From positions 1-64,000 of the forward strand of contig JAHJEG010000022.1 in the NCBI GenBank assembly GCA_018825665.1: a stretch of DNA of 64,000 nucleotides, given 5' to 3'. The stretch's first letter is position 1, and each line of letters opens with the position of its first letter. Positions 1 to 64,000 of the stretch are shown here, piece after piece. Origin of the DNA: a bacterium. GTDB lineage: Bacteria > Campylobacterota > Campylobacteria > Campylobacterales > Sulfurimonadaceae. The notes below the pieces were generated by a model. That model was not told where the DNA came from, ran no database searches, and was given only the letters and a program-made list of their open reading frames with translations. Position numbers and translations under genes: made by a program.

Positions 1-2361
1 ATATCTTTAATATTTAGTAATAGTTCTATTGTTAGAAATAATGATAGTAGACAAGAATTTAAAAAAGAACATTTACCTCTCAATCCAAAAGAAGCATTAA
101 AAGCATCAGAGTCTACACAGGAGGTTTTAGAAGCTATTTTAGATGAAGAATGGCTCCTAATTACATTAAATGTTATAAATAGAAATTTAGATAAAGCTAT
201 TACAAGAACATTGAGCTTTTCACCAGATGATTTAATAGAATTAATGACAGAAATTCGTAAATATTTGTATACTGAACAAAAAGAGTTAATATTATTAATT
301 GAAGATTTTGTTCAACTACAAGGTGTTGATACAGCTTTATTGCATGTATTAACAGCAGAAGGTACTGGTGAACTTTGTAAAATTAAATGGGCTATGGCTG
401 TAACTACTGGATATTTTGAAAAACTTGAAGATACAGTTCGTGAGAGAATGACTTTCAAAATAGATATGGATAATCCATGGGATCAAAAAAATATCGCAAG
501 CCAAAACAAATATGTTTTAGAATTGGGAAGTAAGTATTTAAATGCTATTAGACTCGGTCATACAGAGATTCTTAATTGGTATAAAACATATCAACTTGAT
601 AAAAGTCCTGTTGATAATCAATGTGATAATTGTGTTCATAAAGAAATATGTCATAGCACATTTGGACAAATTGACGGTATAGGTTTATATCCATTTAATG
701 AAATAGCAATCTTAAAAATGGCTAGAGAAGCAGATAAGCAAAAGCATAATGTATTTAGACCGAGGGTTTTCATAAATAGTGTTTTAAAAAGAAATTTAAA
801 TAAAGAAATGGTTTTTACTATAGAAAATGGAGAATATCCTCCTAGAGATTTATATGAAGATTTTAATACTCAGCAATTAGCATTTGATGAAGTTAATAAA
901 CTTACTAAGTTAGATCCTTTAAATCATGATAGAAGAGAAACATTGCTTGAATTATGGTCAACAACATCAGTATTGGCTAATCTTGATGAATCAATTCATG
1001 CAGCTTTTGCTTTACCACTATTAGACATTGACTTATCTATTCCAGTAGTACAAACACCTATATTACCAGTACAAGAACATGAACTAGATACCAAAACTGA
1101 TATTGCTTCTGAGAAAAAAATAGATGAACATATTCAAAATATAGAGCAATGGGGTAGAGGAAAAGATTTACATCACTCGACAGCAAGTAGGTTGCGTCCA
1201 TTTATTTTTAATTCTATTGTTAACTATATTGATTGGAGTTTTGTGTCTGTTGCTAAATCCATGAATATATTAAAACAAGCTAATATATATTTTGTATCAG
1301 ATAATTCTCGTAGACCTACAAGCGGATTTGTACTCGATATTGAACAAAATACTGATATGGCAATTATATTAAAAACTTTTTATAGCATGAATAAAAATAA
1401 AGATATCCCAACTATATTAGATTCGTTTGCACAATTACAAGAACAAGTTAGGATATGGTCAGAATATTTAATTATTGAAATTGAAAAAGAGTATGCTCCA
1501 AAGGAGAATTGGGATCCAGGTATTGCTGCAATTGAATTATTAACCTTAGGTAATATTGTAGGTGCAAAAGAACCAACAATAAATTCATTATTTATTAAAA
1601 ATATTGAATATTCGAATCTTGCTTCTTATGATTTTAATACTTTGATTTCTAAGATTATTTCAACAAATGATAGAGAAAAATTATTCCAAGATATTTTAGA
1701 AAAAACATACACGGGAAAAAAAGGAGGAAGTAAAACATCAGCATTTATAGATGTTCAAAAAGTTCTACCTTCTATATCTCAATTAAAGAAAAATAATTGG
1801 AGATTAAAACAAGATCCATCACAGGAAACAAGAAAGGAGTTTAAAGACTTGGCATTAAAATATGAAAAATGGCAGGTTGATTTTGAGTCTTGTTTAAGAG
1901 CAGAATTAATGGAAAGATTTAAATGGCTTGATGAACTAACTAATAGAATTTCAGTTGAAGATATAGGAATTAAATTTAAAAATAAAGTGAAACATCTCAG
2001 AGACTTAACAAGTGAATTAGGACTTCCTGGATATAGGTCAGTTCCATTAGATAATGCCTTGTTGTGTAATTTAACTCAAGCTAAAGTAGCTCTAGATACA
2101 ACTATTAGATTACAAGAAAATTCTAGAAATGAAATATTTGAAGACTTATTCCCATCTAGAAAAGATGATGCAGAGCAGTTTATTAAATTAATTATAATAT
2201 ATGAAGAGATGCTGAAAACTATATCTGCTGAACTTAAATCGAGATCTGATGAGTTAAATAAAAGAACAGGGCTAAGTTCAATTAATTTAGAGATTGAAAA
2301 TTCGATGAATAGTATAAACCAAAGTTTTGATACTTTAATAGGAGAAAATAATGCTTCTTGA
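1..2361 (+). CDS. dpdH: DpdH-like ATPase, 5' end outside window
   Basis: The frame is open from base 1, so the gene begins before the window and what is seen is the C-terminal part. A Walker B-like segment (LILLIEDF) comes early; the matching Walker A must lie upstream. A CxxC...C cluster (CDNCVHKEIC) follows about 65 residues past a basic helix-rich stretch. The rest is helical with no motif I recognise. It overlaps the next gene by 11 nt and is followed by a helicase and a PLD nuclease, the order dpdH-I-J-K of the Salmonella Montevideo cluster. The name rests on that order plus the ATPase motif. By analogy it would act in the restriction arm against DNA lacking 7-deazaguanine. Confidence 0.65.
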   Translation: MSLIFSNSSIVRNNDSRQEFKKEHLPLNPKEALKASESTQEVLEAILDEEWLLITLNVINRNLDKAITRTLSFSPDDLIELMTEIRKYLYTEQKELILLIEDFVQLQGVDTALLHVLTAEGTGELCKIKWAMAVTTGYFEKLEDTVRERMTFKIDMDNPWDQKNIASQNKYVLELGSKYLNAIRLGHTEILNWYKTYQLDKSPVDNQCDNCVHKEICHSTFGQIDGIGLYPFNEIAILKMAREADKQKHNVFRPRVFINSVLKRNLNKEMVFTIENGEYPPRDLYEDFNTQQLAFDEVNKLTKLDPLNHDRRETLLELWSTTSVLANLDESIHAAFALPLLDIDLSIPVVQTPILPVQEHELDTKTDIASEKKIDEHIQNIEQWGRGKDLHHSTASRLRPFIFNSIVNYIDWSFVSVAKSMNILKQANIYFVSDNSRRPTSGFVLDIEQNTDMAIILKTFYSMNKNKDIPTILDSFAQLQEQVRIWSEYLIIEIEKEYAPKENWDPGIAAIELLTLGNIVGAKEPTINSLFIKNIEYSNLASYDFNTLISKIISTNDREKLFQDILEKTYTGKKGGSKTSAFIDVQKVLPSISQLKKNNWRLKQDPSQETRKEFKDLALKYEKWQVDFESCLRAELMERFKWLDELTNRISVEDIGIKFKNKVKHLRDLTSELGLPGYRSVPLDNALLCNLTQAKVALDTTIRLQENSRNEIFEDLFPSRKDDAEQFIKLIIIYEEMLKTISAELKSRSDELNKRTGLSSINLEIENSMNSINQSFDTLIGENNAS

Positions 2362-3055
2362 TAAAACAGAACAATTAACTAGTGAATTATATAATTTTAA
2401 AGCACTACAAGCATCATCCAATGAGAGTCAAGACTACGTTAAAAGAAATACTGATCTAAAAACAATTGTTATTTATGTTGAGCGAATGTCCGAAAATGTT
2501 GTATTGTTTCGAAAGCAAGGTTTTCTAATTGAGATAGATACAATTATTAATTATCCGATAGAGTTGTTTAAAACATTATATAAAAATTGGGAAGATGATA
2601 AAAAATCAATTATACAAAGAAATGACTTTTTTAGACGAATTCAATGGAACACTATTGAAGCTGAATTAGTATTAGTGTTACAGAAACTATGGGAAGAATA
2701 TATTGATAATAATAAGCCAAATATTAATAGAGAAACACTGGATGTTTTTAAACAAATTCCTGATTTTACGAGTGTAGTTAACAGTTTAAAAGATAAATTA
2801 GAACTTTTAGATGAATATAAAAAGAGTTTACCTACTAATGGAAGTGATTTTCAGTTAGTTATATCAACCTCAGAAGAAATGAAGTGCCTGATTGAACAAT
2901 TAGAATCAAAAAACATTCCTGATTCAGTAAGTAATTTTTTAAAAAAAGCAGGGACATATGAAGGTATAGATTTATCTGAAATTACTACTGAAATATTAGA
3001 CTGGTTAAAAGCTAATAATCTAATACATCTATGCCAAGTAAAGTTCAGAAAGTGA
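2351..3055 (+). CDS. dpdI: DpdI-like restriction-arm protein
   Basis: A 234-residue, charged, mostly helical protein without signal peptide, membrane segment or catalytic motif that I can see. It starts with ATG inside the end of the ATPase gene, 11 nt before that stop, preceded by AGGAG (TAGGAGAAAATAATG), so the two are translationally coupled. Four bases separate it from the helicase gene. The size and the place between the DpdH-like and DpdJ-like genes fit DpdI, which genetic work in Salmonella ties to the restriction phenotype. The assignment is positional; it could also be an unrelated coupling subunit. Confidence 0.5.
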   Translation: MLLDKTEQLTSELYNFKALQASSNESQDYVKRNTDLKTIVIYVERMSENVVLFRKQGFLIEIDTIINYPIELFKTLYKNWEDDKKSIIQRNDFFRRIQWNTIEAELVLVLQKLWEEYIDNNKPNINRETLDVFKQIPDFTSVVNSLKDKLELLDEYKKSLPTNGSDFQLVISTSEEMKCLIEQLESKNIPDSVSNFLKKAGTYEGIDLSEITTEILDWLKANNLIHLCQVKFRK

Positions 3056-3059
3056 ATCT

Positions 3060-6000
3060 ATGTCAGAATTAATTGATGTAATAATATTAAACTTCTTAGA
3101 AGAGATAGAATATAAATCTATTCAGTGGGGATATGCTGATGGTGCATTATTAGAAGATGATGTATATGATTATGCTCTTATGCTCATGAATGATAATAAA
3201 GTAGCTACTGAGAACTTTATTAGACAATATAGTCTAGATAGCTTAGATGAAGATGAACTTGTAGATTATCTTTTAGAAGAAAAATTGTTATTTGAAGTCA
3301 AAATTTCGTCTTCTAAAACAGGCTTTAGAACACGTTTCGCTGAAAGTATAAGATTATTGGCTAATTTAAGACAAATATTTCCAAATAGAAGTTGGGAAGA
3401 AGCCCCACGATTGGTATCTGACTTTCGTGTAAAACTACAAAAACGTTTTTATCCTATTAGAGATGTAAATCCTTTGGAGTTACTAAATAATGAACCATTT
3501 ATTAGCCTTTCAAACTTGCAGAAAAATGTTTGGCATAAACTTGTAACTGTTTATCCAAATATGAAACTAGCAAATTTTCAAGTTAAAGCTACTTCAACTT
3601 TAATAGACCCTGATAGTCAGTATAAAGGTGTGATTGTTACTGCAGGAACAGGTAGTGGTAAAACGTTAAGCTTTTATTTGCCAGCTTTGCTACAAGTAGT
3701 TGGTTCCATTAGCAATGATACAAGTTATTGGACAAGAGTATTGGCTGCATATCCACGAATAGAGTTATTAAGAGATCAGTTATCAGAAGCTATTTTACAG
3801 TCACTAGAAATTGAAAGCACATTAAATTCTAATAGGTTTCGGCCTATTAGAATTGGTGCTCTTTATGGCTCAATTCCAAATGAATGTAGTTATGCATCAA
3901 TTGAAAATAAAAAATGGAAAAGAAATAGGGAAAATACAGGTTGGATTTGTCCAATTATCAATTGTCCTAAAACAGATATACCATTAATTTGGCTTGATGA
4001 AGATGTTGAAGCTAAACGAGAAAGATTAGTCCCAAGTCAAAATATTGAAGGAGCTATAACATTAGAACAAGAGCATATAGCACTAACAAGAGAATCTTTA
4101 CTTGAGCAAACTCCTGACTTACTTTTTATTACATTAGAAATGTTAAATCAACGATTATCTGATTTTAGTATGAATAAACTTTTTGGTATAAACCAGTATG
4201 ATAAAAAGCCATTTTTAATGCTTTTGGATGAAGTTCATACTTATACTGGAACTACAGGTGCTCAAGCTGCATTGGTTATACGAAGATGGAAGCAAGCATT
4301 GTGGAATGATAATCTTAAATTTGTTGGACTTTCTGCAACATTGAGTGATGCTGCAAGATTTTTTTCTGAACTAACAGGAATCTATGAAAATAAAATTATA
4401 GAGATTACACCATTAAATAATGAAATGATTGAAGAAGGTTCTGAGTATCAAGTTGTTCTAAAAGGTGATCCAGTTAATAGAACAGGTCTATTATCAACTA
4501 CAATACAAACTATAATGCTTATGGGACGGCTAGTGGAACCTTTAAGCATGAAAAGTAAACTTTATGGGCAAAAAGTTTTTGCTTTTACGGATGACTTGGA
4601 TGTAACAAACAGACTATTTGATGATTTAAAAGATGCAGAGGGTTGGGATGTATTTAATAGAAATAATCCTGAACAAGCATCATTAGCTAGGTTAAGACAT
4701 AAAAATGATGATTATTTAAGATACCGAGATGGCCAAGATTGGAGAGCATGTGAGAGTATAGGTCATTTACTAAATGAAAATAGTAAAGATGCAAAATTAA
4801 AAATCACTCGAACATCTTCACAAGATACTGGTGTAGATATGAACAGTTCCGTTGTTGTAGCAACAGCAAGTTTAGAAGTTGGATTTAATGACCCTACTGT
4901 AGGTGTTGTAGTTCAGCATAAGGCACCACATAATTGGGCAAACTTCTTACAAAGAAAAGGTCGTGCTGGTCGTAAGAGAGGGATGAGACCATTTATGGTT
5001 ACTACTTTGTCTGATTTTGGAAGAGATAAAGTGGCTTTTCAGCATTACGAACAATTTTTTGCTCCAAAGGTTCCAGCGCAAAGACTTCCTATATCAAATA
5101 GATATATTTTAAAAATTCAAGGGACTATTACTTTATTCGACTGGTTGGCAAAAAAACTACCACATAGAAAAATATGGATGTTTAAACTATTATCCCGTCC
5201 AACTAAAAATCAGTATGAGTTAGATACGCTAAATGAAATAAAAAGTCTCTTAGAAAATGTATTAAAAATTGAAAATAATGAATTTGAAGATTTTAGTAAA
5301 TATTTAAAATATTCTCTTTCAGCAACAGATGAAAATATGCAAGAAATATTATGGAGTGCTCCAAGGTCACTTATATTGGAAGTTATCCCAACTTTATTAC
5401 GCAGGATTGAATCTAATTGGAAATTGGCTTTTCCTAATGGCGATAATATTCACGAGAACTATATCAAAAATCATCCATTGCCAGAATATATAACATCGAC
5501 ACTTTTTAGTGATTTAGCACTACCAGAAGTCAAGGTCATAGCAAGTTTAGACCAAGACAGAGAAAAACCACATTCTATGTCTTTAATTCAAGCAATGAGA
5601 GAATTCTCACCAGGTAGAATTTCTAGAAGATTCGCAACTGATCGTGGAAACTTATTTCATTGGATTCCAATTGAAATTGATGTAGAAGAGCAAGACTTAG
5701 AAATATTAGATTATAGTCCAAAAGTTGATAGAGTTAAATCCATAAAACATAATGATGTTGATATTGAAATATTTAGACCATGGGAATACAAATTAGAAAA
5801 AAATAGTAATCCAAGAATTTCAAAACGTTCAAACTCGATGTTGGAATGGAATGCTACATTTGAGCCTAATGGTTCGCCAGTTAAAATACATTTAGTTAAA
5901 GGCAATGATTGGTCTAAAACTATTACAAATCTTGATTTTTATGTTAATACTCATAATGCTAGTGTTGATGTGACCAGATATGCAACATCTGCTGTAGCAA

Positions 6001-7577
6001 ATTTTTCTTTCACAGATGGTAGTGCTTTAGAAACTAAAGTCAATTTTGTACATAATAGTTTTCCATCGGCAATAGGTTTTTCTCTTCATACAGATGCTTT
6101 ACATATAAAATATAAAATTATAAGTTTAGAAAGTTTAGCAGAGCATAATCTACCTGTTGCATTAAAAAGAGAATTGAAAGTTGCATGGTATAAACATTTA
6201 GTTATTGAAGATAATGAGTTGCCATCTGATATAAATCACTTTGAAAGAAATTGGCTTCAAGAAGTTATTCTAAATGCAATCATCATAGTTTCAAACAACA
6301 AAGATGTTAGCCTAATCAAAGCAAATGAGATTTTAAATAATGATTCAAGTATTATTTTTGATGTTTTGTCTGACTTATTTAATACTGACATTAGACTTCT
6401 AGATGATACTGACAGTGACGAAGAAATTACAAGTGAGTCAAGGTTATATGAACGTTTAAAAGAAATATTAGATACTAAAGATATTAGGACCATACTTCAT
6501 AATGTTTTTAATAATGCAATATCCAATGAAGATATAAATTGGTGGAAATGGGTACAGAATAGTTTACATAGAAGTTTTGCAGAAACAGTTTTAGCAGCGT
6601 GTCAACAATTAACACCGAATCAGTCAGCAATTGACACATTATTGGTTGATGCCTTACCTATAAAAGAAGACGTAGATGAAGTAGATATATGGCTTACAGA
6701 GAGTAGTGCTGGGGGTGTAGGTGTACTAGATTCACTTGTAAATGTTATAGGCAGTAATCCAATTTTACTGTTTCAAGCTATAGATGCTGCAACACAGTCA
6801 TCAAGTTATGAGCATGTAGTTGATTCTTTAGAATACTTTATTGATTTAGTCAATGATAATGATGAGATAAATACTTTGGTACTACAGGTATGTTCGATTA
6901 AAGAACATAAGCAGAGACAAGAACTACTAAGTACCTTGTATGCTATTTTATATAAGCATGGACTGCCTATGAGTCATGCATTCAAGGTTGCAATAAATAC
7001 AAGGTTGTTGAGAGATGGGGTGGACAATAACTTTTTTAATCTAATTAAAGAAGTGATGCTTTGGAAAGATAAACTTGAAAGTGATAAAGAGATAGCTATT
7101 GATTTACAGTTGTTATGTTTTTTAATATCAAAAGAAGATGATTTCGTAAAGAAAATAACTAAACTTCAGATGTCTCAATCTAGTCAAAATGTAAATATAG
7201 TTAACTTTTTAACAAATATTTTATGGCCTAGAAGTTTTGAAGCGAGGTGGCAAGTGCTTCAATCGTACAGTCCATTTAATCAGAATAAATTTACAGATCC
7301 TCAACTAGTTAAGTCTTACATTTTAGAGGAAAAGATACACCATGTTGATATATATGATGAAGACAGTGATAATCAAATTTATAAATATCTATCCAGATAT
7401 GGTGTATGTAAGTTAACTGCTTATGCTAAAGACGAAGTATTGCTTCGAGCAAAGCTTTCTAAGTTGTTAACAAAACCTGTAGATGTAGACTTTTTACAGC
7501 TTTTCATTGTTATTGTAGGTGTTGAAAAAGATGGAAGTGGTACAGTAGTGACACTAAAGTTAAGAGAGGAGTGGTGA
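3060..7577 (+). CDS. dpdJ: DpdJ-like superfamily 2 helicase
   Basis: A 1505-residue DEAD/DEAH-type helicase. Motif I (AGTGSGKT) is near residue 200, motif II DEVH near 388, motif III SAT near 423, and motifs V-VI (SLEVGFNDP, then QRKGRAGRKRG) near 610-640. A cysteine pair (WICPIINCP) sits between motifs I and II. Near residue 1220 an ESSAGGVGVLDSL stretch recalls the C-terminal domain of MrfA-like helicases (DUF1998), without its zinc cysteines. It overlaps dpdK. In Salmonella, dpdJ is possibly needed for restriction; DNA translocation or unwinding at unmodified DNA is the likely role. Confidence 0.8.
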   Translation: MSELIDVIILNFLEEIEYKSIQWGYADGALLEDDVYDYALMLMNDNKVATENFIRQYSLDSLDEDELVDYLLEEKLLFEVKISSSKTGFRTRFAESIRLLANLRQIFPNRSWEEAPRLVSDFRVKLQKRFYPIRDVNPLELLNNEPFISLSNLQKNVWHKLVTVYPNMKLANFQVKATSTLIDPDSQYKGVIVTAGTGSGKTLSFYLPALLQVVGSISNDTSYWTRVLAAYPRIELLRDQLSEAILQSLEIESTLNSNRFRPIRIGALYGSIPNECSYASIENKKWKRNRENTGWICPIINCPKTDIPLIWLDEDVEAKRERLVPSQNIEGAITLEQEHIALTRESLLEQTPDLLFITLEMLNQRLSDFSMNKLFGINQYDKKPFLMLLDEVHTYTGTTGAQAALVIRRWKQALWNDNLKFVGLSATLSDAARFFSELTGIYENKIIEITPLNNEMIEEGSEYQVVLKGDPVNRTGLLSTTIQTIMLMGRLVEPLSMKSKLYGQKVFAFTDDLDVTNRLFDDLKDAEGWDVFNRNNPEQASLARLRHKNDDYLRYRDGQDWRACESIGHLLNENSKDAKLKITRTSSQDTGVDMNSSVVVATASLEVGFNDPTVGVVVQHKAPHNWANFLQRKGRAGRKRGMRPFMVTTLSDFGRDKVAFQHYEQFFAPKVPAQRLPISNRYILKIQGTITLFDWLAKKLPHRKIWMFKLLSRPTKNQYELDTLNEIKSLLENVLKIENNEFEDFSKYLKYSLSATDENMQEILWSAPRSLILEVIPTLLRRIESNWKLAFPNGDNIHENYIKNHPLPEYITSTLFSDLALPEVKVIASLDQDREKPHSMSLIQAMREFSPGRISRRFATDRGNLFHWIPIEIDVEEQDLEILDYSPKVDRVKSIKHNDVDIEIFRPWEYKLEKNSNPRISKRSNSMLEWNATFEPNGSPVKIHLVKGNDWSKTITNLDFYVNTHNASVDVTRYATSAVANFSFTDGSALETKVNFVHNSFPSAIGFSLHTDALHIKYKIISLESLAEHNLPVALKRELKVAWYKHLVIEDNELPSDINHFERNWLQEVILNAIIIVSNNKDVSLIKANEILNNDSSIIFDVLSDLFNTDIRLLDDTDSDEEITSESRLYERLKEILDTKDIRTILHNVFNNAISNEDINWWKWVQNSLHRSFAETVLAACQQLTPNQSAIDTLLVDALPIKEDVDEVDIWLTESSAGGVGVLDSLVNVIGSNPILLFQAIDAATQSSSYEHVVDSLEYFIDLVNDNDEINTLVLQVCSIKEHKQRQELLSTLYAILYKHGLPMSHAFKVAINTRLLRDGVDNNFFNLIKEVMLWKDKLESDKEIAIDLQLLCFLISKEDDFVKKITKLQMSQSSQNVNIVNFLTNILWPRSFEARWQVLQSYSPFNQNKFTDPQLVKSYILEEKIHHVDIYDEDSDNQIYKYLSRYGVCKLTAYAKDEVLLRAKLSKLLTKPVDVDFLQLFIVIVGVEKDGSGTVVTLKLREEW

Positions 7578-8110
7578 TGTTATCTGATAGAGACTTAATA
7601 GGTCCTGCTCAGTCTGCTTCGATTGTAGAGTTAGTACAAAGTGCTTTGTCTTTGGAACTAATTCAGCCAAGTAAAATTCTCTGGTTTGGTTCAGCATGGA
7701 TAAGTGATATACCTATTTTAAATAATCGCGCATTTCAATTTTCTTCTCTAGAGCCAGATTGGCCTGCAGAAATGATTTCTCTCTCTACAGTTTTATTGGC
7801 AATCGCTAAAAGAGGCACAAAGATTATCATTATTACTAGGGAAAATGAAGATAATATCCATTTTATTAAAAAGATGAAAAATTCTGAAATGTATGGAACA
7901 AATATAATAGTAGTCCTTAGAGATGAGTTCCATGAAAAAGGATTGTTATCAGAAGATTATGAAATATTTGGAACTATGAATTTTACATACAAGGGTATTA
8001 CAACCAATGATGAACGTATTACATATAGAACTGATTTGAGTAAGTTAGCTGAACGACAGCTAACTGCATGGAATAAATACGGGGATGAGATTAATGCTTT
8101 ATCAAAATAA
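7577..8110 (+). CDS. dpdK: DpdK, phospholipase D-like nuclease
   Basis: A 177-residue protein with one PLD half-site: H-E-K near residue 118 followed about 13 residues later by GTMNFT, the HxK...G(S/T)xN signature. Single-motif PLD proteins act as dimers, as in BfiI- and Nuc-type nucleases. The ATG at 7577 overlaps the helicase stop (TGATG) and has GAGGAG five bases upstream; a GTG at 7571 in the same frame is less likely. This is the best candidate for the DNA-cleaving subunit among the visible restriction-arm genes. DpdK is a PLD-family protein in described Dpd clusters. Confidence 0.78.
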   Translation: MLSDRDLIGPAQSASIVELVQSALSLELIQPSKILWFGSAWISDIPILNNRAFQFSSLEPDWPAEMISLSTVLLAIAKRGTKIIIITRENEDNIHFIKKMKNSEMYGTNIIVVLRDEFHEKGLLSEDYEIFGTMNFTYKGITTNDERITYRTDLSKLAERQLTAWNKYGDEINALSK

Positions 8111-10178
8111 ACAGGATAATATTGACTTTCATAAAGAATATATCAACACATTTAATTTTAATGGTAAAGATCAGTTACTTCTTTTAAGTAGTATAAAAAA
8201 TATGAACTTTCCTGGTGCAATAATTCCCACAGAAAGTAATTATTACATCTGTGCTAATTCGCAAAAAGATTGGAGTGTTTTAAGTTCTTTGGTTAAGTCG
8301 TTTGTAGGAGTGTCTTACTCTGATTTTATAGGTATGAAAAGTGAACTAAATACTGGTAGTAAGGAAGAAAAATATCTTCTTTCAAAGAACATTTTATTTA
8401 TTTCTTCAATATCAATTCCTAATGATGATCTTTTACAAGGTAATGCTCTAAAAGCATTTCAGACTTTATATACTACTTATTCTTATTCTCCTGGCAGATC
8501 AATAGAGATGTCAGAATATATAGATAGTGTTTTAGAAAACTTTGTTACTGCTTTACAAATAAAAGATATCGATACAGCTCAAAAAATTATTTTAAATATA
8601 AAAAATGAAAATAGACTTGACGCATTAAATATTAAATTCATGCAAATCGAATTAGCATATAGTATAAATGATTGGAATGCAATTGTTAATGATAATCTAA
8701 TAACACATATCATTAACTCTAGAAAGCCTTTAAAAATAAGATTACATATAATTGAAGCATTCTATTATGAATATTTGGAAGATGCTATTGATGATTCCTC
8801 TCTTATGGTTATTTACATAAGTAAAATAAGATCAATGATTTCAAGCTTACTCTTTAAGTGCCCAGCAAATGCAAGTATTGCGGTTAAAAAAGTATATGCA
8901 ATCGCTTATTTGAACGATGACATAGGATACAAGGAAATCGAGAGAATAATAGTACATATAGATAATGGATTATTTAAAAATGAACTACAATTATCTTTAA
9001 ATAAAAAGTTAACAACTGATGGCCCTATAAAATCAGATACTAATACTTCACATGATGATTTTATATCAGCAAGAGCTGCTGTAATTGATGATAATAATGC
9101 AAATACTATAGAAACACATATGTTAGTAAGCACTAAGGCTGAAAATCTAGATAAAAAAGAACAACTAGAACTATTAATAGACGACATAATTATTGAAAAT
9201 ACCACTCTTCCAATAAATTGGATAGAGTGGTTAAAAGCTCTGTCAAATGAAAATTTCACAAAATCAAGGTTTATAGCTGAACAAGCATTGGAAGAATGGC
9301 CGGTTGATGAACTTTTAAGGGATACTACGGATATTAAAACTATTTCTAGTGTCATAATATCAATTGAAGAAGAATTTGCCCTACAACGTTTTATTCATTC
9401 ACTTCCATTATTTATGGAAGCATGTAAAAGAAGTACATACTTTCCTAATCCTTTATTCTTACAAATGTATACATCTATATTAGAGATTATTACAGTTCAT
9501 GAAGTGAAAGATTTAAATACATTACTAGTATCTCAAGATATAGTAGAAACTTCATTGAAAATTTCTCCAAGTGAAGATCAGTACAACTATATTTTATCAA
9601 TGGTTGAGAGTATTATCGATAAAGCGAATGGCAAAAATTTCATTGATTGGTTCTTAGACTATGCAGAATTATTGATTTCTGAAAATACTAGTGATATGGA
9701 TACTAGAAATAAGTTATTAGAAAAACTACTGGTTAAAGTGTATTCTTATAGAGAGTGGCTAGATGAGTTCCATCTTAAATTTATTCTTAAACTCGCTGCG
9801 AACATTGGTATAGAAAAGTTGTTTGAAAATATATCATTTGAAGATGATATGATAGTTGAAGATAAGTGGAATAAATACATGAATAAAACTATTGGCATTT
9901 ATACATTATCAGAAAATGCAGCTCGTCATGCAAAAGAATATCTTGAAGAGCAGATTAACGATGTGAACATTATTCTTAATCACGATAAAGCTGCTACAGA
10001 TGCTTTAAGAAATTTAGCAAATACTTCTGATTTTGTCGTTTTAGTTACTCAGTCTGCGAAACATGCAGCTACTGGAGAAATTCAAAAGATACTACGTCAA
10101 AAAGATAGACAACCTCTTTTTCCTATAGGAAAAGGTTCCTCTAGTATTATTTCATCATTGTTAAAGGATTTAACATGA
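8085..10178 (+). CDS. dpdD: Probable DpdD
   Basis: A 697-residue soluble protein, acidic and helical, whose middle reads like degenerate tetratricopeptide-type repeats; no catalytic motif is evident. It overlaps dpdK by 26 nt if the first ATG (8085) is used. The in-frame ATG at 8094 is better placed behind GGGGATGAG and may be the real start. Its stop overlaps the start of the SMR remnant (ATGA). Length and operon place suggest DpdD, a protein of the restriction phenotype in Salmonella. There dpdD lies with the modification genes, here with the helicase and nuclease. The family call is inferred from context. Confidence 0.5.
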   Translation: MRLMLYQNKQDNIDFHKEYINTFNFNGKDQLLLLSSIKNMNFPGAIIPTESNYYICANSQKDWSVLSSLVKSFVGVSYSDFIGMKSELNTGSKEEKYLLSKNILFISSISIPNDDLLQGNALKAFQTLYTTYSYSPGRSIEMSEYIDSVLENFVTALQIKDIDTAQKIILNIKNENRLDALNIKFMQIELAYSINDWNAIVNDNLITHIINSRKPLKIRLHIIEAFYYEYLEDAIDDSSLMVIYISKIRSMISSLLFKCPANASIAVKKVYAIAYLNDDIGYKEIERIIVHIDNGLFKNELQLSLNKKLTTDGPIKSDTNTSHDDFISARAAVIDDNNANTIETHMLVSTKAENLDKKEQLELLIDDIIIENTTLPINWIEWLKALSNENFTKSRFIAEQALEEWPVDELLRDTTDIKTISSVIISIEEEFALQRFIHSLPLFMEACKRSTYFPNPLFLQMYTSILEIITVHEVKDLNTLLVSQDIVETSLKISPSEDQYNYILSMVESIIDKANGKNFIDWFLDYAELLISENTSDMDTRNKLLEKLLVKVYSYREWLDEFHLKFILKLAANIGIEKLFENISFEDDMIVEDKWNKYMNKTIGIYTLSENAARHAKEYLEEQINDVNIILNHDKAATDALRNLANTSDFVVLVTQSAKHAATGEIQKILRQKDRQPLFPIGKGSSSIISSLLKDLT

Positions 10179-10507
10179 GTACATATATTTATTTAGCTAT
10201 TGCTATCATAGCTTAAGTAACTGCGACAAGTACATTGAAGTTATCCGAAAAATTTACAAAACCTATTCCTAGTTTAGTTGTGTTAGTTGCATTTGGGGTG
10301 TCACTATACTTTATGACTTTAGCATTAAGAACATTACCTGTTGGAATTATGTATGCGTTTTGGTCTGGTTTTGGTATTATACTTGTGACAATTTCTGGAA
10401 TGATAATTTATAAGCAAGTTCCAGATATTCCAGCAATTATTGGTATTTTTTTGATTATTACTGGAGTTATAGTAATTAGTCTTTACTCTAAAATAAAAGT
10501 TATATAA
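10175..10507 (+). pseudogene. SMR (EmrE-type) multidrug transporter with nonsense codon at position 14
   Basis: Read from the ATG at 10175, which overlaps the previous stop (ATGA), the frame gives MSTYIYLAIAIIA, a TAA at codon 14 (10214-10216), then VTATSTLKLSEKFTKPIPS and a full EmrE-like remainder ending at 10507. The frame has 110 codons before the stop, the normal SMR length, and aligns without gaps to EmrE (MNPYIYLGGAILAEVIG). The stop falls exactly on the essential membrane glutamate Glu14; GAA to TAA is one G-to-T change. Later segments (AFWSGFGI, PDIPAIIGIFLIITGVI) are intact, so the damage is recent. Restart from TTG 10235 would give a protein lacking helix 1. Confidence 0.85.
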
Positions 10508-10519
10508 ATAAGGAGAAAA

Positions 10520-11815
10520 ATGAATAATTTGAATGGTTTTTATAGTCAATATTCAGGTAAATCTGAAAAATGGGATACAAACATTGAAGGTTTATTAGAA
10601 GACGTAAATACAATTCTAAAGAATAAATATGATACTTTGGATATTATAGCTCAGGTTGGGCTATTTTTAGATAAGGATGAAGAACAGCTTAAAAATTATA
10701 TTGAAAATTTCGCTATACATTATACTTATAAAAGAATATTTAATAAAGCAAATAAATATTTTCAAAAAAACAAACAAGTGTATATTGATGATGAGTTTGA
10801 GTTTAAAGAATCTTTTCAAGAATATATAAAAAAATCTTTTGATTTAAATGATTACTCACATTATAAAAAGTTTTCTAATAATTTACTAAATGCTATTTTA
10901 AGTAATGAAATTTTAGAAGATTCAAAGTTTGAAAAAGGAAGACCTTCTACTAGTGAAAATAAAGCAATGAGAAGTTTTGCCGTAAAAAATAAAAGAGAAA
11001 ATTGTTATTTATGTGGAATAAAAACAGAAAAAAAGAATGAAAAAGGTGCTATTGATTTTTATAATTGGCATTTAAAAAATACAACTGATTTCTCAAAAGA
11101 AGTTTATACTAATTTTAATGATATTTTACATGAACATAATGATAAATTAAAAAAAGAGATTTTAAAAAAAGTTGAAAGAGAAAAAACATTAAAAGATGAT
11201 CTTCTATTTCACTTAAAAAGAAAAATACCTGTCCTTTATCTGAAAATAAGTCGTTTTTTTAGTTTAAATGATAACGAAACAGATATAAATTATAAATATT
11301 TTGGAATTAATAAAAAAACAATAGGCAAATTATTTAATAAAGTTTCATTAAATGATTTTCACAATGAGTTTAAAAAAGCTTATGCAAAACATAATAATAC
11401 TTTAATGAAAATTGAACACTGCATTGCTGTTGATTGGGGTGGTGGTAAAACTGAAGATAATTTATTAATAAGTTGTCATAAATGTAATCAAAAAAAATCA
11501 AATACAGTTTTTTTTACAGAATATTCTATTAATAAATTCTTTATTAACGAATTTGAAGCAGAAAAGGCAAAGCAAGCATTTACTGGAACACTTGGAGATG
11601 AAGCGTTAATTTCACTGAAAATTAAACAAAAATTTAAATGTTCAGATTGTGAAAAAAATTTTTCAGATATTGGTTCTTTTTATTTAAGAAGAATTAATGA
11701 AGATGATGGTTATCATTACTTAAATACATTGATAACTTGTAAGAAATGTTTAGAGAAATTTAATAAACTTGGTAATAAAGATTTTTTTGATGAGTTTATA
11801 AAAATAAAGGAATAG
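10520..11815 (+). CDS. HNH endonuclease with extra zinc-binding cysteine pairs
   Basis: A 431-residue protein with AAGGAG six bases before its ATG. The middle holds an HNH/McrA-like core: IEHCIAVDWGGG, then DNLLISCHKCNQKKS, giving the H, N and H positions with a CxxC zinc pair. An earlier CYLCG and a later KCSDCEKNF...ITCKKC pair suggest a second zinc ribbon or a degenerate second HNH. The N-terminal 150 residues are helical and unrecognised. It sits two bases before a DGQHR gene and is read with it. A DNA nuclease of the defence island is likely; whether it serves the Dpd system or is a separate module cannot be told from sequence. Confidence 0.72.
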   Translation: MNNLNGFYSQYSGKSEKWDTNIEGLLEDVNTILKNKYDTLDIIAQVGLFLDKDEEQLKNYIENFAIHYTYKRIFNKANKYFQKNKQVYIDDEFEFKESFQEYIKKSFDLNDYSHYKKFSNNLLNAILSNEILEDSKFEKGRPSTSENKAMRSFAVKNKRENCYLCGIKTEKKNEKGAIDFYNWHLKNTTDFSKEVYTNFNDILHEHNDKLKKEILKKVEREKTLKDDLLFHLKRKIPVLYLKISRFFSLNDNETDINYKYFGINKKTIGKLFNKVSLNDFHNEFKKAYAKHNNTLMKIEHCIAVDWGGGKTEDNLLISCHKCNQKKSNTVFFTEYSINKFFINEFEAEKAKQAFTGTLGDEALISLKIKQKFKCSDCEKNFSDIGSFYLRRINEDDGYHYLNTLITCKKCLEKFNKLGNKDFFDEFIKIKE

Positions 11816-11816
11816 T

Positions 11817-12971
11817 ATGGGAATAATTGAACAAATTGAAGATAGCAAATATAAATATGTTAGTAACAATGGGATCTTATTAAATCAACGTGATAGTTGT
11901 AATTTTAAGATTTTCACTTTTAAAGAAAAAGTTTCTAATGTAATGAAGTTTACTAATGTAACAAGGCAGGCTGATCAATCTAAAACAGGTTATCAAAGAA
12001 TAATTAATCCAAATCGAGTTAAAGCTATTGTTAGATATTTAGATGCCAATCCAAATAATATTATCCCAAACAATATAGTAATTGCATTAACAAAAGACGA
12101 AATGACTTCAAAGATTGATAGTGATCAGTTAGCTTTTGAATTTGATATTGAAAATAACAATAAACAAGCTTTAATAATAGATGGACAGCATAGACTTCAT
12201 GCTATAAATACGTTTGATCCTGATGAAGAGGTTTTGATTACAGCGCTAGTAAATATAGATGTATTAGAACAAGCCATACAATTTATAACAATTAATACAA
12301 AGTCTCAAAGTGCAGCAAAAACAGATGTAAAGTCTGTCTTAAATGCTGATTATTATCAAAATATTTTAACTGATAGATTATCAAATGCTGGTATAACAAA
12401 TTTAAAAACATCAACAGTTTTAGATTATTTTCATAAAAGTATTCACAGTCCTTTTAAAGGATATTTAGATTGGCAACTTACAGAATCTCCAAATGATAGA
12501 ATAATACAATTAAATGCTTTAGAACAAATAGTTAAATTATGCAAAAACGAAATAGAAGAATTTAATGAAGATGAAGACACAATTATATTCTTTTTGTCTG
12601 TATTATGGAAAGAACTAAAGAAAAAGTATAGCGCTTGTTGGGAGCTATCTATATCTACTCAAAATAAAGAATCTAATTTATTGAAAAAATCAACCATAAT
12701 AGGTGTAACAGAATATTTTATTCAAGAAGCCATTTCAGCTAATGAATATTCTGAGTTTTTTGATTTTAATGATATAACAGAAGAGAGTATAAAGAAACTT
12801 TTAGAAAGAAACTTATTTCATTTAATTAATGATTTTTGGAATGCAAATTGGGAAAAAGGACTTGACACTTCAGCTGGTAGAGCGATGCTGAAATCATCAA
12901 TTAGAAAAACGATAGACAATATAAAAAAAGGCAAAGATTGGTCAGAAAAAGTTGATTTAATTCAAAAATAG
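11817..12971 (+). CDS. DGQHR-domain protein partnered with the HNH nuclease
   Basis: A 384-residue protein with the ParB/DndB-like signature IIDGQHRLHAIN at residues 120-131. It is preceded by the usual NPNRVKAIVRYLDANP helix and followed by INTKSQSAAKTDV, matching the INKTKPLPK block in DpdB proteins. AAGGAA lies five bases before the ATG. It has the classic His in DGQHR, whereas both DpdB-like proteins of the modification arm have DGQQR, so it is a separate branch. DGQHR proteins include DndB and DpdB, which act with DNA modification enzymes. Pairing with HNH suggests a sensor or regulator for the nuclease (inference). Confidence 0.72.
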   Translation: MGIIEQIEDSKYKYVSNNGILLNQRDSCNFKIFTFKEKVSNVMKFTNVTRQADQSKTGYQRIINPNRVKAIVRYLDANPNNIIPNNIVIALTKDEMTSKIDSDQLAFEFDIENNNKQALIIDGQHRLHAINTFDPDEEVLITALVNIDVLEQAIQFITINTKSQSAAKTDVKSVLNADYYQNILTDRLSNAGITNLKTSTVLDYFHKSIHSPFKGYLDWQLTESPNDRIIQLNALEQIVKLCKNEIEEFNEDEDTIIFFLSVLWKELKKKYSACWELSISTQNKESNLLKKSTIIGVTEYFIQEAISANEYSEFFDFNDITEESIKKLLERNLFHLINDFWNANWEKGLDTSAGRAMLKSSIRKTIDNIKKGKDWSEKVDLIQK

Positions 12972-13030
12972 TTTCCATCCTTTTATTCTTGAAATACATG
13001 CGGGACATTGCGATTAGGTACAAATGATCA

Positions 13031-13609
13031 TTAATCAACTCCTAAAAACTTATGGGTTTGAACACTTAGACGAAACTTAGGGTAATGTTTCACTACTTCT
13101 ATACAATGGGTTATATTTGTCATGTTTGGAGTATGTACATAATTCTCAGCTTGTATAAAAATAGGTTGCTTAATATCTAAATCTAGAAGAGGTTGGATGT
13201 TAGAATTAATGTTTACAATGCATTTAAGTTCATTAAAGCCTGTTGTATGAATATTATTCCAATCTTTTGGACTGTATGTAATCCAATCGGCCTTTTCAAT
13301 ATTTTCGAACTTATATCCATTTGATTCTATTGAGACGGTATATCCATGTGATTGCAATAAACCTATAAACTCATTAAGATCATATATGGACGGTTCACCA
13401 CCAGTTATAATTATGTCCATTCCTGGGTATTGTTTAATCTCTTTTAGAATTTCTTCATATGTATATGAGGTATATTTATCTGTGTGTAATAAATCATCAC
13501 AAAATGAACATTCTAGATTACAACCGTATAGACGTATAAAAATTGAAGGTATACCAGTATTAGTAGCTTCACCCTGTATAGAGTAAAAAATTGTTGTTAC
13601 TTTTAACAT
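13031..13609 (-). CDS. queE: 7-carboxy-7-deazaguanine synthase
   Basis: A radical-SAM enzyme of 192 residues. It converts 6-carboxy-tetrahydropterin to 7-carboxy-7-deazaguanine, the second-last step to preQ0. The Cys motif is at residues 30, 34 and 37 (CNLECSFC), preceded by the QGE...G.PSIFIRL segment typical of QueE. ITGGEP and the C-terminal RLSVQTHKFLG block are also typical. It is the last gene of the modification operon, its ATG overlapping the queC stop by one base (TAATG). It converges on the DGQHR gene with a 59-bp gap. Confidence 0.93.
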   Translation of the reverse strand: MLKVTTIFYSIQGEATNTGIPSIFIRLYGCNLECSFCDDLLHTDKYTSYTYEEILKEIKQYPGMDIIITGGEPSIYDLNEFIGLLQSHGYTVSIESNGYKFENIEKADWITYSPKDWNNIHTTGFNELKCIVNINSNIQPLLDLDIKQPIFIQAENYVHTPNMTNITHCIEVVKHYPKFRLSVQTHKFLGVD

Positions 13610-14331
13610 TAGTTATGTATCTCTACAAAATACTCATTTATATCAGGAATAGTATTTACTGCAAATTCTTGTCTCTCTATGCATGCATCGCATTTATTGC
13701 ATGGAACAAATAAGTTTTGCTCTTTTTCTTGTGGTTCATAACAAGTCCATGTAAGCTTATATGGAACATTTAAATTTTTCGTAGTTTCAATAATTTTTTC
13801 TTTTGTAAAATCAACGAACGGTGCATCAACTTCTACGGTAATTGCATCATTTAGTCCAAAAACTATCTTCATTGCGTTAGCAAATTCAGGTTTTATGTCC
13901 CAATATTCTTTGTATGTTGTGTGTTTATGTATACCAAGACATAATTCTACTCTTTCTAAGTCTTCTGCTAATGCATAGACTTCTCCAAAAACACCTGCAA
14001 GTGCAAAAAAGAGCATATTTCTATTTGGAAAATAAAAGTTAAGTTCTTCTAAGTTTTTATTGTTAAAACCATTATTTCTAAAATCTTCAACTTTCTCTTC
14101 AAAACTTTTAAATGTACTTGACAAGTCAATTACTGTAGTGTCCTGTAGTTGATTAGGATATTTTTTTTTATAATAATCTATTATATTCTTTTGACATACC
14201 ATTTCAACAACATTTCGTTGACCATAATTAACATTAATAGGTAATACATGATAGCCTTGATCTAGCTTATATGCAAGTAGTGTTGTACTATCTAGTCCAC
14301 CACTATGACTTATGACTGCAATTTTTTTCAT
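13609..14331 (-). CDS. queC: 7-cyano-7-deazaguanine (preQ0) synthase
   Basis: A 240-residue PP-loop ATPase that makes preQ0 from 7-carboxy-7-deazaguanine, ATP and ammonia. The PP-loop SGGLDS is at residues 10-15, and NVNYGQRN follows as in QueC. The C-terminal zinc site is CNKCDACIER with an upstream Cys in the TCYEP segment. GAGGAAA lies upstream of the ATG. Its place between the second dpdB and queE shows that the cluster brings its own preQ0 supply rather than relying on a chromosomal queuosine pathway. Confidence 0.95.
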   Translation of the reverse strand: MKKIAVISHSGGLDSTTLLAYKLDQGYHVLPINVNYGQRNVVEMVCQKNIIDYYKKKYPNQLQDTTVIDLSSTFKSFEEKVEDFRNNGFNNKNLEELNFYFPNRNMLFFALAGVFGEVYALAEDLERVELCLGIHKHTTYKEYWDIKPEFANAMKIVFGLNDAITVEVDAPFVDFTKEKIIETTKNLNVPYKLTWTCYEPQEKEQNLFVPCNKCDACIERQEFAVNTIPDINEYFVEIHN

Positions 14332-14347
14332 TATTTTTCCTCTATAA

Positions 14348-15415
14348 TTAAATTTGAGACATTAGATAGTGTGTTAACATTGAAATATCTTTGTTAACAT
14401 TTTGAATATCTAAAGCATCTCTAAGCATCCCATTTCCAAAGTCCCATTTACCATTGCTCCAACTACACTTTTTACCTAGTGCTTCAATGTATGGTAAAAA
14501 ATCTTGTGTGATGTAAAAATCTTTTTCACCAATTTTATGTATAAGTTCTTCCATAACAAAACTAAGACCTATTATTCCTGCTCCATGTGTCAAACGTGTC
14601 TTTTTAGGATCAAGTTTCCAATCATCATTAAATACTTGAGCAACAGCGCCCCAATAAGCATACAGAATTGATACCATTCCTTCTATATCTGCTTCTGCAT
14701 TTCCTGTAATAATATTTGCTGTGTAATTAAAGAGTACGCCATCTTGTAGACTATGATTGAAAGCCTTTATAAGAGTATTATCTTTGATAATACCATCTGG
14801 ATTTGTGTGTGTTTTTATCTTTTGGTAAAAAGGTGAGTCTTTTCTAGAATTAAGTTCTTGAATTAAAAGCATTGGTATGCGTTTTTCAGCTAAACTTTTT
14901 GGTACTTCAACATCTACATCTGGAATTAGTTCATAAATTAATGATTTAGGAAGAGGTTTTGTATTATTTACAAGTATAAATTGCTCTTTTTGTTCATGTG
15001 CATCATTAGTTATAAATGCATTTATAACCACTTCAAAGTTTTCTTTAGTTATTTTTGAAAGGGCTGTTACACGTTGTTGTCCATCAACAATCCATCCATT
15101 TTTTTCTTCACTTATTGGAATATTTAGATATCCAAAGCCACTTGTTGCATCAATAGGTTCAAATGTTACATTACTATCAAAGCATATAACAATTGAATTA
15201 GTTAATATAGCATTGTCACTATCAAGATAGTTTGTAATCTCTTCAACATGTTTAGATACAGTTATACGCTGATAACCTTCTAACGTTCCGTCTTCCATTC
15301 TTTTAATTCTTGAAATAGATGCAAAGTCTAAAACATTTTTTCCATTTGCTTTAAATGTATATATTGTTTTATTACCTTGTTTTATTTGTAACGCCGGATA
15401 TCTTACTGTACTCAT
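14348..15415 (-). CDS. Second DpdB-like DGQHR-family protein
   Basis: A 355-residue protein with WIVDGQQRVTALSK at 108-121, a KHVEEITNYLDSDNA helix before it and VNNTKPLPKSLI after it. It aligns nearly end to end with the 374-residue protein on the other side of dpdA (shared blocks: ISRIKR, EITNYLDSDN, WIVDGQQR, TKPLPK, SILYAYWGAV, HGAG) but with clear divergence, so the duplication is old. It overlaps dpdA by four bases (ATGA) and is followed 16 bp later by queC. DpdB assists DpdA in inserting preQ0; two such proteins might form a heteromer or give different target specificity. Confidence 0.75.
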   Translation of the reverse strand: MSTVRYPALQIKQGNKTIYTFKANGKNVLDFASISRIKRMEDGTLEGYQRITVSKHVEEITNYLDSDNAILTNSIVICFDSNVTFEPIDATSGFGYLNIPISEEKNGWIVDGQQRVTALSKITKENFEVVINAFITNDAHEQKEQFILVNNTKPLPKSLIYELIPDVDVEVPKSLAEKRIPMLLIQELNSRKDSPFYQKIKTHTNPDGIIKDNTLIKAFNHSLQDGVLFNYTANIITGNAEADIEGMVSILYAYWGAVAQVFNDDWKLDPKKTRLTHGAGIIGLSFVMEELIHKIGEKDFYITQDFLPYIEALGKKCSWSNGKWDFGNGMLRDALDIQNVNKDISMLTHYLMSQI

Positions 15416-16644
15416 TTATTTTGTCCTTCTAATAGTTCGTCTAACTCTCTCATAAATTGCCATAGATTATGAAAACCTCTTCGTCTGTTTCGATTTGAGT
15501 TTCTAAAAATAGCCACTTCCACACCAACATCTTTACATATCTCACATTGACAAGTTTTCCAATATTTAGCTTCTAGTACTTGACGGTAACGCTCTTCTGG
15601 AATTTTATCTTTAAAAAGTTTTTCATAGCTTATGACTTTTGATAAAGCTTCTTCACGTGAAATTTCTCCTCTATCATAAGACCTAATAGCATTAAGTGAT
15701 TCTTTCTCCATTTTTTGAGCATACTCTTGAGATAATAGACCTGAACTAATTTTTCTTTTTAATGCTGCTGTTCCATCAGATGATGGTACACGAATAGCGG
15801 TGTAATGCTCTTTTGGTGAATAGTAATTGAATTTACTGTCTTTAAATGCTCTAATCAATGGAGATGTTGAATCAAAACTTGTAATATCATATTTCACAAA
15901 TCTATGAAGTTGTTTAGCTTTTGCAAATCCAAAAAGATGTATTTTAATCTCTTTAGGGATAGCTTTCCTTACTGCTGCAATAATTTCTTCGCATTGATCT
16001 ACATCGAGTGGTACTAAACCTCCAATCCCTATATATTTATAACCCATTTCAACTAAACTTTTTGAGGCCTCTTGCATACTCTTTGGAGACCATGCTTGTA
16101 CAGCACCAATAGGTTCAAATAAAGCTTCTTTGTCTTTAGATATACGAATAAACTCTTTAGCATTGTGAAGGGTAATATCATATCTACTTTTCATATCATC
16201 ACTAACAACAAAATCATCATTTTCATTATCAAAACGTGGATCGTACTCAAAAATAATGTGATCCACAGATACAGCATGTGTAAAACCACACTGCATATAA
16301 TACTCAACCATTTCTTCATTATTATATGGAGGCTTTTCTAATTTTGCATAGCTAAAAGCACCACTATCACCAAATATTGGTCCATTTGAGTATCTTAAAA
16401 ATCTACTTGCACCTTCTCGCTTAAAACGCTGAGATTGCATAATAGAATATGCGCCTGCTGTTTTATAAACACCATCAGCTAAAATAGCACGAGATACTAG
16501 CATGCCATCATAAGGTTTTTTTTCAAACATTTCATGTGGATATCTATCTGTTCGTTGTAAAACACGATCTTTTGAATATGCATCTTTTTCAAAATCATAA
16601 CCAGGATCAACAAAGTCCTGACTATCAGCAAAAATAAACTTCAT
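15412..16644 (-). CDS. dpdA: DpdA, DNA-guanine transglycosylase
   Basis: A TGT-like enzyme of 410 residues that exchanges guanine for preQ0 in DNA. TGT landmarks are present: GDSGAFSY with Asp93 (the DSGG-type general acid site), SFDST with Asp258 (nucleophile position), GIGGLVP near 206-212, and a zinc site C365-x-C367-xx-C370 with His392. The N terminus (FADSQDFVDPGYDF) is DpdA-like rather than tRNA-TGT-like, and no PUA domain is present. One-base overlap with the upstream gene and four-base overlap with the downstream gene place it at the centre of a coupled operon flanked by two DpdB-like genes. Confidence 0.9.
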   Translation of the reverse strand: MKFIFADSQDFVDPGYDFEKDAYSKDRVLQRTDRYPHEMFEKKPYDGMLVSRAILADGVYKTAGAYSIMQSQRFKREGASRFLRYSNGPIFGDSGAFSYAKLEKPPYNNEEMVEYYMQCGFTHAVSVDHIIFEYDPRFDNENDDFVVSDDMKSRYDITLHNAKEFIRISKDKEALFEPIGAVQAWSPKSMQEASKSLVEMGYKYIGIGGLVPLDVDQCEEIIAAVRKAIPKEIKIHLFGFAKAKQLHRFVKYDITSFDSTSPLIRAFKDSKFNYYSPKEHYTAIRVPSSDGTAALKRKISSGLLSQEYAQKMEKESLNAIRSYDRGEISREEALSKVISYEKLFKDKIPEERYRQVLEAKYWKTCQCEICKDVGVEVAIFRNSNRNRRRGFHNLWQFMRELDELLEGQNK

Positions 16645-17768
16645 TAAAAACTCTTCCTATTAATATCATCATACACTTTAATTATATGTCTAGCTAATAT
16701 TCGCTTATGAGCTGAAATATTTTGAAGCTCATTCCATTCTAGATCAATCTCTTCCCATCGTCCTTCAGTCCAATGACAAAAAGGTTTTATTTTCTCAAGT
16801 TCCTTAACAATTCTATGCTCAGATTTAATGTCTTTAGGATTTATATTTCTCATTATCAAGTCCATTAAACCACCCATTGCATGCATACCAACACCATGCA
16901 TTAATCTACTTTGAGCGGGAGGTATAGCCCATGCTTCTGGAAATACTTTTTTAACTGCACCCCAATAAATATATAGTATTGATAGCATGCTTTCATAGTC
17001 TGTGTCGTGACCATCAGGATCTACATATGGGTATAAACATCCTGTATAGTTTCTAATAGATGTTTTTAAAATATCTATAATAGAATTATGAGTAATTATA
17101 GGGCTAAATCTTTCATCATCTTCAGTTGAAGTTTTTTTAATTAATCCATAAAAAGGTGATTTAGGTTCGAAATTAAGTACTTCTGTAATACGAGATGGGA
17201 TTAGCCTTGTACTTAAATCTGCTGGTAAAATAGATGTTACTGTTGGTAATAATTCATCTATTAAACCTTTAGGAAGAGGTTTTGTTTTATTAATACGAAT
17301 AAATTGTTCACGTTGTACTTCTAAGTCTTTCGCGACAAAAGCAGTAATAGGTATAGGTAGTTTTGGTTTATTACATTTAGATAGAGCTAAAGCTCGTTGT
17401 TGACCATCAACAATCCATGCAGGTTTAAATCCATTATCCATTATAGGTATCTCTAAGGTCCCAGCAGTGGAGTATCTGTCAGAATCAATTTTAGGACCAC
17501 GTATTTTTGTAAAGTGTATCTCTTCATTTATAGCTAAAGTTATAGCATTTGGAAAGAGAACATTATCAGTATCTAAATATTTAGTAATCTCATTGACATG
17601 CTGTTTAACTTCATTTCTCTGTAAGCCGACTAACTTACCTTCTTTATCTCTTTGAACTCTAGAGATATCAGCAATCTGCAAAATATCTTTTGCCTCTAAA
17701 AAAAATGAAAATACTTCATATTTTTCAGTTTGTATTATTTTTAATGCTCTTACAATTAAACTGCTCAT
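16644..17768 (-). CDS. dpdB: DpdB, DGQHR-family partner of DpdA
   Basis: A 374-residue protein with WIVDGQQRALALSK around residues 118-131, a preceding HVNEITKYLDTDNV helix and INKTKPLPKGLI after it, the pattern of the DndB/DpdB/ParB-like fold. In Salmonella, DpdA and DpdB are together sufficient for preQ0 in DNA. The ATG overlaps the dpdC stop (ATGA), and its TAA overlaps the dpdA ATG. Which of the two DpdB-like genes is the functional equivalent of the Salmonella protein is not decided by sequence; this one lies directly between dpdC and dpdA. Confidence 0.8.
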   Translation of the reverse strand: MSSLIVRALKIIQTEKYEVFSFFLEAKDILQIADISRVQRDKEGKLVGLQRNEVKQHVNEITKYLDTDNVLFPNAITLAINEEIHFTKIRGPKIDSDRYSTAGTLEIPIMDNGFKPAWIVDGQQRALALSKCNKPKLPIPITAFVAKDLEVQREQFIRINKTKPLPKGLIDELLPTVTSILPADLSTRLIPSRITEVLNFEPKSPFYGLIKKTSTEDDERFSPIITHNSIIDILKTSIRNYTGCLYPYVDPDGHDTDYESMLSILYIYWGAVKKVFPEAWAIPPAQSRLMHGVGMHAMGGLMDLIMRNINPKDIKSEHRIVKELEKIKPFCHWTEGRWEEIDLEWNELQNISAHKRILARHIIKVYDDINRKSF

Positions 17769-18679
17769 GTTAACTCACTTTTAACTTTTTTAAATATCTT
17801 TCCAAAACGCTTTTGTTCACATGCAAATCCTGCATTTCTAAATGCTTTAAGTCCTTTAGATGCACTTGAGATATCATCTTTTAGAATCATATTTTTTATT
17901 TTAATACAAATTTCTTCTTCGGTTAGTTTTGATCTTACTGGCATATTGAATTTCTTATAGGATGCCATTTCAGTTTCAATATGATTTTGAAGTTCTCTGT
18001 GGGAAAGGGGAATGTCTTTTTTTATGATTTCGTTTGATAGCCATAACACTGCTCTTTGTAGCATATTTGATAAAACACCTGCTTGAAAATTATTAAATCT
18101 AGAATCAAATTTTACAATATTATTTTTCATAAATAGTGGAATAGGGTGCTTGTTAGCTATGAATATAAATACATTTTTATCAAATTTTTCAATCAAAAGT
18201 TTTATAGTGTCTTGTGCTGCGGATAGGTACTCATGAGGTAAAACAATAAAAAAATATGAGCCTTCTTGAAAAGAAAAGAGTTGAAATTTATTAATCATAT
18301 TCCACCATACAATATTAGCATTTTTATCTGAATTAACAACAAATTTATTAATACTATTAATTGTAGAGGAAGCAAATGTACTGTCATAAGAACATATTTG
18401 AGTTTTAGAGTGTATCAGTCCATATCCAGCAGAAGCAACATATAAATTTGTATTAAACTTAGAAGCTAAAACTGCATCAGTATCTAAAGTAGCCCGCCAA
18501 GCACCACCTTTATATAATTTAGTGGCTTCATATACTACATCTGTTTTTTTTTCAATATTTTTATTCCATATATCTATAACATCTTCCAAGTGCATGTCAG
18601 TCTTGAAACTTGCAATTTTAAATGCTTCAGAAGGAGTTTGTTTTTTACTATTAGTACATGAAGATATTATATTTATCAT
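17765..18679 (-). CDS. dpdC: Probable DpdC
   Basis: A 304-residue protein with an N-terminal domain like DUF6884/YaaA-type proteins: IISSCTNSKK at the start, LYKGGAW near 55-61, and ASAGYGLIHS near 92-101, corresponding to the SCgkkK, LYxG and SAkYGL blocks. The C-terminal 100 residues are helical with a basic finish. It is the first gene of the modification operon. DpdC is required to turn preQ0 in DNA into the amide (dADG). The assignment uses the domain look and the fixed neighbourhood with dpdA and dpdB. A 112-bp AT-rich divergent promoter region separates it from queD. Confidence 0.65.
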   Translation of the reverse strand: MINIISSCTNSKKQTPSEAFKIASFKTDMHLEDVIDIWNKNIEKKTDVVYEATKLYKGGAWRATLDTDAVLASKFNTNLYVASAGYGLIHSKTQICSYDSTFASSTINSINKFVVNSDKNANIVWWNMINKFQLFSFQEGSYFFIVLPHEYLSAAQDTIKLLIEKFDKNVFIFIANKHPIPLFMKNNIVKFDSRFNNFQAGVLSNMLQRAVLWLSNEIIKKDIPLSHRELQNHIETEMASYKKFNMPVRSKLTEEEICIKIKNMILKDDISSASKGLKAFRNAGFACEQKRFGKIFKKVKSELT

Positions 18680-18791
18680 TTACAGTTTCAGCTTTATTTA
18701 ATAATTTAATTATGATACAATTATACTAAATATTTCTGTATATATCAAGCTTTTTAATATACAGTTATTAAACTTATGAAAAGAATGAATA

Positions 18792-19373
18792 ATGATAATA
18801 AGAAAATTGTTTAAATTTGAAAATGCACATATTGTTCGAGGTTGCAGCACAGTAAAATGTAGGTCGTCTCTTCATGGACATTCCTATAAGGTTGAAGTAC
18901 TATTAGAATCTAATTTTTTGGATGATGGACAAATGGTATATGACTTTGGTCTAATGAAACTAAATATAAAAGATATAATCGATAGTTTTGATCATGCTGT
19001 AACAATATGGAATAATGATGATAAAGAGTATATTAATGATATGAAAAATCATTCTGATAGATGGGTTAAACTTCCAGTATCTCCGTCTGCTGAGCAATTT
19101 AGTAGAGTTTTTTTTGTGATAATAGATAGATTGTTACAATTAACTAATACAAAAAATGGTGAAAAAGATGTTAAGCTACATAGTATTATTGTTCATGAAA
19201 CGGCAACAGGTTATGCCCAATGTTTTAAAGAAGATGCGTACTCTTTACAAATGGGAAATATATCACTAAGTGAAGTTATTTTTAGCAAAGCAGTTCAAGA
19301 TGATTGGCATGATTTATTGTTATGGACAAAAATAATTAAAAAGAAAAAGTTTATTAATCCAAAAGACGTTTAA
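18792..19373 (+). CDS. queD: 6-carboxy-5,6,7,8-tetrahydropterin synthase
   Basis: A QueD/PTPS-family enzyme of 193 residues, longer than the usual 120-140. The zinc histidines are His13 (NAHIV) and the HGH at 28-30, with Cys23 five residues before His28 as in QueD; FDHAV, PSAEQF and VHETATGYAQC complete the active site. It supplies the QueE substrate from dihydroneopterin triphosphate. It is transcribed away from the modification operon. No folE is in the window, so the first step must come from elsewhere in the genome or the unseen part of the island. About 35 C-terminal residues have no counterpart that I recognise. Confidence 0.9.
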   Translation: MIIRKLFKFENAHIVRGCSTVKCRSSLHGHSYKVEVLLESNFLDDGQMVYDFGLMKLNIKDIIDSFDHAVTIWNNDDKEYINDMKNHSDRWVKLPVSPSAEQFSRVFFVIIDRLLQLTNTKNGEKDVKLHSIIVHETATGYAQCFKEDAYSLQMGNISLSEVIFSKAVQDDWHDLLLWTKIIKKKKFINPKDV

Positions 19374-19561
19374 ATATAAAACCTATATCAGAAGTTAAAC
19401 TGCTTTAAATGTTATATTTAGCATCTTTTAACAAATATTTTGAAAAGAATATAAAGAGTATAAACTTTTTTAAAAACTAAATTTAGAGTAAGAAAGTGCT
19501 CAAAAATACGACTTATTATAGTTTTTTTAGATAGAGTAATATAAATAAAATGGAGATAACT

Positions 19562-20245
19562 ATGGAAAAAGAAGAACAACTAAAAACTAGTGCAGAAAAC
19601 AACTCGAATGACAAACAATATAATTTTGAAGATGAACTAGGCTTAACTCAAGATGAAATTAAAATTATTGAATATTATAGACGTTTATATACTGGCACTA
19701 TTATTATGGGTCAGTATCATACTAATGTGTATGAAGATTTAAGGACATCATTAGAATCATATCACAAAGAATGTTTAGAACATGCAAATTCCAACTCTAA
19801 TCCTATACAGTTTAAAGACTGGGATGATCTTTCTACTATTTTCAATAGTGAAGATAAAGCAGTTGGAACAATATTTATTTTTAATCATTTGAATAAAATA
19901 GATAATAGCATAGAAGAAAGATTGAAAAATACTAATAAAGATGGTCAATTATTTAAGGCGTTAACAAAGCTTGAGAATATATATTTGGAGCTTAAAAATA
20001 TAGTAGCGAGCAGGGATATTATAAAAGATTTGTTAATAGAAATATTTGAAAATATTCCAAATTACAAAGAGAAGCAAGAATTAATTTCAAAACTGAATGA
20101 AAATATACTAGTAGAAGCCAGTAAAATTACTCAAGTTTTTCAACATATCGACAATGTAAATGATATTAATTTGAAAGATATTTATGGAATTGACGGTAAT
20201 GGTCCTATGGCAAATGCTATTAACGAGATCAAACCTTTTCAATAA
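19562..20245 (+). CDS. Hypothetical protein at island edge
   Basis: A 227-residue, acidic, helical protein that I do not recognise, with no signal peptide or membrane segment. GGAGA six bases before the ATG at 19562 favours this start over the ATG at 19550. Codon use is as AT-rich as the Dpd genes. It is the last gene before base composition rises to the chromosomal level, so it belongs to the island; a link to Dpd function is not shown. Confidence 0.6.
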   Translation: MEKEEQLKTSAENNSNDKQYNFEDELGLTQDEIKIIEYYRRLYTGTIIMGQYHTNVYEDLRTSLESYHKECLEHANSNSNPIQFKDWDDLSTIFNSEDKAVGTIFIFNHLNKIDNSIEERLKNTNKDGQLFKALTKLENIYLELKNIVASRDIIKDLLIEIFENIPNYKEKQELISKLNENILVEASKITQVFQHIDNVNDINLKDIYGIDGNGPMANAINEIKPFQ

Positions 20246-20365
20246 TAAGAACTAGTTTTATAGGTTCAAAATGTTGGTGTCCCTTTTCAAAATTAATCAA
20301 ATTTTATCAGGTTTGAAACCATTTGTTGTAAAAAAATGTTGTAAAATTTTAGAGTCACAAAGATA

Positions 20366-20387
20366 ATAGCCCTTAAAATAGGGCTAT
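20366..20387 (-). terminator. Terminator of the DUF445 gene, at the island boundary
   Basis: A perfect 8-bp stem (ATAGCCCT / AGGGCTAT) with a six-base loop, overlapping the stop codon of the DUF445 gene. Read on the - strand it is followed by a T-rich stretch (TATCTTTG), as for an intrinsic terminator. Confidence 0.6.
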
Positions 20388-21094
20388 ATTAAGAAAGAAG
20401 AGATTAAACCAATTAGTCCACCAAAGACTCCGCCCCAAACTACCAGCCATGAGAGGTGTTCTTTGATGAGTTTTTGAACCATCTCTTTTACCATTGCGGG
20501 GCTTAGTTCGTTTAATCTTGCATCTATCACATTTTCAATCGATTGAAGCATGTCATCGCTCAAAGAAGAATTTTGCATATGGCTTTGCAAAGTTTGGTTA
20601 AACTCCTGTGTGGTGACTATTTTTATAACAGCGCTTCTCATCTTTTGCGAAAAGGGCTCTCTTAGACCTTCAAGCGCTTTTTCTCCGCCAAACATACCCA
20701 GCATTCCGCCAAAAGAGGATTCCATAACAGTCTTGCTCAGTGCATCAAAGGCCGGTGAAAAATCAGTTTCTTCTATGATGGGTACAAGGTCTATCTTCTT
20801 TTCTTCATTTTTAAAAAAATTGTCAAGCTGTTCTTTTGTAAAAAACTCACTCATCATAAGCTTTTTTACGGCTTCTTTAAAGGCTTCAAATCGTGCAGGA
20901 ATAACTCCGGAACCATAAAGAAAAGGAACCTTTTCAAAGAGCATGTGGATTGCCAGTTGGTTTGTCAAGGCTCCGGAGAGAGCGAATAAACCTGTAAAAA
21001 GCAAAAGAGAATCAAAGCTGCTATCAAGTGAGAATGAGAGGGCTATGAGAGCCAAGGCTGTAAGGTTGGTTATAAAACTTTTATTGAATTTCAA
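20384..21094 (-). CDS. DUF445 family membrane protein
   Basis: A 236-residue protein with DUF445 hallmarks: GALTNQLAIHMLFE near 40-53 and a GSGVIPARF segment soon after. Two hydrophobic helices lie at the N terminus (about 8-50) and one at the extreme C terminus (WGGVFGGLIGLISSFLI). Function is unknown in the family. It is the first gene right of the AT-rich island and has ordinary chromosomal composition. Confidence 0.85.
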   Translation of the reverse strand: MKFNKSFITNLTALALIALSFSLDSSFDSLLLFTGLFALSGALTNQLAIHMLFEKVPFLYGSGVIPARFEAFKEAVKKLMMSEFFTKEQLDNFFKNEEKKIDLVPIIEETDFSPAFDALSKTVMESSFGGMLGMFGGEKALEGLREPFSQKMRSAVIKIVTTQEFNQTLQSHMQNSSLSDDMLQSIENVIDARLNELSPAMVKEMVQKLIKEHLSWLVVWGGVFGGLIGLISSFLI

Positions 21095-21172
21095 AATAAA
21101 TCTCCTGTTTAAAAATGGAATTATACAAAAAAGGTATCATTATGCAAATATAATACCTAAAAGAGAAAAAAA

Positions 21173-21646
21173 ATGAAGCAAATAAGCTATGAGCTGTTTA
21201 AAACCGCAGATGTCAAAGAGATCGTAGAAGTGATAGAAAAAGAGCTTGGAACAAGAAATGAATCCCCTTTTTGGACGGATAAGATAGTTCCTTTTTCTGA
21301 GGCTATCTTAAGTGTTCTGATCCCTTTGCGGGATAACAGGATGCTGTTTGACCCTGAGGGAAATCCTCAGGGAGAGCTGACTCCGGAACTGTTTTTGGAC
21401 TGGAGCGATTTTGTAAGTTTGAAGAGCCTGGCGTTTACCTTGCAAAAATCAAATGTTGCAAGGGAACTGTTACGAACCAATCTGGACAAATCCACATGCC
21501 AAAAGTATGAGCAGATCGATTTGAAGCTTTTGGGAGATTACCTTAGCCGCTATACGGTAAACCTTGAAAATGAGTCGCTGGATTTTCCGATATCCAACTA
21601 TAATCTGCATCAGGGTGTCAGTAATGTAATCAAGTCACTTCTGTAA
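21173..21646 (+). CDS. Hypothetical cytoplasmic protein
   Basis: A 157-residue protein, divergent from the DUF445 gene. It has no signal peptide. A PFSEAILSVLIPLRD segment and an ELTPELFLDW segment are its most ordered-looking parts; the family is not recognised. An AGAGAAAAAA stretch precedes its ATG. A strong hairpin follows, so it is probably monocistronic. Confidence 0.6.
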   Translation: MKQISYELFKTADVKEIVEVIEKELGTRNESPFWTDKIVPFSEAILSVLIPLRDNRMLFDPEGNPQGELTPELFLDWSDFVSLKSLAFTLQKSNVARELLRTNLDKSTCQKYEQIDLKLLGDYLSRYTVNLENESLDFPISNYNLHQGVSNVIKSLL

Positions 21647-21663
21647 AAAATACCGCCAAAATA

Positions 21664-21698
21664 TACTCAAAATATCTTAAATCGATATATTTTGAGTA
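21664..21698 (+). terminator. Hairpin after hypothetical gene
   Basis: A perfect 12-bp inverted repeat (TACTCAAAATAT / ATATTTTGAGTA) with an 11-base loop lies 18 bp past the stop. It has no following T-run, so it is a transcript 3' end or partial terminator rather than a clear intrinsic terminator. Confidence 0.5.
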
Positions 21699-21770
21699 CT
21701 CCTCATCTACTTTTAGTTATAATAAAATGTATGTAAAGAACCACAAAAAAAATGAAGCAGGTTTTTGTAA

Positions 21771-23738
21771 ATGTCAAATCATTCTTTTAGCACCTTCGAT
21801 GTCTCCATAGATTTTATCCCTCTCAATGTTGCCGTATATGAGTATGTTGGTGATGGCTTTTGTATTGTTGATTTCAACACAATGGCTGAGCAGACAGAAA
21901 ATGTAAAACGGGAGGATATTATCGGCAAGCGATTAGAGAAAGTTTTTCCGGGCGTTAAGGATTTTGGGCTGTTTGATGTACTTCTGAGGGTGTATGAGAA
22001 AGGGGGCTGTGAAGACGCAGATCTGGGATTTTATGATGACGGGCGTGTCAGCGGATGGAGAAAAAACAGAGTATGCAGGCTTGAAAACGGCAATGTCATA
22101 GCACTTTACAGTGATATGACGGTTCAAAAGGATATAGAAAGCAGGCTTGAATCCTTAGGCATAATCCTGGACAACAGCATCAATGAAGTCTATATCTTTA
22201 ATAAAGAAGATTTACATTTTACCTATCTCAATAAAGCGGCGCAGAAAAATATCGGCTATACAATCAGTGAGATGCAGACCATGACCCCTGTGGATATTAA
22301 GCCTGAGTACGATTTAAAGAGTTTTTTGGAGTTGATAGAACCGCTGATGAGAGGGGAAAAAGATTTTCTTGTCTTTGAGACTGTTCATGAGAGAAAGGAT
22401 GGCACACGCTATAATGCGGAGATACGTCTTCAGAGTGTAAACAGAGGGAATACGGAGCAGTTCGTTGTGCTTACACATGATATTACGGATAGAAAAAATG
22501 CTCAGAGCAAACTGCTTGAGAGTGAAGAAAAATTTAGAAATATTGCCGAAAATGCACTTATGGGGATATTTATTTATAAAGAAAGGGGTCTTTATGCAAA
22601 TCAGGCTCTCGTTGAGATAAGCGGATATTCTACCCAAGAACTCTATGCTATGTCTCCCTGGGATTTGGTTACGCAGGAGTACAAAGAGCAGGTCAGGAAT
22701 ATATCCAAAAGGCGATTAAGGGGTGAGAAGTTCCCTCAGGAATACGAGGATATCAAGCTTGTAAAAAAAGACGGAAAAATCAGAACCGTACGCATCTCAA
22801 CGCAGACTATCATGTATGGCAATGCATATGCAGGAATGGGAACGATGATCGATATAACCGATATACAAGAAACAAAACAGCAGCTTAAGCTGTTGGCACA
22901 GGCGGTTGAACAGATGGATGAGCTTGTGCGAATCACGGACAAGGACGGAATTATCACCTATGTCAATGATGCGCTTGTGGCACATACCGGGTATAAGCAT
23001 GTGGAATTGCTGGGCAAAAAGATAGGGCTGTATAAATCAGGACTTCATAAAAAAGAATTCTACAAAGAATTATGGGAGACCATTGCATCGGGCAAGACAT
23101 TTAGAGGCGTTTTTATCAACAGAAAAAAAGACGGACAGATATATTATGAAGAGGAAACGATTACTCCCATCGTAGATGATAAGCAGAATATACAGTATTA
23201 TGTAGCAACCAGCCAGGATATTACGGACAGAGTCAAGATGGAAGAGAAACTCCATACCTTAGCTACGATAGACAGCATAACGTGTATTTACAACCGTAAT
23301 AAAATCGGTGAAGAGCTTGACATAGAGATAGCCCGTGCGAAGCGCTATGAGAGCAGTTTTGCACTGATAATGTTTGACATAGATTTCTTTAAAGCGGTAA
23401 ACGACAGATATGGTCACGATATGGGGGATTATGTTTTAAAAGAACTCTGTGCAGTTGTCTCAAAGCTGATACGTGAGAGTGACCGTTTTGGGAGATGGGG
23501 CGGAGAGGAATTTATTATTATCACTCCGATTATTCAAAAAGAGCAGGTGATGCTTCTTGCAAATAAATTAAAAGACGTCATCGCCACGCACGCCTTTAAA
23601 GAGATTAGCAAGGTAACGATAAGCATAGGGATAACTCTTCTAGGGCGTGAAGACACAAAGGAAAGCCTCCTAAAAAGAGTGGATAACGCCCTGTATGAGT
23701 CAAAAAACAGAGGTAGAAACAGGGTGAGTTTCAAATAG
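21771..23738 (+). CDS. Multi-PAS diguanylate cyclase
   Basis: A 655-residue cytoplasmic sensor that should make cyclic di-GMP. I see four PAS-like regions, roughly 12-115, 127-240 (with its VLTHDITDRKNAQ end), 250-370 and 375-490 (YYVATSQDITDR end). A C-terminal GGDEF domain follows, with GGEEF active site and the RESD inhibitory site five residues before it, so feedback inhibition by product is likely. The linker LHTLATIDSITCIYNRNKI is the usual start of the domain. There are no transmembrane segments or EAL domain. A TATAAT-like box is about 50 bp upstream. The input signal is not evident. Confidence 0.9.
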   Translation: MSNHSFSTFDVSIDFIPLNVAVYEYVGDGFCIVDFNTMAEQTENVKREDIIGKRLEKVFPGVKDFGLFDVLLRVYEKGGCEDADLGFYDDGRVSGWRKNRVCRLENGNVIALYSDMTVQKDIESRLESLGIILDNSINEVYIFNKEDLHFTYLNKAAQKNIGYTISEMQTMTPVDIKPEYDLKSFLELIEPLMRGEKDFLVFETVHERKDGTRYNAEIRLQSVNRGNTEQFVVLTHDITDRKNAQSKLLESEEKFRNIAENALMGIFIYKERGLYANQALVEISGYSTQELYAMSPWDLVTQEYKEQVRNISKRRLRGEKFPQEYEDIKLVKKDGKIRTVRISTQTIMYGNAYAGMGTMIDITDIQETKQQLKLLAQAVEQMDELVRITDKDGIITYVNDALVAHTGYKHVELLGKKIGLYKSGLHKKEFYKELWETIASGKTFRGVFINRKKDGQIYYEEETITPIVDDKQNIQYYVATSQDITDRVKMEEKLHTLATIDSITCIYNRNKIGEELDIEIARAKRYESSFALIMFDIDFFKAVNDRYGHDMGDYVLKELCAVVSKLIRESDRFGRWGGEEFIIITPIIQKEQVMLLANKLKDVIATHAFKEISKVTISIGITLLGREDTKESLLKRVDNALYESKNRGRNRVSFK

Positions 23739-23761
23739 TCTATTGCACTTTATCTTTATAT

Positions 23762-23772
23762 TTCCACATGCC
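23762..23772 (+). repeat. TTCCACATGCC word, intergenic copy
   Basis: An exact copy of the dispersed 11-base word, 24 bp after the cyclase gene and not in coding sequence. See the finding on the dispersed word. Confidence 0.8.
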
Positions 23773-23844
23773 AGACTTTTAGAATGTCTCCTTATGTTTA
23801 ATATAAATTCTATATAATAATAAAAAAATAAGACGGGCTTAAAA

Positions 23845-26800
23845 ATGAACAGATTCATAGAATATTTTATAAAAAACAAGCGTTTGAACTATATGCTTTT
23901 AATCTTTTTGGCGTACATGGGTTTCAATGCTTATGTGAACATCCCAAAAGAGCTGTTCCCAAACGTAGAGCTTGACAAGATAAGTGTGACAGGCTTTTAT
24001 GCCGGCACAAGTGCAACAACCATGGACAAGATGGCTGTACGTGATATCGAGGATGCGTTAAGCTATATCACCGGGATTGACAAAGCCGAGACGACTATAG
24101 CTCCGGGTGCTTTTGCAATCATACTGACCATCAATGAAGACGCAGACAAAATCAATGTACTCAACAAGGTAAAAGACTCCATAGCCAATTCAAAACAGTT
24201 TCTTCCATCGGATATGAATGAGCCGGTTGCGAATCTATTGGACAAGACAAGACCTTTGATCTATCTCTCTTTATCATCGAGTAAACTCTCAAGAGGCGAG
24301 CTAACCCTCTTAGCCGGCGATATCAAGTCTAAAATAGCACGGATAAAGAATATCAGCGATGTCGTAATAAGGGGTGATTCCAACGAAGAAGTCACTATAG
24401 AGATTGATTCGAGGGCTATTTTGGCCTATAATTTGAATCCGAATGCAGTTTTAAACGCTATTTCGGAACTTTCCTATATCTTTCCTATCGGAAATATTGA
24501 AGAAAAGGGAAATTTTGTATTTATATCTACGGTCAACGGAAAATCCAATGTAGAGGAATGGAAGAAAAGCATACTCAAAGTAGAGGACAAATACATAAAA
24601 CTGGGTGATATCGCAGATGTACAGATTCATTATCCCCAAACGGACACATTGGCCAGTTTCAACAACAACCCAACCCTTACCCTTGTAATATCAAAGGGTG
24701 AGGCGGGTAACTCTATTGAACTCTCCAAAGAGTTAAGAGCCTACGCGAAAAAGCTTGAAGAAAATTATGAAGGGGTGATGTTTAATTTTTATCAGGACAG
24801 TTCTGCTCCTGTAAAAAGCCGTCTTGATACGGTTATCTCAAACCTGATGTTTGGACTTATCCTGGTCTTTTTGTCCATGTACATCTTGATAAATCTTCGT
24901 ATCGCTTTTATCGTCGCCCTTGGGATCCCTTTTTCCTTTACTATAGGACTTTTGTTTATCTACTATATGGGATATTCTATAAATATAGTCTCCCTTTTGG
25001 GCGCGCTGATTGTTATCGGTATCGTCGTAGATGATGCCATAGTCGTGAGCGAAAATATTCAGCGCCATATAGATGAGGGGATGGACAATCATGAAGCGGC
25101 GATAGAGGGTGTAAAAGAGATGCTTCTGCCTGTTACATTGGCCACGGTGACCACGGTTGTCGCATTTTTGCCTATGTTTATGCTGACGGGCGAGACGGCT
25201 TTGTTCCTGGTTTTGATACCTATCGTGGTCGTGATGATTTTGACCGCTTCGCTTATAGAGAGTTTTTTATTTTTGCCGCTTCATGCCGAGGAAGTTTTAA
25301 CAAAGAGTAAAAATGTTGTGAATTGGGAACCTTTTCAGAACCTTTACATCAATGTTCTGTCATTTTTTATAGAATACAAAAAGAGTTTTATAATTATGTT
25401 CTTGGTCTTAATCCCTATTTTTACGGTGATGACGGCAAAGTCCATGAAGTTTCAGTTTTTTCCAAACTTCGACGGAAACAACCTTTATATATCCGGACAG
25501 CTTGACATCAATACTCCTATAGAAGAAACATTTGCAATAGCAAGAGAGATAGAAGCCAAAATCATGGAGCACTCTGAAGAGTTTTCTCTCAAACACGTCT
25601 CTTCAATCAGCGGATACAGAAGAAGTCTCTCCGGCGAGACGCAGAGAAACAACAATGTCTTTTATGTAACAATGGAACTTTATGACAGAAAAGAGACGAA
25701 TTTCATAAACAGATATATCAATCCTATTCTGAATTTCAGTTTTGAGTTTGACAGCCCTGAAGCTATACGGGAGAAAAAGACATTTGAACTCTCCCCCCGT
25801 CTCAAAGAGATTATTATGCCCTTTAAAGAGAAGTACAAGATGGATGAACTCGGTGTAGCCGAGGATAGACCTGGACTTATCCGCAGTGATATACAGGTGA
25901 ATCTCTCAGGCAGCAATGATGCGGCACTCGAATATGCGATCAAAAAGCTAGAAGAAAAGCTCTCAACGATACAAACCGTTTCAAACTACAGTGATAATAT
26001 CCGCTACGGAAAGATGGAGTATAAGATAAAGATTAACTCTTACGGCGAAGAGCTTGGTCTGAGTGAAGCTTCCATAGCCAAAGTCTTGAGCGGATATTTT
26101 CTTGAGGGGCGACAGGCCACCACTTTTAATGAGCGCGGCGTAATGGAGATAAAAACACAGGATGTTGCAAAAGACAGCATCAGAACCTTTTTAGACTTCA
26201 ACATCGCTCTTGAGGACGGCCGTTATGTAAAACTCACCGATGTCGCCGAAATAGTAGAGCTGCGTGATTATGAAAAAATAGATAAGCTAAACGGAAATAT
26301 AGTAAAAACGGTTTTTGCCAAGGTGGACAAACAGAGAATTACGCCCGAGGAGGTCTTATCTGAGCTTGAACCGCTGTTGGATGAGATATCCGCTTCGGGT
26401 ATAGAGGTGAATATTCTTGGAGAAAATGAAAAAAGCAAGCAGCTAAAAGATGATATGAAGGGCACGGTGATTCTCGCACTGTTTTTAATGTTGCTCGCAC
26501 TTTTGCTGATTTTCTCAAAAATAAAATATGCATTGATGGTTATGAGCGTGATACCGCTATCCATTTTGGGTGCGCTTTTGGGGCATAAGCTTTTGGGAAT
26601 GAATCTTAGTATGCCCTCTATCATAGGTATATTGGGGCTTGCGGGAGTTGTAATTAATGACGGGATTATTATGCTTGATTTTTTACACGCAACGCATAAC
26701 TCGGAGACCTTTTTCCGCCGTGCAAAATTAAGACTGCGTCCAATCGTCATAACATCAGTGACGACATTTTTGGGCTTGCTGACACTTATCTTTTACGCTA

Positions 26801-26970
26801 CGGGACAGGCTGTGATTCTTCAGCCTATTGCTATTTCTATAGGTTTTGGTTTGATTTGGGGGACATTCTTAAATCTTTTATATCTTCCTACCCTCTATGC
26901 CCTGGTCAATGATATACAGCCGCTTCGAAAATCAGTTGAGGAACAAAAGATAGAGGACACCTCAAAGTAA
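23845..26970 (+). CDS. RND-family efflux permease (AcrB/AcrF type)
   Basis: A 1041-residue inner-membrane proton-driven permease with the two-fold RND layout: TM1 near 15-33, a large periplasmic loop, TM2-6 near 330-470, then TM7, a second loop and TM8-12. TM4 carries the proton-relay pair in VIGIVVDDAIVVSENI. No membrane fusion protein or TolC gene lies beside it, which is unusual for this class, so partners must be elsewhere. Some Campylobacterota have such solitary permeases. The substrate cannot be told. Confidence 0.88.
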   Translation: MNRFIEYFIKNKRLNYMLLIFLAYMGFNAYVNIPKELFPNVELDKISVTGFYAGTSATTMDKMAVRDIEDALSYITGIDKAETTIAPGAFAIILTINEDADKINVLNKVKDSIANSKQFLPSDMNEPVANLLDKTRPLIYLSLSSSKLSRGELTLLAGDIKSKIARIKNISDVVIRGDSNEEVTIEIDSRAILAYNLNPNAVLNAISELSYIFPIGNIEEKGNFVFISTVNGKSNVEEWKKSILKVEDKYIKLGDIADVQIHYPQTDTLASFNNNPTLTLVISKGEAGNSIELSKELRAYAKKLEENYEGVMFNFYQDSSAPVKSRLDTVISNLMFGLILVFLSMYILINLRIAFIVALGIPFSFTIGLLFIYYMGYSINIVSLLGALIVIGIVVDDAIVVSENIQRHIDEGMDNHEAAIEGVKEMLLPVTLATVTTVVAFLPMFMLTGETALFLVLIPIVVVMILTASLIESFLFLPLHAEEVLTKSKNVVNWEPFQNLYINVLSFFIEYKKSFIIMFLVLIPIFTVMTAKSMKFQFFPNFDGNNLYISGQLDINTPIEETFAIAREIEAKIMEHSEEFSLKHVSSISGYRRSLSGETQRNNNVFYVTMELYDRKETNFINRYINPILNFSFEFDSPEAIREKKTFELSPRLKEIIMPFKEKYKMDELGVAEDRPGLIRSDIQVNLSGSNDAALEYAIKKLEEKLSTIQTVSNYSDNIRYGKMEYKIKINSYGEELGLSEASIAKVLSGYFLEGRQATTFNERGVMEIKTQDVAKDSIRTFLDFNIALEDGRYVKLTDVAEIVELRDYEKIDKLNGNIVKTVFAKVDKQRITPEEVLSELEPLLDEISASGIEVNILGENEKSKQLKDDMKGTVILALFLMLLALLLIFSKIKYALMVMSVIPLSILGALLGHKLLGMNLSMPSIIGILGLAGVVINDGIIMLDFLHATHNSETFFRRAKLRLRPIVITSVTTFLGLLTLIFYATGQAVILQPIAISIGFGLIWGTFLNLLYLPTLYALVNDIQPLRKSVEEQKIEDTSK

Positions 26971-27050
26971 AAAGATGATAAAGCCCAAAAAAGCGAAGGT
27001 GAGTATCACTCTCAGGCTGAAAAAGAAAAGAAACTTTATAAAACCGGGCA

Positions 27051-27470
27051 TTATTTATATGGGATGACAGGCAGATTCTTGCCCTTGACAAACATCATCC
27101 CGCCTTGCAGGTTAATCACTTCATAGCCAAACTCTTTAGATAGAAAGTTGGAGATTATCTTTGTTCTGCTTCCTGTTCTGCATATAAGTGCAAAAGGTTT
27201 TGTCGTATCGACTTTGGCCGTTAGCTCTTTTAAAAAAGTTTCTACATTATACGCACCCTGCTCATTAAAGAACATAATCGGGATGGCCCCTTTTAAAAGA
27301 CCGGTCTCTTTCCACTCCGCAGGTGTTCGCACATCGATGATGGGAGTTTTTGAGAGAAGTATTTTTTCGGATGGATATTCATTTATCACGGCGGCTAAAA
27401 GAGATGTAGATAAAAACAGAGCGGAAAGTATTATTTTTTTTAACACGCGGGCATCTATATATCGGTTCAT
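27051..27470 (-). CDS. Periplasmic rhodanese-like protein
   Basis: A 139-residue single-domain rhodanese with an N-terminal signal peptide (KKIILSALFLSTSLLAAV). The active loop is CRTGSR, cysteine present, so sulfur transfer or thiosulfate/persulfide handling in the periplasm is plausible. PIIDVRTPAEW and GYEVINLQGGM are typical rhodanese strands. The start at 27470 follows TGGAGCAAAA; an upstream in-frame start would extend into the divergent neighbour and lose the signal peptide. Confidence 0.88.
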   Translation of the reverse strand: MNRYIDARVLKKIILSALFLSTSLLAAVINEYPSEKILLSKTPIIDVRTPAEWKETGLLKGAIPIMFFNEQGAYNVETFLKELTAKVDTTKPFALICRTGSRTKIISNFLSKEFGYEVINLQGGMMFVKGKNLPVIPYK

Positions 27471-27531
27471 TTTTGCTCCATATGGAAATTTAAGTGTATA
27501 ATTATATCTATAAATAAATAATAGGCTTAAA

Positions 27532-27903
27532 ATGGCAGCATCAAATAAAGCTATAGACAATGCAATGCGACTTCGCTATATAAGAGCTTTGGAGAGGTTC
27601 CACAAGGGGATTGTGTCCTATCTGTCCAATACTCCCGAACTTAGCAAAGAGGGCTTCGATAAGAAGATAGAAAACTCTCTAAAACTGCTCAAAAGGGTTG
27701 AAGAGATAGCCTTGTACAAGGGTGAACTCCAAGACCTTCAAAAACTTGTCAAAAAAATGGTCTCCTACAAAGAATCGGACGAAGATATCGAAAATATAAA
27801 AGAGGAGATTCTTTACAGCTCCAATCAGCTTGACAAGTCCAAAAATGCCAGACGATACAAAAAAGACAAGCACTCTGGCGATATGTACAAAGACTGGGAA
27901 TAA
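27532..27903 (+). CDS. Hypothetical helical protein in front of two-component genes
   Basis: A 123-residue, highly charged, coiled-coil-like protein without membrane segments; I do not recognise the family. Its stop overlaps the start of the response regulator, so the three genes form an operon. It might tune the sensor pair, but nothing in its sequence shows this. Confidence 0.65.
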   Translation: MAASNKAIDNAMRLRYIRALERFHKGIVSYLSNTPELSKEGFDKKIENSLKLLKRVEEIALYKGELQDLQKLVKKMVSYKESDEDIENIKEEILYSSNQLDKSKNARRYKKDKHSGDMYKDWE

Positions 27904-28556
27904 TGGCTAGAATATTGCTTGTGGAGGACGATCCGACCCTTTCAGAAACTCTCAAAGAACTGCTTGAGGATGAGGGCTACATTGTCACGCATGCGGGCAA
28001 TGCCAACAATGCACTTGAGGCGACGTACAAGCAGGAGTTTGAGCTCTTGCTATTGGATGTCAATATCCCTGATTTTAACGGCTTTGACCTTTTGGATATG
28101 TTTAGAAAATCAGGGAACAAAGCCCCGTGTATCTTTTTGACCTCCCTGAGCGATATAGCTTCATTGTCCCGCGGTTTTGAAGTTGGCGGGGATGATTACA
28201 TCAAAAAGCCATTTGATTTTGATGAGCTCCTCGTCAGAATACAGGCAATTCTTCGAAAATCTTTTGCTTCTTTGAACAATATTATTTTGTATAAACATCT
28301 TACGTATAAAATAGCCACGAACGAGTTGTTTGATGGGAACAAGCTGATTCTCTTTGCCCCGCAGGAACAAAAACTGCTGCTCCTTTTTTTTAAAAAAATC
28401 AACGAAACGATAAACAAGGAAGAATTGCTTTACGAGCTTGACGGAGAAAATGAGTCAAGCGAGGGCGCTTTGAGAGTTTATATCTCCAAGCTGAGAAAAG
28501 CCGGATTGGAGATTCAGACCATCAAGGGAACAGGATACAGACTTGTTAAAGCATGA
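27903..28556 (+). CDS. OmpR-family response regulator
   Basis: A 217-residue regulator. The receiver domain has acidic pocket E8-D9-D10, phosphoacceptor Asp52 (LLLLDVNIP), Thr80 and the lysine of YIKKPF at 101-102. The C-terminal winged helix ends with SKLRKAGLEIQTIKGTGYRL, typical of OmpR/PhoB DNA-binding domains. It is coupled to the histidine kinase gene downstream. Confidence 0.93.
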   Translation: MARILLVEDDPTLSETLKELLEDEGYIVTHAGNANNALEATYKQEFELLLLDVNIPDFNGFDLLDMFRKSGNKAPCIFLTSLSDIASLSRGFEVGGDDYIKKPFDFDELLVRIQAILRKSFASLNNIILYKHLTYKIATNELFDGNKLILFAPQEQKLLLLFFKKINETINKEELLYELDGENESSEGALRVYISKLRKAGLEIQTIKGTGYRLVKA

Positions 28557-29610
28557 AAAAAAAGCATTTATAAAGTTTTTTACCACATATTTTGGAAGTG
28601 TCGCCATTCTTATCCTGGTATCGGGATTTTTTTATTTTGAAGAACAAAAGAAGGGTCTGCTCGAACAGGAGCATCTCTCTATGATAGAGTATGCGAGACT
28701 TCTTAAAACAGACGGGAATATCAGTATTTCAGAGGGTATCAGCCATCAAATAAAAAGAGATATTGTTATCTCCAAATTTTCTATGAACAATTTTATCAAC
28801 GGAGACCTGTTTTTTATAAAATATGTCCCTTTTACCTGGGACAGCGGCTATATAGAGCTAAAAAAAGACAAGGCAGGTTTTAACAAGGAGCTTGATCTCA
28901 AAAAAAGGGATATTATACTCATTCAGATCCTGCTTCTTTTGCTCTTCGCTTTTATCAGTTATTTTTTATCGTTTCGTGCATTAAAACCAATGCAAGAAGC
29001 GATTCAAAAGCTTGACGGATTTTCAAAAGATCTGATCCATGATTTAAACACACCTATCACTTCTATTCTTTTAAACATGAAAATACTGGAGAAGAATCAT
29101 CAGTTTGAGGGAAACAAACCCCTAAAGAGAATCAAAAAAAGCGTTGAGGACATTACGGAGCTGCATAATAATCTTAGAGTTTTGCTTCAGGAAGATTCTT
29201 TTCATCTTGAGAGACAAAATATTTTTAACATCGCAGAAGAGCTTGTAAACACCTATCAGGCAATCTACCCGAATCTAAGGTTTGAGCTTGAAAGATTTGA
29301 GCTGTTTGTAAAAACCAACCCGGTCGCTCTGAAGCAGATCTTAATCAATCTTATCTCCAACAGCTGTAAATACAACAAGCTAAACGGCTCTATAAAAATC
29401 TATAAAAGTGAGAATAAACTTTTTATAGAAGACGGGGGAATCGGAATCAAAAACCCAAACGAAGCCTTCAACCGCAATTACAAAGAGAGTGCTCTTGGAA
29501 ACGGGATAGGACTTGATATCGTAAAAAGATTATGTGATGCGATGGACATTGGGATACATATCGATTCCAAAGTAGATGTAGGAAGTGTGATTACTTTGGA
29601 ATTTCATTGA
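28543..29610 (+). CDS. Sensor histidine kinase
   Basis: A 355-residue membrane kinase with TM1 near 17-31, a short periplasmic sensor of about 90 residues, TM2 near 124-143, an H-box with His166 (DLIHDLNTPITS), an N-box (LINLISNSCKYN) and G-boxes (EDGGIGIKN, GNGIGLDIVKRL). It starts with TTG at 28543, AGGA seven bases upstream. An ATG at 28553 overlapping the regulator stop is one base out of frame because of an eight-A run. Its stop abuts the convergent next gene with no gap. Confidence 0.9.
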   Translation: MLKHEKKAFIKFFTTYFGSVAILILVSGFFYFEEQKKGLLEQEHLSMIEYARLLKTDGNISISEGISHQIKRDIVISKFSMNNFINGDLFFIKYVPFTWDSGYIELKKDKAGFNKELDLKKRDIILIQILLLLLFAFISYFLSFRALKPMQEAIQKLDGFSKDLIHDLNTPITSILLNMKILEKNHQFEGNKPLKRIKKSVEDITELHNNLRVLLQEDSFHLERQNIFNIAEELVNTYQAIYPNLRFELERFELFVKTNPVALKQILINLISNSCKYNKLNGSIKIYKSENKLFIEDGGIGIKNPNEAFNRNYKESALGNGIGLDIVKRLCDAMDIGIHIDSKVDVGSVITLEFH

Positions 29611-31083
29611 TTAAAAGCTGTACTTGATGTCCGCAAACACCCTGTCATTATCTTTGTTGCTCTCCATCAGCGGTTTGCCCCCTCCGATGTAATCGACTAT
29701 CCCAAAATTACAGCTCAGGGCATCTCTGATTTCGTATTCCATCCATACTCTGGCAAAACCGCCGTTTTGCCAGCTTGAGCCAAACATGCTTAGCAGAGCC
29801 GTCACATCTACAGTATCATTTGCAAAAGACTTCGTGGCTCTGAGTGCGGTTTGAACTTCATCTTCATCTACAAAATCCGCCTGATCTTTCATCTGGTTTT
29901 CATACTCAAAGATATGTCTATCGGCAAGCTCAAAAGATAAAACGGTATCTTTAAACCCCATATATTCCACTCCGACCAAAGCGTCCAGTCGGTTTTTTTC
30001 ATCCAGGGTCGTGTTATACCGTACACCGTTTAAAAATGCGATCTCACTTTTATAGAGCCAGTTCCCGTTTACTATATTTAGGGCACTTCCCAGCATATTT
30101 ATCTTGCTGACCTCTCTTGTGATGGAAGTCAGCGGAGTGCTGGGGCTTGGGAGTTTGTCGAAGTGCCATTTTTGATCAAGTACATTTGCCGCATAAAAAG
30201 ATAAATCCCAGCCTGAGAATACGCCGTTGGCGGCAAAGGCGTATTGCATATTATGTATGGAAGCAGCGGGTGGATGCAGGGGCAAAAACGGGTCAGGCAC
30301 AGAGGTACCTGATGAAGCAAAGAGCGCATCCACCGCGAAAAACTCACCTCTTGGTGTAGCCTCAAGCATAATCCTGTTCTCAGCAATGGCCATAAAAGAA
30401 AGGTTCCACATGCCAAGATAGTAATCAAACTTCGCCATAGCGACACTGAGTCTTAAATCTTCAATATCAGTCATTCCCGGCTGTCGGTTGTCTATGGGGT
30501 TGATGACATCTGTCACGCGAATGTTGTCAGACTTGCCCCAGACGACAATTTGTCTTCCGATTTTTGCATCAAGGGAGGGAGATATCTTCCCCTGGAGATA
30601 CACATCATCAAAGCGCAACTGCGTTTTATAGTCGTCTAAAATCTCATCTCTGTAATCATTGTCTTTGTGAATGTCATAGATAGCATCATAAAAAGCATCA
30701 CCGCTGACTCTTAGTTTCCAGTTGTCGTTTAGTTTGGAATCGAGTTGGAGATAGAGTGAGGTCTGGGCCTGGTTTATCCCAGAGTACTCAATGGAATCAA
30801 CTTCATGTTTGATATATCCCAATGATGTTTTAAAAGCCAGATTGCCGCTTAGAGAGGTATTGCTTTTTTTTGGCTTGGCATGTGGAACGGGCAAAGAGGA
30901 ACCGCTCTTGGCATGTGGAACACTCTGTATATCATCAAACCCCTCCAGTGCATCAAAGGTGTCGGATGTATCTTCTATAGTTTCAAAACCGCTTAAATCA
31001 TCTTCTATATTTTCACCTGCCAGCAGACTTCCACATGCCAGCAGACTCAGGATACCCAAAAATAAAAGCAGTCTCTTTAACAT
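29611..31083 (-). CDS. DUF1302-like outer-membrane beta-barrel protein
   Basis: A 490-residue secreted protein: signal peptide (LLLFLGILSLLACGSLLAG), an acidic linker to about residue 60 with two VPHAK copies, then beta-rich sequence with alternating aromatic residues ending in ADIKYSF, a C-terminal Phe as in outer-membrane barrels. DUF1302 proteins commonly sit with a LolA-like protein and MMPL-type RND proteins, exactly the genes that follow upstream on this strand. Export of a lipid or hydrophobic compound is the usual guess. The LLAC in the signal peptide resembles a lipobox but the barrel argues against a lipoprotein. Confidence 0.75.
   Translation of the reverse strand: MLKRLLLFLGILSLLACGSLLAGENIEDDLSGFETIEDTSDTFDALEGFDDIQSVPHAKSGSSLPVPHAKPKKSNTSLSGNLAFKTSLGYIKHEVDSIEYSGINQAQTSLYLQLDSKLNDNWKLRVSGDAFYDAIYDIHKDNDYRDEILDDYKTQLRFDDVYLQGKISPSLDAKIGRQIVVWGKSDNIRVTDVINPIDNRQPGMTDIEDLRLSVAMAKFDYYLGMWNLSFMAIAENRIMLEATPRGEFFAVDALFASSGTSVPDPFLPLHPPAASIHNMQYAFAANGVFSGWDLSFYAANVLDQKWHFDKLPSPSTPLTSITREVSKINMLGSALNIVNGNWLYKSEIAFLNGVRYNTTLDEKNRLDALVGVEYMGFKDTVLSFELADRHIFEYENQMKDQADFVDEDEVQTALRATKSFANDTVDVTALLSMFGSSWQNGGFARVWMEYEIRDALSCNFGIVDYIGGGKPLMESNKDNDRVFADIKYSF
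30877..31039. repeat. Cluster of three TTCCACATGCC words
   Basis: Exact copies at 30877-30887 and 30910-30920 (reverse on + strand) and 31029-31039 (forward), inside the 5' part of the DUF1302 gene. Two encode VPHAK, the third encodes ACGS in the signal peptide, so DNA rather than protein is conserved. Another exact copy lies at 30404-30414 in the same gene (GMWN). Confidence 0.85.
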
Positions 31084-31085
31084 CT

Positions 31086-31868
31086 TTACAGGCCTCTCTC
31101 AAGAGTACGGGTAGAGAAAAACTCCTCTTTTAAATCCTGATTGTATTTTAAATCCGAGAATTCAAAAATTGTTTTATGCAGAGTATTTTTCCCTTTTTTT
31201 GTAACCATCTGCATCTTTAATATACTCCAGATACCGTCAATCTTTTGCAAGTCCAGTACTTTCATATATTTTAGTTTGTTTCCTGCTTTGATGTAGTGGA
31301 GTGCCTGAGTGATTACGAAATTGTCCTGTCTTACAAACACTATAGATTTGGTGTATCCCGTCTCTTCTACGGTTTTTTCACTTTTTGGAATAACCATCAT
31401 CTGCCATGTCTTATGCCCATCGACTACAGTTTCTTTCATTATCTCATACGTGTAATCTTCCACATTTCTCGACGTCATATCAGAATAGGTAAAATCACTC
31501 CCCATAAAAGAGGAACTTTTATCGCTCGAAGCGATTCTTTTTACCTTTTGGAGTTCAGGCAGGTAGAGCCACTGGTCATCGTCTTTGGAGCTGTCATCGT
31601 AATCATAGGTTAAAAAAGCGGTGTTTTTTACATCGGCAGGCGAGAGAAAAAACATCAGTTTGAGTTTGTCTACACCCTTGTCTTTTGAAAAGGTGCTGAG
31701 TTCTCTTTCTCTGAGATTGTCATTTTTGTCTATAAGGAGCATCCTCATCTTTGAGGTCGCATTGTCTCCATCGTCTCTGTCATGCACTTTTTGCGCTATC
31801 TCGTGAGCCGTGATTGCAAAAAGCGAACTTAGTGTGAGTGAAGCGAGTAGAAGTATCTTTGGTATCAT
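31086..31868 (-). CDS. LolA-like outer-membrane lipoprotein-sorting protein
   Basis: A 260-residue periplasmic protein with signal peptide (ILLLASLTLSSLFA) and the LolA-like superfamily pattern: MLLIDKNDNLRERELSTF, LTYDYDD...QWLYLPELQKVKRI, GSDFTYSDM and a C-terminal FEFSDLKYNQDLKEEFFSTRTLER. These are typical of the MMPL-associated family. It is coupled to the RND gene by a four-base overlap and ends two bases before the barrel gene. It probably ferries the exported substrate from the RND protein to the outer membrane. Confidence 0.82.
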   Translation of the reverse strand: MIPKILLLASLTLSSLFAITAHEIAQKVHDRDDGDNATSKMRMLLIDKNDNLRERELSTFSKDKGVDKLKLMFFLSPADVKNTAFLTYDYDDSSKDDDQWLYLPELQKVKRIASSDKSSSFMGSDFTYSDMTSRNVEDYTYEIMKETVVDGHKTWQMMVIPKSEKTVEETGYTKSIVFVRQDNFVITQALHYIKAGNKLKYMKVLDLQKIDGIWSILKMQMVTKKGKNTLHKTIFEFSDLKYNQDLKEEFFSTRTLERGL

Positions 31869-34264
31869 TTTTTATCCTTTGTTGTTATTTCTTTTGTTGT
31901 CAGTGTTAAAAGAGCGGGCCCGAGTATGATATTTGAGATAAGGGCTATCGTGATTGCCCCGCCTGCTAGAATCCCGAAATTTATCAGGTTGTTCAAAGAA
32001 GCAAACATGTAGACATAAAATCCGAGTGATAAAACGACGGTGGTCGCAACAAGTGCGCTTCCTGTACCCATCATCGTTTCCTCTACGGATCTTTTAACGC
32101 CCAAGCCCTGATGATGGTATCTCGCAAAGTTGTGAAAAAAGTGAACCGTGTCATCCACGGAGAGCCCTATCACTATCGCGCCGACAAGCATGGTAAACAT
32201 ATCCAGCGGCATGTGGACCATGCTCATAAAGCCCAAGGTCATTATAATTGGAAGAAGGTTGGGTATCATGCTGATCAAGCCGATTTTGACACTTGAGAGC
32301 AAAAGCATCATCATCATTGCGATAAGCACAAAAGCCACAACATAGCTCACAGCCATAGAGCTCATAGCTGCCGAGAGGGTTCTTTGAAAGAGCGGAACCA
32401 TACCGGTGATAGTGATTTTTACATCATCGCCAAGTTCGCTTTTCATCAGCGCAGTCAATTCATTTGAAAGTGCTTCATACTTGCCTGCTTCCATCCACGG
32501 GAGTTTAAGCGTGAGTCTTGCCTTGCTGAATGAAGAATCAACCAAATCCTCTAAATCATCGCTTCCGCTGTTTTCAAAAAGTAAGAACTCCTGAGGGATG
32601 AGCGCGTCATTTTCCGTGATGACATAGTATTTTTGCTGGTTCTCATGCAGTGCACGGTGAATCTCTTTTAAGACCTCTGCAACACTCCACCCTTTGCCCA
32701 CAAAATATTTCTCATTTTGTATCGCTTGCGCTTTTTTTCTCAAGCTGTCTATCTTTGTCAGAAGTTCGGAGTTGTACAGACCGTTTTCTTTTTGTGTATC
32801 GATGATAACTTCCATTGTGACGGAGCCTTTGAGCTCTTTGTCGACAGTGTTTGTAGCGGTTTTAATGGGTGAGTTGTCCGGCTGCCAGCTGAGCGGGTCG
32901 TGTTTGAACTCAACCTGTGTCGCAAAGTAGAAAAAGACCACGGCAATAACACCGCTGATACCTACTATGGGCTTGGCATGTTTGAAACTAAAAATAGCCA
33001 CAGAGTCTAAAAACCTGTTCATAAGAGTAAACTCTTTGATCTGTACTTTTTTTGCTTTTTTGATTGGTAAAACGGCTAAAAGAGCAGGGAGTAAGATTAT
33101 GGTATTGAGAAGTGCGACCATAACCCCTACAGCTGCAAAAATCCCTAAATCCGCTATGGGCGCGATCTCTGCCGTTGAAAAAGACAAAAGTCCGGCGGCC
33201 GTTGTGAGGGATGTCATGATAATCGCAAGACCTGAATGTCCGAGTGCAAAAGAGATCGCCTTGTTTTTGTCCGAATGTTTGTCGAGGTGCTTAAAGAACA
33301 TGGCAAGCAGGTGGACAACAGCACCGATTCCCACAGCGAGCAGGAATGAGGGGAGTATCTGTGTCGGTATCGTGATGGGTGTGCCCACAAGAGCCATGAT
33401 TCCCACCGTGCTCAAAAGGGAGAGCACAACGATGAAAATAGGTAAAATAACCGCACTGATACGGCGAAAAACGACAAACAAAAAGAGCATCATCATCAAT
33501 AAGACAAGTTTGATAAACTTTTGCATATCTTTTTGGACCGACTGTTTGTTATAGTCATTGACGGCAAGGGAACCGGCTATGAAGACATCAAAATCCTCAC
33601 TTGAAAACTCTTTGGCTATCTGCGCGGCTTTTCGAACCATCTCGCTTTTTGAAGTGTCTTTTAAAAACTCCAAATCCTCTGCAGGTGTTTCCTCTGCAAA
33701 GCCCGCCAAAGCATCCAGATTTTTGGAACCCTCATAGGCGTTTGGTTCGAGGATGATGGTCGTGAGAGTATTTTGCTCATTCAGAAGAAGATTCTTGTAC
33801 ATCTCGTTGTTGCGTGCGATATTTTTTATATCTTCAAGCTCTTGCGCATTGCTCGGCCATGCATAAAACAGGTCCTCAACAATAAGCCTGTCCCCTTCGC
33901 CTCTCGTGTTCCTTGCATTTATAAGGGATGTTATATCATTGAGGTAGGGTGTATTATCCGCTAAATGTGTATGAAGTTTTTGAAGTTTTTCCAAAAAAGT
34001 TATATCAAAGATATCCTTGCCGCGGATAACGACCATAATCTTTTCATCTTGCCCAAACTGCTCTTTGAACTTCTCATACTCCACCAAAGCAGGGTCTTGT
34101 TTGTGTAAAAAGCCCTCCGTGGACGTATCGATTGTAATCTTGGGCAGGTTGGATATAAGCAATAGACTTACAGCAAGGATAACAAGTATAATCTTTTTCG
34201 GATGAAGCGTAATCCGTTCACCCATGGTATAAAGCATCGATTCTGCTTTTTCTCTCCAATTCAT
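31865..34264 (-). CDS. MMPL/HpnN-type RND transporter, copy 1
   Basis: A 799-residue inner-membrane protein with 12 predicted helices in two RND halves: an N-terminal helix followed by the DTSTEGFLHKQDP motif, TM cluster near 250-400, a second loop, and a second TM cluster near 630-790 with GLSVDDTVHFFHN in the second proton-relay helix. It is shorter than AcrB-type pumps, typical of the lipid/hopanoid-exporter branch. It is about 70 bp downstream of a clearly homologous gene. Spaced GSGSDDLEDLVDS-type segments are nearly the same in both copies. Confidence 0.85.
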   Translation of the reverse strand: MNWREKAESMLYTMGERITLHPKKIILVILAVSLLLISNLPKITIDTSTEGFLHKQDPALVEYEKFKEQFGQDEKIMVVIRGKDIFDITFLEKLQKLHTHLADNTPYLNDITSLINARNTRGEGDRLIVEDLFYAWPSNAQELEDIKNIARNNEMYKNLLLNEQNTLTTIILEPNAYEGSKNLDALAGFAEETPAEDLEFLKDTSKSEMVRKAAQIAKEFSSEDFDVFIAGSLAVNDYNKQSVQKDMQKFIKLVLLMMMLFLFVVFRRISAVILPIFIVVLSLLSTVGIMALVGTPITIPTQILPSFLLAVGIGAVVHLLAMFFKHLDKHSDKNKAISFALGHSGLAIIMTSLTTAAGLLSFSTAEIAPIADLGIFAAVGVMVALLNTIILLPALLAVLPIKKAKKVQIKEFTLMNRFLDSVAIFSFKHAKPIVGISGVIAVVFFYFATQVEFKHDPLSWQPDNSPIKTATNTVDKELKGSVTMEVIIDTQKENGLYNSELLTKIDSLRKKAQAIQNEKYFVGKGWSVAEVLKEIHRALHENQQKYYVITENDALIPQEFLLFENSGSDDLEDLVDSSFSKARLTLKLPWMEAGKYEALSNELTALMKSELGDDVKITITGMVPLFQRTLSAAMSSMAVSYVVAFVLIAMMMMLLLSSVKIGLISMIPNLLPIIMTLGFMSMVHMPLDMFTMLVGAIVIGLSVDDTVHFFHNFARYHHQGLGVKRSVEETMMGTGSALVATTVVLSLGFYVYMFASLNNLINFGILAGGAITIALISNIILGPALLTLTTKEITTKDKK

Positions 34265-34336
34265 TTATAGACCTCTTTTAAAATTTAAACATAATGATAC
34301 TTTTTGTATATTAGGAGAATGTTAACAGACAAAAAG

Positions 34337-36724
34337 TCATTTGTTATAAAACAGCTTAATCAAAGAACCTGTCAAAACAAGATTGGTAAACATAGCAACC
34401 AAAACAACGACTCCCGTAATAAGCCCAAAGTTAAAAAGATTTGTCATTTGGGCAAACATAAAGACTAAAAAGCCGCAGCTTAGCACAATCGAGGTAATAA
34501 ATATAGCACGGCCGGTGGAATGAAGGGTCAGGCGTATCGCCTCATCTGCATCCTGATGGATGAGGTAGTATCGTTTAAAATTATGCATATAATGTATGGT
34601 GTCGTCTACGACCATCCCTATGGCAATCGCTCCTATAAGGATTGTAAACATATCCAGAGGTAAATCAAAATACACCATAAAAGCGACTCCAAACATGATG
34701 GGGGTAAGGTTTGGGAGCATACTGAGAAGACCGAGTTTGATACTTGATATGAGCAGTATAAGTAAAACGGCGATAACTCCAAAAGCCAGGATGTAGCTCT
34801 CAATCGAACTTTGGATTGATTTTGTGATAGTGGTGGATAGAATAGGCAAGGTTCCCGTGACATAGACATCCGCCATAGAGCCAAACTCCTTGTTCAGCAG
34901 AGACTCCAGCCGCTGAATCATGGCAACATACTCAACAGAATCGACCCAGGGAGCTTTTATGGAGAGTCTGGTTTTTGAAAATTGGGAGTCTACAATCTCT
35001 TCGAGGTCATCGCTTCCGCTGTTTTCAAAAAGTAAAAACTCCTGTGCTATCAAATCCCTGTTCTGCGGTATGGCATAAAACTCTTGCCTGTTTTCATTAA
35101 GTGCCATATGGATCTCTTTGAGCACATCATTGATACTGACTATCTTGCCTATGAAATAGTTTTCACCCTTAAAGGTATAAATCTCCCCTGTGACTCTTTC
35201 CAAAGAGTTTAAAAACTCAGGATTGTAGACACCGTTTGTTTTTTTGGTGTCAAGAACAACCTCTATACTTATGGAACCTCTGAGCTCTTTATCTATTGTC
35301 TGTGTGTTTATCCGAACGTGATTATCCTCTTTAAACCAGTGCAGGGGATTATGCGAAAAATGAATTTGTGAAGCCAGGAGCAGAGATAAGAAGATAAAAA
35401 CAAAGGAGCCAAAGGAGATGCTTTTGTAATGGTGAATGGAAAAATCCGCTATCCGCATCATCACTTTGTCTAAAATATTCTCTTTTTGCAGCTCTCTTGG
35501 CTTAATCGGCACGATACTCAAAAGAATCGGAATGAGCACCAGGGTAAGTACCAAAGCAAGCATCACTCCAAGAGCCGAAAAAAGTCCAAGAGCCGCAACA
35601 GGTGCAATTTCTGAAATGCTAAAAGACAAAAGTGAGGCGGCGGTAGTCAGAGATGTCATGAGAACGGCTAAGCCTGAATGGGACAGAGCAAAAGATATGG
35701 AGCCGTTTTTATCCTGCGTTTTGTCATACTGATGATAAAAGATGGACAAAATATGGATACTCGCCCCAATGGCTACCGCCAGGATAAGGGAGGGCAGTAT
35801 CTGTGTCATCGATGTTATGGCAAAGCCAAAATATGCCATAAGACCGATTGTAGAAAAAAGGGTAAGCACGACGATAAGAAGGGGGATAAGAATACCGCTG
35901 ATCCTTTTAAACATTACAAAGAGCAAGAGAGATATGGTAAGGATGATGTAAAAAATAAATTTTGACATGTCTGCTACAAGATATTCCTGCAGGTTTTTCG
36001 TAACTATCGGCGAACCCGCCTCATAGATGATAAAATTTTCACTTTTATATTTTTGCAGTATGGGCTGCATCTTTTCTATAAGCTCGTTTGTTTCCTCGAC
36101 AGAGATGAATTTTGAAGTATCTGTCTCTGTCTCATCCTCGCTAAAGCCATCAAGGAGAGGATTAAACTCCTCTGCATTTTTGGAGCTATACGTGTTTGTG
36201 TTTATCATAATACTTGTAATTGTGAGTTCTTTGTTGAGATATAAGTTTTCATATATTAGGTTTTGGCTTGCATATTTTTTGATTGCTTCTAAATCTTTTT
36301 GAGTAAAGTGTTGTGCATTTTCAAAAAGGTCTTCAACGATAAGTTCCTCTTTGTTTCCCAGGGTCTTGCGTGCATTTTTGAGTGAGTTGACCTCTTTTAT
36401 GTAAGGCAGTTTCTCTTCTAGCTCTTTATGGAGGGAAAAAAGTTTCTTTAAAAAGTCTGCATCAAAAATATCTTTTGTTTGTATGGCCACAATTATTTTT
36501 TCGTCACGGCCAAACTGATTGCGGAAACTGTCATACTTTATGATTTGGGGATCGTCTTTATATAAAAACCCTTCGGTTGAAGTGTCAAATGTTATTTTTG
36601 GCAGATGAGATGCAGAAGCGGCGATAAGAATAAGAGTGAGAAAAAGTGTTTTAAACCTGTGCTTTATAATAAAATTAGAAAATTTTTCAAATTTTTTTTC
36701 AACTTGTATGCGCCAGTTCAGCAT
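34337..36724 (-). CDS. MMPL/HpnN-type RND transporter, copy 2
   Basis: A 795-residue paralogue of the next gene downstream, with the same landmarks (FDTSTEGFLYKDDP, LLFENSGSDDLEEIVDS, IGMVVDDTIHYMHNF). The two are similar along their whole length, so they arose by tandem duplication and could form a heteromeric pump or serve different substrates. It is the first gene of the four-gene export operon. A 15-bp imperfect palindrome lies about 55 bp before its ATG (see the repeat at 36779). Confidence 0.85.
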   Translation of the reverse strand: MLNWRIQVEKKFEKFSNFIIKHRFKTLFLTLILIAASASHLPKITFDTSTEGFLYKDDPQIIKYDSFRNQFGRDEKIIVAIQTKDIFDADFLKKLFSLHKELEEKLPYIKEVNSLKNARKTLGNKEELIVEDLFENAQHFTQKDLEAIKKYASQNLIYENLYLNKELTITSIMINTNTYSSKNAEEFNPLLDGFSEDETETDTSKFISVEETNELIEKMQPILQKYKSENFIIYEAGSPIVTKNLQEYLVADMSKFIFYIILTISLLLFVMFKRISGILIPLLIVVLTLFSTIGLMAYFGFAITSMTQILPSLILAVAIGASIHILSIFYHQYDKTQDKNGSISFALSHSGLAVLMTSLTTAASLLSFSISEIAPVAALGLFSALGVMLALVLTLVLIPILLSIVPIKPRELQKENILDKVMMRIADFSIHHYKSISFGSFVFIFLSLLLASQIHFSHNPLHWFKEDNHVRINTQTIDKELRGSISIEVVLDTKKTNGVYNPEFLNSLERVTGEIYTFKGENYFIGKIVSINDVLKEIHMALNENRQEFYAIPQNRDLIAQEFLLFENSGSDDLEEIVDSQFSKTRLSIKAPWVDSVEYVAMIQRLESLLNKEFGSMADVYVTGTLPILSTTITKSIQSSIESYILAFGVIAVLLILLISSIKLGLLSMLPNLTPIMFGVAFMVYFDLPLDMFTILIGAIAIGMVVDDTIHYMHNFKRYYLIHQDADEAIRLTLHSTGRAIFITSIVLSCGFLVFMFAQMTNLFNFGLITGVVVLVAMFTNLVLTGSLIKLFYNK

Positions 36725-36778
36725 GGGTGAAAGCCTTGGAAGGAAATTTTTTTACTCTAAAAATGGTATTAAATTTAT

Positions 36779-36803
36779 ATTAGCGCAACGTTAATGCCAA
36801 TTG
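36779..36803. repeat. 25-bp direct repeat, copy 1
   Basis: Matches positions 47903-47927 at 23 of 25 bases in the same orientation. The core ATTAGCGCAACGTTAATGCC contains an imperfect palindrome (TTAGCG-CAA-CGTTAA). It may be a regulator operator for the RND operon read leftward, or the end of an acquired segment. Confidence 0.7.
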
Positions 36804-36920
36804 TGTCAACTTGAAAATGGTCTAGTTTTTGGGGAGGGTTAGAGTATATAGAAATATTCTTTTTAAATTTTCAATGTAACCATTAAGTTAAATTCACTAG
36901 AGTATAAATAAAATCTATTT

Positions 36921-36939
36921 AATAATGACTATCATTATA
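36921..36939 (+). promoter_or_regulatory. Fur-box-like site 1
   Basis: AATAATGACTATCATTATA matches the 19-bp Fur consensus (GATAATGATAATCATTATC) at 15 positions. It lies about 210 bp before the porin gene. Confidence 0.65.
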
Positions 36940-36978
36940 AGAATAATCTAAGTATTATCGTTGTACAATTTTTATATT

Positions 36979-36997
36979 GAAAATGATTATCAATATA
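36979..36997 (+). promoter_or_regulatory. Fur-box-like site 2
   Basis: GAAAATGATTATCAATATA matches the Fur consensus at 15 of 19 positions, 40 bp after the first site. Two sites in one promoter suggest strong iron repression of the porin/flavoprotein operon. Confidence 0.7.
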
Positions 36998-37149
36998 ATA
37001 GGAAGTGAAATGCTTTAGACGGTGTTATTACGGAAAAGAAAAAGCTTTAGTAAAAAACCAGTAGACAAAAGATGTAGGAACTTTATGAAAATACTTTCGT
37101 ATATTCATATTTAACAAACTATAAAAGTATTTAAAAAAAGGATTTATTC

Positions 37150-38472
37150 ATGAAAATTTCTAAAATTTCATTAGGTTTATTTACTGCATTAGCTTTGTCT
37201 TCAAACGCATTTGCTAGTGATTCAACAGAGATCGAAGCTCTTAAAAAAGAGATTGCTGAGCTTAGAAATATGACTAAGCAGCTTATGTCCGAGACACAAC
37301 AGCAAAATAAAGAATCTGAGAAAAAAATAGCTGCGATAGAGGAGACACAACAAACACTAATAGATGAAACAAGTAACTTTAAAACAGGCTTTGAGTACAC
37401 AACAGTAGGTGAAAGCGAATCGTATACCGGTTTAGGAAAAGCCGCATCCAAGATATATAATTCAAAATCTCCACTCAGTATCGGTGGTTACGCAAAAATG
37501 GACTACTACCATAAATCAAATGAGGGTTCTGACAATGGAAGCAATATTGACGTATACAGATTTATTCCATACATTGGTTATAAGTTTTCAGACAATATTA
37601 TAATGAACACTGAAATAGAGTTTGAACACGGTGGTATTCAAGAAGGTGCAACAGGTGATGGTTATGTCGTAATAGAGTTCCTATATCTTGATTTTTTAAT
37701 AAATAACAACTTCAATATAAGAGTCGGTAACCAACTTATGCCAATGGGTCTTATTAATGAAAAGCATGAACCTACACTATTTACTACAGTTCAAAGGCCT
37801 AATACATCAAAAGTGCTTATTCCGTCTACTTGGCATGAGAACGGCATAATGGCTTATGGTGATATTACAGAAAACCTCTCTTATAAAGCTGGTGCTTTTT
37901 CAGGCTTACAATTAGCAAGAGGAGCGGGTAAAGGTAATAACTGGCTAAGAGAAAGCCGTCTTGGTTCATTTAGGGCAGATAATGACGCAGGAGAAGATAT
38001 AAAACTAGCAGGTGTGGCAAGAGTTGACTATACTGGTATTAACGGTTTATTTACAGGTGTATCAACATATGTTGATTCAAGTTTAACAATGGTTGATGTT
38101 CACTTTGATTATCAAAAAGATGCTTTTAGAACATATGGTGTCTATACTCAAACAAATCGTTCTGAAACTGTTATAGGTGAACCGGAAAAGGCTAAAGGTG
38201 GTTTTATAAATGTTGGTTACGATATCCTTTCATTGACCAAATCACAAAAGAAAATGCCAATTTTTGCTCAAATAGAGAGTGTTTCTGCCCAAGATTCTGT
38301 AACAGGTGGAAATTCGGTAGATTCAACAGATTCTATTACAGTCGGTGTAAACTATTTCCCTCATGAGCAAGTTGTATTCAAAGCTGATTATGTGATGAGT
38401 AAAGATAATTCCAAAGCTTCAAATGTAGATGAAACAGATACCTTTAGCTTATCAATGGGATTCATTTTTTAA
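37150..38472 (+). CDS. Outer-membrane porin with N-terminal coiled coil
   Basis: A 440-residue protein: signal peptide ending ALSSNAFA, a coiled coil near 25-75 (trimer stalk as in some porins), then beta-barrel sequence beginning SIGGYAKMDYYH and ending SMGFIF with terminal Phe. The RVGNQLMPMGLINEKHEP segment is typical of phosphate-selective porin O/P-like and related barrels. It is first in a Fur-box-preceded operon, so it may admit an iron compound when iron is scarce; the substrate is inferred from context only. Confidence 0.8.
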   Translation: MKISKISLGLFTALALSSNAFASDSTEIEALKKEIAELRNMTKQLMSETQQQNKESEKKIAAIEETQQTLIDETSNFKTGFEYTTVGESESYTGLGKAASKIYNSKSPLSIGGYAKMDYYHKSNEGSDNGSNIDVYRFIPYIGYKFSDNIIMNTEIEFEHGGIQEGATGDGYVVIEFLYLDFLINNNFNIRVGNQLMPMGLINEKHEPTLFTTVQRPNTSKVLIPSTWHENGIMAYGDITENLSYKAGAFSGLQLARGAGKGNNWLRESRLGSFRADNDAGEDIKLAGVARVDYTGINGLFTGVSTYVDSSLTMVDVHFDYQKDAFRTYGVYTQTNRSETVIGEPEKAKGGFINVGYDILSLTKSQKKMPIFAQIESVSAQDSVTGGNSVDSTDSITVGVNYFPHEQVVFKADYVMSKDNSKASNVDETDTFSLSMGFIF

Positions 38473-38490
38473 AAATATAAAGGAAAAAAA

Positions 38491-39015
38491 TTGAGACTAT
38501 TTCTTCTTAGCATTTTAGTTTTCGCATTCTCTTTGAATGCGAAAGTTCTTATTTCTCCTATCGATGCCATGAAAAATACTTTTCCAAATAGCACGCATAT
38601 TAAGAAAAAGAACATAGTTTTAAACGGTAAAACTGCTGAAATCATTCAAAAAAATGCCAGACAAAAACTTGATACGAAAATCTATAAGATATTTAAAGCT
38701 TATGATGGTGAAGAAGTTATAGGCTATGGAATACTCATTAGCAAAAAAATCCGTTCTAAAAACGGTGTTGTCTTGTATATGATCTCCAAAGATTCTGTTT
38801 TAAAAACTATAGAGGTCATAGCTTTTAACGAACCTATGGAATACTTGCCTTCTAAAATGTGGAACTCACAATTTCAAAACATTGAGACCTCTCAAATCCT
38901 CAGGCTTTCAAAAGAGATACCGACTATAACAGGTGCAACGCTATCAGCTAAAAGTGTTACAAATGGCTCACAAATAGCTTTTGCTATTTATAATGAAGTT
39001 TTAAAAGAGGAATAA
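38491..39015 (+). CDS. Exported FMN-binding-domain flavoprotein
   Basis: A 174-residue secreted protein (signal peptide to about residue 17, FSLNAK) with an FMN_bind domain. The flavinylation motif is ITGATLSAKSV with Thr150 as the predicted acceptor of covalent FMN, which ApbE attaches. AYDGEEVIGYGILISKKI is the usual strand before it. It starts with TTG behind AAGGAAAA. It lies between the porin and two small membrane proteins, with apbE convergent at the end of the operon. It should carry electrons on the periplasmic side. Confidence 0.82.
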   Translation: MRLFLLSILVFAFSLNAKVLISPIDAMKNTFPNSTHIKKKNIVLNGKTAEIIQKNARQKLDTKIYKIFKAYDGEEVIGYGILISKKIRSKNGVVLYMISKDSVLKTIEVIAFNEPMEYLPSKMWNSQFQNIETSQILRLSKEIPTITGATLSAKSVTNGSQIAFAIYNEVLKEE

Positions 39016-39488
39016 TGAAATTTACAATCATTAAGGACCTAAGTCAAGACAGTATGATGAAGCCTATTTTATCAGGACTGCTTTTGTTCACAATACTTTA
39101 TCTGCTGTCTGACATAATTGTAAAACACAATAGTTTTGGAGTATTGCCCAACGCTATAGAGATGACTCTTTTTGGCAATGAAGAGGAATTCCTGGAAGGA
39201 ATGGGTAAGACATTATTTTTAGAGTTTTGGCATGTGGAGATTTTTTTTATTATGATGGTTGTCTTTATCTCAAGCACAATCTATACTCGTCTCTCAAATG
39301 CTTCAAAAAGTGCAGTTGTTATTGTAAATATTATGATGATAAGCTCTATGATTTCACTTATAAGTTTACCTATTGCTTATTTTTTAAGCTCTTATTTTAT
39401 AAGTGTTTATGCAGTAACATTTTTCATTTGGCATTTTTTAGCACTCTATATCTCACTTTTTTCCATTAAAAGATTATATTATGCATAA
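39015..39488 (+). CDS. Four-helix membrane protein with membrane histidines
   Basis: A 157-residue membrane protein with helices near 18-35, 68-90, 100-123 and 128-150. His73 (EFWHVEIFF) and His140 (FFIWHFLALY) lie in membrane segments and could bind haem or a quinone. A FGNEEEFL motif before helix 2 recurs as MGNEESFL in the next gene, with the following histidine at a similar place, so the two are diverged relatives. Overlaps both neighbours. I do not recognise a named family. Confidence 0.7.
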   Translation: MKFTIIKDLSQDSMMKPILSGLLLFTILYLLSDIIVKHNSFGVLPNAIEMTLFGNEEEFLEGMGKTLFLEFWHVEIFFIMMVVFISSTIYTRLSNASKSAVVIVNIMMISSMISLISLPIAYFLSSYFISVYAVTFFIWHFLALYISLFSIKRLYYA

Positions 39489-39933
39489 AGCTTACAAAAT
39501 ATCAATTATCTATTTTTCGCTGTTTGTACTTCTTTTACTCACTAGTGGGTATATGATTTTTGAGTTAAAAATAGGCTTTGATGCACAAAGAGCTTTAAGC
39601 TACTATATGGGTAATGAAGAATCATTTTTAGCAGCTAAGACAAACAGCGGTATCTTAAAAATTACCCTGGGGCATATTTTTGGCTTTGCACTTTTATCTA
39701 TGGTTGTTTTGCATTTTTTAGTCTTTACAAAATATAGAAATAAAATGTTTACAAAAACATTGATTTACACAATTCTAATCGCTCAATTTTTTGAAATATT
39801 CACCCCTTTTCTTATTATAAACGTTTCTGAAGTTTTTATTTACTTAAAAATAATCTCTTTCTTTGTCTATATGGGACTCATTCCGACAGTTTTATATCTG
39901 CTTTTTGATAGCATTGTACAAATAAAAAACTAG
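39481..39933 (+). CDS. Four-helix membrane protein, cytochrome b-like
   Basis: A 150-residue membrane protein with helices near 8-27, 61-82, 91-112 and 119-142. Helix 2 (LGHIFGFALLSMVVLHF) has His65 and His78, 13 residues apart, the spacing seen in b-type haem helices. The preceding MGNEESFL motif matches the neighbour. With the flavoprotein and ApbE it suggests a membrane electron path from the quinone pool to a periplasmic flavin. Haem binding is inference. Confidence 0.68.
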   Translation: MHKAYKISIIYFSLFVLLLLTSGYMIFELKIGFDAQRALSYYMGNEESFLAAKTNSGILKITLGHIFGFALLSMVVLHFLVFTKYRNKMFTKTLIYTILIAQFFEIFTPFLIINVSEVFIYLKIISFFVYMGLIPTVLYLLFDSIVQIKN

Positions 39934-40877
39934 TGCATTTTTAAATTCTCTACAAACCTGTTTATATTTTTACTTACGATTAGTTTATTATTAGATTCTA
40001 GTAAAATATATGCTACATTTATTGAATCTAAAAAACTGTAAGCCTTCTCTTTTGGCATTACACTCACTGCCGTTGCGTATGCATCCAAATCGCTGTTTGA
40101 GATAGTAGAGACAAGAGTTATAGATAGAAAGTTTTGTGCAGGTTTTTTTCGTTTTGGATTGATAAGATGATTATTTTTAGTAGACTTTACATATCTCTTG
40201 TAATTTCCACTCGTAGTGATACCGGTCTCATATTTCAAGGTATCAAAACTAGCTAAAAAAGATTCAGAATATGGACTTTGAATATCTATATGACATCTGT
40301 CAAGACATCTTATATCCCCGCTTGCAGATACTATTGCTTTTTTAGTATGCTTACTTTTAAAATACTCTACAACCTTATCAACTGCATATCCTTTACCCAT
40401 ACCACCCAGGTCTAGCTTGATATTATCATCGATATACGCTTCTTGTGTATTAAAAAATAAACCCTTGAAATTTATAGTTGCATTGTAAAGCTCTTTAGAA
40501 CTTGGTATCCTCTCGTCTTCCCCAAACCTGTATAAGTCCTTTGTAATGGAACCAACAGTAATATCAAAGTAGCCGCCTGTTTGTACATAATACTTTTCAC
40601 TTAATTTCAAAGCCTCATAGGTGTAGTTATCTATAAAACTTTTTTTAGTATTGTTAAGTTTAAATATTTGAGCATTTGAATCGTATGATGAAAGTGAAAG
40701 TTCAATATCTTTAATAATCTCAAAACCAGGTTCTAACAATTCTGCTTTACTTTCATCAATTGATATTGATATAAATGTCCCCATAGCCACTTTCATTCTT
40801 GTAATAATCTGAGCATCTAAGAAAGATGGAAATAGAAGAAAAAAAACTAAATGTTTTAAAATATTTATTTTACTCAA
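39930..40877 (-). CDS. apbE: FAD:protein FMN transferase
   Basis: A 315-residue exported ApbE, signal peptide near residues 8-22. It attaches FMN from FAD to Thr in flavinylation motifs. Family motifs: MGTFISISI, KLDLGGMGKGYAVDK, SGDIR, HLINPKRKKP and SDLDAYATAVSVM with the Mg-binding Asp. It converges on and overlaps the second membrane protein by four bases. The natural substrate is the flavoprotein two genes away. Confidence 0.92.
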   Translation of the reverse strand: MSKINILKHLVFFLLFPSFLDAQIITRMKVAMGTFISISIDESKAELLEPGFEIIKDIELSLSSYDSNAQIFKLNNTKKSFIDNYTYEALKLSEKYYVQTGGYFDITVGSITKDLYRFGEDERIPSSKELYNATINFKGLFFNTQEAYIDDNIKLDLGGMGKGYAVDKVVEYFKSKHTKKAIVSASGDIRCLDRCHIDIQSPYSESFLASFDTLKYETGITTSGNYKRYVKSTKNNHLINPKRKKPAQNFLSITLVSTISNSDLDAYATAVSVMPKEKAYSFLDSINVAYILLESNNKLIVSKNINRFVENLKMH

Positions 40878-40907
40878 TTTTCTACTACCTATTTAAAACA
40901 ATAGAAA

Positions 40908-41258
40908 TCATAATTTGATTCCCAATTTTCCAAGAATAAATATAACACTGTAATAAGCCATAATGGTTAATACGGTTGATATAAATAAACTAGGATAAAA
41001 ATGCATTCCTTTTTTTATGAGCAGTGGAAATACAATAAACAGGGTCATAGACGGTGCAATGAGCCAAACAATTCGATTTGAGAATTCAACTGCGCTTTTA
41101 GTCTCACTCGTATCAATATACATCCATATCATTGCAAGAATCGATACAAGTGGGATGGCTGCAAGCAAAGCTCCAGCCAAACTGTATCGTTTGCCAATCT
41201 CGGAAATCAGCACTATTAAGAGTGCTGTGATAATTAACTTTGTTATGTAATACAGCAA
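40908..41258 (-). CDS. DUF3147 membrane protein
   Basis: A 116-residue protein with four hydrophobic helices (RYSLAGALLAAIPLVSILAM is the family signature). It starts with TTG behind AAGGAAA. It lies after the metal-efflux permease, separated by a strong hairpin, and 30 bp before apbE. Function unknown; DUF3147 genes often sit with RND efflux genes. Confidence 0.75.
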   Translation of the reverse strand: MLYYITKLIITALLIVLISEIGKRYSLAGALLAAIPLVSILAMIWMYIDTSETKSAVEFSNRIVWLIAPSMTLFIVFPLLIKKGMHFYPSLFISTVLTIMAYYSVIFILGKLGIKL

Positions 41259-41276
41259 TATTTTTTCCTTTCATGG

Positions 41277-41303
41277 TATGTTATCTAGAAGCTAGATAAC
41301 ATA
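41277..41303 (-). terminator. Hairpin after the metal-efflux permease
   Basis: A perfect 12-bp stem (TATGTTATCTAG / CTAGATAACATA) with a three-base loop, five bases past the permease stop. No T-run follows on the - strand; it may stabilise the 3' end or cut down expression of the DUF3147 gene. Confidence 0.55.
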
Positions 41304-41307
41304 ACTT

Positions 41308-44300
41308 TTAATTTTTTCTATTTCCAAACTTAAAATAAACCGCTGGTACAACAATCATATTTAAAATTGTCGAGGAGAGTAAACCAAATAAGATAACGAT
41401 GGCCATAGGTGCTTGAATCTCACTTCCAGCTTCTCCCATTCCAAGTGCAAGAGGAACCATTGCAAGACCAGCGGCTAATGCTGTCATCATAATTGGTATC
41501 AACCTCTCTTTTGCACCTTGAATAACAGCCTGCTTGAAGTCTTGGACATCCTCATGCTGTATTAAATTTTGAATATGTGCAATCATCATCACTCCGTTAC
41601 GTGTGGCTATACCAAAAAGAGTAATGAAACCGATCAATGTAGCAACGGATATAACTCCATCAGCAAAATATAAACCTATAACCCCTCCAATGAGTGCGAG
41701 TGGAAGGTTTATGAGAATAACCAAGGCATCTTTAAAAGATTTAAACACTGTAAATAAAAGTAAAAAGATACCTATGATAATCAACCCTCCTAAAGTTAAA
41801 AGTGTTTGGGTGGATTTTTGTGCGCTTTCAAACTGTCCACCGTATTCAATTCTATACCCTTTTGGCAAATTGACAGATTTATCGACATTCTCTTTAATCT
41901 CATTTACAACACTTACTAAATCCCTCCCAGCTACATTAGCCGTGATTACACCTTTACGCTCCACACCCTCTCTACTAACCATATAAGGCATACGTGTATA
42001 AGATATGTCGACCAAAGCATCCAGAGGAACCTCAATTCCAGAAGCTGTTTTTATCATAGTTGATTTTATTTCTGTTAGGTCAATACTCTTTGCAGTATCA
42101 TATTTTAATGCCACATCATACAATGCACTTCCTTCAATCACTTTAGTGATATTTAGACCATAAAAAGCAACCTGAACTATCTCTCCCAACTTTTCAACAC
42201 TCAAGCCATATGAAGCCATAATGTCTCTTTTGAACTTTAATGTAAGCTGTGGAAGATCTGACTGGTTTTCAACCATAACATCTACAGTTCCATCCACACT
42301 CTCCATAATCTCTTTGAGTTGATTTGAAATTTTCCTTTGCTCATATATATTTTCTCCAAACACCTTGAGCGCTATAGCAGCTTTGGAACCCGAGAGCATA
42401 TGATCTATTCTGTGTGATATAGGCTGCCCTATAGTGATGTTCACTCCAGAGATAGATGAGAGTTTCTCGCGTAGACTATGAAGAAACTCTTGCTTTGTCG
42501 TACCTTCAAGTGATAGTGTGACTTCCATCTCAGATGCATGAACACCTTGGGCATGTGGATCAAGCTCTCCGCGTCCCGTACGTCTTGTAACAGATACAAC
42601 CTCTTTAAAAGAGAGTAAAGCTGATTCAACTTCACCACCTAACTCTCCAGACACCTCCAGTGAAGTCCCAGGCAATGAAACAACAGAAACAGTCAAACTT
42701 CCCTCATTAAACTCTGGAAGAAAAGATTTCCCCGCTATAAATAGATAAGCAGATGCAATACAAAACAGTATTATTGAAACAGTTCCAAGAGCTTTCCATC
42801 GATCTATTGTTACATGCAAAAGCTTTTCATAACTACTCATTAACCAAGTAATATGTTTAGCGCTGTGCACAGATGAATGTTTTAGCTTCAAAAAATAATA
42901 ACTTAACACGGGTGTGATTGTTAAGGCAACTACTAAAGAAGCGATAAGAGAACTTATATATGCCAAGCCTAAAGGTGCCATTAACCTGCCTTCAATACCT
43001 TCAAGAAAGAACAGAGGTAAAAAAACGAGTAAAATAATCAGAGTGGCAAACACTATAGAGCTTTGTATCTCCAAAGTGGCATGAGCAATTATTTTTACGC
43101 GAGACTCTTGTGCGCTGGCTTCTTTCTTGTTGTTGATTTGTAAACGTCTTATAATATTCTCAACAACAATGATTGCATCATCAACAAGCACCCCAAGTGC
43201 AATAGCCATCCCTCCAAGTGTCATTGTGTTAATCGATATGTTGAGTGTATTGAGTAAAAAAACTGTAAAAAACAGGGAAAGCGGAATAGCTGTCAGTGTA
43301 ATTATTGTAGCCGAACCACTCAGTAAAAACAGAAGTACAACGAGAACCACTAAAATAGCTCCATCACGTAAAGCATTACTAAGATTGCTTATAGCGTTTT
43401 CTATAAAATAGGACTGTTTGAAGAGATCTGTTTCAATATTTACGTTTTTAGGCAGTTGCTGCTGTAAATGTTCCAGAACGCTCTCTATCTCATGAGTAAG
43501 TTGCAAAGTGTTTGCCTTAGGTTGCTTTTGAATAGCAAGCACAACTGCTTCATTTGAATTAAAAGAACCTATTCCACGTTTTGGAGAAGCTCCTATCTGC
43601 ACTTTTGCAATATCACTTATGAGAACAGGATTACCCTCATGTGTTTTAACAAAGGTATTTGAAATATCCTTTAGGTTGTCAATACGTCCAACTCCATATA
43701 GAGTGAACTCTTGAGAGTTACTTGTATAAAAGCCTGCATTGCTGTTAGAGTTTGACTCTTTTATAGCACGTATCACATCTCTTACACTTAAGTCATACTC
43801 TGATAACTTTTCAACTTTTAGAAGTACTTGAAACTGTTTGGTGTCTCCACCGATTGGAATAACTTCAGCAATTCCCGGTATTGATAAAAGACGTTGACGC
43901 ACCTGCCAATCAGCAATACTTTTTAACTCTATAGAGGTATGTTCCTTGGAGTGCAGGGCAACAAACATGATTTCACCCATTATAGATGAGATTGGTGCTA
44001 GCACAGGGGAAGATATATTTTTAGGCAAAAGGTCTGAAACAGTCTGTAGTTTTTCAGAAACAAGTTGACGTGCGAGATAAATATTTGTATCCCATTCAAA
44101 TTCTGCATAGATAACCGAGATTCCCCCAAGAGAATTTGAACGGATACGACGAAGACCAGAGAGACCATTAAGACCATTCTCTAAGGGAACTGTTATCAAA
44201 CGCTCCACCTCCAAAGAGGTCATTCCTTGAGCCTCCGTTAGGACTGTTACAGTAGGGGCTGTCAAATCAGGAAAAATATCAACAGTTGATTTTTGAAGCT

Positions 44301-44388
44301 CAAAGAAACCCCAAATCATCATAGCCAAACCTACAAAAAGGACAAGCAATCGATTCTTTAAAGAACCATTTACAATATAATGTAGCAT
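41308..44388 (-). CDS. Heavy-metal efflux RND permease (CzcA/CusA family)
   Basis: A 1026-residue HME-RND proton antiporter. TM1 is followed by STVDIFPDLTAPTVTVLTEA, diagnostic of the family; TM4 reads GGMAIALGVLVDDAIIVVENIIRRL. The extra Asp that CzcA-type zinc/cobalt pumps have earlier in TM4 is absent, as in CusA, so copper/silver is possible. But the adjacent His-rich proteins and CZB chemoreceptor point to zinc, so the metal is undecided. It is last of the tripartite set, 9 bp from the fusion-protein gene. Confidence 0.88.
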   Translation of the reverse strand: MLHYIVNGSLKNRLLVLFVGLAMMIWGFFELQKSTVDIFPDLTAPTVTVLTEAQGMTSLEVERLITVPLENGLNGLSGLRRIRSNSLGGISVIYAEFEWDTNIYLARQLVSEKLQTVSDLLPKNISSPVLAPISSIMGEIMFVALHSKEHTSIELKSIADWQVRQRLLSIPGIAEVIPIGGDTKQFQVLLKVEKLSEYDLSVRDVIRAIKESNSNSNAGFYTSNSQEFTLYGVGRIDNLKDISNTFVKTHEGNPVLISDIAKVQIGASPKRGIGSFNSNEAVVLAIQKQPKANTLQLTHEIESVLEHLQQQLPKNVNIETDLFKQSYFIENAISNLSNALRDGAILVVLVVLLFLLSGSATIITLTAIPLSLFFTVFLLNTLNISINTMTLGGMAIALGVLVDDAIIVVENIIRRLQINNKKEASAQESRVKIIAHATLEIQSSIVFATLIILLVFLPLFFLEGIEGRLMAPLGLAYISSLIASLVVALTITPVLSYYFLKLKHSSVHSAKHITWLMSSYEKLLHVTIDRWKALGTVSIILFCIASAYLFIAGKSFLPEFNEGSLTVSVVSLPGTSLEVSGELGGEVESALLSFKEVVSVTRRTGRGELDPHAQGVHASEMEVTLSLEGTTKQEFLHSLREKLSSISGVNITIGQPISHRIDHMLSGSKAAIALKVFGENIYEQRKISNQLKEIMESVDGTVDVMVENQSDLPQLTLKFKRDIMASYGLSVEKLGEIVQVAFYGLNITKVIEGSALYDVALKYDTAKSIDLTEIKSTMIKTASGIEVPLDALVDISYTRMPYMVSREGVERKGVITANVAGRDLVSVVNEIKENVDKSVNLPKGYRIEYGGQFESAQKSTQTLLTLGGLIIIGIFLLLFTVFKSFKDALVILINLPLALIGGVIGLYFADGVISVATLIGFITLFGIATRNGVMMIAHIQNLIQHEDVQDFKQAVIQGAKERLIPIMMTALAAGLAMVPLALGMGEAGSEIQAPMAIVILFGLLSSTILNMIVVPAVYFKFGNRKN

Positions 44389-44397
44389 TCTAATTCC

Positions 44398-45957
44398 TTA
44401 ATGAGCATGACCATGGCCAACTGCAGCAGGAGCCAATGATGAAAGCATAAGTCTATAAGCACCTTTAGTTACCACACGCTCTCCAGCTTCTATTCCCGAT
44501 CTGATTTCAACATACATAGAATCAGTATCGCCCACTTCTACAAGCCTTCTCTCAAAGCTCTCTCCACCATTTTGTACAAATACAACATTTTCACCGTTGT
44601 CACTTATGATTGAACTTTTGGCAATGGCTACAACTTCTCTAGATTTATCAGAATAAACCTTTGCGCTATATCTCGATCCAGGTTTGATCTGTATGTTTTT
44701 GTTGTCAATTTCAAACACTACTTTTGCTGTACGTGTTTTTGGATCTATAAGACTGCTAAAGTAAAGCAGTTTAGCTGAATTGTTTGTCGTAAAGCTAAGT
44801 GAACCTTGCGTTTGAAGTAGCTCAACACCGATCGGCTTTCCTATACTAGCAACTTCATGCTGCGATATATTTGCTTTCAACCAAAGTTTTGAAATATCTG
44901 CAATCTGCATAATTATCTCGCCCTCTTGAACATAGGTGCCGTTAAAAGCTTCGATATCAATAATATTACCATCAATATAGCTTTTTAGTGATACACCGTT
45001 TCCATTTTTTCCACTGCTCAAACCCTGTAGTTTTTTGTTGATTTTCTTTAAAGAAGCCTTTGCAATTTCGTAATTTTGCTGCGATTCCTCTAATCGTTTT
45101 AAAGGTACTGCATCTTGAGTATAAAGCTTTTGAAGGCGCTCACTTTCATTTTTGGTAAGCTTGAGTTCAGCTTCTGCTTTTGTCAATTCAAATTGCAATG
45201 TTGCGATATCTTCACTTTGAGCCAAAGAAGGAATAATATAAGCTACCTTATCGCCTGCTTTAACACTAGAACCCGTTGTAATGTGAGATGCTACAATCAC
45301 AACTCCTGACACCGGTGCTGAAACAAATTGTTTAGCATTGCTAGGAATTTGCACCTCTACAAAGCTTGGTGTTGCATAGTGAAGTGGGCGCTTAGAAGCC
45401 AGCTCAGTTGCAAAATCAACTTTCCATTGCTGTTCTTTTAAGTATGAGATCTCTGTAGCATTCTCTTCATGTTCCACATGCCCAACATCCTTTAGAGATG
45501 CATGAACATTGAATGATCCCAGTCTATGTGTAACTGTTTCTTCTTCTTCTTCTTCTTCTTCCATCTCTATGCTAATGCTTAACTCTGCCTTGCCGGTCTG
45601 TTTTGGTATAGCAACAGGTCGAAAGATACCGGAAGTTTTAACTCCATCAATACTAAAACACTCCTTCTTGCCACCAATATAATCCAAACATGCTTCCACT
45701 TTTGCCTTATCTATAGGTTTAAAATCTGATATAGTGGTGAAATGAGCAAGGAATGTGCTTGGTTCGTTTAATACAAATGGCTCAAACTCCACAAATAATT
45801 CTGTCTTATCTGTATAGTGTGTAAGTGCTATCGGTTCCATTTCCACATGCTCGTTATGCTTACTTTTGTCTGATTGATCCTCATGTTTATGATGTAGATA
45901 CTCATCACAGCCAAGGAACAATACCAATATTGGAATCAGTATAAATAATTTACTCAT
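44398..45957 (-). CDS. Membrane fusion lipoprotein of the metal efflux system
   Basis: A 519-residue CzcB-family adaptor anchored by lipidation (lipobox LFLGC). It has a long N-terminal extension of about 190 residues: a His/Glu-rich start (HHKHED...HNEHVEME), a beta domain and an eight-Glu run. The usual barrel-lipoyl-hairpin part follows (VSAPVSGVVIVASHITTGSSVKAGDKVAYI; coiled-coil hairpin about 255-310), ending GHGHAH. The extra domain and terminal His look like metal binding in the periplasm. It overlaps the TolC gene by eight bases. Confidence 0.88.
   Translation of the reverse strand: MSKLFILIPILVLFLGCDEYLHHKHEDQSDKSKHNEHVEMEPIALTHYTDKTELFVEFEPFVLNEPSTFLAHFTTISDFKPIDKAKVEACLDYIGGKKECFSIDGVKTSGIFRPVAIPKQTGKAELSISIEMEEEEEEEETVTHRLGSFNVHASLKDVGHVEHEENATEISYLKEQQWKVDFATELASKRPLHYATPSFVEVQIPSNAKQFVSAPVSGVVIVASHITTGSSVKAGDKVAYIIPSLAQSEDIATLQFELTKAEAELKLTKNESERLQKLYTQDAVPLKRLEESQQNYEIAKASLKKINKKLQGLSSGKNGNGVSLKSYIDGNIIDIEAFNGTYVQEGEIIMQIADISKLWLKANISQHEVASIGKPIGVELLQTQGSLSFTTNNSAKLLYFSSLIDPKTRTAKVVFEIDNKNIQIKPGSRYSAKVYSDKSREVVAIAKSSIISDNGENVVFVQNGGESFERRLVEVGDTDSMYVEIRSGIEAGERVVTKGAYRLMLSSLAPAAVGHGHAH
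45538..45561 (-). repeat. (TTC)8 triplet repeat coding an eight-Glu run
   Basis: Eight perfect TTC triplets, read as GAA (Glu) on the - strand, in the N-terminal extension of the fusion protein. Length changes would stay in frame, so only the acidic linker would vary. Confidence 0.85.
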
Positions 45958-47152
45958 GTCTATCCTTTAATAAATCTATTGAGTTTAATTGACAAAGTTC
46001 TAAAAAGAGCCTGTCATAGTTAGAATATATCTTATTTCTTTGAAGTTCAGATGCAAAGTAAAGCTCTTGTGCATCAAGCATTTCAAGAATACTTGTTTCT
46101 CCGGAACTAAAAAGCATTTTATTGATTTCATATAGTTTTTTAGAATTAACTAAGACATTAAGATCATAGTTTTTCAACCTTAACTCTTCTTGCTCATAAA
46201 GTTTCAAATAATGCTGTGCTTCTTTCTCATAGAGATAAGTGTTGTACTCTAACTCATGCTCGGTGCTAAGTTTTTCTATTTTTTTCTTCTCTATATCTAA
46301 ACGCTTAGAATCAAATATCGGGATACTCATTCGAAAACCTGCTCCATATATTTGATTTACTCCTGAGACAGCACCTGCTTCTCTTTCATGGTAAGCAAAA
46401 ATTTCTGGAGATGCATACGCTCTTGATTTAGCCAAAGCTATCTCCTCTTTGCTTCTTTTTAATTCACTCTCGAGCACCTGTAGATTTGGATGCTTTAGAG
46501 ATTTTTGAACCATCTTCTTGCTGAAAAAGCTATCATGCTCAATCGCTGAGTCAATTGCAATGCTTTCACTTCTTAAAATTCTTTTTGCTTGGAGTTCTAA
46601 ATCCAAATAGTGATTCTTTTCATTTTCATAACTCGCTTGAAGCTTATGAAGGTTGATAGCGATTCTGTCATGCACTATTCCAGATAAGTCGCCATTCTCT
46701 TTTCTGGATTTTGCAATACCAAGCAAGCCTTTTACTTCTTCAATTTGAGTATCAAGAGTATTGATTAGTTCTTGCTGATAGTAAAGCTTTCTGTAGAGCT
46801 CTGCAGCATCATACATAACACTTTGTTTTGAAGACTTATAGAGAGAAAGTGCTTTTTCCAATTTAGCTTGTGTCACACTTTTTACCAATGATGACTCCCT
46901 CCATGATGGAAGCTGCTGAGAAACTTCAAAAGATGTTATATCCATTGAGTTATCAATTCTATCATCAAATCCAATTTCAATTTCTGGATTTTTCCAAACA
47001 GTTGTGTATTCTACGGATGCCTTTTCTCCTGCTATTTGAAATGATTTATGTTCCAATTCGTGAGACTGATTGATGGCATTTGTAATAAATTCTGAGAAGC
47101 TATCTGCATGCAATAAGCTTCCTAAAATCATATATAATACAATTTTCTTCAT
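45950..47152 (-). CDS. TolC/CzcC-family outer-membrane channel
   Basis: A 400-residue outer-membrane efflux protein: signal peptide (LYMILGSLLHADS), then two OEP repeats with long coiled-coil helices; YRKLYYQQELINTLDTQIEEV and the later SSGETSILEMLDAQELYFASELQRNKIYSNY are typical. AAGGAAA precedes the ATG. It is first of the tripartite set, following the decayed hupE-like remnant, which overlaps no part of it that matters. Confidence 0.87.
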   Translation of the reverse strand: MKKIVLYMILGSLLHADSFSEFITNAINQSHELEHKSFQIAGEKASVEYTTVWKNPEIEIGFDDRIDNSMDITSFEVSQQLPSWRESSLVKSVTQAKLEKALSLYKSSKQSVMYDAAELYRKLYYQQELINTLDTQIEEVKGLLGIAKSRKENGDLSGIVHDRIAINLHKLQASYENEKNHYLDLELQAKRILRSESIAIDSAIEHDSFFSKKMVQKSLKHPNLQVLESELKRSKEEIALAKSRAYASPEIFAYHEREAGAVSGVNQIYGAGFRMSIPIFDSKRLDIEKKKIEKLSTEHELEYNTYLYEKEAQHYLKLYEQEELRLKNYDLNVLVNSKKLYEINKMLFSSGETSILEMLDAQELYFASELQRNKIYSNYDRLFLELCQLNSIDLLKDRHE

Positions 47153-47222
47153 TTTTTTCCTTTAATAAACTATTGTGTAGATATTTTTGTGTATTTTGTT
47201 TTTTCATATCCATATGGGCATC

Positions 47223-47367
47223 TTTATAAACCCAATTTACAATATATTTTTTGAGTATTTCAAGAAAGAACTCTATACCAAATAGAAAAAGTAAATGGTC
47301 ATATACTGTGAGCATATACCACACCCTTTAGCAGAAGTAAAACACCCATTATTAGGAGTGTCTTCAT
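47223..47367 (-). pseudogene. Remnant of a HupE/UreJ-like metal permease
   Basis: From an ATG at 47367 (complement) the frame gives a signal peptide, MKTLLIMGVLLLLKGVVYAHS, and stops two codons later at 47299. The next frame continues with VYDHLLFLFGIEFFL, the DHLLFLFG block of HupE/UreJ_2 proteins, then runs into unrelated charged sequence. A normal member is several times longer and starts with just such a signal peptide ending in AHS. So this is a frameshifted, internally deleted remnant between the His-rich gene and the TolC gene. Confidence 0.5.
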
Positions 47368-47420
47368 TAAATATCCTTCTGAAATTTTTTGTTTTATGAC
47401 TGATTGTTTGAGAATATGAA

Positions 47421-47738
47421 TTAAGAGATTGGGGGTCTGAATAATTGGGTGGGGTGAGACTCTATATGCCATTGTTTGAAAACGGTAGGTCTATCATTGT
47501 CAAATTTATATGTGAGAATAAACTGCGTATCAGCAGTCTGAAAATCTACAAGATTAACTTTATGGACATGTCCATGAGAATGCTGAAGTCCATGATGTGT
47601 ATGACTATGCTCATGTGCAAGAACTGAACAAAAGTCATGATGATGAATCTTTTGTTCTTTTACAAAGTTGTTAAGTGCAAATACATTCACACTTGCAAGA
47701 CAAAATATAACTATACTAATAATGATATTTTGTTTCAT
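47421..47738 (-). CDS. Small periplasmic His-rich protein
   Basis: A 105-residue protein with signal peptide (IISIVIFCLASVNVFA) and a His cluster (HHHDFCSVLAHEHSHTHHG, then HSHGHVH) near 32-60. Probably a periplasmic metal-binding protein or metal chaperone for the efflux operon, of which it is the first gene. The metal is probably zinc, copper or nickel; the sequence does not choose. Confidence 0.7.
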   Translation of the reverse strand: MKQNIIISIVIFCLASVNVFALNNFVKEQKIHHHDFCSVLAHEHSHTHHGLQHSHGHVHKVNLVDFQTADTQFILTYKFDNDRPTVFKQWHIESHPTQLFRPPIS

Positions 47739-47902
47739 TATACCTTGCCTTACTATTATTTGATGTGTAAAAATTATATCATAGTATAAATAATGTAACT
47801 TTTTTTAGGTAAACACTATTGTCTAAAGCTGTAGATTTTGGAACTTTCTTAAAAGTATGAAAGCCATAGCTAAGTTGTGATAAAATTTTCACTTTTATAT
47901 TT

Positions 47903-47927
47903 ATTAGCGTAACGTTAATGCCGATTG
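47903..47927. repeat. 25-bp direct repeat, copy 2
   Basis: Same orientation as 36779-36803, two differences. It lies about 165 bp upstream of the His-rich gene and abuts the hairpin after the chemoreceptor gene. Confidence 0.7.
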
Positions 47928-47945
47928 GGAAGAGATCTTCCCAAT
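47924..47945 (-). terminator. Hairpin after chemoreceptor gene
   Basis: A perfect 9-bp stem (ATTGGGAAG / CTTCCCAAT) with loop AGAT, 10 bp past the chemoreceptor stop. No T-run follows, and the last bases of the 25-bp repeat form part of the stem. Confidence 0.55.
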
Positions 47946-47954
47946 AGAGCATAT

Positions 47955-49862
47955 CTATGCGTTTGATTCCACAAGCATACCGTCAATGAGGGTAAAGAGT
48001 TCCTGAGAAGCCTCTTCCATTTTATCAAAATTATCTAAAATGATTTTATCATTTTTGATTGTGTCTTCTTCAGGATTTTTTTCCAGATATGCCAGATTTG
48101 AGTTTGCATTATTGTGGACTATGGCATGTGGAACTGCGATTTTTGAGTATGAAGATGTAGCTGAGAATCTGCGTTTTCCTTCACTGTCGTACCATTTTCC
48201 AAGTCTGCATTCGTGAGGCGTTGAAGCAGGAAGGACTTTTTCAAGCGTCATAATAGAATTATATGCACGGGCCTTATAGAGGATATGGTCAATTTTTGCC
48301 AAGACTACAAAGACGCTGTTTTCCATACTGTAGGAGTAGTTTACGATTTGTGAAGAGTTGTCGTTGAGTTCTACAAGTGTGCTTTCAAAGTTATTGATCT
48401 TTTCCGTAGAGCCTTCTACCGTGCTTTTCATTGCTTCGGAGCTTGTTTGTATCTCATTCATGTCTTGTTGGAGCGATTTGATAGACACGGATATCTCTCC
48501 TGTTGCCTTGTGTGTTCTCTCTGCGAGTTTTCTTACTTCATCGGCAACTACTGCAAAACCTCGTCCATGCTCGCCGGCTCTTGCTGCTTCAATTGCGGCG
48601 TTGAGTGCAAGAAGGTTGGTCTGGTCGGCTATGTCTGTAATGAGTTCGATAACAGAGGTGATATTATTCGTTTGATTCGTGAGTTCGGAAATACTGTGGT
48701 TGTTGATATTAACCTGTTCGCTCAGGGCATCGAGTTCATCCACTATCTCACTGATGTTTTCACGCGAATTGCTGGCTAGACTTGCCGCCGATTTGGTCGC
48801 ATTTGTAATTATTTTGAGATCATTGATATTACTGTTAAGGTTATCCTGTATCAGCGAGAGTGATTCTGTTACATTGATGCTTCTGGTGCTTAGCTGTGCG
48901 TTGAAGGCATTTCTGAGCGCATTTTTGTTTTGGATCTTCATAAACTCAATGCTTCCTGAGACACTCTCTATAGCTTTTACAAACTCTCCGCTCATCCCCT
49001 CCGAGGATATCTTGTGTGTGAAAATACCATTGGACGCGTCATTGATAGTAACATTTATCTCATTGATAAGATTCTCTATATGTGTTAAGAGTTTTGAAAG
49101 TTCCATCCCCATGATACCAAGCTCAGTCTCCGTATCGGTGTCAGAAGTGGCACATTTGTGACTGAAGTCCCCATTTGCGGAGAACCCTATAAGTGAAGTG
49201 AATTTATTGATTCCGTTTGTTATAGATGTTCGTATCATCGTCGCCAAAATAAAAACTACGATACCGACCGTAATCCCAGCAAGCAGTACCAGTATTTTGT
49301 AGAAGTTCAGATTGTCGCCCAGTGAGACTGAGTCTTTTGTCAACTCTTTTTGTTTAAATTCTACGAGTTTTTTAAATGAAATCCTCGAAGCATTGGCAAA
49401 AGGGGATAGGTCGTGTTGGTATTTTTTGAATGTTACGTCTTTATTGTTATAGATGTCATCTTTTGTAAGAGATTTCATCATTATAAATGAGTTATCCAAA
49501 AAAGCCATTGTTGAATTTTTGGCATCCTGCACCATCTTTAAAGAAGAATCATGTGCCAACATCTTTTCAAGTGAACCAAAAAGAAATCGAATTCTCTCAA
49601 TAGTCTCATTGAGTTTGGCAATATCTTTTTGATAATCTCCGCCTAGCATTATATCTCTGGTCGTACGGCTGACATAGTTTAGATTTTTTTCAATTTCTAA
49701 AGTCTGCAGCGCCCCGAGCATAGAGTTTTTATGAAGGTGGTCATATTTGGATTCTATCTGACTCATCGCTATAAAAACAAATACGGTGGCAGAAAATACG
49801 GAAACCGTAACCATCAAGATAAAATAGTTCATCTTTTTTTGGATACTTAAATTTTTAAACAT
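47955..49862 (-). CDS. Methyl-accepting chemotaxis protein with CZB domain
   Basis: A 635-residue transmembrane receptor: TM1 about 12-32, a four-helix periplasmic domain, TM2 about 188-210, HAMP-like linkers, the conserved signalling tip ([32 protein letters not shown]), and a C-terminal CZB domain. The CZB domain has [16 protein letters not shown] and [10 protein letters not shown], giving the His-Cys-His-His zinc set. CZB domains sense zinc or oxidants such as HOCl. It sits next to the metal-efflux operon, suggesting a shared metal stimulus. Confidence 0.9.
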
Positions 49863-50269
49863 GGAACGTCCTTACTATTTAATTGCCTACATTCTAACAC
49901 ATTTAAAAAAGAAGTGGTATTAAAAAAAGTAATTCTGACAATTTATATTATAGAAAAGTTACAAGCGAATAAAATTTTTGCATTGTAACAAACCGTAACA
50001 ACTCAAGCAAGATCTGTATTCAGGAGTTCATCGAGCAGCCTTGAATGCTATGTAGCTTCCCATAAACTCAGGGTATTGTAAAGCTTTTGTGGATTGTCCA
50101 TAGTCTTGATTTAGAATAAAATTATCAAAATAGTTGTGTTCTTGATGAATATTTTAATAATTCACACAAATGGGTGATACATAAAATTTATTTATCAGGC
50201 ATAATTATAAATGTAGATAGTTAGGTATTGTTTACTACCTGATTAAAGATAGAGTTAAAGGAGTTTAAG
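49863..50269. other. Intergenic region before lipoprotein gene
   Basis: A 407-bp AT-rich stretch without a gene. The only structure I see is the left copy of the 16-bp inverted repeat near its right end and AAAGGAG about 8 bases before the lipoprotein ATG. No tRNA or riboswitch-like fold was recognised. Confidence 0.6.
50226..50241 (+). repeat. 16-bp inverted repeat, left copy
   Basis: TATTGTTTACTACCTG; its exact reverse complement is at 52853-52868, so the pair brackets the lipoprotein gene. Confidence 0.85.
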
Positions 50270-52849
50270 ATGATTAAGAAAATAATCATAGCATCGGCGA
50301 TTATCGGCGGTGTTATTATTGGATGTGGGCCGGACAGCGGTTCGTCCGGTCCGAGTGAGAATGCGGTCTTGGAAAACGAAGGTGAGACCGGGATTCTAGG
50401 ACAAGTTGAGCCTATCCCTCCCAAAATGCGTCTGAGATACGGACAGGATGGTACTTTGGGATTGTATTGTGATAATCCTAATGCCGCTACTGTCTATGAT
50501 TCTGGCGATTTTAACACCAGCGATACGGCTGTAGCTGCCACCAAGAGGGCTATATCCTCTCAGGGGCCTGATGATATAGACAGACAAAACGGAACGGGGA
50601 GAAATACTCTTGTACGCTTTGAGATGACGACAGATATGAAAACTGCCGATGGCAATGTGACAGAGGGTGTAAAAGTGCATCCGCTTCTTGCCGTGTTTGA
50701 ACAACAGATAGTAGGCGGTTATGAGATGGGAGACGGAAGTGCCGATATTGGGGATCCTAATCAGGTGCATGCGCTTTATGCGAGTTATTCTCTGGATAAT
50801 GGGGATACATGGAAAAAATATCTTTTATCCAACACTACAGACAGAAGCTCGATCGATGTACAGTGGGATGGCTCCAAGATAGCATATCCGGGTCATGTGC
50901 AAAAACCGACGGTTGCTATATACAGCAATAGAATCATGGTTGCGTGGAATGACAAATACTGTCCAAGCGGCAATCCTTTAGATCTTGAAAAAGTAGAAGA
51001 TCCGGATCCGACAGACCAAAATGTTACCGGAACAACGTATCCTACGGATTATTTTGCTGTGAACGGTTCACAAGGCTATATCGATTACGGCGGAATTGTT
51101 GCGCCTAACGATAAAATAGTTTATCAGGTTCCTTTTTCTTGTGTTTGGACTGCAAGAGGGATGATAAATCCTGAAGACGGAAACATTACCTGGCATGCTC
51201 CTATGCAGCTAACAACTGGTACGAGAGATTCGAACCATATACGTGTTGCAGCGCATTGGGCAGGTTTTGCTTTATCATGGCAAGAAGATACAACGGGTCT
51301 ACGTTCGGGTAAAGGTGAAGGTCCGGGAGACGGATGGAGTGGGGCTACCACAAACCATGGTACGGACATCTGGTACTCTTCTTTGAAATGGGATGATTTC
51401 ACTGCTACAGTTGAAGATGTGAATGTAACCGATACGAATGAGACGAGTAAAGTTAAATCAGCAGTGAATTTTCATTATCCTGTACGTATAACTGACAATG
51501 AAAAATGTTCTAACGATGACACGAAACCTTATTGTCAATACTTATGTGACACATACGGTTATGAAGAATTTAACACTACTAAAAACAACAAAGATATGAC
51601 GTTGACACGTTGTAAAACTTCGTATATTGATGCACTTGAGAATACTCAGGTTGTACTAAACGGGGATACAGGTGCGTCAAGATCGGCAATGACGATTCTT
51701 GAAACAAGTGAACGCCAATATGTCGTAGTTTTTGGTTATGAAGAAACAAAAGGTCTAAAAGAAAACAATGAAAGCAGTGGCGATATGGATCAAGGTACTG
51801 TTGACACTGATATTGAGCTAGAGGGTAAATCAGTTTACTTTGAGAGTTGGTTGTTTGACGCTTTAGATGATTTTAATGTTTCAGATCCTTCTACTATCCA
51901 AAACGTGGCGATGCCGTTGGTAAGTTCAGGAAATATAGTAAACGTTAAAGCACCTGAACAAAATGATACGAGCAATATGATATTTGAGAATGCACGTCGT
52001 CTGATTATAGGTACGCAGATAGATGCCTGTAATGCGGATCAGTTTCATTTCTCATTTATGTATAAACAGTCATTTGAGACCAGAGGTGATTCATCGGATA
52101 TGTTTATTCGTATGAACAAAGGATTTACATATGAAGACTTCGTAAGTCTTAATGATCGTAATGTGACGAATATCAGTGCGCAGAACCCTCAACCGGATGT
52201 AAATTCGACAAATTATGTTGTTGATTGGACGGAAAGCAACCTTGATGCTCAGACATATGAAAATATGGATGAAAACACTTTCTCTCCACGTATCTATTTA
52301 AGAGGAAACGATATATTTACAGGGTATGCATATACTCCGAGCGCTGTTAAAACAGGCCAAGGACATATGCCAAGTAACTTCCATTCCAATATCTATATAG
52401 ATGGTCAATGGAGAGGACCGGTGAATGTTACTCAGGTGACAAAAGCCACTGAGACAACAGAAGATCCTAGATATGTTCCTACGAAAAGAGGAAGATACGA
52501 GTTTAGCGGACTTGAATCAGATAAAAGCAATCCTGATACAGTGTTTATTGTATGGGGTAATGTGACTTTGACTGAAGACGGAACCGATCATGCTCCGGCT
52601 GATATTTTCTATACTCGTTCTACCGACAAAGGTCTAACTTGGGATCCGACTAAAAAATTAGCGGCTAGAGAAGGTGCTACTATCGAAGAAAAAGAAGTGC
52701 AGGCAGTTGCTTCTCCTGATGGTAAAACAGTCTTCAATGTATGGATCCAGGAAGAAGAAGAGTTTGATAAAACAGACAGATTCTCCGGAACCGATACATG
52801 GTTTGGACGTATGGACTACAATGCTACTGATACGAACGTATCTGAGTAG
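50270..52849 (+). CDS. Large surface lipoprotein with sialidase-like Asp-box repeats
   Basis: An 859-residue lipoprotein (VIIGC lipobox at residue 19) resembling the group annotated as choice-of-anchor O proteins. Two Asp-box (BNR) motifs, SLDNGDTW near 180 and STDKGLTW near 788, plus repeated beta-strand segments (TVAIYSNRIMVAWND, HWAGFALSWQED, TVFIVWGN) suggest a beta-propeller. No sialidase catalytic triad (Arg/Tyr/Glu set) is evident. Function unknown; surface binding or glycan contact is possible. Bracketed by a perfect 16-bp inverted repeat and followed by two hairpins. Confidence 0.75.
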   Translation: MIKKIIIASAIIGGVIIGCGPDSGSSGPSENAVLENEGETGILGQVEPIPPKMRLRYGQDGTLGLYCDNPNAATVYDSGDFNTSDTAVAATKRAISSQGPDDIDRQNGTGRNTLVRFEMTTDMKTADGNVTEGVKVHPLLAVFEQQIVGGYEMGDGSADIGDPNQVHALYASYSLDNGDTWKKYLLSNTTDRSSIDVQWDGSKIAYPGHVQKPTVAIYSNRIMVAWNDKYCPSGNPLDLEKVEDPDPTDQNVTGTTYPTDYFAVNGSQGYIDYGGIVAPNDKIVYQVPFSCVWTARGMINPEDGNITWHAPMQLTTGTRDSNHIRVAAHWAGFALSWQEDTTGLRSGKGEGPGDGWSGATTNHGTDIWYSSLKWDDFTATVEDVNVTDTNETSKVKSAVNFHYPVRITDNEKCSNDDTKPYCQYLCDTYGYEEFNTTKNNKDMTLTRCKTSYIDALENTQVVLNGDTGASRSAMTILETSERQYVVVFGYEETKGLKENNESSGDMDQGTVDTDIELEGKSVYFESWLFDALDDFNVSDPSTIQNVAMPLVSSGNIVNVKAPEQNDTSNMIFENARRLIIGTQIDACNADQFHFSFMYKQSFETRGDSSDMFIRMNKGFTYEDFVSLNDRNVTNISAQNPQPDVNSTNYVVDWTESNLDAQTYENMDENTFSPRIYLRGNDIFTGYAYTPSAVKTGQGHMPSNFHSNIYIDGQWRGPVNVTQVTKATETTEDPRYVPTKRGRYEFSGLESDKSNPDTVFIVWGNVTLTEDGTDHAPADIFYTRSTDKGLTWDPTKKLAAREGATIEEKEVQAVASPDGKTVFNVWIQEEEEFDKTDRFSGTDTWFGRMDYNATDTNVSE

Positions 52850-52852
52850 CAG

Positions 52853-52868
52853 CAGGTAGTAAACAATA
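52853..52868 (-). repeat. 16-bp inverted repeat, right copy
   Basis: Exact reverse complement of 50226-50241, three bases past the lipoprotein stop and touching the following hairpin. Confidence 0.85.
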
Positions 52869-52897
52869 GACAAGGCGGAAGACTCTTCTGCTTTGTC
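52869..52897 (+). terminator. Hairpin after lipoprotein gene
   Basis: A 12-bp stem with two G-T pairs (GACAAGGCGGAA / TTCTGCTTTGTC) and five-base loop, 20 bp past the stop; the following bases are AAATAAAAATG, without a T-run. Confidence 0.55.
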
Positions 52898-52938
52898 AAA
52901 TAAAAATGTACGGATTTTGTATGTTTTTTATAGATTAG

Positions 52939-52962
52939 TTCCAGCGGTGTTTATCGCTGGAA
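52939..52962. terminator. Hairpin between convergent genes
   Basis: A perfect 8-bp stem (TTCCAGCG / CGCTGGAA) with eight-base loop between the ends of two convergent genes, possibly a two-way terminator. Confidence 0.6.
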
Positions 52963-52979
52963 TTGATGTGTAAAAGTTT

Positions 52980-53381
52980 TTATGAGTTCTTTTTTCTAAA
53001 GAGGTGGTAGTTTTCCGCTTCGAGTGCTTCTTCGATGTATTTTTTGACACACTTACTGCAATCAGCCCATATTCCGGATGGAAGCCTTACTTCAAGTTTC
53101 TTTTTTTCTCTTAGTTTTATTATCTTTTTGGGTGATAGGATTTTTGTAACCGGCCCAAAGTCAAGGTCCGTCAGATCTATGTCATTTTTATAAAATATTG
53201 TTTGTTTTTTAAAGTTCCCCCAGCCCGGAATCCCATCTTCGGTGTAAGGCACTTCATATCCATTTTTAAATGAGACCATCATCTTGTAGTGACTGTCTTC
53301 AAAAACCTGAGTAACTTTTCCTGCTCCAAATACTAAGCCGTAAAGTTTATCTTTCACTTTCACATTATCAAAATAAGCCAT
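52980..53381 (-). CDS. Hypothetical protein with SH3-like start
   Basis: A 133-residue protein beginning MAYFDNVKVKDKLYGLVFGAGKV, a small-barrel pattern seen in several short bacterial proteins, followed by a basic stretch and CSKC. GGAGGAAAAC immediately before the ATG at 53381 decides the start. No function known. Confidence 0.65.
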   Translation of the reverse strand: MAYFDNVKVKDKLYGLVFGAGKVTQVFEDSHYKMMVSFKNGYEVPYTEDGIPGWGNFKKQTIFYKNDIDLTDLDFGPVTKILSPKKIIKLREKKKLEVRLPSGIWADCSKCVKKYIEEALEAENYHLFRKKNS

Positions 53382-53505
53382 GTTTTCCTCCATATTTTTC
53401 TTGCTAGATTATATCCAAAAAACTTTTCCAGGAGATTACAAAATAAGCATTTTATCTTATGTAGTGTAGAATAAGAAAATGTTTTAAGGACAGTTTGGAG
53501 AGTAT

Positions 53506-54237
53506 ATGAAAAGAGAAAAAATAGACAAAATTCCTGCAAGACTGGATTTGATTCAAAGCAGTACGGGTCTGATTTTAGCCTTATTTATTATGGGACATAT
53601 TCTTTTTGAGGCCTCGATCTTAATCTCTCATGAGATGATGTATAAAGTGACCATTATGTTTGAAGGTTACTATTTTTTTGGCGAAACATATCCCGGCATC
53701 GTTTCTTTTTTGGCAGCGGCGGTATTTAGTATATTTATACTCCATGCAGGCATTGCCATGAGAAAGTTCCCCGCAAGCTATAAACAATACAGGACAATCA
53801 AAGATCATGCTCTGAGTATGAAGCACGAAGACAGTTCTTTATGGATTATTCAGGTAGTTACGGGGTTTGTGATGTTTTTTACGGGTTCGGTCCATCTGTA
53901 TATCATGATGACGCAGGCTTCAAATATCGGACCGTATGCAAGCTCGAGCAGAGTTGTCGAGGAATTAATGGGACCGCTTTATCTTGTCCTTCTTGTTTCA
54001 GTGGTTTTACATGCTTTTATAGGCTTGTACCGCCTTGCTTTGAAATGGGGATTTATGGAGGGGAAAAGTACAAAAGTCTCTCGTAAAAGGTTTAAGTACC
54101 TTATGAAAATAATGATTGTCTTTTATTTGGCATTGGGAACCTTGTCTCTTGCGAAGTATACATACATTGGATTGAGCCATGATTTTAGCGATGGACTCAG
54201 ATACCAATCCCCCGATATAAAAATGGAGACGCACTAA
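53506..54237 (+). CDS. frdC: Fumarate reductase cytochrome b subunit
   Basis: A 243-residue di-haem membrane anchor of the Wolinella-type quinol:fumarate reductase. His31, His80, His130 and His169 have exactly the spacing of the Wolinella succinogenes haem ligands (44, 93, 143, 182). Five hydrophobic helices carry them. Its stop overlaps the frdA start by one base. It takes electrons from menaquinol and passes them to FrdB. Confidence 0.93.
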
Positions 54238-56225
54238 TGAAAATAATTTATACGGATGTGTTGATAATCGGGGGCGGACTTGCAGGTTTAAGAGTCGCCA
54301 CAGGGGTCAAAGAAAGGGGACATGATGCGATTGTCCTGACACTGGTTCCTCCGAAGCGTTCACACTCTGCAGCTGCTCAAGGCGGGATGCAGGCATCTTT
54401 GGCAAATTGTAAAATGGGTGAGGGCGATAACGAAGATATCCATTTCGGAGACACCATACGGGGAAGCGACTGGGGCGCTGACCAGGAAGTTGCACGTATG
54501 TTTGTGCACTGCGCGCCAAAGGCCATCCGTGAACTGGCAAGCTGGGGTGTTCCCTGGAACAGGGTTAAAAAAGGGGAACATACTTCCATTATCAATGCTC
54601 AAAAAGTCGGCATCATGGAAAAAGAGGAAGCCCATGGTCTTATAACTGCAAGAGATTTTGGCGGCACAAAAAAGTGGAGAACCTGTTACACCTCTGATGG
54701 AACCGGTCACAGCATGCTTTTTGCAGTGGATAATAAAGCTCAGGAGAAAAAGGTGGAGATTCATGAAAGACTCGAAGCTATCTCATTGATTCATGAAGAC
54801 GGGCGATGTTACGGGGCTGTAGCCAGAAATCTGATGAACGGTGAACTCGTAGCCTACGTATCCAAGGCCACAACAATTGCAACAGGCGGATATGGACGTA
54901 TTTACAGTGTCTCGACAAATGCTGTCATATGTCAGGGTATGGGGCAGGCTATAGCGCTTGAGACCGGGATTGCGACTTTGGGAAACATGGAAGCGATACA
55001 GTTCCATCCGACTGCGATTGTCCCTGTCGGGATCCTGACGACCGAGGGGTGCCGCGGTGATGGCGGACTTCTTTTGGACAAAGACGGATACCGGTTTATG
55101 CCCGATTATGAACCTGAGAAAAAAGAACTGGCCTCACGCGATGTGGTAAGCCGCCGCATGACGGAACACATCAGAAAAGGCAAGGGTGTCCAATCCCGCT
55201 ATGGAGACCATCTGTGGCTGGATATCACAATCCTTGGACGCGAACATATAGAAAAGAATCTGCGCGAGGTAAAAGAGATTTGTGAGAACTTTTTGGGGAT
55301 AGACCCGGCGGTGGACTGGATACCCGTGCGGCCAACCCAGCATTACTCCATGGGTGGAATCCGTACTACGCACAGGGGAGAGTCCCAAACGCTTAAAGGG
55401 CTTTATTCCTGCGGTGAAGCCGCTTGCTGGGATATGCACGGTTTTAACAGGCTGGGGGGCAATTCTGTCAGCGAGACTGTTGTCTCGGGAATGCTTGTGA
55501 GTGAATATATATCCGACTTTTGTGATTCCAAAGAGAGTTCAGTGCATATAACAAGTTCAAAGATTGAAACCTTTCTTCAAAAAGAAAAAGATAAGCTCGA
55601 AGCACTGCTTACAAAAGAAAACGGGGAAGACGCTTATATATTGCGTCGGGCAATGGAAAAGATAATGATGGAAAAGGTGGGCATATTCAGAAACGGGGAT
55701 GATTTGCAAAAAGCGGTAGATGAGCTTGAAGAACTGCTCAAGCGATCCAAAAATATAGAAGTGTTCCGTTCAAAATCACGCGCGGCAAATCCTGCTCTTG
55801 TCAATGCATACAGAACCCAAAAGATGATTAAACTTGCACTTACGGTAGCGCTTGGAGCGCTTTTAAGAGAAGAAAGCCGCGGAGCGCATTCCAGAGAAGA
55901 CTTTCCTGCACGTGATGATGAAAATTGGCTCAAAAGAACCATCACCTCATGGCCGGACAAAAATCAGACACTTCCGAGTGTTGATTATGAAGAGATACCT
56001 ATAGGAAATATGGAACTTCCTCCGGGGTTCCGCGGTTATGGAAAAGACTTGACAATACATCATCCAAAAACAGCCGCACGCGTATCCATGGTCGAGGCCA
56101 TAAGCAAAAAGCTTGAGGCAGACGGAGCATCCAGAGACGAGATACAAAATGCACTTATGCCTTTTTTAGACAAGCTGCCTAAAAAATACCGTGGCAAAAA
56201 TGAAAGATTGGGAGACAACTCTTGA
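54237..56225 (+). CDS. frdA: Fumarate reductase flavoprotein subunit
   Basis: A 662-residue catalytic subunit. [10 protein letters not shown] at 12-21 binds FAD; His43 in [10 protein letters not shown] is the covalent FAD site. [11 protein letters not shown] and [11 protein letters not shown] are the dicarboxylate-binding and capping segments. Length matches the Wolinella enzyme (656). It overlaps frdB by four bases (TTGA). Confidence 0.96.
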
Positions 56226-56965
56226 AGAAAGAAAACGCAAACAGAGTTTTAAAGATAAGTATTTTAAGGTTCGATCCGAATAATCCGAAAGATTTTCCCC
56301 ATATGCAGACCTTTGAAGTCCTTGAGGCGGAGGGGATGACACTTTTTATCGCTTTGAATGATATACGCGAACATCAGGACAACTCTTTGATGTTTGATTT
56401 TGTATGCAGAGCTGGCATATGCGGAAGCTGTTCCATGCTTGTAAATGGCCGTCCGACTCTGGCTTGTCGCACGCTTACGTCCAAGCTTGAGAGGCACATC
56501 ACCCTGGCTCCGCTTCCTCTTTTTCAGCTTATAGGGGACTTGTCTATAAATACTGGAAAATGGATGCGAGGCTTGAACGGGCGGCTGGAAACATGGATAC
56601 ATGATAAAGAAGCGGAGTTTAGTTTTGACAAGCTTGAGCAAAAAATGGAACCTGAATTGGCAAATGAGATTTATGAGCTTGACAGATGTATAGAATGTGG
56701 CTGTTGTGTGGCCGGTTGTGGTACAATTCAGATGCGTCCGAATTTTGTCGGAGCAGTAGGACTCAATAAAATAGCCCGCTATCATTTAGACCCAAGAGAT
56801 AAAAGAGAAGATAAAGACTACTATGAATTAGTCGGTGATGAAGAGGGTGTTTTTGGTTGCATGACTCTGCTTGGCTGCGAGGATGTTTGTCCAAAAAATT
56901 TGCCTTTGCAAAGTAAAATAGCGTATCTAAGAAGAATGATGATAAAAACGTCAATGAAAGATTAA
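56222..56965 (+). CDS. frdB: Fumarate reductase iron-sulfur subunit
   Basis: A 247-residue protein carrying a [2Fe-2S] ([12 protein letters not shown]...ACRT), a [4Fe-4S] ([11 protein letters not shown]) and a [3Fe-4S] cluster ([11 protein letters not shown]). Starts with TTG overlapping the frdA stop. Completes the frdCAB order of Wolinella and Campylobacter. Confidence 0.95.
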
Positions 56966-56980
56966 AAAACAGGGAAAAAG

Positions 56981-58336
56981 ATGTCAATAGCAGAAGAAGA
57001 GATAAAAAAATTTGAGAAAGACAACTGTGCACAGGATGAAGTTTTCTATCAGGCGATGGAGGAGGTTATCTATTCTATAGCTCCTCTTTTGGAGTCAGAT
57101 GCAAAATATATGAGGCATGCGATTTTAGAAAGACTTGTGGTTCCCGATAGAATCATAAAATTTAAAGTGGTGTGGCTTGATGATAAACAAAATATTATGG
57201 TCAATACCGGATACAGGGTTCAGTTTAACAACTCTCTTGGACCGTATAAAGGGGGATTGCGATTCCATCCGACGGTCAATGAGGGTATTTTGAAATTTCT
57301 CGGATTTGAGCAGATTTTAAAAAACTCCCTCACGGGATTGCCAATTGGCGGCGGCAAAGGGGGAAGCGACTTTGATCCAAAAGGAAAAAGTGATTTTGAA
57401 GTGATGAAGTTTTGTTCGGCTTTTATGACGGAACTGCACAAATATATCGGATCCAGAATCGATATTCCTGCGGGAGATATCGGCGTAGGTTCGAGAGAGA
57501 TCGGTTATCTCTTTGGTGAGTATAAAAAGATAACTTCCACCTATGAGGGTGTTTTGACCGGAAAACCCTTTATGTTTGGCGGTTCGCTAATGCGTCCGGA
57601 AGCAACCGGTTACGGGGCTGTCTATTTTACGGAGACTATGCTTGAGATGGAGGGCAAAGAACCGCTCAAAGGGAAAATCTGTACAGTAAGCGGAGCCGGA
57701 AACGTTGCTTTGCATGCAATTGAGAAGCTTTATCAAATAGGAGCCGTTCCTGTCACATGTTCAGATTCAAGCGGTACGATTTATGATAAAAGAGGTGTTG
57801 ATTTGGCTCTTTTAAAAGAGTTGAAACTTGAAAAACGGACCTCTTTGGCAGATTATATGAATTCCCACAGAGAGGCTATCTATATCCCGACTTCAGAGTA
57901 TCCCGAAGGGGGACATGCAGTGTGGAATATAGAATGTTATGCGGCATTTCCATGTGCGACACAAAACGAACTCACGGAGATAGATGCTCAGAACCTGATC
58001 TCAAATGGTTGTATCAGCGTGACAGAAGGGGCAAATATGCCATCAACCCCGGAAGCCATAGACGCATTTTTAAGCCATAAGGTCTGTTTCGCACCCGGCA
58101 AGGCTGCAAATGCCGGCGGAGTCGCAGTGAGCGAGTTTGAGATGAGTCAGAATGCTTCTATGAGTAAATGGAGTTTTGAGAAGGTCGATGCAAAACTCAA
58201 AGAGACCATGCAGCAGATTGCAAAACGCGTTTCTCTAACCGCAAAAGATTATGGTGTTGAGGGCAATTATGTGGACGGTGCAAATATTGCAGGGTTTAAA
58301 CGTGTCGCAGATGCTATGATTGCCGAGGGTATATAG
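56981..58336 (+). CDS. gdhA: NADP-type glutamate dehydrogenase
   Basis: A 451-residue hexameric-type enzyme converting 2-oxoglutarate and ammonium to glutamate. Substrate segment PIGGGKGGSDFDPKGKSD near 123-140; Rossmann GAGNVA near 240; C-terminal NAGGVAVSEFEMSQN. Fifteen bases after frdB, so possibly cotranscribed, and followed by the paired uptake-word hairpin. Confidence 0.95.
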   Translation: MSIAEEEIKKFEKDNCAQDEVFYQAMEEVIYSIAPLLESDAKYMRHAILERLVVPDRIIKFKVVWLDDKQNIMVNTGYRVQFNNSLGPYKGGLRFHPTVNEGILKFLGFEQILKNSLTGLPIGGGKGGSDFDPKGKSDFEVMKFCSAFMTELHKYIGSRIDIPAGDIGVGSREIGYLFGEYKKITSTYEGVLTGKPFMFGGSLMRPEATGYGAVYFTETMLEMEGKEPLKGKICTVSGAGNVALHAIEKLYQIGAVPVTCSDSSGTIYDKRGVDLALLKELKLEKRTSLADYMNSHREAIYIPTSEYPEGGHAVWNIECYAAFPCATQNELTEIDAQNLISNGCISVTEGANMPSTPEAIDAFLSHKVCFAPGKAANAGGVAVSEFEMSQNASMSKWSFEKVDAKLKETMQQIAKRVSLTAKDYGVEGNYVDGANIAGFKRVADAMIAEGI

Positions 58337-58353
58337 ATCGTTTCATCTACAGT

Positions 58354-58383
58354 TTCCACATGCCGGCATTGTGGCATGTGGAA
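58354..58383 (+). terminator. Hairpin built from two inverted TTCCACATGCC words
   Basis: TTCCACATGCC at 58354-58364 and its complement GGCATGTGGAA at 58373-58383 with an eight-base loop, 17 bp past the gdhA stop. An 11-bp perfect stem followed by TAAAATTTT. In Neisseria, uptake sequences commonly form terminators this way. Confidence 0.75.
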
Positions 58384-58483
58384 TAAAATTTTCTTATAAA
58401 GATATCTAAGGGAACTCTCCTAACCGGAGTTTCAGACTTTTGTGATAAAATCATCACTTTAAAAATTAATACAAAGAATTTTA

Positions 58484-59101
58484 ATGCTACAGCAAACACA
58501 AGCAAGAGTAAATATTTACGCACTTTTATCCCGCGTTCTTCTTCAGGAATTAGAAGTTGATACTTTGAAAATGATAAAAAATGATGAAAATATTTTAGAT
58601 TTTTTTCCAAACCTGAAAAAATGGAAAGAGTTGAATGAACTAGATGAAAAAATACTTTTGGATGAACACCTTAATCCCGATTTTGTAAACCTCTCCATTC
58701 TTCACCTGATTCCCTACGAGACATTTTATACCAGAGAAGATCAGATGATCGAGACAGGCGGGGCTAATCCGGTGACGGATATGTACAGTGCGTATGACTT
58801 TATGGTTGATTTTGAAGAAGCAAGAACGGTCTCTGCCGACCATATCGGTGTAGAACTTGAATTTATGCACCATTTGTGTAAGGCTGAGATGAAAGCTTTG
58901 GAAGAAAATGATACGGAAGCTCTAAGAGAACTAAAAGAGATTCAAAAAGAGTTTTTAAACAAGCATCTGCTCCAATGGGCTCCGCTGTATCTTATTAATA
59001 TGAAGTTTGAAGCAAGAACACCGCTGTATTACGATGCAGCGGATATGGCGCTTGAATTTATTTTAAGCGACAATGAATACTTAGTAAGTGAGCTGCACTA
59101 G
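58484..59101 (+). CDS. TorD/DmsD-family molybdoenzyme chaperone
   Basis: A 205-residue cytoplasmic chaperone. Typical segments: LSILHLIPYETFYTRED, YDFMVDFEEA, DHIGVELEFMHHLCKAEM and FLNKHLLQWAPLYL. It binds the Tat signal of a molybdenum or tungsten enzyme before export. In Campylobacterota such a gene precedes formate dehydrogenase; here no catalytic subunit is in the window. Confidence 0.85.
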   Translation: MLQQTQARVNIYALLSRVLLQELEVDTLKMIKNDENILDFFPNLKKWKELNELDEKILLDEHLNPDFVNLSILHLIPYETFYTREDQMIETGGANPVTDMYSAYDFMVDFEEARTVSADHIGVELEFMHHLCKAEMKALEENDTEALRELKEIQKEFLNKHLLQWAPLYLINMKFEARTPLYYDAADMALEFILSDNEYLVSELH

Positions 59102-59104
59102 TCA

Positions 59105-60208
59105 ATGTCTTTAATCCATTTAGATGCCAGCAAGTGTGTCCGTTCTTTAAGCAAAGAGAGTGAATGTAATAAATGTGAGCTTATTTGTCCGACAGATGCG
59201 ATAATCGTAGCGGACAATCCGCTTCCCGCTATTAATTTTTCATCGTGCGTGGGATGCGGAGCCTGTCATGCGATTTGTCCAAATGAGGCACTTGGGCTCG
59301 ATGATTTCAATTCTACGGATTTCTTCTTTGATTTTATGGAAGAAGAGGGTACGCTGATTTCTTGTAGAAAAAATGTACCTTGTATATCCGCTTTGAGCGT
59401 TGAGCACATTATATCTTTGGCAGTTTTGAAAAAAGAGATAGTCTTTGATATGGGGTATTGCGACACTTGTGAGATAGCTTCCACATGCCGGGTCCAGATA
59501 TTGAAAAACTATGAAGAAGCCAGCTATCTGCTCGAAGCTATGGAAAATGAATCGAAGATACAATTGAGCAATATCTGTTATGAAGAATCAAAAAAAGAGG
59601 ATTCAAACAGAAGAAGCTTTTTGCGTTCTATGAATCTGACCGGCTTTGCAAAGACCAGAATTGATTTTGAAAAAGAGGTCAAAAAAGCCACGGATGAACT
59701 CATAGAACATACCTTGGCCAAGGCAGATATCGCACTTTTAAAACAAAAGCGAATCCCTGAAAAAAGAAAGATATTCTTTACGGCTATCAAGAGGGTGGAA
59801 AAACCTTCCCTGTTTCATATAGTAGATGCCGGTGAGGTAAGTTTTACATCCCAAAAACTTATGAATGAAGAGAGTTGTACCGCCTGCCAGATGTGCTACA
59901 GGGTCTGTCCGACCGGGGCACTGACATCGGATGTTAAAAACTCAAAGATAGATTTTGATCCTTTTTTATGCATCAAATGCCATATCTGTCATGATGTCTG
60001 TGAGCCGGATGCGATTACTCTTTCAAGTTCTTACAATATAAAAGAGTTCTTTGAACCTGAAGTGCAAAATCTCATCGCATTCAAAGTCAAAAGATGCGAT
60101 GAATGCAATGTGATATTCAGTACCAACGCCAATGACAGACTGTGTTACAGATGTAAATGTGAAGAGGAAGAGGCCCGTGAACTTTGGGGCATTCCAGAGG
60201 ATATGTGA
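59105..60208 (+). CDS. Poly-ferredoxin with C-terminal zinc ribbon
   Basis: A 367-residue iron-sulfur protein with four 4Fe-4S motifs: CNKCELICP near 21-29, CVGCGACHAICP near 48-59, CTACQMCYRVCP near 258-269 and CIKCHICHDVC near 290-300. A middle domain of about 150 residues is helical. The end (CDECNVIF...CYRCKCEEEE) looks like a rubredoxin-type zinc ribbon. An uptake word lies within (STCR). It follows torD by three bases; it is the ferredoxin of the formate-dehydrogenase-associated accessory cluster. Confidence 0.82.
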   Translation: MSLIHLDASKCVRSLSKESECNKCELICPTDAIIVADNPLPAINFSSCVGCGACHAICPNEALGLDDFNSTDFFFDFMEEEGTLISCRKNVPCISALSVEHIISLAVLKKEIVFDMGYCDTCEIASTCRVQILKNYEEASYLLEAMENESKIQLSNICYEESKKEDSNRRSFLRSMNLTGFAKTRIDFEKEVKKATDELIEHTLAKADIALLKQKRIPEKRKIFFTAIKRVEKPSLFHIVDAGEVSFTSQKLMNEESCTACQMCYRVCPTGALTSDVKNSKIDFDPFLCIKCHICHDVCEPDAITLSSSYNIKEFFEPEVQNLIAFKVKRCDECNVIFSTNANDRLCYRCKCEEEEARELWGIPEDM

Positions 60209-60209
60209 A

Positions 60210-60971
60210 ATGATGAATAATGCCAACGAGATATCTCGTAAAACAAAACTTTACGGCTATATAGGCGAAAATGCAGGTGTCAGCAGGTTTAGTGCGATTC
60301 TTAACAAGATGTTTAAAAGCAACGGCGATGATGCGATGATCATACCGATGAATATCCGAAAGGATGATTTTTATTTTACCCTCAGCAATATGAAAAAATC
60401 ACACGTCGAGGGTGCCGTTATCTCAAACGAGTTTGTTTGTGATGTCCCTGAGATACTTGATGAAGCCAGCAGTATGGTCAAAAGAAGCGGCATGTGCGAT
60501 ATAGTCTTTAGAGAAGGGGAAAAACTTCGGGGTGATATCTACGGTACGAGAGTCTTAAGCGAGCATCTTAAGGATATGGGAGTTGCCAAAATAGCAATGA
60601 TCGGAACATCTCCACATGCCAGGGCTTTTTCATTTTTGGCATGTGGATTTCATATAAGCTTTTTCAATGATAATCTTGAGGAGCTTATGCGTTTTACCCA
60701 GGATGTTGAACTAAAAGATGCCGATATAAACCGTTTGGCCAAAGGCATGCACGTGGATTTATCCCAATATGACGCTCTTTTGGATTTTTCGGATATGCAG
60801 AGTTTGGACATGATAGTTGTTTTGCCCGGGCTCAACCTTGATATGAAAAATGAAAAAGAGTTCTCTGCTCTTGGGGCAAGAGCACGTGAGCTTGGGGCAA
60901 GTTATACAAGCTATGATGATATACTGGAAAAACTAACAAATAGAGCCTATAAAGCTATAAAAGGAAAATAG
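60210..60971 (+). CDS. AroE-like protein of the Fe-S cluster operon
   Basis: A 253-residue protein that looks like shikimate dehydrogenase at the start (LYGYIGENAGVSRFSAILNKMF) and has a Rossmann-like GTSPHARAFSF later, but the catalytic lysine and NVTxPxK block of AroE are missing (GAVISNEFV at that place). So it is probably non-catalytic or has another reaction. ATG at 60210 follows AGAGGA by eight bases. Two uptake-word copies with one mismatch each form an inverted pair inside it (60610, 60638). Confidence 0.6.
   Translation: MMNNANEISRKTKLYGYIGENAGVSRFSAILNKMFKSNGDDAMIIPMNIRKDDFYFTLSNMKKSHVEGAVISNEFVCDVPEILDEASSMVKRSGMCDIVFREGEKLRGDIYGTRVLSEHLKDMGVAKIAMIGTSPHARAFSFLACGFHISFFNDNLEELMRFTQDVELKDADINRLAKGMHVDLSQYDALLDFSDMQSLDMIVVLPGLNLDMKNEKEFSALGARARELGASYTSYDDILEKLTNRAYKAIKGK
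60610..60648. repeat. Inverted pair of one-mismatch uptake words inside the AroE-like gene
   Basis: CTCCACATGCC at 60610-60620 and GGCATGTGGAT at 60638-60648, 17 bp apart, coding SPHAR and ACGF. The core TCCACATGCC/GGCATGTGGA can form a 10-bp stem. Confidence 0.7.
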
Positions 60972-61478
60972 ATGAACCAACATGATTTAAGTGATTTAAG
61001 AGCAGAATTTGATAAATTCGTGCAAAACAAGTGTGCATTGGACCCGGAAGCAGGAGTGAGTCAAAACCCTGATGCAGGGGATAAAGAGGATGAAGAACCT
61101 GTTCCCCAGTTCGTAGATGCACTCACTACAAAACTGCTGGCGCCTGCTCATAGCGGAGTCTATCTCTCCCGTCTGGATATTAAAAGGATAGCAGAGGCAA
61201 TCGATGAGTCTCTACCGATAAAAGAGCGCATAAAGATGGTCCGTTCTTTATTTAGACATACTACTAAAAAAGAGTATCTGCATGATGCTTTTACGGAAGT
61301 GGATAAGCATATAAACGGCCGTATATTGATCTATAAAGAGTTAGGCGAAGCGTTTCCTGCATCCAAGAGTATTTTTGAGGGACATGTTGCCAAGGCTGAA
61401 AAGACTATGCGAATGTTTAAGACTATTATAGAAGATTTTGAAGAGATTGAACCGACAAGCGATCCTATGTTTGTATAA
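60972..61478 (+). CDS. Hypothetical protein of the Fe-S accessory operon
   Basis: A 168-residue acidic soluble protein beginning directly after the previous stop. An acidic linker near 28-45 is followed by helices; no motif recognised. Its stop codon lies in the first copy of a 14-bp tandem repeat. Probably part of formate-dehydrogenase-type maturation because of its neighbours. Confidence 0.6.
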   Translation: MNQHDLSDLRAEFDKFVQNKCALDPEAGVSQNPDAGDKEDEEPVPQFVDALTTKLLAPAHSGVYLSRLDIKRIAEAIDESLPIKERIKMVRSLFRHTTKKEYLHDAFTEVDKHINGRILIYKELGEAFPASKSIFEGHVAKAEKTMRMFKTIIEDFEEIEPTSDPMFV

Positions 61479-61511
61479 AGCTGTTTGTATAAAGCTGTTT
61501 GTATAAAACGA
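61470..61511 (+). repeat. Three tandem 14-bp units across a stop codon
   Basis: TTTGTATAAAGCTG twice, then a third copy changed at the end (TTTGTATAAAACGA). The first unit contains the stop of the preceding gene. Confidence 0.85.
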
Positions 61512-61526
61512 AAGTTTTATACAAAC
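61497..61526. terminator. 13-bp stem hairpin with GAAA loop
   Basis: A perfect 13-bp stem (GTTTGTATAAAAC / GTTTTATACAAAC) closed by a GAAA tetraloop, between convergent genes. A likely two-way terminator made from the last tandem unit. Confidence 0.75.
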
Positions 61527-61544
61527 GTATGTCAGAAAACCGGG

Positions 61545-62051
61545 TTACAGCACTGTTTGAAGCTGTACAAACCCCTGCCAGATAAGCGAGCTACAGATTC
61601 CGGCTGCAAATCCCGCTACGATATCATCGCCCATAACGCCAATTCCGCCTTTTGCTTCACGGTCAATCCTGCCTATGATAGAAGGTTTGGCAATATCAAA
61701 ATATCTAAAAAGCACGAAGGACAAAATACTTTGGATTAAAAATCCGTTTTCCCACATGCCGACCTCACTCATACTCACACTCATAGCCGGTGCTACGCTA
61801 AGGGCAAACCACATCCCTGCGAGTTCATCTATGACTATGCGTTTGTCATCGTGTATTCCGCTTGTCTTTTCGTATTTGTCAATAGATTTTATGGCAATAA
61901 CACTTATCAGAACCGTAGCCATAAAAAGCGTCTGGGCATCAAAATACGTTAAGATCCACATGCCAAGAAGCAAAGCGACTATACTCCCCGCAGTACCGGG
62001 AGCTTTTGGGGATAAACCGCTATATCCCAGAGTGATAAAAAACCAATTCAT
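61545..62051 (-). CDS. pgpA: Phosphatidylglycerophosphatase A
   Basis: A 168-residue membrane enzyme that dephosphorylates phosphatidylglycerol phosphate. PKAPGTAGS near 15-23, IVIDELAG near 72-79, and FRYFDIAKPSIIGRID...GGIGVMGDDIVAG are family signatures; the acidic DELAG and DD are the metal site. Four hydrophobic helices. Confidence 0.95.
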   Translation of the reverse strand: MNWFFITLGYSGLSPKAPGTAGSIVALLLGMWILTYFDAQTLFMATVLISVIAIKSIDKYEKTSGIHDDKRIVIDELAGMWFALSVAPAMSVSMSEVGMWENGFLIQSILSFVLFRYFDIAKPSIIGRIDREAKGGIGVMGDDIVAGFAAGICSSLIWQGFVQLQTVL

Positions 62052-62084
62052 TTAGATCCTTCGTATTTTTTTATTGTTGTTTTC

Positions 62085-63275
62085 TTATGTAAGGGATGTT
62101 GTCTGATAAAGTTTCATCAGCTCAAGGTAAAAATCTTTTTCGGTATGCTCTTCCAAGAGTCCCTCAACCGGCAAAATATCATAATAAAGTTTTTCCAGGT
62201 TTTTAAATCTCTTTGGAAGTATTTTTGAGAGAATGAATGCCGAAATCTCTTTTCTGATTAATACGGCAGGAGGCAGCAGTCCCAGCTGTAACAGTTCAAG
62301 TATGGAATCCGCATGATAGGATATCTGGTGATGTTGTCCGTGCGGGCATGTGTTCTTGCTCACAAGCGTTCTGCACTTATCGCAGTAAACATATTCGCTG
62401 GCAATCTGTATCTCTATATCGATGCCGACAACCTTGTCAATGATGGATTTATTTGAATTACAATCATAAAACATCCCCAAGCCCGCATGGTTTCTTCCTA
62501 TAGTAAGTCTGTCGCAGCCGTAGTTTTTTGCAACGATGGCATCGAGTATGATCTCATTATATCCGGCAAAGATATAGCTGTTTTCCAGTGGAACGACCAC
62601 TACGCGGTTTTTTGGCAAAAAGTTGTTGATAAAATATTCCAGTGATTCTTTTCGTATCTCAAAACGCAGATTTGAATTGTCATAAGGTTTTAATAAAAAT
62701 ATAACCAAGAGGTCGGTCGTATCAAGGGTCTGTCGGATTAAACGCTCATGCCCTCTGTGCAGAGGATTCGCAGCCATTACCAGAGAACTTGTATGATTTG
62801 CATTAATCAGCTGTTTGGCTTCTTGAATTATTTTTTTGTTTTCATTTATAGCATCGCTTAGCAGAGTATACTCACCGCTGAGCGCCCATGAACCGAGTCT
62901 TTTTATCGTAGCCATAACGCCGGGATGCGCCAGATCGTCCGTCCCGTAAATCTGCTTTGTTCTGTCGCTGGGCTTTATTTGAAAGGTTTCGTCTACTATG
63001 AGTGTTGCATAGGGCTCATTCTCGCACAGAATCGTAATCTCTTCACCTTTTTGCAGTGATTTGATCACCTCCTCATTTCTTTTACCCGAGGGGGCCAGTA
63101 TAAAAGGAAAAGGAAAGGTCTTGCCGTCAATAAGACCTGTTTTCAGAACCTCTTTGCTCTCTTGCTCTCCCATGAGTCCGGTTACAGGCTCCAGCAGACC
63201 GTCTTTGACCAGGTCAAGTGCCGAGGCTGCTTCTTTATCTATGTAGATTGTTTTATTTTTTCTTGATGATGTCAT
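62085..63275 (-). CDS. ATP-sulfurylase-like protein with altered active site
   Basis: A 396-residue Sat-family protein: N-terminal PUA-like region, then MAANPLHRGHE near 167-177, GRNHAGLG near 260-267, and the zinc-type YCDKCRTLVSKNTCPHGQHH. True ATP sulfurylases have QTRNP before HRxH and SGT(K) after the zinc motif; here QTR is replaced (MAA) and SGT is lost (ISYHADS). Gln and Arg of QTRNP bind sulfate, so another acceptor is likely. The start at 63275 is preferred over 63317, giving a 23-base overlap with the regulator gene. Confidence 0.7.
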   Translation of the reverse strand: MTSSRKNKTIYIDKEAASALDLVKDGLLEPVTGLMGEQESKEVLKTGLIDGKTFPFPFILAPSGKRNEEVIKSLQKGEEITILCENEPYATLIVDETFQIKPSDRTKQIYGTDDLAHPGVMATIKRLGSWALSGEYTLLSDAINENKKIIQEAKQLINANHTSSLVMAANPLHRGHERLIRQTLDTTDLLVIFLLKPYDNSNLRFEIRKESLEYFINNFLPKNRVVVVPLENSYIFAGYNEIILDAIVAKNYGCDRLTIGRNHAGLGMFYDCNSNKSIIDKVVGIDIEIQIASEYVYCDKCRTLVSKNTCPHGQHHQISYHADSILELLQLGLLPPAVLIRKEISAFILSKILPKRFKNLEKLYYDILPVEGLLEEHTEKDFYLELMKLYQTTSLT

Positions 63276-64000
63276 ACTTTTTTCGTTTTTCCCATAGACT
63301 TTTTCTAGATATTCCAAGCTTTTTTGATAGTTCCGTATCCGGGAACTTGCTTTGGTAGTTTAATACAATGAATTTGACATAATCTTCAATCGGCAGGATC
63401 TCACCCTGGTCGAAGATATTATTGTCGCTTTTAATCTCAATGACCTTAAAGTCGATATCTTCAATCTTGTCACTGCTGGCCACAATCGCCTGTTTGTTCG
63501 AGATCACTTCAAAAAATGCGGCTCGATCGCTTTTTTTGAGTATCTGGTAATCTATAATATATACGATAGAGTTTTGAGGAAGTGCGTTTATCTGATTCAT
63601 CGCTTTTGGATCTGTCAATGTAATGAAATGGATAGGGAGGTTTTTCTTATTTGCATGATTAAACGCAAAAGCATCTGCATATTTTTGAAAACTCGAAGAG
63701 ATGAATAAAGGCAGTTCCACATTTTCATAATCCGTATCATGACTTATGGTGGCGAAACTGTGCGCCAAATATTTTTCATAAGCCTCATTTCTTTTTTTCA
63801 GTTTTTCATAATCCTGGTAATGGTTTATTTTTCTGATAAGCTCTTCAATCATGAAAGGCTTTAGTATATAATCTTTTGCTCCGGCACTCAGAGGTTTTGA
63901 AACCGTATCATTACTGATATAAGAAACCATAAGAATAATAATGGATTTTTTAAATGTCTCAATTACGGGGTTGAAATCTTGACCGTTTATGTTTGTCGAG
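63253..64000 (-). CDS. NtrC-like response regulator, 5' end outside window
   Basis: The frame is open to the right edge, so the N-terminal receiver with its phospho-Asp is partly missing; its end is seen (SAGAKDYILKPF). The middle resembles a sigma-54 AAA+ domain in outline (ELPLFISSSFQKYADAFAF, NSIVYIIDYQIL) but shows no Walker A. The end is a Fis-type helix-turn-helix (LSKKLGISRKSLWEKRKKY). Such a protein probably cannot open sigma-54 promoters. It is coupled to the sulfurylase-like gene. Confidence 0.7.
   Translation of the reverse strand, partial: STNINGQDFNPVIETFKKSIIILMVSYISNDTVSKPLSAGAKDYILKPFMIEELIRKINHYQDYEKLKKRNEAYEKYLAHSFATISHDTDYENVELPLFISSSFQKYADAFAFNHANKKNLPIHFITLTDPKAMNQINALPQNSIVYIIDYQILKKSDRAAFFEVISNKQAIVASSDKIEDIDFKVIEIKSDNNIFDQGEILPIEDYVKFIVLNYQSKFPDTELSKKLGISRKSLWEKRKKYDIIKKK

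Follow-up and report, generated by a model that had tools for sequence, protein, structure and literature searches.

Dpd islands and their DpdB proteins

The roles assigned to Dpd proteins come from published work on a Salmonella system with one DpdB. On this model, QueC, QueE and QueD would supply preQ0, DpdA would swap guanine in DNA for preQ0 with the aid of the DpdB ATPase, DpdC would convert the inserted preQ0 further, and unmodified DNA would be restricted by DpdH-K and DpdD. DpdB is an ATPase needed for preQ0 insertion by DpdA (PMC12839542, summarizing earlier literature). Its relative DndB is a regulator in phosphorothioation systems (PMC4507180), and the conserved features of the DGQHR domain are a QR pair, DGQxR and FxxxN (PMC4619093).

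The DNA analysed here, called the window, is a stretch of 64,000 nt from a bacterium of the Sulfurimonadaceae (Campylobacterota; contig JAHJEG010000022.1), starting at base 1 of the contig. It carries a Dpd island in which dpdA is flanked by two dpdB genes, named dpdB-up and dpdB-dn after their positions relative to dpdA. The features are listed below.

1-2361, plus strand: dpdH, 5′ end missing (NF041065, 332.9 bits over profile positions 279-993 of 1014; cut-off 450)
2351-3055, plus strand: dpdI-like, restriction module (NF041066, 44.7 bits, below the cut-off of 150; flanked by dpdH and dpdJ, the E. coli arrangement)
3060-7577, plus strand: dpdJ, restriction module (NF041067, 1525.4 bits)
7571-8110, plus strand: dpdK, restriction module (NF041068, 163.4 bits, above the cut-off of 100)
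8085-10178, plus strand: dpdD, restriction module (NF041061, 323.2 bits, above the cut-off of 300)
13031-13609, minus strand: queE-like radical SAM enzyme, preQ0 pathway (Pfam Radical_SAM, 45.2 bits, and position)
13609-14331, minus strand: queC, preQ0 synthesis (TIGR00364, 114.9 bits, under the curated cut-off of 150.3)
14348-15415, minus strand: dpdB-dn, downstream DpdB paralogue, 355 aa (NF041060, 409.5 bits; outside the upstream clade); QR at 49-50, DGQQR at 111-115, FxxxN at 146-150, and a PLPKxLxYEL signature in common with the single DpdB of E. coli
15412-16644, minus strand: dpdA, DNA-guanine transglycosylase, 410 aa (NF041059, 510.3 bits; cut-off 200)
16644-17768, minus strand: dpdB-up, upstream DpdB paralogue, 374 aa (NF041060, 426.6 bits; upstream clade member, 100/100); QR at 50-51, DGQQR at 121-125, FxxxN at 156-160, and an extra segment before DGQQR with an invariant RG at 90-91
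17765-18679, minus strand: dpdC-like (DUF6884), first gene of the synthesis operon (PADLOC DpdC, E 3e-39; Pfam DUF6884, 24.6 bits, below the gathering score of 30)
18792-19373, plus strand: queD/PTPS, preQ0 pathway, divergent from the synthesis operon (Pfam PTPS, 82.0 bits)

The dpdH score falls under its cut-off because the gene is truncated by the contig end. The queE-like call is also based on adjacency to queC and dpdB, as found for genes annotated queE in plasmid records. The dpdC-like gene shares 4 nt with dpdB-up, which overlaps dpdA by 1 nt (16644), and dpdB-dn overlaps dpdA by 4 nt (15412-15415). Both DpdBs are encoded beside dpdA and preQ0 genes. The GC content is 24-32% up to base 20000, the region of the island, vs 36-44% at 20000-36000. 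Among 397 genomes from this phylum, a DpdA above cut-off occurs in the window's own and in no other, so that the island is rare there and was probably gained by horizontal transfer. The closest DpdAs, from Campylobacterota MAGs, are 62% identical.

The island resembles two described types. With the two-DpdB islands of proteobacteria, e.g. on Sinorhizobium americanum plasmid B (NZ_CP013053), in Agrobacterium vitis (CP146243) and in Comamonas testosteroni ATCC 11996, it shares the order dpdC-dpdB-dpdA-dpdB followed by que genes. It departs from them in que gene order, in the divergent queD, in restriction genes on the opposite strand, and in DpdBs that are mostly 32-48% identical to theirs. With the enterobacterial island (Salmonella Montevideo/E. 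coli type) it shares dpdA, dpdB and a gene in the dpdC position of the synthesis operon, restriction genes in the same H-I-J-K-D order, and a homologous DpdA: along its length, that of the window can be aligned with 7ui4, the solved enzyme of Salmonella type (E 5e-98). The enterobacterial island, in contrast, has a single DpdB, encoded downstream of dpdA and placed outside the upstream clade.

Identity and motifs of the two DpdBs

Both proteins match the NCBIfam DpdB model NF041060 (cut-off 300 bits) along their whole length, dpdB-dn at profile positions 2-352 and dpdB-up at 2-351, and PADLOC agrees with the DpdB and DpdA assignments. They are 36.6% identical (347 columns). The initial annotation of two divergent, full-length DpdB homologues that flank and overlap dpdA is thereby borne out. 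Chance or a frameshift artefact is ruled out as its source, both reading frames being full-length and over cut-off, and the layout recurrent. The window's own genome has these two matches over the DpdB cut-off and, besides them, one weak DGQHR relative, at 11817-12971.

The same annotation noted DGQQR in both proteins, which is correct, and took DGQHR to be the classic DpdB motif, which is not. DGQQR is universal among the strong DpdB homologues gathered (187 of 187) and is also the motif of the single DpdBs of E. coli and Enterobacter, and DGQHR, a mark of distant DndB-like proteins, is confined to 10 weak relatives; DGQQR as an unusual feature is therefore discarded. Like the DndB/DGQHR proteins of DNA phosphorothioation, the window DpdBs belong to Pfam PF14072 and carry QR, DGQxR and FxxxN. 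Unlike them, they have DGQQR and a dpdA partner instead of dnd genes, and neither matches the TIGR03233 DndB model at E 0.01. QR, DGQQR and FxxxN are invariant in the alignments of both upstream and downstream proteins, and these motifs predict that each DpdB is an active ATPase. Two features separate the types. The upstream one is longer by ∼12 residues in the stretch from the PN motif to DGQQR, where it also has the invariant RG, and a PLPKxLxY signature is present in 88 of 92 downstream proteins vs none of 88 upstream ones; the E. coli single DpdB has it.

Occurrence of two-DpdB islands

A scan of a genome collection with a DpdA alignment yielded 264 loci encoding a DpdA relative. The best 80, picked by DpdA similarity and not by DpdB number, cover Alpha-, Beta- and Gammaproteobacteria and Campylobacterota. 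Among these best 80 of 264 loci, which are not mutually independent, 77 have a DpdB directly on either side of dpdA, one upstream and one downstream, all on the same strand, three have the downstream DpdB alone, and none has the upstream DpdB alone. Both genes are named DpdB by NCBI in six plasmid records, and a 2025 preprint covering 2,335 unique windows reports dpdB as the dpd gene with the most extra copies, 801 (PMC11888242). The earlier statement that known clusters have one DpdB is contradicted by all three sources: two DpdBs per island are the norm among close relatives, and public annotation already shows this layout, so that its novelty was overstated. The preprint names Comamonas testosteroni among bacteria whose islands modify DNA (PMC11888242), and a C. 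testosteroni locus (L086), possibly of another strain than the one assayed, carries two DpdBs. The single-DpdB enterobacterial island is present in 159 of 5,426 complete E. coli genomes. In viral contigs, the window DpdA sequence alone found no match, and the DpdA alignment found five loci, one with two DpdBs. No study of the two DpdB types was found in the literature searched; an earlier description may exist, e.g. in the founding Dpd papers or a 2024 review.

Six Pseudomonas loci among the 77 (L090, L092, L093, L096, L099 and L104) encode a third true DpdB of ∼350 aa, upstream on the opposite strand, a lineage of its own that falls on the downstream side of the tree.

Two ancient lineages

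The phylogeny that had been proposed as a check resolves two anciently split lineages. A tree of 197 proteins places all 88 upstream DpdBs on one side of a single branch (support 100), and position predicts lineage without exception. A more careful tree of 48 rows gives the upstream clade a bootstrap/SH-aLRT support of 100/100, and the clade stays intact when DpdBs from E. coli, two actinobacteria, phage Mx4, Variovorax and the third Pseudomonas type are added, all of which fall outside it. The two window proteins sit in the matching lineages, the upstream one inside the clade and the downstream one outside. A recent duplication in the lineage of the window is ruled out by these trees. The enterobacterial single DpdB also lies outside the upstream clade, with a tree that joins it to that clade not rejected (AU p 0.098). 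Downstream-like DpdBs occur also singly or with no dpdA in the neighbourhood; among the DpdBs collected, none of the upstream type was found without a downstream-type DpdB and dpdA.

Selection, coupling and loss

Both copies are under strong purifying selection and are co-inherited. Median dN/dS over 83 close pairs is 0.088 for dpdB-up, 0.089 for dpdB-dn and 0.060 for dpdA, and the unconstrained evolution of one copy that would have spoken against the initial reading is not observed. Nor do single-DpdB clusters contain a fusion of both proteins: trimmed single and downstream DpdBs are 345-375 aa long, and full single DpdBs are of ordinary size (375 aa in E. cloacae, 377 aa in E. coli). Of 88 loci, 74 have a 4-nt overlap of dpdB-up with dpdA and 10 a 1-nt overlap, and the 88 loci give no indication that either copy has been converted or replaced by the other.

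The evolutionary distances of the three proteins are coupled unevenly. Inter-locus distance matrices of the two DpdBs correlate at r=0.90 (87 loci), a value to be read with one phylogeny common to all distances and one joint alignment behind both DpdB matrices. Partial correlations over 55 thinned loci are 0.65 for DpdB-dn with DpdA, 0.47 for DpdB-up with DpdB-dn and 0.01 for DpdB-up with DpdA, the last ranging from -0.15 to 0.16 in 60% subsamples; their order is stable under subsampling and removal of long branches. The persistence of two couplings and the disappearance of the third fit, as indirect evidence, a chain DpdA - DpdB-dn - DpdB-up better than DpdBs that are alternative partners of DpdA.

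The upstream copy is the one that gets lost. In Novacetimonas (L053), a C-terminal DpdB-up remnant (residues 260-371, L053:6690-6995) stands directly before an open dpdA, and the DpdB-dn frame is open. At least two que genes lie nearby in 69 of the 77 two-DpdB loci vs none of the three downstream-only loci, L053 included; the known losses of DpdB-up may thus mark decaying loci.

Structure models

AF2 models, built on alignments that exclude rows from annotated plasmid records, are confident for both proteins (mean pLDDT 89.4 for DpdB-up and 91.9 for DpdB-dn). A PDB sequence search gave no significant match for a DpdB homologue, and Foldseek of the models against the PDB gave none at E 0.001 or better; the fold assignment comes from a second look with VIA-align. 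There, the N-terminal domain of the DpdB-dn model has ParB, Noc, KorB, Srx and related chains as its top 21 rows (Z 8.7-5.3; next rows ≤4.0), and aligns with ParB chains at Z 8.4-8.7 and an rmsd of 2.4-2.9 over ∼93-97 residues. The DpdB-up model retrieves the same families with lower scores (Z 7.3-5.1). Both DpdBs are thus predicted to have a ParB/sulfiredoxin-type N-terminal domain, with the weaker likeness in DpdB-up. ParB proteins act as dimeric, nucleotide-dependent clamps on DNA, and the proposal that DpdBs form hetero-oligomers draws on this analogy.

A proposed core and accessory DpdB

The reading that best accounts for these data, with a probability of about 0.5, is a Dpd modification-restriction island of a two-DpdB type, in which a core DpdB-dn and an accessory DpdB-up are specialized helpers of DpdA. 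The DpdB function would be split over two anciently separated, non-redundant paralogues, DpdB-dn being the conserved partner of DpdA and DpdB-up acting together with DpdB-dn. By analogy with ParB, the two would most likely associate in a hetero-oligomeric, nucleotide-dependent clamp of ParB/sulfiredoxin type that loads or positions DpdA on DNA; this physical association and the division of labour are what we infer, and the heteromeric DpdA partner envisaged in the initial annotation remains the best inference. Several points weigh against it. The enterobacterial type works with one DpdB, so that the chemistry does not require a second. Truncation has removed DpdB-up in L053, where dpdA and dpdB-dn stay open, but this locus has no que genes nearby. 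The distance correlations are indirect evidence. Finally, DpdB-like proteins with no DpdA nearby (Mx4, Nonomuraea, Euzebya) suggest that DpdB may have roles independent of DpdA.

A stronger form of the core-and-accessory reading can be put forward tentatively, at somewhat less than even odds: the two lineages would be an obligate hetero-oligomeric, nucleotide-driven clamp, whose specialized upstream subunit works only with the downstream one. If so, the single-DpdB Salmonella machine would be a simplified form and not the model for most proteobacterial Dpd systems. The published modification mechanism rests on a one-DpdB island, and since two constrained DpdB lineages are the rule in the nearest loci, the role of DpdB is incompletely described.

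Among the alternatives, the one that survives best, although rather unlikely, is that one DpdB is a working ATPase and the other a regulator, serving to limit modification or to control expression. A regulatory role is reported for DndB, which is distantly related and belongs to the same Pfam family (PMC4507180), and the candidate regulator would be DpdB-up, the type that is lost and that is devoid of the PLPKxLxY signature found in downstream proteins and the E. coli DpdB. However, co-translation of DpdB-up with dpdA (1-4 nt overlap) suits a subunit better than a repressor, none of the nucleotide-binding motifs is missing from DpdB-up, and the distances of DpdB-up covary with those of DpdB-dn.

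It is improbable that DpdA alternates between the two DpdBs, each steering it to different DNA sites, the other possibility raised initially. In favour of two target specificities are the deep divergence of the two ATPase lineages, each with invariant residues of its own, and the constraint on both. Yet each paralogue should then track DpdA, in conflict with the partial correlations (0.01 for DpdB-up vs 0.65 for DpdB-dn), and some clusters should be upstream-only, as none is in the best 80 of 264; this alternative is less favoured because DpdB-up covaries with DpdB-dn and not with DpdA once DpdB-dn is controlled for. Least likely of all is plain redundancy, i.e. a duplicate kept for dosage with either copy sufficient, which accords with the single DpdB of E. 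coli-type islands and the loss in L053 but not with an ancient split in which position always predicts lineage, similar strong constraint on both copies and 88 loci with no trace of conversion or replacement.

Related genes and mobile elements

DpdB-like genes with no adjoining dpdA were seen at L030:4737-6143, L132:11962-13068, L133:11995-13140 and L134:7965-9062, the hosts being Myxococcus phage Mx4, Nonomuraea, Euzebya and Variovorax; the Variovorax gene adjoins type I-E cas genes and a DUF6884 gene. Two viral contigs carry ORFs of ∼560 aa (L138:1683-3356 and L139:2779-4476) with a strong DpdB and a weak DpdC match, possible DpdB-DpdC-like fusions.

In the window, an HNH-nuclease gene followed by a DndB-like gene with a true DGQHR motif (10520-12971, plus strand) is convergent with the synthesis operon. 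An identical arrangement of the two genes lies beside queC in an Aliarcobacter MAG (L047:9988-11886, minus strand), which suggests a recurrent accessory module of dpd islands.

The entry L029 (MT835580.1), filed as 'Bacteriophage sp.', contains a full dpdC-B-A-B-que cluster. Its DpdBs and those of Sphingomonas parapaucimobilis are identical, and relaxase-like genes in the vicinity point to a mobile element of bacteria and not to a phage. At L046:212-4776, four genes of Tn7-type appearance (TnsA, TnsB, TnsC and TniQ, judged by sequence) lie directly upstream of dpdC, and this dpd island may be Tn7-like cargo. L046 and L047 have in common a gene pair (L046:9911-12503 and L047:12505-15103; ∼597 aa and 265 aa) that is absent from the window. 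The larger gene contains DSAHRH in both copies, and its L047 copy counts as a weak DGQHR relative.

Follow-up and report, generated by a model that had tools for sequence, protein, structure and literature searches.

The question raised by this locus is whether the 11-letter word TTCCACATGCC, which recurs in the window (the whole 64-kb stretch of DNA analysed), is a DNA uptake sequence of the genome, as put forward in the original prediction.

Occurrence of the word in the window and in the genome

A scan of the window with at most one mismatch yielded 20 matches to TTCCACATGCC, compared with a mean of 0.64 and a maximum of 3 in 100 dinucleotide shuffles. All ten exact copies that had been predicted were present at their positions. 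The nine predicted one-mismatch copies were found as well, but their total is ten, as the copy at 21490..21500 (plus strand, coding, ATCCACATGCC) had been overlooked. By a simple gene caller, 15 of the copies are coding and 5 intergenic. Coding exact copies are located at 30404..30414 (plus, read as GMWN), 30877..30887 and 30910..30920 (both minus, VPHAK), 31029..31039 (plus, ACGS), 45472..45482 (plus, GHVE), 48123..48133 (minus, VPHAI) and 59479..59489 (plus, STCR), and an intergenic one at 23762..23772 (plus). Translation of the copies confirmed the peptides GMWN, ACGS, GHVE, STCR and VPHAK given earlier. Further coding copies with one mismatch lie at 22996..23006 (TTCCACATGCT), 32208..32218, 39229..39239 and 42550..42560 on the minus strand, and at 45841..45851, 61750..61760 and 61954..61964 on the plus strand.

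The remaining copies form two inverted pairs. The pair of exact copies after gdhA (58354..58383; 58354 plus, 58373 minus) had been described as terminator-like, and indeed it folds as a 12-bp hairpin with an energy of -20.3 kcal/mol and a z of -4.4. The second pair consists of one-mismatch copies (60610..60648; 60610 plus, 60638 minus) and is intergenic by the simple gene caller. In the ORF list, this pair falls within a 279-codon frame that starts with ATG (60132-60971).

As predicted, the first 20 kb contain no copy, the earliest match with at most one mismatch starting at 21490. The AT-rich stretch 1..21489 contains a dpd-type defence island (7-deazaguanine in DNA) with DpdJ, DpdA, two DpdB and QueC/D/E-like genes, and all four 5-kb bins covering the island lack the word. 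Two more word-free runs of ~15 kb each in the sampled part of this genome have ordinary GC, so that one island is the sole basis for saying that foreign DNA lacks the word. Of the proposed comparison of word density between core genes and islands, it stands that the foreign-looking dpd island is word-free, the comparison being made through that one island.

In the whole genome (2.34 Mb, 98.6% complete), 535 exact copies were counted (281 forward, 254 reverse), corresponding to one per 4.4 kb, and the reversed word, used as a control, had 0 copies. In a 432-kb sample, 104 copies were observed against 0.13 expected under an order-3 Markov model; TTCCACATGCC was the most over-represented word and ranked first at every length from 8 to 12. 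The genome-wide excess on which the prediction depended is thus present. The unit in excess comprises 10-12 bases with clear edges. The full motif can be written as ~nTTCCACATGCCR, in which the core CACATGC is nearly invariant, and conservation ends beyond ~14 bases around the word (432 kb). Copies with one mismatch cluster at the tolerant positions 0 and 2 (68/86 in this genome, G000, and 68/77 in the related genome G150), while the seven core positions 3-9 take few of the changes (8/86 and 3/77, respectively).

Gene context was analyzed in a sample of 523 of the 2340 kb, with contigs picked partly from those listed first; its density of 130 exact copies agrees with the 535 copies of the genome. 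Among 177 sites in this sample, 136 were coding, across all six frames, and 41 intergenic against 13.6 expected, a three-fold enrichment, as judged from gene calls of a simple longest-frame script that in places differ from the ORF list. The coding sites lay on the same strand as the gene in 66 cases and on the opposite strand in 70. Eleven inverted pairs at most 40 bp apart were found, ten of them intergenic.

Words in related genomes

As had been suggested, related genomes were checked for the same word. A subset of the genus carries it, with 662 copies in G056, 595 in G072, 573 in G087, 318 in G045 and 907 in G150. When orthologous sites were compared, the exact word was present in 19/22 comparisons with word-sharing relatives, at a flank identity of 0.69, and in 1/143 comparisons with other relatives. 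A single assembly, represented by contigs of both G150 and L102, supplied 11 of the 22. This comparison left out 8 of the 177 sites, which lay near stretch ends, and all matches that were below 60% identity or did not span the site. Within the word-sharing group of relatives, ACATG was retained at 24/28 word sites compared with 22/79 non-word ACATG sites (p 1e-7), a contrast that omits the one-mismatch class (27 comparisons). G036, G041 and G069 were grouped with the other relatives in the orthologue comparison and with the word-sharing group in the ACATG contrast.

In other species of the genus the place of TTCCACATGCC is taken by one of two palindromes, CTACATGTAG and TTACATGTAA, or by words of the AAACGC or CTCACGCA type. 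Distant species may share a word, as G011 does with G108/G138. Different words practically never occur in one genome of the genus, with word-bearing genomes defined by thresholds chosen by eye (30, 20 and 40 copies; ratios of 2.5 and 10) and a shuffle test across the genus that takes no account of kinship. In the word-context counts, the stretches of G002, G006 and G010 partly overlap; contexts were counted once and expectations are uncorrected. An apparent seventh genome with CTCACGCA, G010 (10 against 1), was a small-count artefact and was excluded from the counts. TTACATGTAA is also found beyond the genus: two species from a different family within the order have more than 1200 copies each. 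The original prediction of a single word was therefore too narrow in scope: the genus has several words, some palindromic and some unrelated.

Asymmetric and palindromic words occupied shared positions in 7/53 compared with 8/124 cases, which is not significant (p 0.15), although individual examples were suggestive. The comparison of word changes among species omits the row of G112, where the best match was another protein, and retains the short row of G069. A loss of competence followed by a loss of the word was also considered; it would have a single example, G069, with only 83 words and a ComEC reading frame that stays open for no more than ~255 codons.

Alternative roles of the word

The alternative that survives best is a self mark by DNA methylation, in which methylated CATG or ACATGT, and not the base sequence, would be recognised. 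ACATGT, a site of the sort that methylases read, lies inside the palindromic words. However, methylase sites are usually shorter than the 10-12 bases that form the unit in excess, and the word of this genome is non-palindromic. Moreover, CATG was below expectation in 5/5 genomes checked (331 against 411 in G108), and ACATGT outside the long word was low in G108 (12 against 22.5) and G011 (9 against 31.3), where the expectation is that for all ACATGT; unlike these two, G032 exceeded it (38 against 24.9). These counts weaken the case that recognition rests solely on methylated CATG or ACATGT. A precedent exists in the same phylum, as Campylobacter jejuni takes up DNA methylated at RATTY according to the available excerpts of PMC8468864; there, a dedicated methylase, CtsM, marks a short common motif, whereas in this genome the excess concerns the word itself, which is long and rare. 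Taken together, a methylation mark is considered unlikely.

The word could also work inside the cell, in chromosome organisation or repair or as an octamer like HIP1, the excess then resulting from selection or biased conversion without uptake. HIP1 of cyanobacteria is an unexplained repeated octamer, and the palindromic words resemble such repeats. Furthermore, 44 of the 90 genus genomes carry none of the tested words, and 43 of these 44 nevertheless match ComEC. Against an intracellular role stand the exchange of unrelated words among congeneric species, which would be odd for a chromosome-maintenance site, the lack of a leading-strand bias and the word-free dpd island, and this explanation is regarded as improbable.

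An oriented Chi-like or KOPS-like site for RecBCD/AddAB or FtsK has very little probability. The density of about one copy per 4.4 kb falls in the range of Chi frequencies, and on contigs C2 and C4 one orientation locally outnumbers the other by 38 to 16. In the sample of this genome, with arbitrary contig orientation, 109 copies pointed one way and 68 the other, but this excess was gone relative to GC skew and genome-wide. With leading and lagging strands assigned by GC skew, the sampled copies were distributed 81 to 96 (p 0.29). In G150, 450 copies were forward and 457 reverse, and on a 290-kb contig of that genome with mostly negative skew the orientations were 58 to 66. The strong bias to one replication strand, which had been named as an outcome speaking against uptake, is thus absent from the sampled DNA, and palindromic words in the relatives cannot have an orientation. 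A Chi or KOPS role was rejected on these strand data, which argue against it provided that GC skew assigns the contigs correctly.

It is barely credible that TTCCACATGCC serves as a transcription terminator or belongs to a small mobile repeat, since close inverted pairs, although ten of eleven are intergenic and the one folded is stable, number just 11 among 177 sites, 136 sites are coding in all frames, and conservation stops beyond ~14 bases, which rejects a mobile repeat. The lone coding copies argue against termination as a general explanation; it can apply to the pairs, and some intergenic ones may also terminate transcription.

Competence genes and comparison with known uptake systems

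A search for com/ComE genes, which had been proposed as a check, identified ComEC, DprA and two small HHH proteins like ComEA in the genome, together with a secretin/GspE/GspF/GspG/pseudopilin cluster. ComEC is near universal and therefore does not discriminate. Ten prepilin-like matches were found, none linked to the word. GspG of this candidate pseudopilus had a match in 48 of the 90 genomes of the genus, with no link to word-bearing (Fisher p 0.67), and none in several word-rich genomes, e.g. G006, G010 and G016. A Cts-like pseudopilus as the single machine behind the words was rejected, as GspG fails to co-vary with them. By analogy with ComP, a minor pilin or a pseudopilin is the most likely candidate for the putative receptor.

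The genome-wide excess, the sharing of the word with relatives, the lack of strand skew, the absence from the island and the competence genes all support the original reading, and TTCCACATGCC is probably a DNA uptake sequence of this inferred Sulfurimonas species, as far as can be judged from sequence. A competent cell that imports free double-stranded DNA would have a surface DNA receptor with a preference for the word. Word-bearing DNA would then enter more often and replace its homologue by recombination, and therefore copies born by point mutation would spread and be retained, while foreign DNA lacking the word would enter poorly. Since related species use other words, the preference of the receptor would have changed several times. 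On balance, the comparison of genomes favours sequence-specific, fast-changing uptake in Campylobacterota, with at least three unrelated word families in this genus (ACATG, AAACGC and CTCACGCA cores, palindromic dialects included) and a receptor that may repeatedly switch specificity and thereby divide the genus into mating groups.

Sulfurimonas are mostly free-living sulfur oxidisers. The excerpts available assign uptake sequences to Pasteurellaceae and Neisseriaceae (PMC7811141, PMC2734928), families that live mainly on mucosa (PMC7811141), and the origin of these sequences is debated. No report of uptake sequences in Campylobacterota was found in the literature searched, in agreement with the remark made with the original prediction. 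If the uptake reading is true, Campylobacterota would be a new phylum for a mechanism so far described from two other bacterial families, and Sulfurimonas would be an independent case outside hosts. The words would then predict which species exchange genes and how DNA can be tagged for transformation. Unrelated words that replace each other in one genus provide a way to study the joint evolution of receptor and genome, and genomes with differing words offer natural contrasts in the search for the receptor.

Compared with known systems, as far as the excerpts of the cited papers describe them, the arrangement is similar to the DUS of Neisseriaceae, which is read by the minor pilin ComP: a word of roughly 10 bases that each genome carries about 943 to 5918 times and that has dialects in related species, where species sharing a word cluster together (PMC3630211, PMC3868556). 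The DUS also lie both inside and between genes, lack an orientation bias and occur to about 10% as inverted repeats (PMC1939737), and these features recur here. The sequence is unrelated to DUS, however, the phylum is another one and the copies are fewer (535; 907 in G150). Like the USS of Haemophilus influenzae and other Pasteurellaceae, the word has a strict short inner core, tolerant outer bases and copies on both strands, and copies lie mostly in genes (65% of USS; 136/177 here) (PMC7811141, PMC1939737). The USS sequence is unrelated, and AT tracts like those of H. influenzae are not clear here, the AT preference near the word being weak. Known uptake sequences are stressed to be non-palindromic (PMC1939737), whereas some words of this genus are palindromes, and the eight Neisseriaceae dialects have CTG in common, whereas at least three unrelated cores are found here.

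Word copies in the window and its genome

Twenty matches to the 11-base candidate DNA uptake sequence TTCCACATGCC could be identified in the window at up to one mismatch (10 exact, 10 single-mismatch; shuffle mean 0.64), five of them intergenic. The list of copies in the original prediction was correct, except that one at 21490 had been omitted. Two exact copies, 33 bases apart and each translated as VPHAK, lie in the same gene (30877-30920). The genome-wide excess, which the prediction had proposed to check, was borne out: the assembly of the window's own genome (G000; 59 contigs, 2,340,223 bases, 98.6% complete) contains 281 exact forward and 254 exact reverse copies, and the reversed word, used as a control, is absent from it. 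In a 432-kb sample of G000, the 11-mer was observed 104 times vs 0.13 expected from an order-3 Markov model, and the word and its parts ranked top at every length from 8 to 12. The position just after the 11 bases was a purine in this sample, with a weak purine preference at two positions beyond that; two bases upstream of the word, A was weakly preferred. Among 86 one-mismatch copies in G000, 47 were mismatched at position 0, 21 at position 2 and 8 in the core CACATGC (positions 3-9); the same pattern was found for 77 such copies in G150, Sulfurimonas sp. S03.Bin072 (57, 11 and 3, respectively).

In 523 kb of G000, TCCACATGCC occurred 177 times, with 136 coding copies and 41 intergenic ones (13.6 expected), and in G150 130 coding and 51 intergenic copies were counted (16.1 expected). 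Coding copies in the 523 kb were located in all six frames and in both orientations (66 and 70). Ten of the 11 inverted word pairs no more than 40 bp apart were intergenic, and the terminator-like pair noted earlier after gdhA is predicted to fold at -20.3 kcal/mol (z -4.4).

Copies are absent from the window's four initial 5-kb bins (GC 0.27-0.30), as had been described for its AT-rich first 20 kb. Since this stretch encodes DpdJ (3060-7577), DpdA (15412-16644), two copies of DpdB (14348-15415 and 16644-17768) and QueE-, QueC- and QueD-like proteins, positions 1-20245 (GC about 0.24-0.32, no uptake word) are assigned to a dpd-type (7-deazaguanine DNA modification) island. Two more runs of ~15 kb without the word, with GC of 0.38 and 0.42, were present in the G000 sample.

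Conservation of the word among relatives

The fumarate reductase of the window organism showed its best identity (84-87%) to proteins of Sulfurimonas MAGs, although differently labelled records also matched, and therefore the genus is probably Sulfurimonas. In a survey of 149 genomes (G000, 89 of the same genus and 59 from other families), high counts were confined to the genus, with 662 copies in G056, 595 in G072, 573 in G087 and 318 in G045, and lower counts in G076 (130), G069 (83), G041 (50) and G036 (33). Each of the 59 genomes from other families had 0 to 2 copies. Among 17 further genomes, G150 contained 907 and E14_metabat.bin.8_sub (G149) 77 copies, and the remaining 15 had 0 to 4; the word is thus present in some related genomes, where the prediction had suggested looking for it.

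At orthologous sites, the exact word was found in 19 of 22 comparisons with word-sharing relatives, at a flank identity of 0.69, and in 1 of 143 with other relatives. As a control for codon conservation, word and non-word sites were compared in a single common group of relatives, and ACATG was kept at 24/28 word sites vs 22/79 elsewhere (p 1e-7).

Other words in the genus and order

Other words were sought in sampled stretches of relatives, and the main ones were counted genome-wide. The sampled stretches yielded TCCACATGCTA in G036, CTACATGTAGA in G006, G032 and G017, CTACATGTA in G055, TTACATGTA in G011 and TTACATGTAAA in G108 and G138, species of another family in the order; a clear word was absent from many of the genomes sampled. 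CTACATGTAG was counted 229 times in G055, 214 in G032 and 192 in G006, and TTACATGTAA 397 times in G011, 1220 in G108 and 1309 in G138, with 0 to 8 reversed controls in these genomes. Words of these two types are true palindromes, because TAA directly followed TTTACATG in 64/74 cases in G108 and TAG directly followed CTACATG in 40/64 cases in G032. In G108, 19 of 39 sampled TACATGTA sites were intergenic (stretches L201-L206, from G108 and G138). Species with palindromic words sometimes carry their own word at the aligned site, e.g., TCTACATGTA in G006; shared positions of asymmetric and palindromic words (7/53 vs 8/124) did not differ significantly.

In a second family, AAACGC mostly precedes AG or CA (AAACGCMR: 3508 vs 634 reversed in G016 and 1925 vs 197 in G014), and a third consists of CTCACGCA (948 vs 39 reversed in G022). 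By count thresholds, ACATG words were assigned to 23 of the 90 genus genomes (9 asymmetric, 14 palindromic, none both), AAACGC words to 17 and CTCACGCA words to 6, and 44 had no word of the families tested. G010 was rejected as a seventh CTCACGCA genome, being a small-count artefact; this aside, none of the 90 belonged to two families. In stretches L089-L090 of G070, a TCTTAGCATCT-like word, possibly another family, was mildly over-represented (AGATGCTAA, 17 vs 2.2 in 40 kb).

The word labels clustered when placed on a 39-row ComEC tree (14 changes vs 19.9 shuffled), and the two-row CTCACGCA label was the only one forming one side of a branch. This implies that either the words switched several times or the comEC gene moved.

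Interpretation and competence genes

An uptake sequence would explain the long strict word, its strand symmetry, the intergenic excess and the coding copies in all frames, as well as word conservation amid flanks that have diverged and the almost mutually exclusive words of related species. That the word has some other, chromosomal role is considered improbable. A DNA methylation mark is a weakened explanation, since CATG is not over-represented and, in two of the three palindromic genomes checked, copies of ACATGT that are not part of the long word fell below expectation. An oriented site of the Chi or KOPS type is rejected on the strand data: the skew named in the original prediction as refuting was not found when copies were split by GC skew in G000 stretches (81 vs 96, p 0.29) or by strand in one 290-kb contig of G150 (58 and 66), and the split of 109 vs 68 by arbitrary contig orientation in the G000 sample came chiefly from contigs C2 and C4 (genome-wide 281 vs 254).

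Judged by title, none of the 15 papers containing the 11-mer or the 18 containing TTACATGTAA concerned bacterial DNA uptake. The single paper matching uptake sequences and Epsilonproteobacteria names Neisseria and Pasteurellaceae (PMC2734928). No paper on uptake sequences was found for Campylobacterota or Sulfurimonas, and none was reported for Campylobacterota in titles or abstract starts among the matches listed; a report elsewhere is possible, because most subscription papers and all preprints lay outside the scope.

Competence genes, another proposed check, could be identified: ComEC was matched in 141/149 genomes (107 of the 108 good ones), and G000 has DprA, two ComEA-like HHH frames of 86-87 residues and ten prepilin-like matches. 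In G000 a single cluster encodes a secretin, GspE, GspF, GspG and small pseudopilins, a set resembling the Cts system of C. jejuni. Its GspG had matches in 86/149 genomes (48/90 within the genus) and showed no link to word-bearing among the 90 genus genomes, which argues against this pseudopilus cluster as the only uptake machine.

In G069, with just 83 words, the ComEC frame (L054:13358-14107) is open for only ~255 codons, with stops upstream. On stretch L183 (6775-9255), an 826-residue DnaB-like helicase adjoins ComEC, and its insert after GKC reads by eye like an intein. Three tandem pilin-like genes, the last one cut by the contig end, were observed at L182:3-1111 next to genes resembling, by eye, flgB, flgC and fliE, and in the other family (L206, L208) comparable pilin pairs are located close to ComEC.
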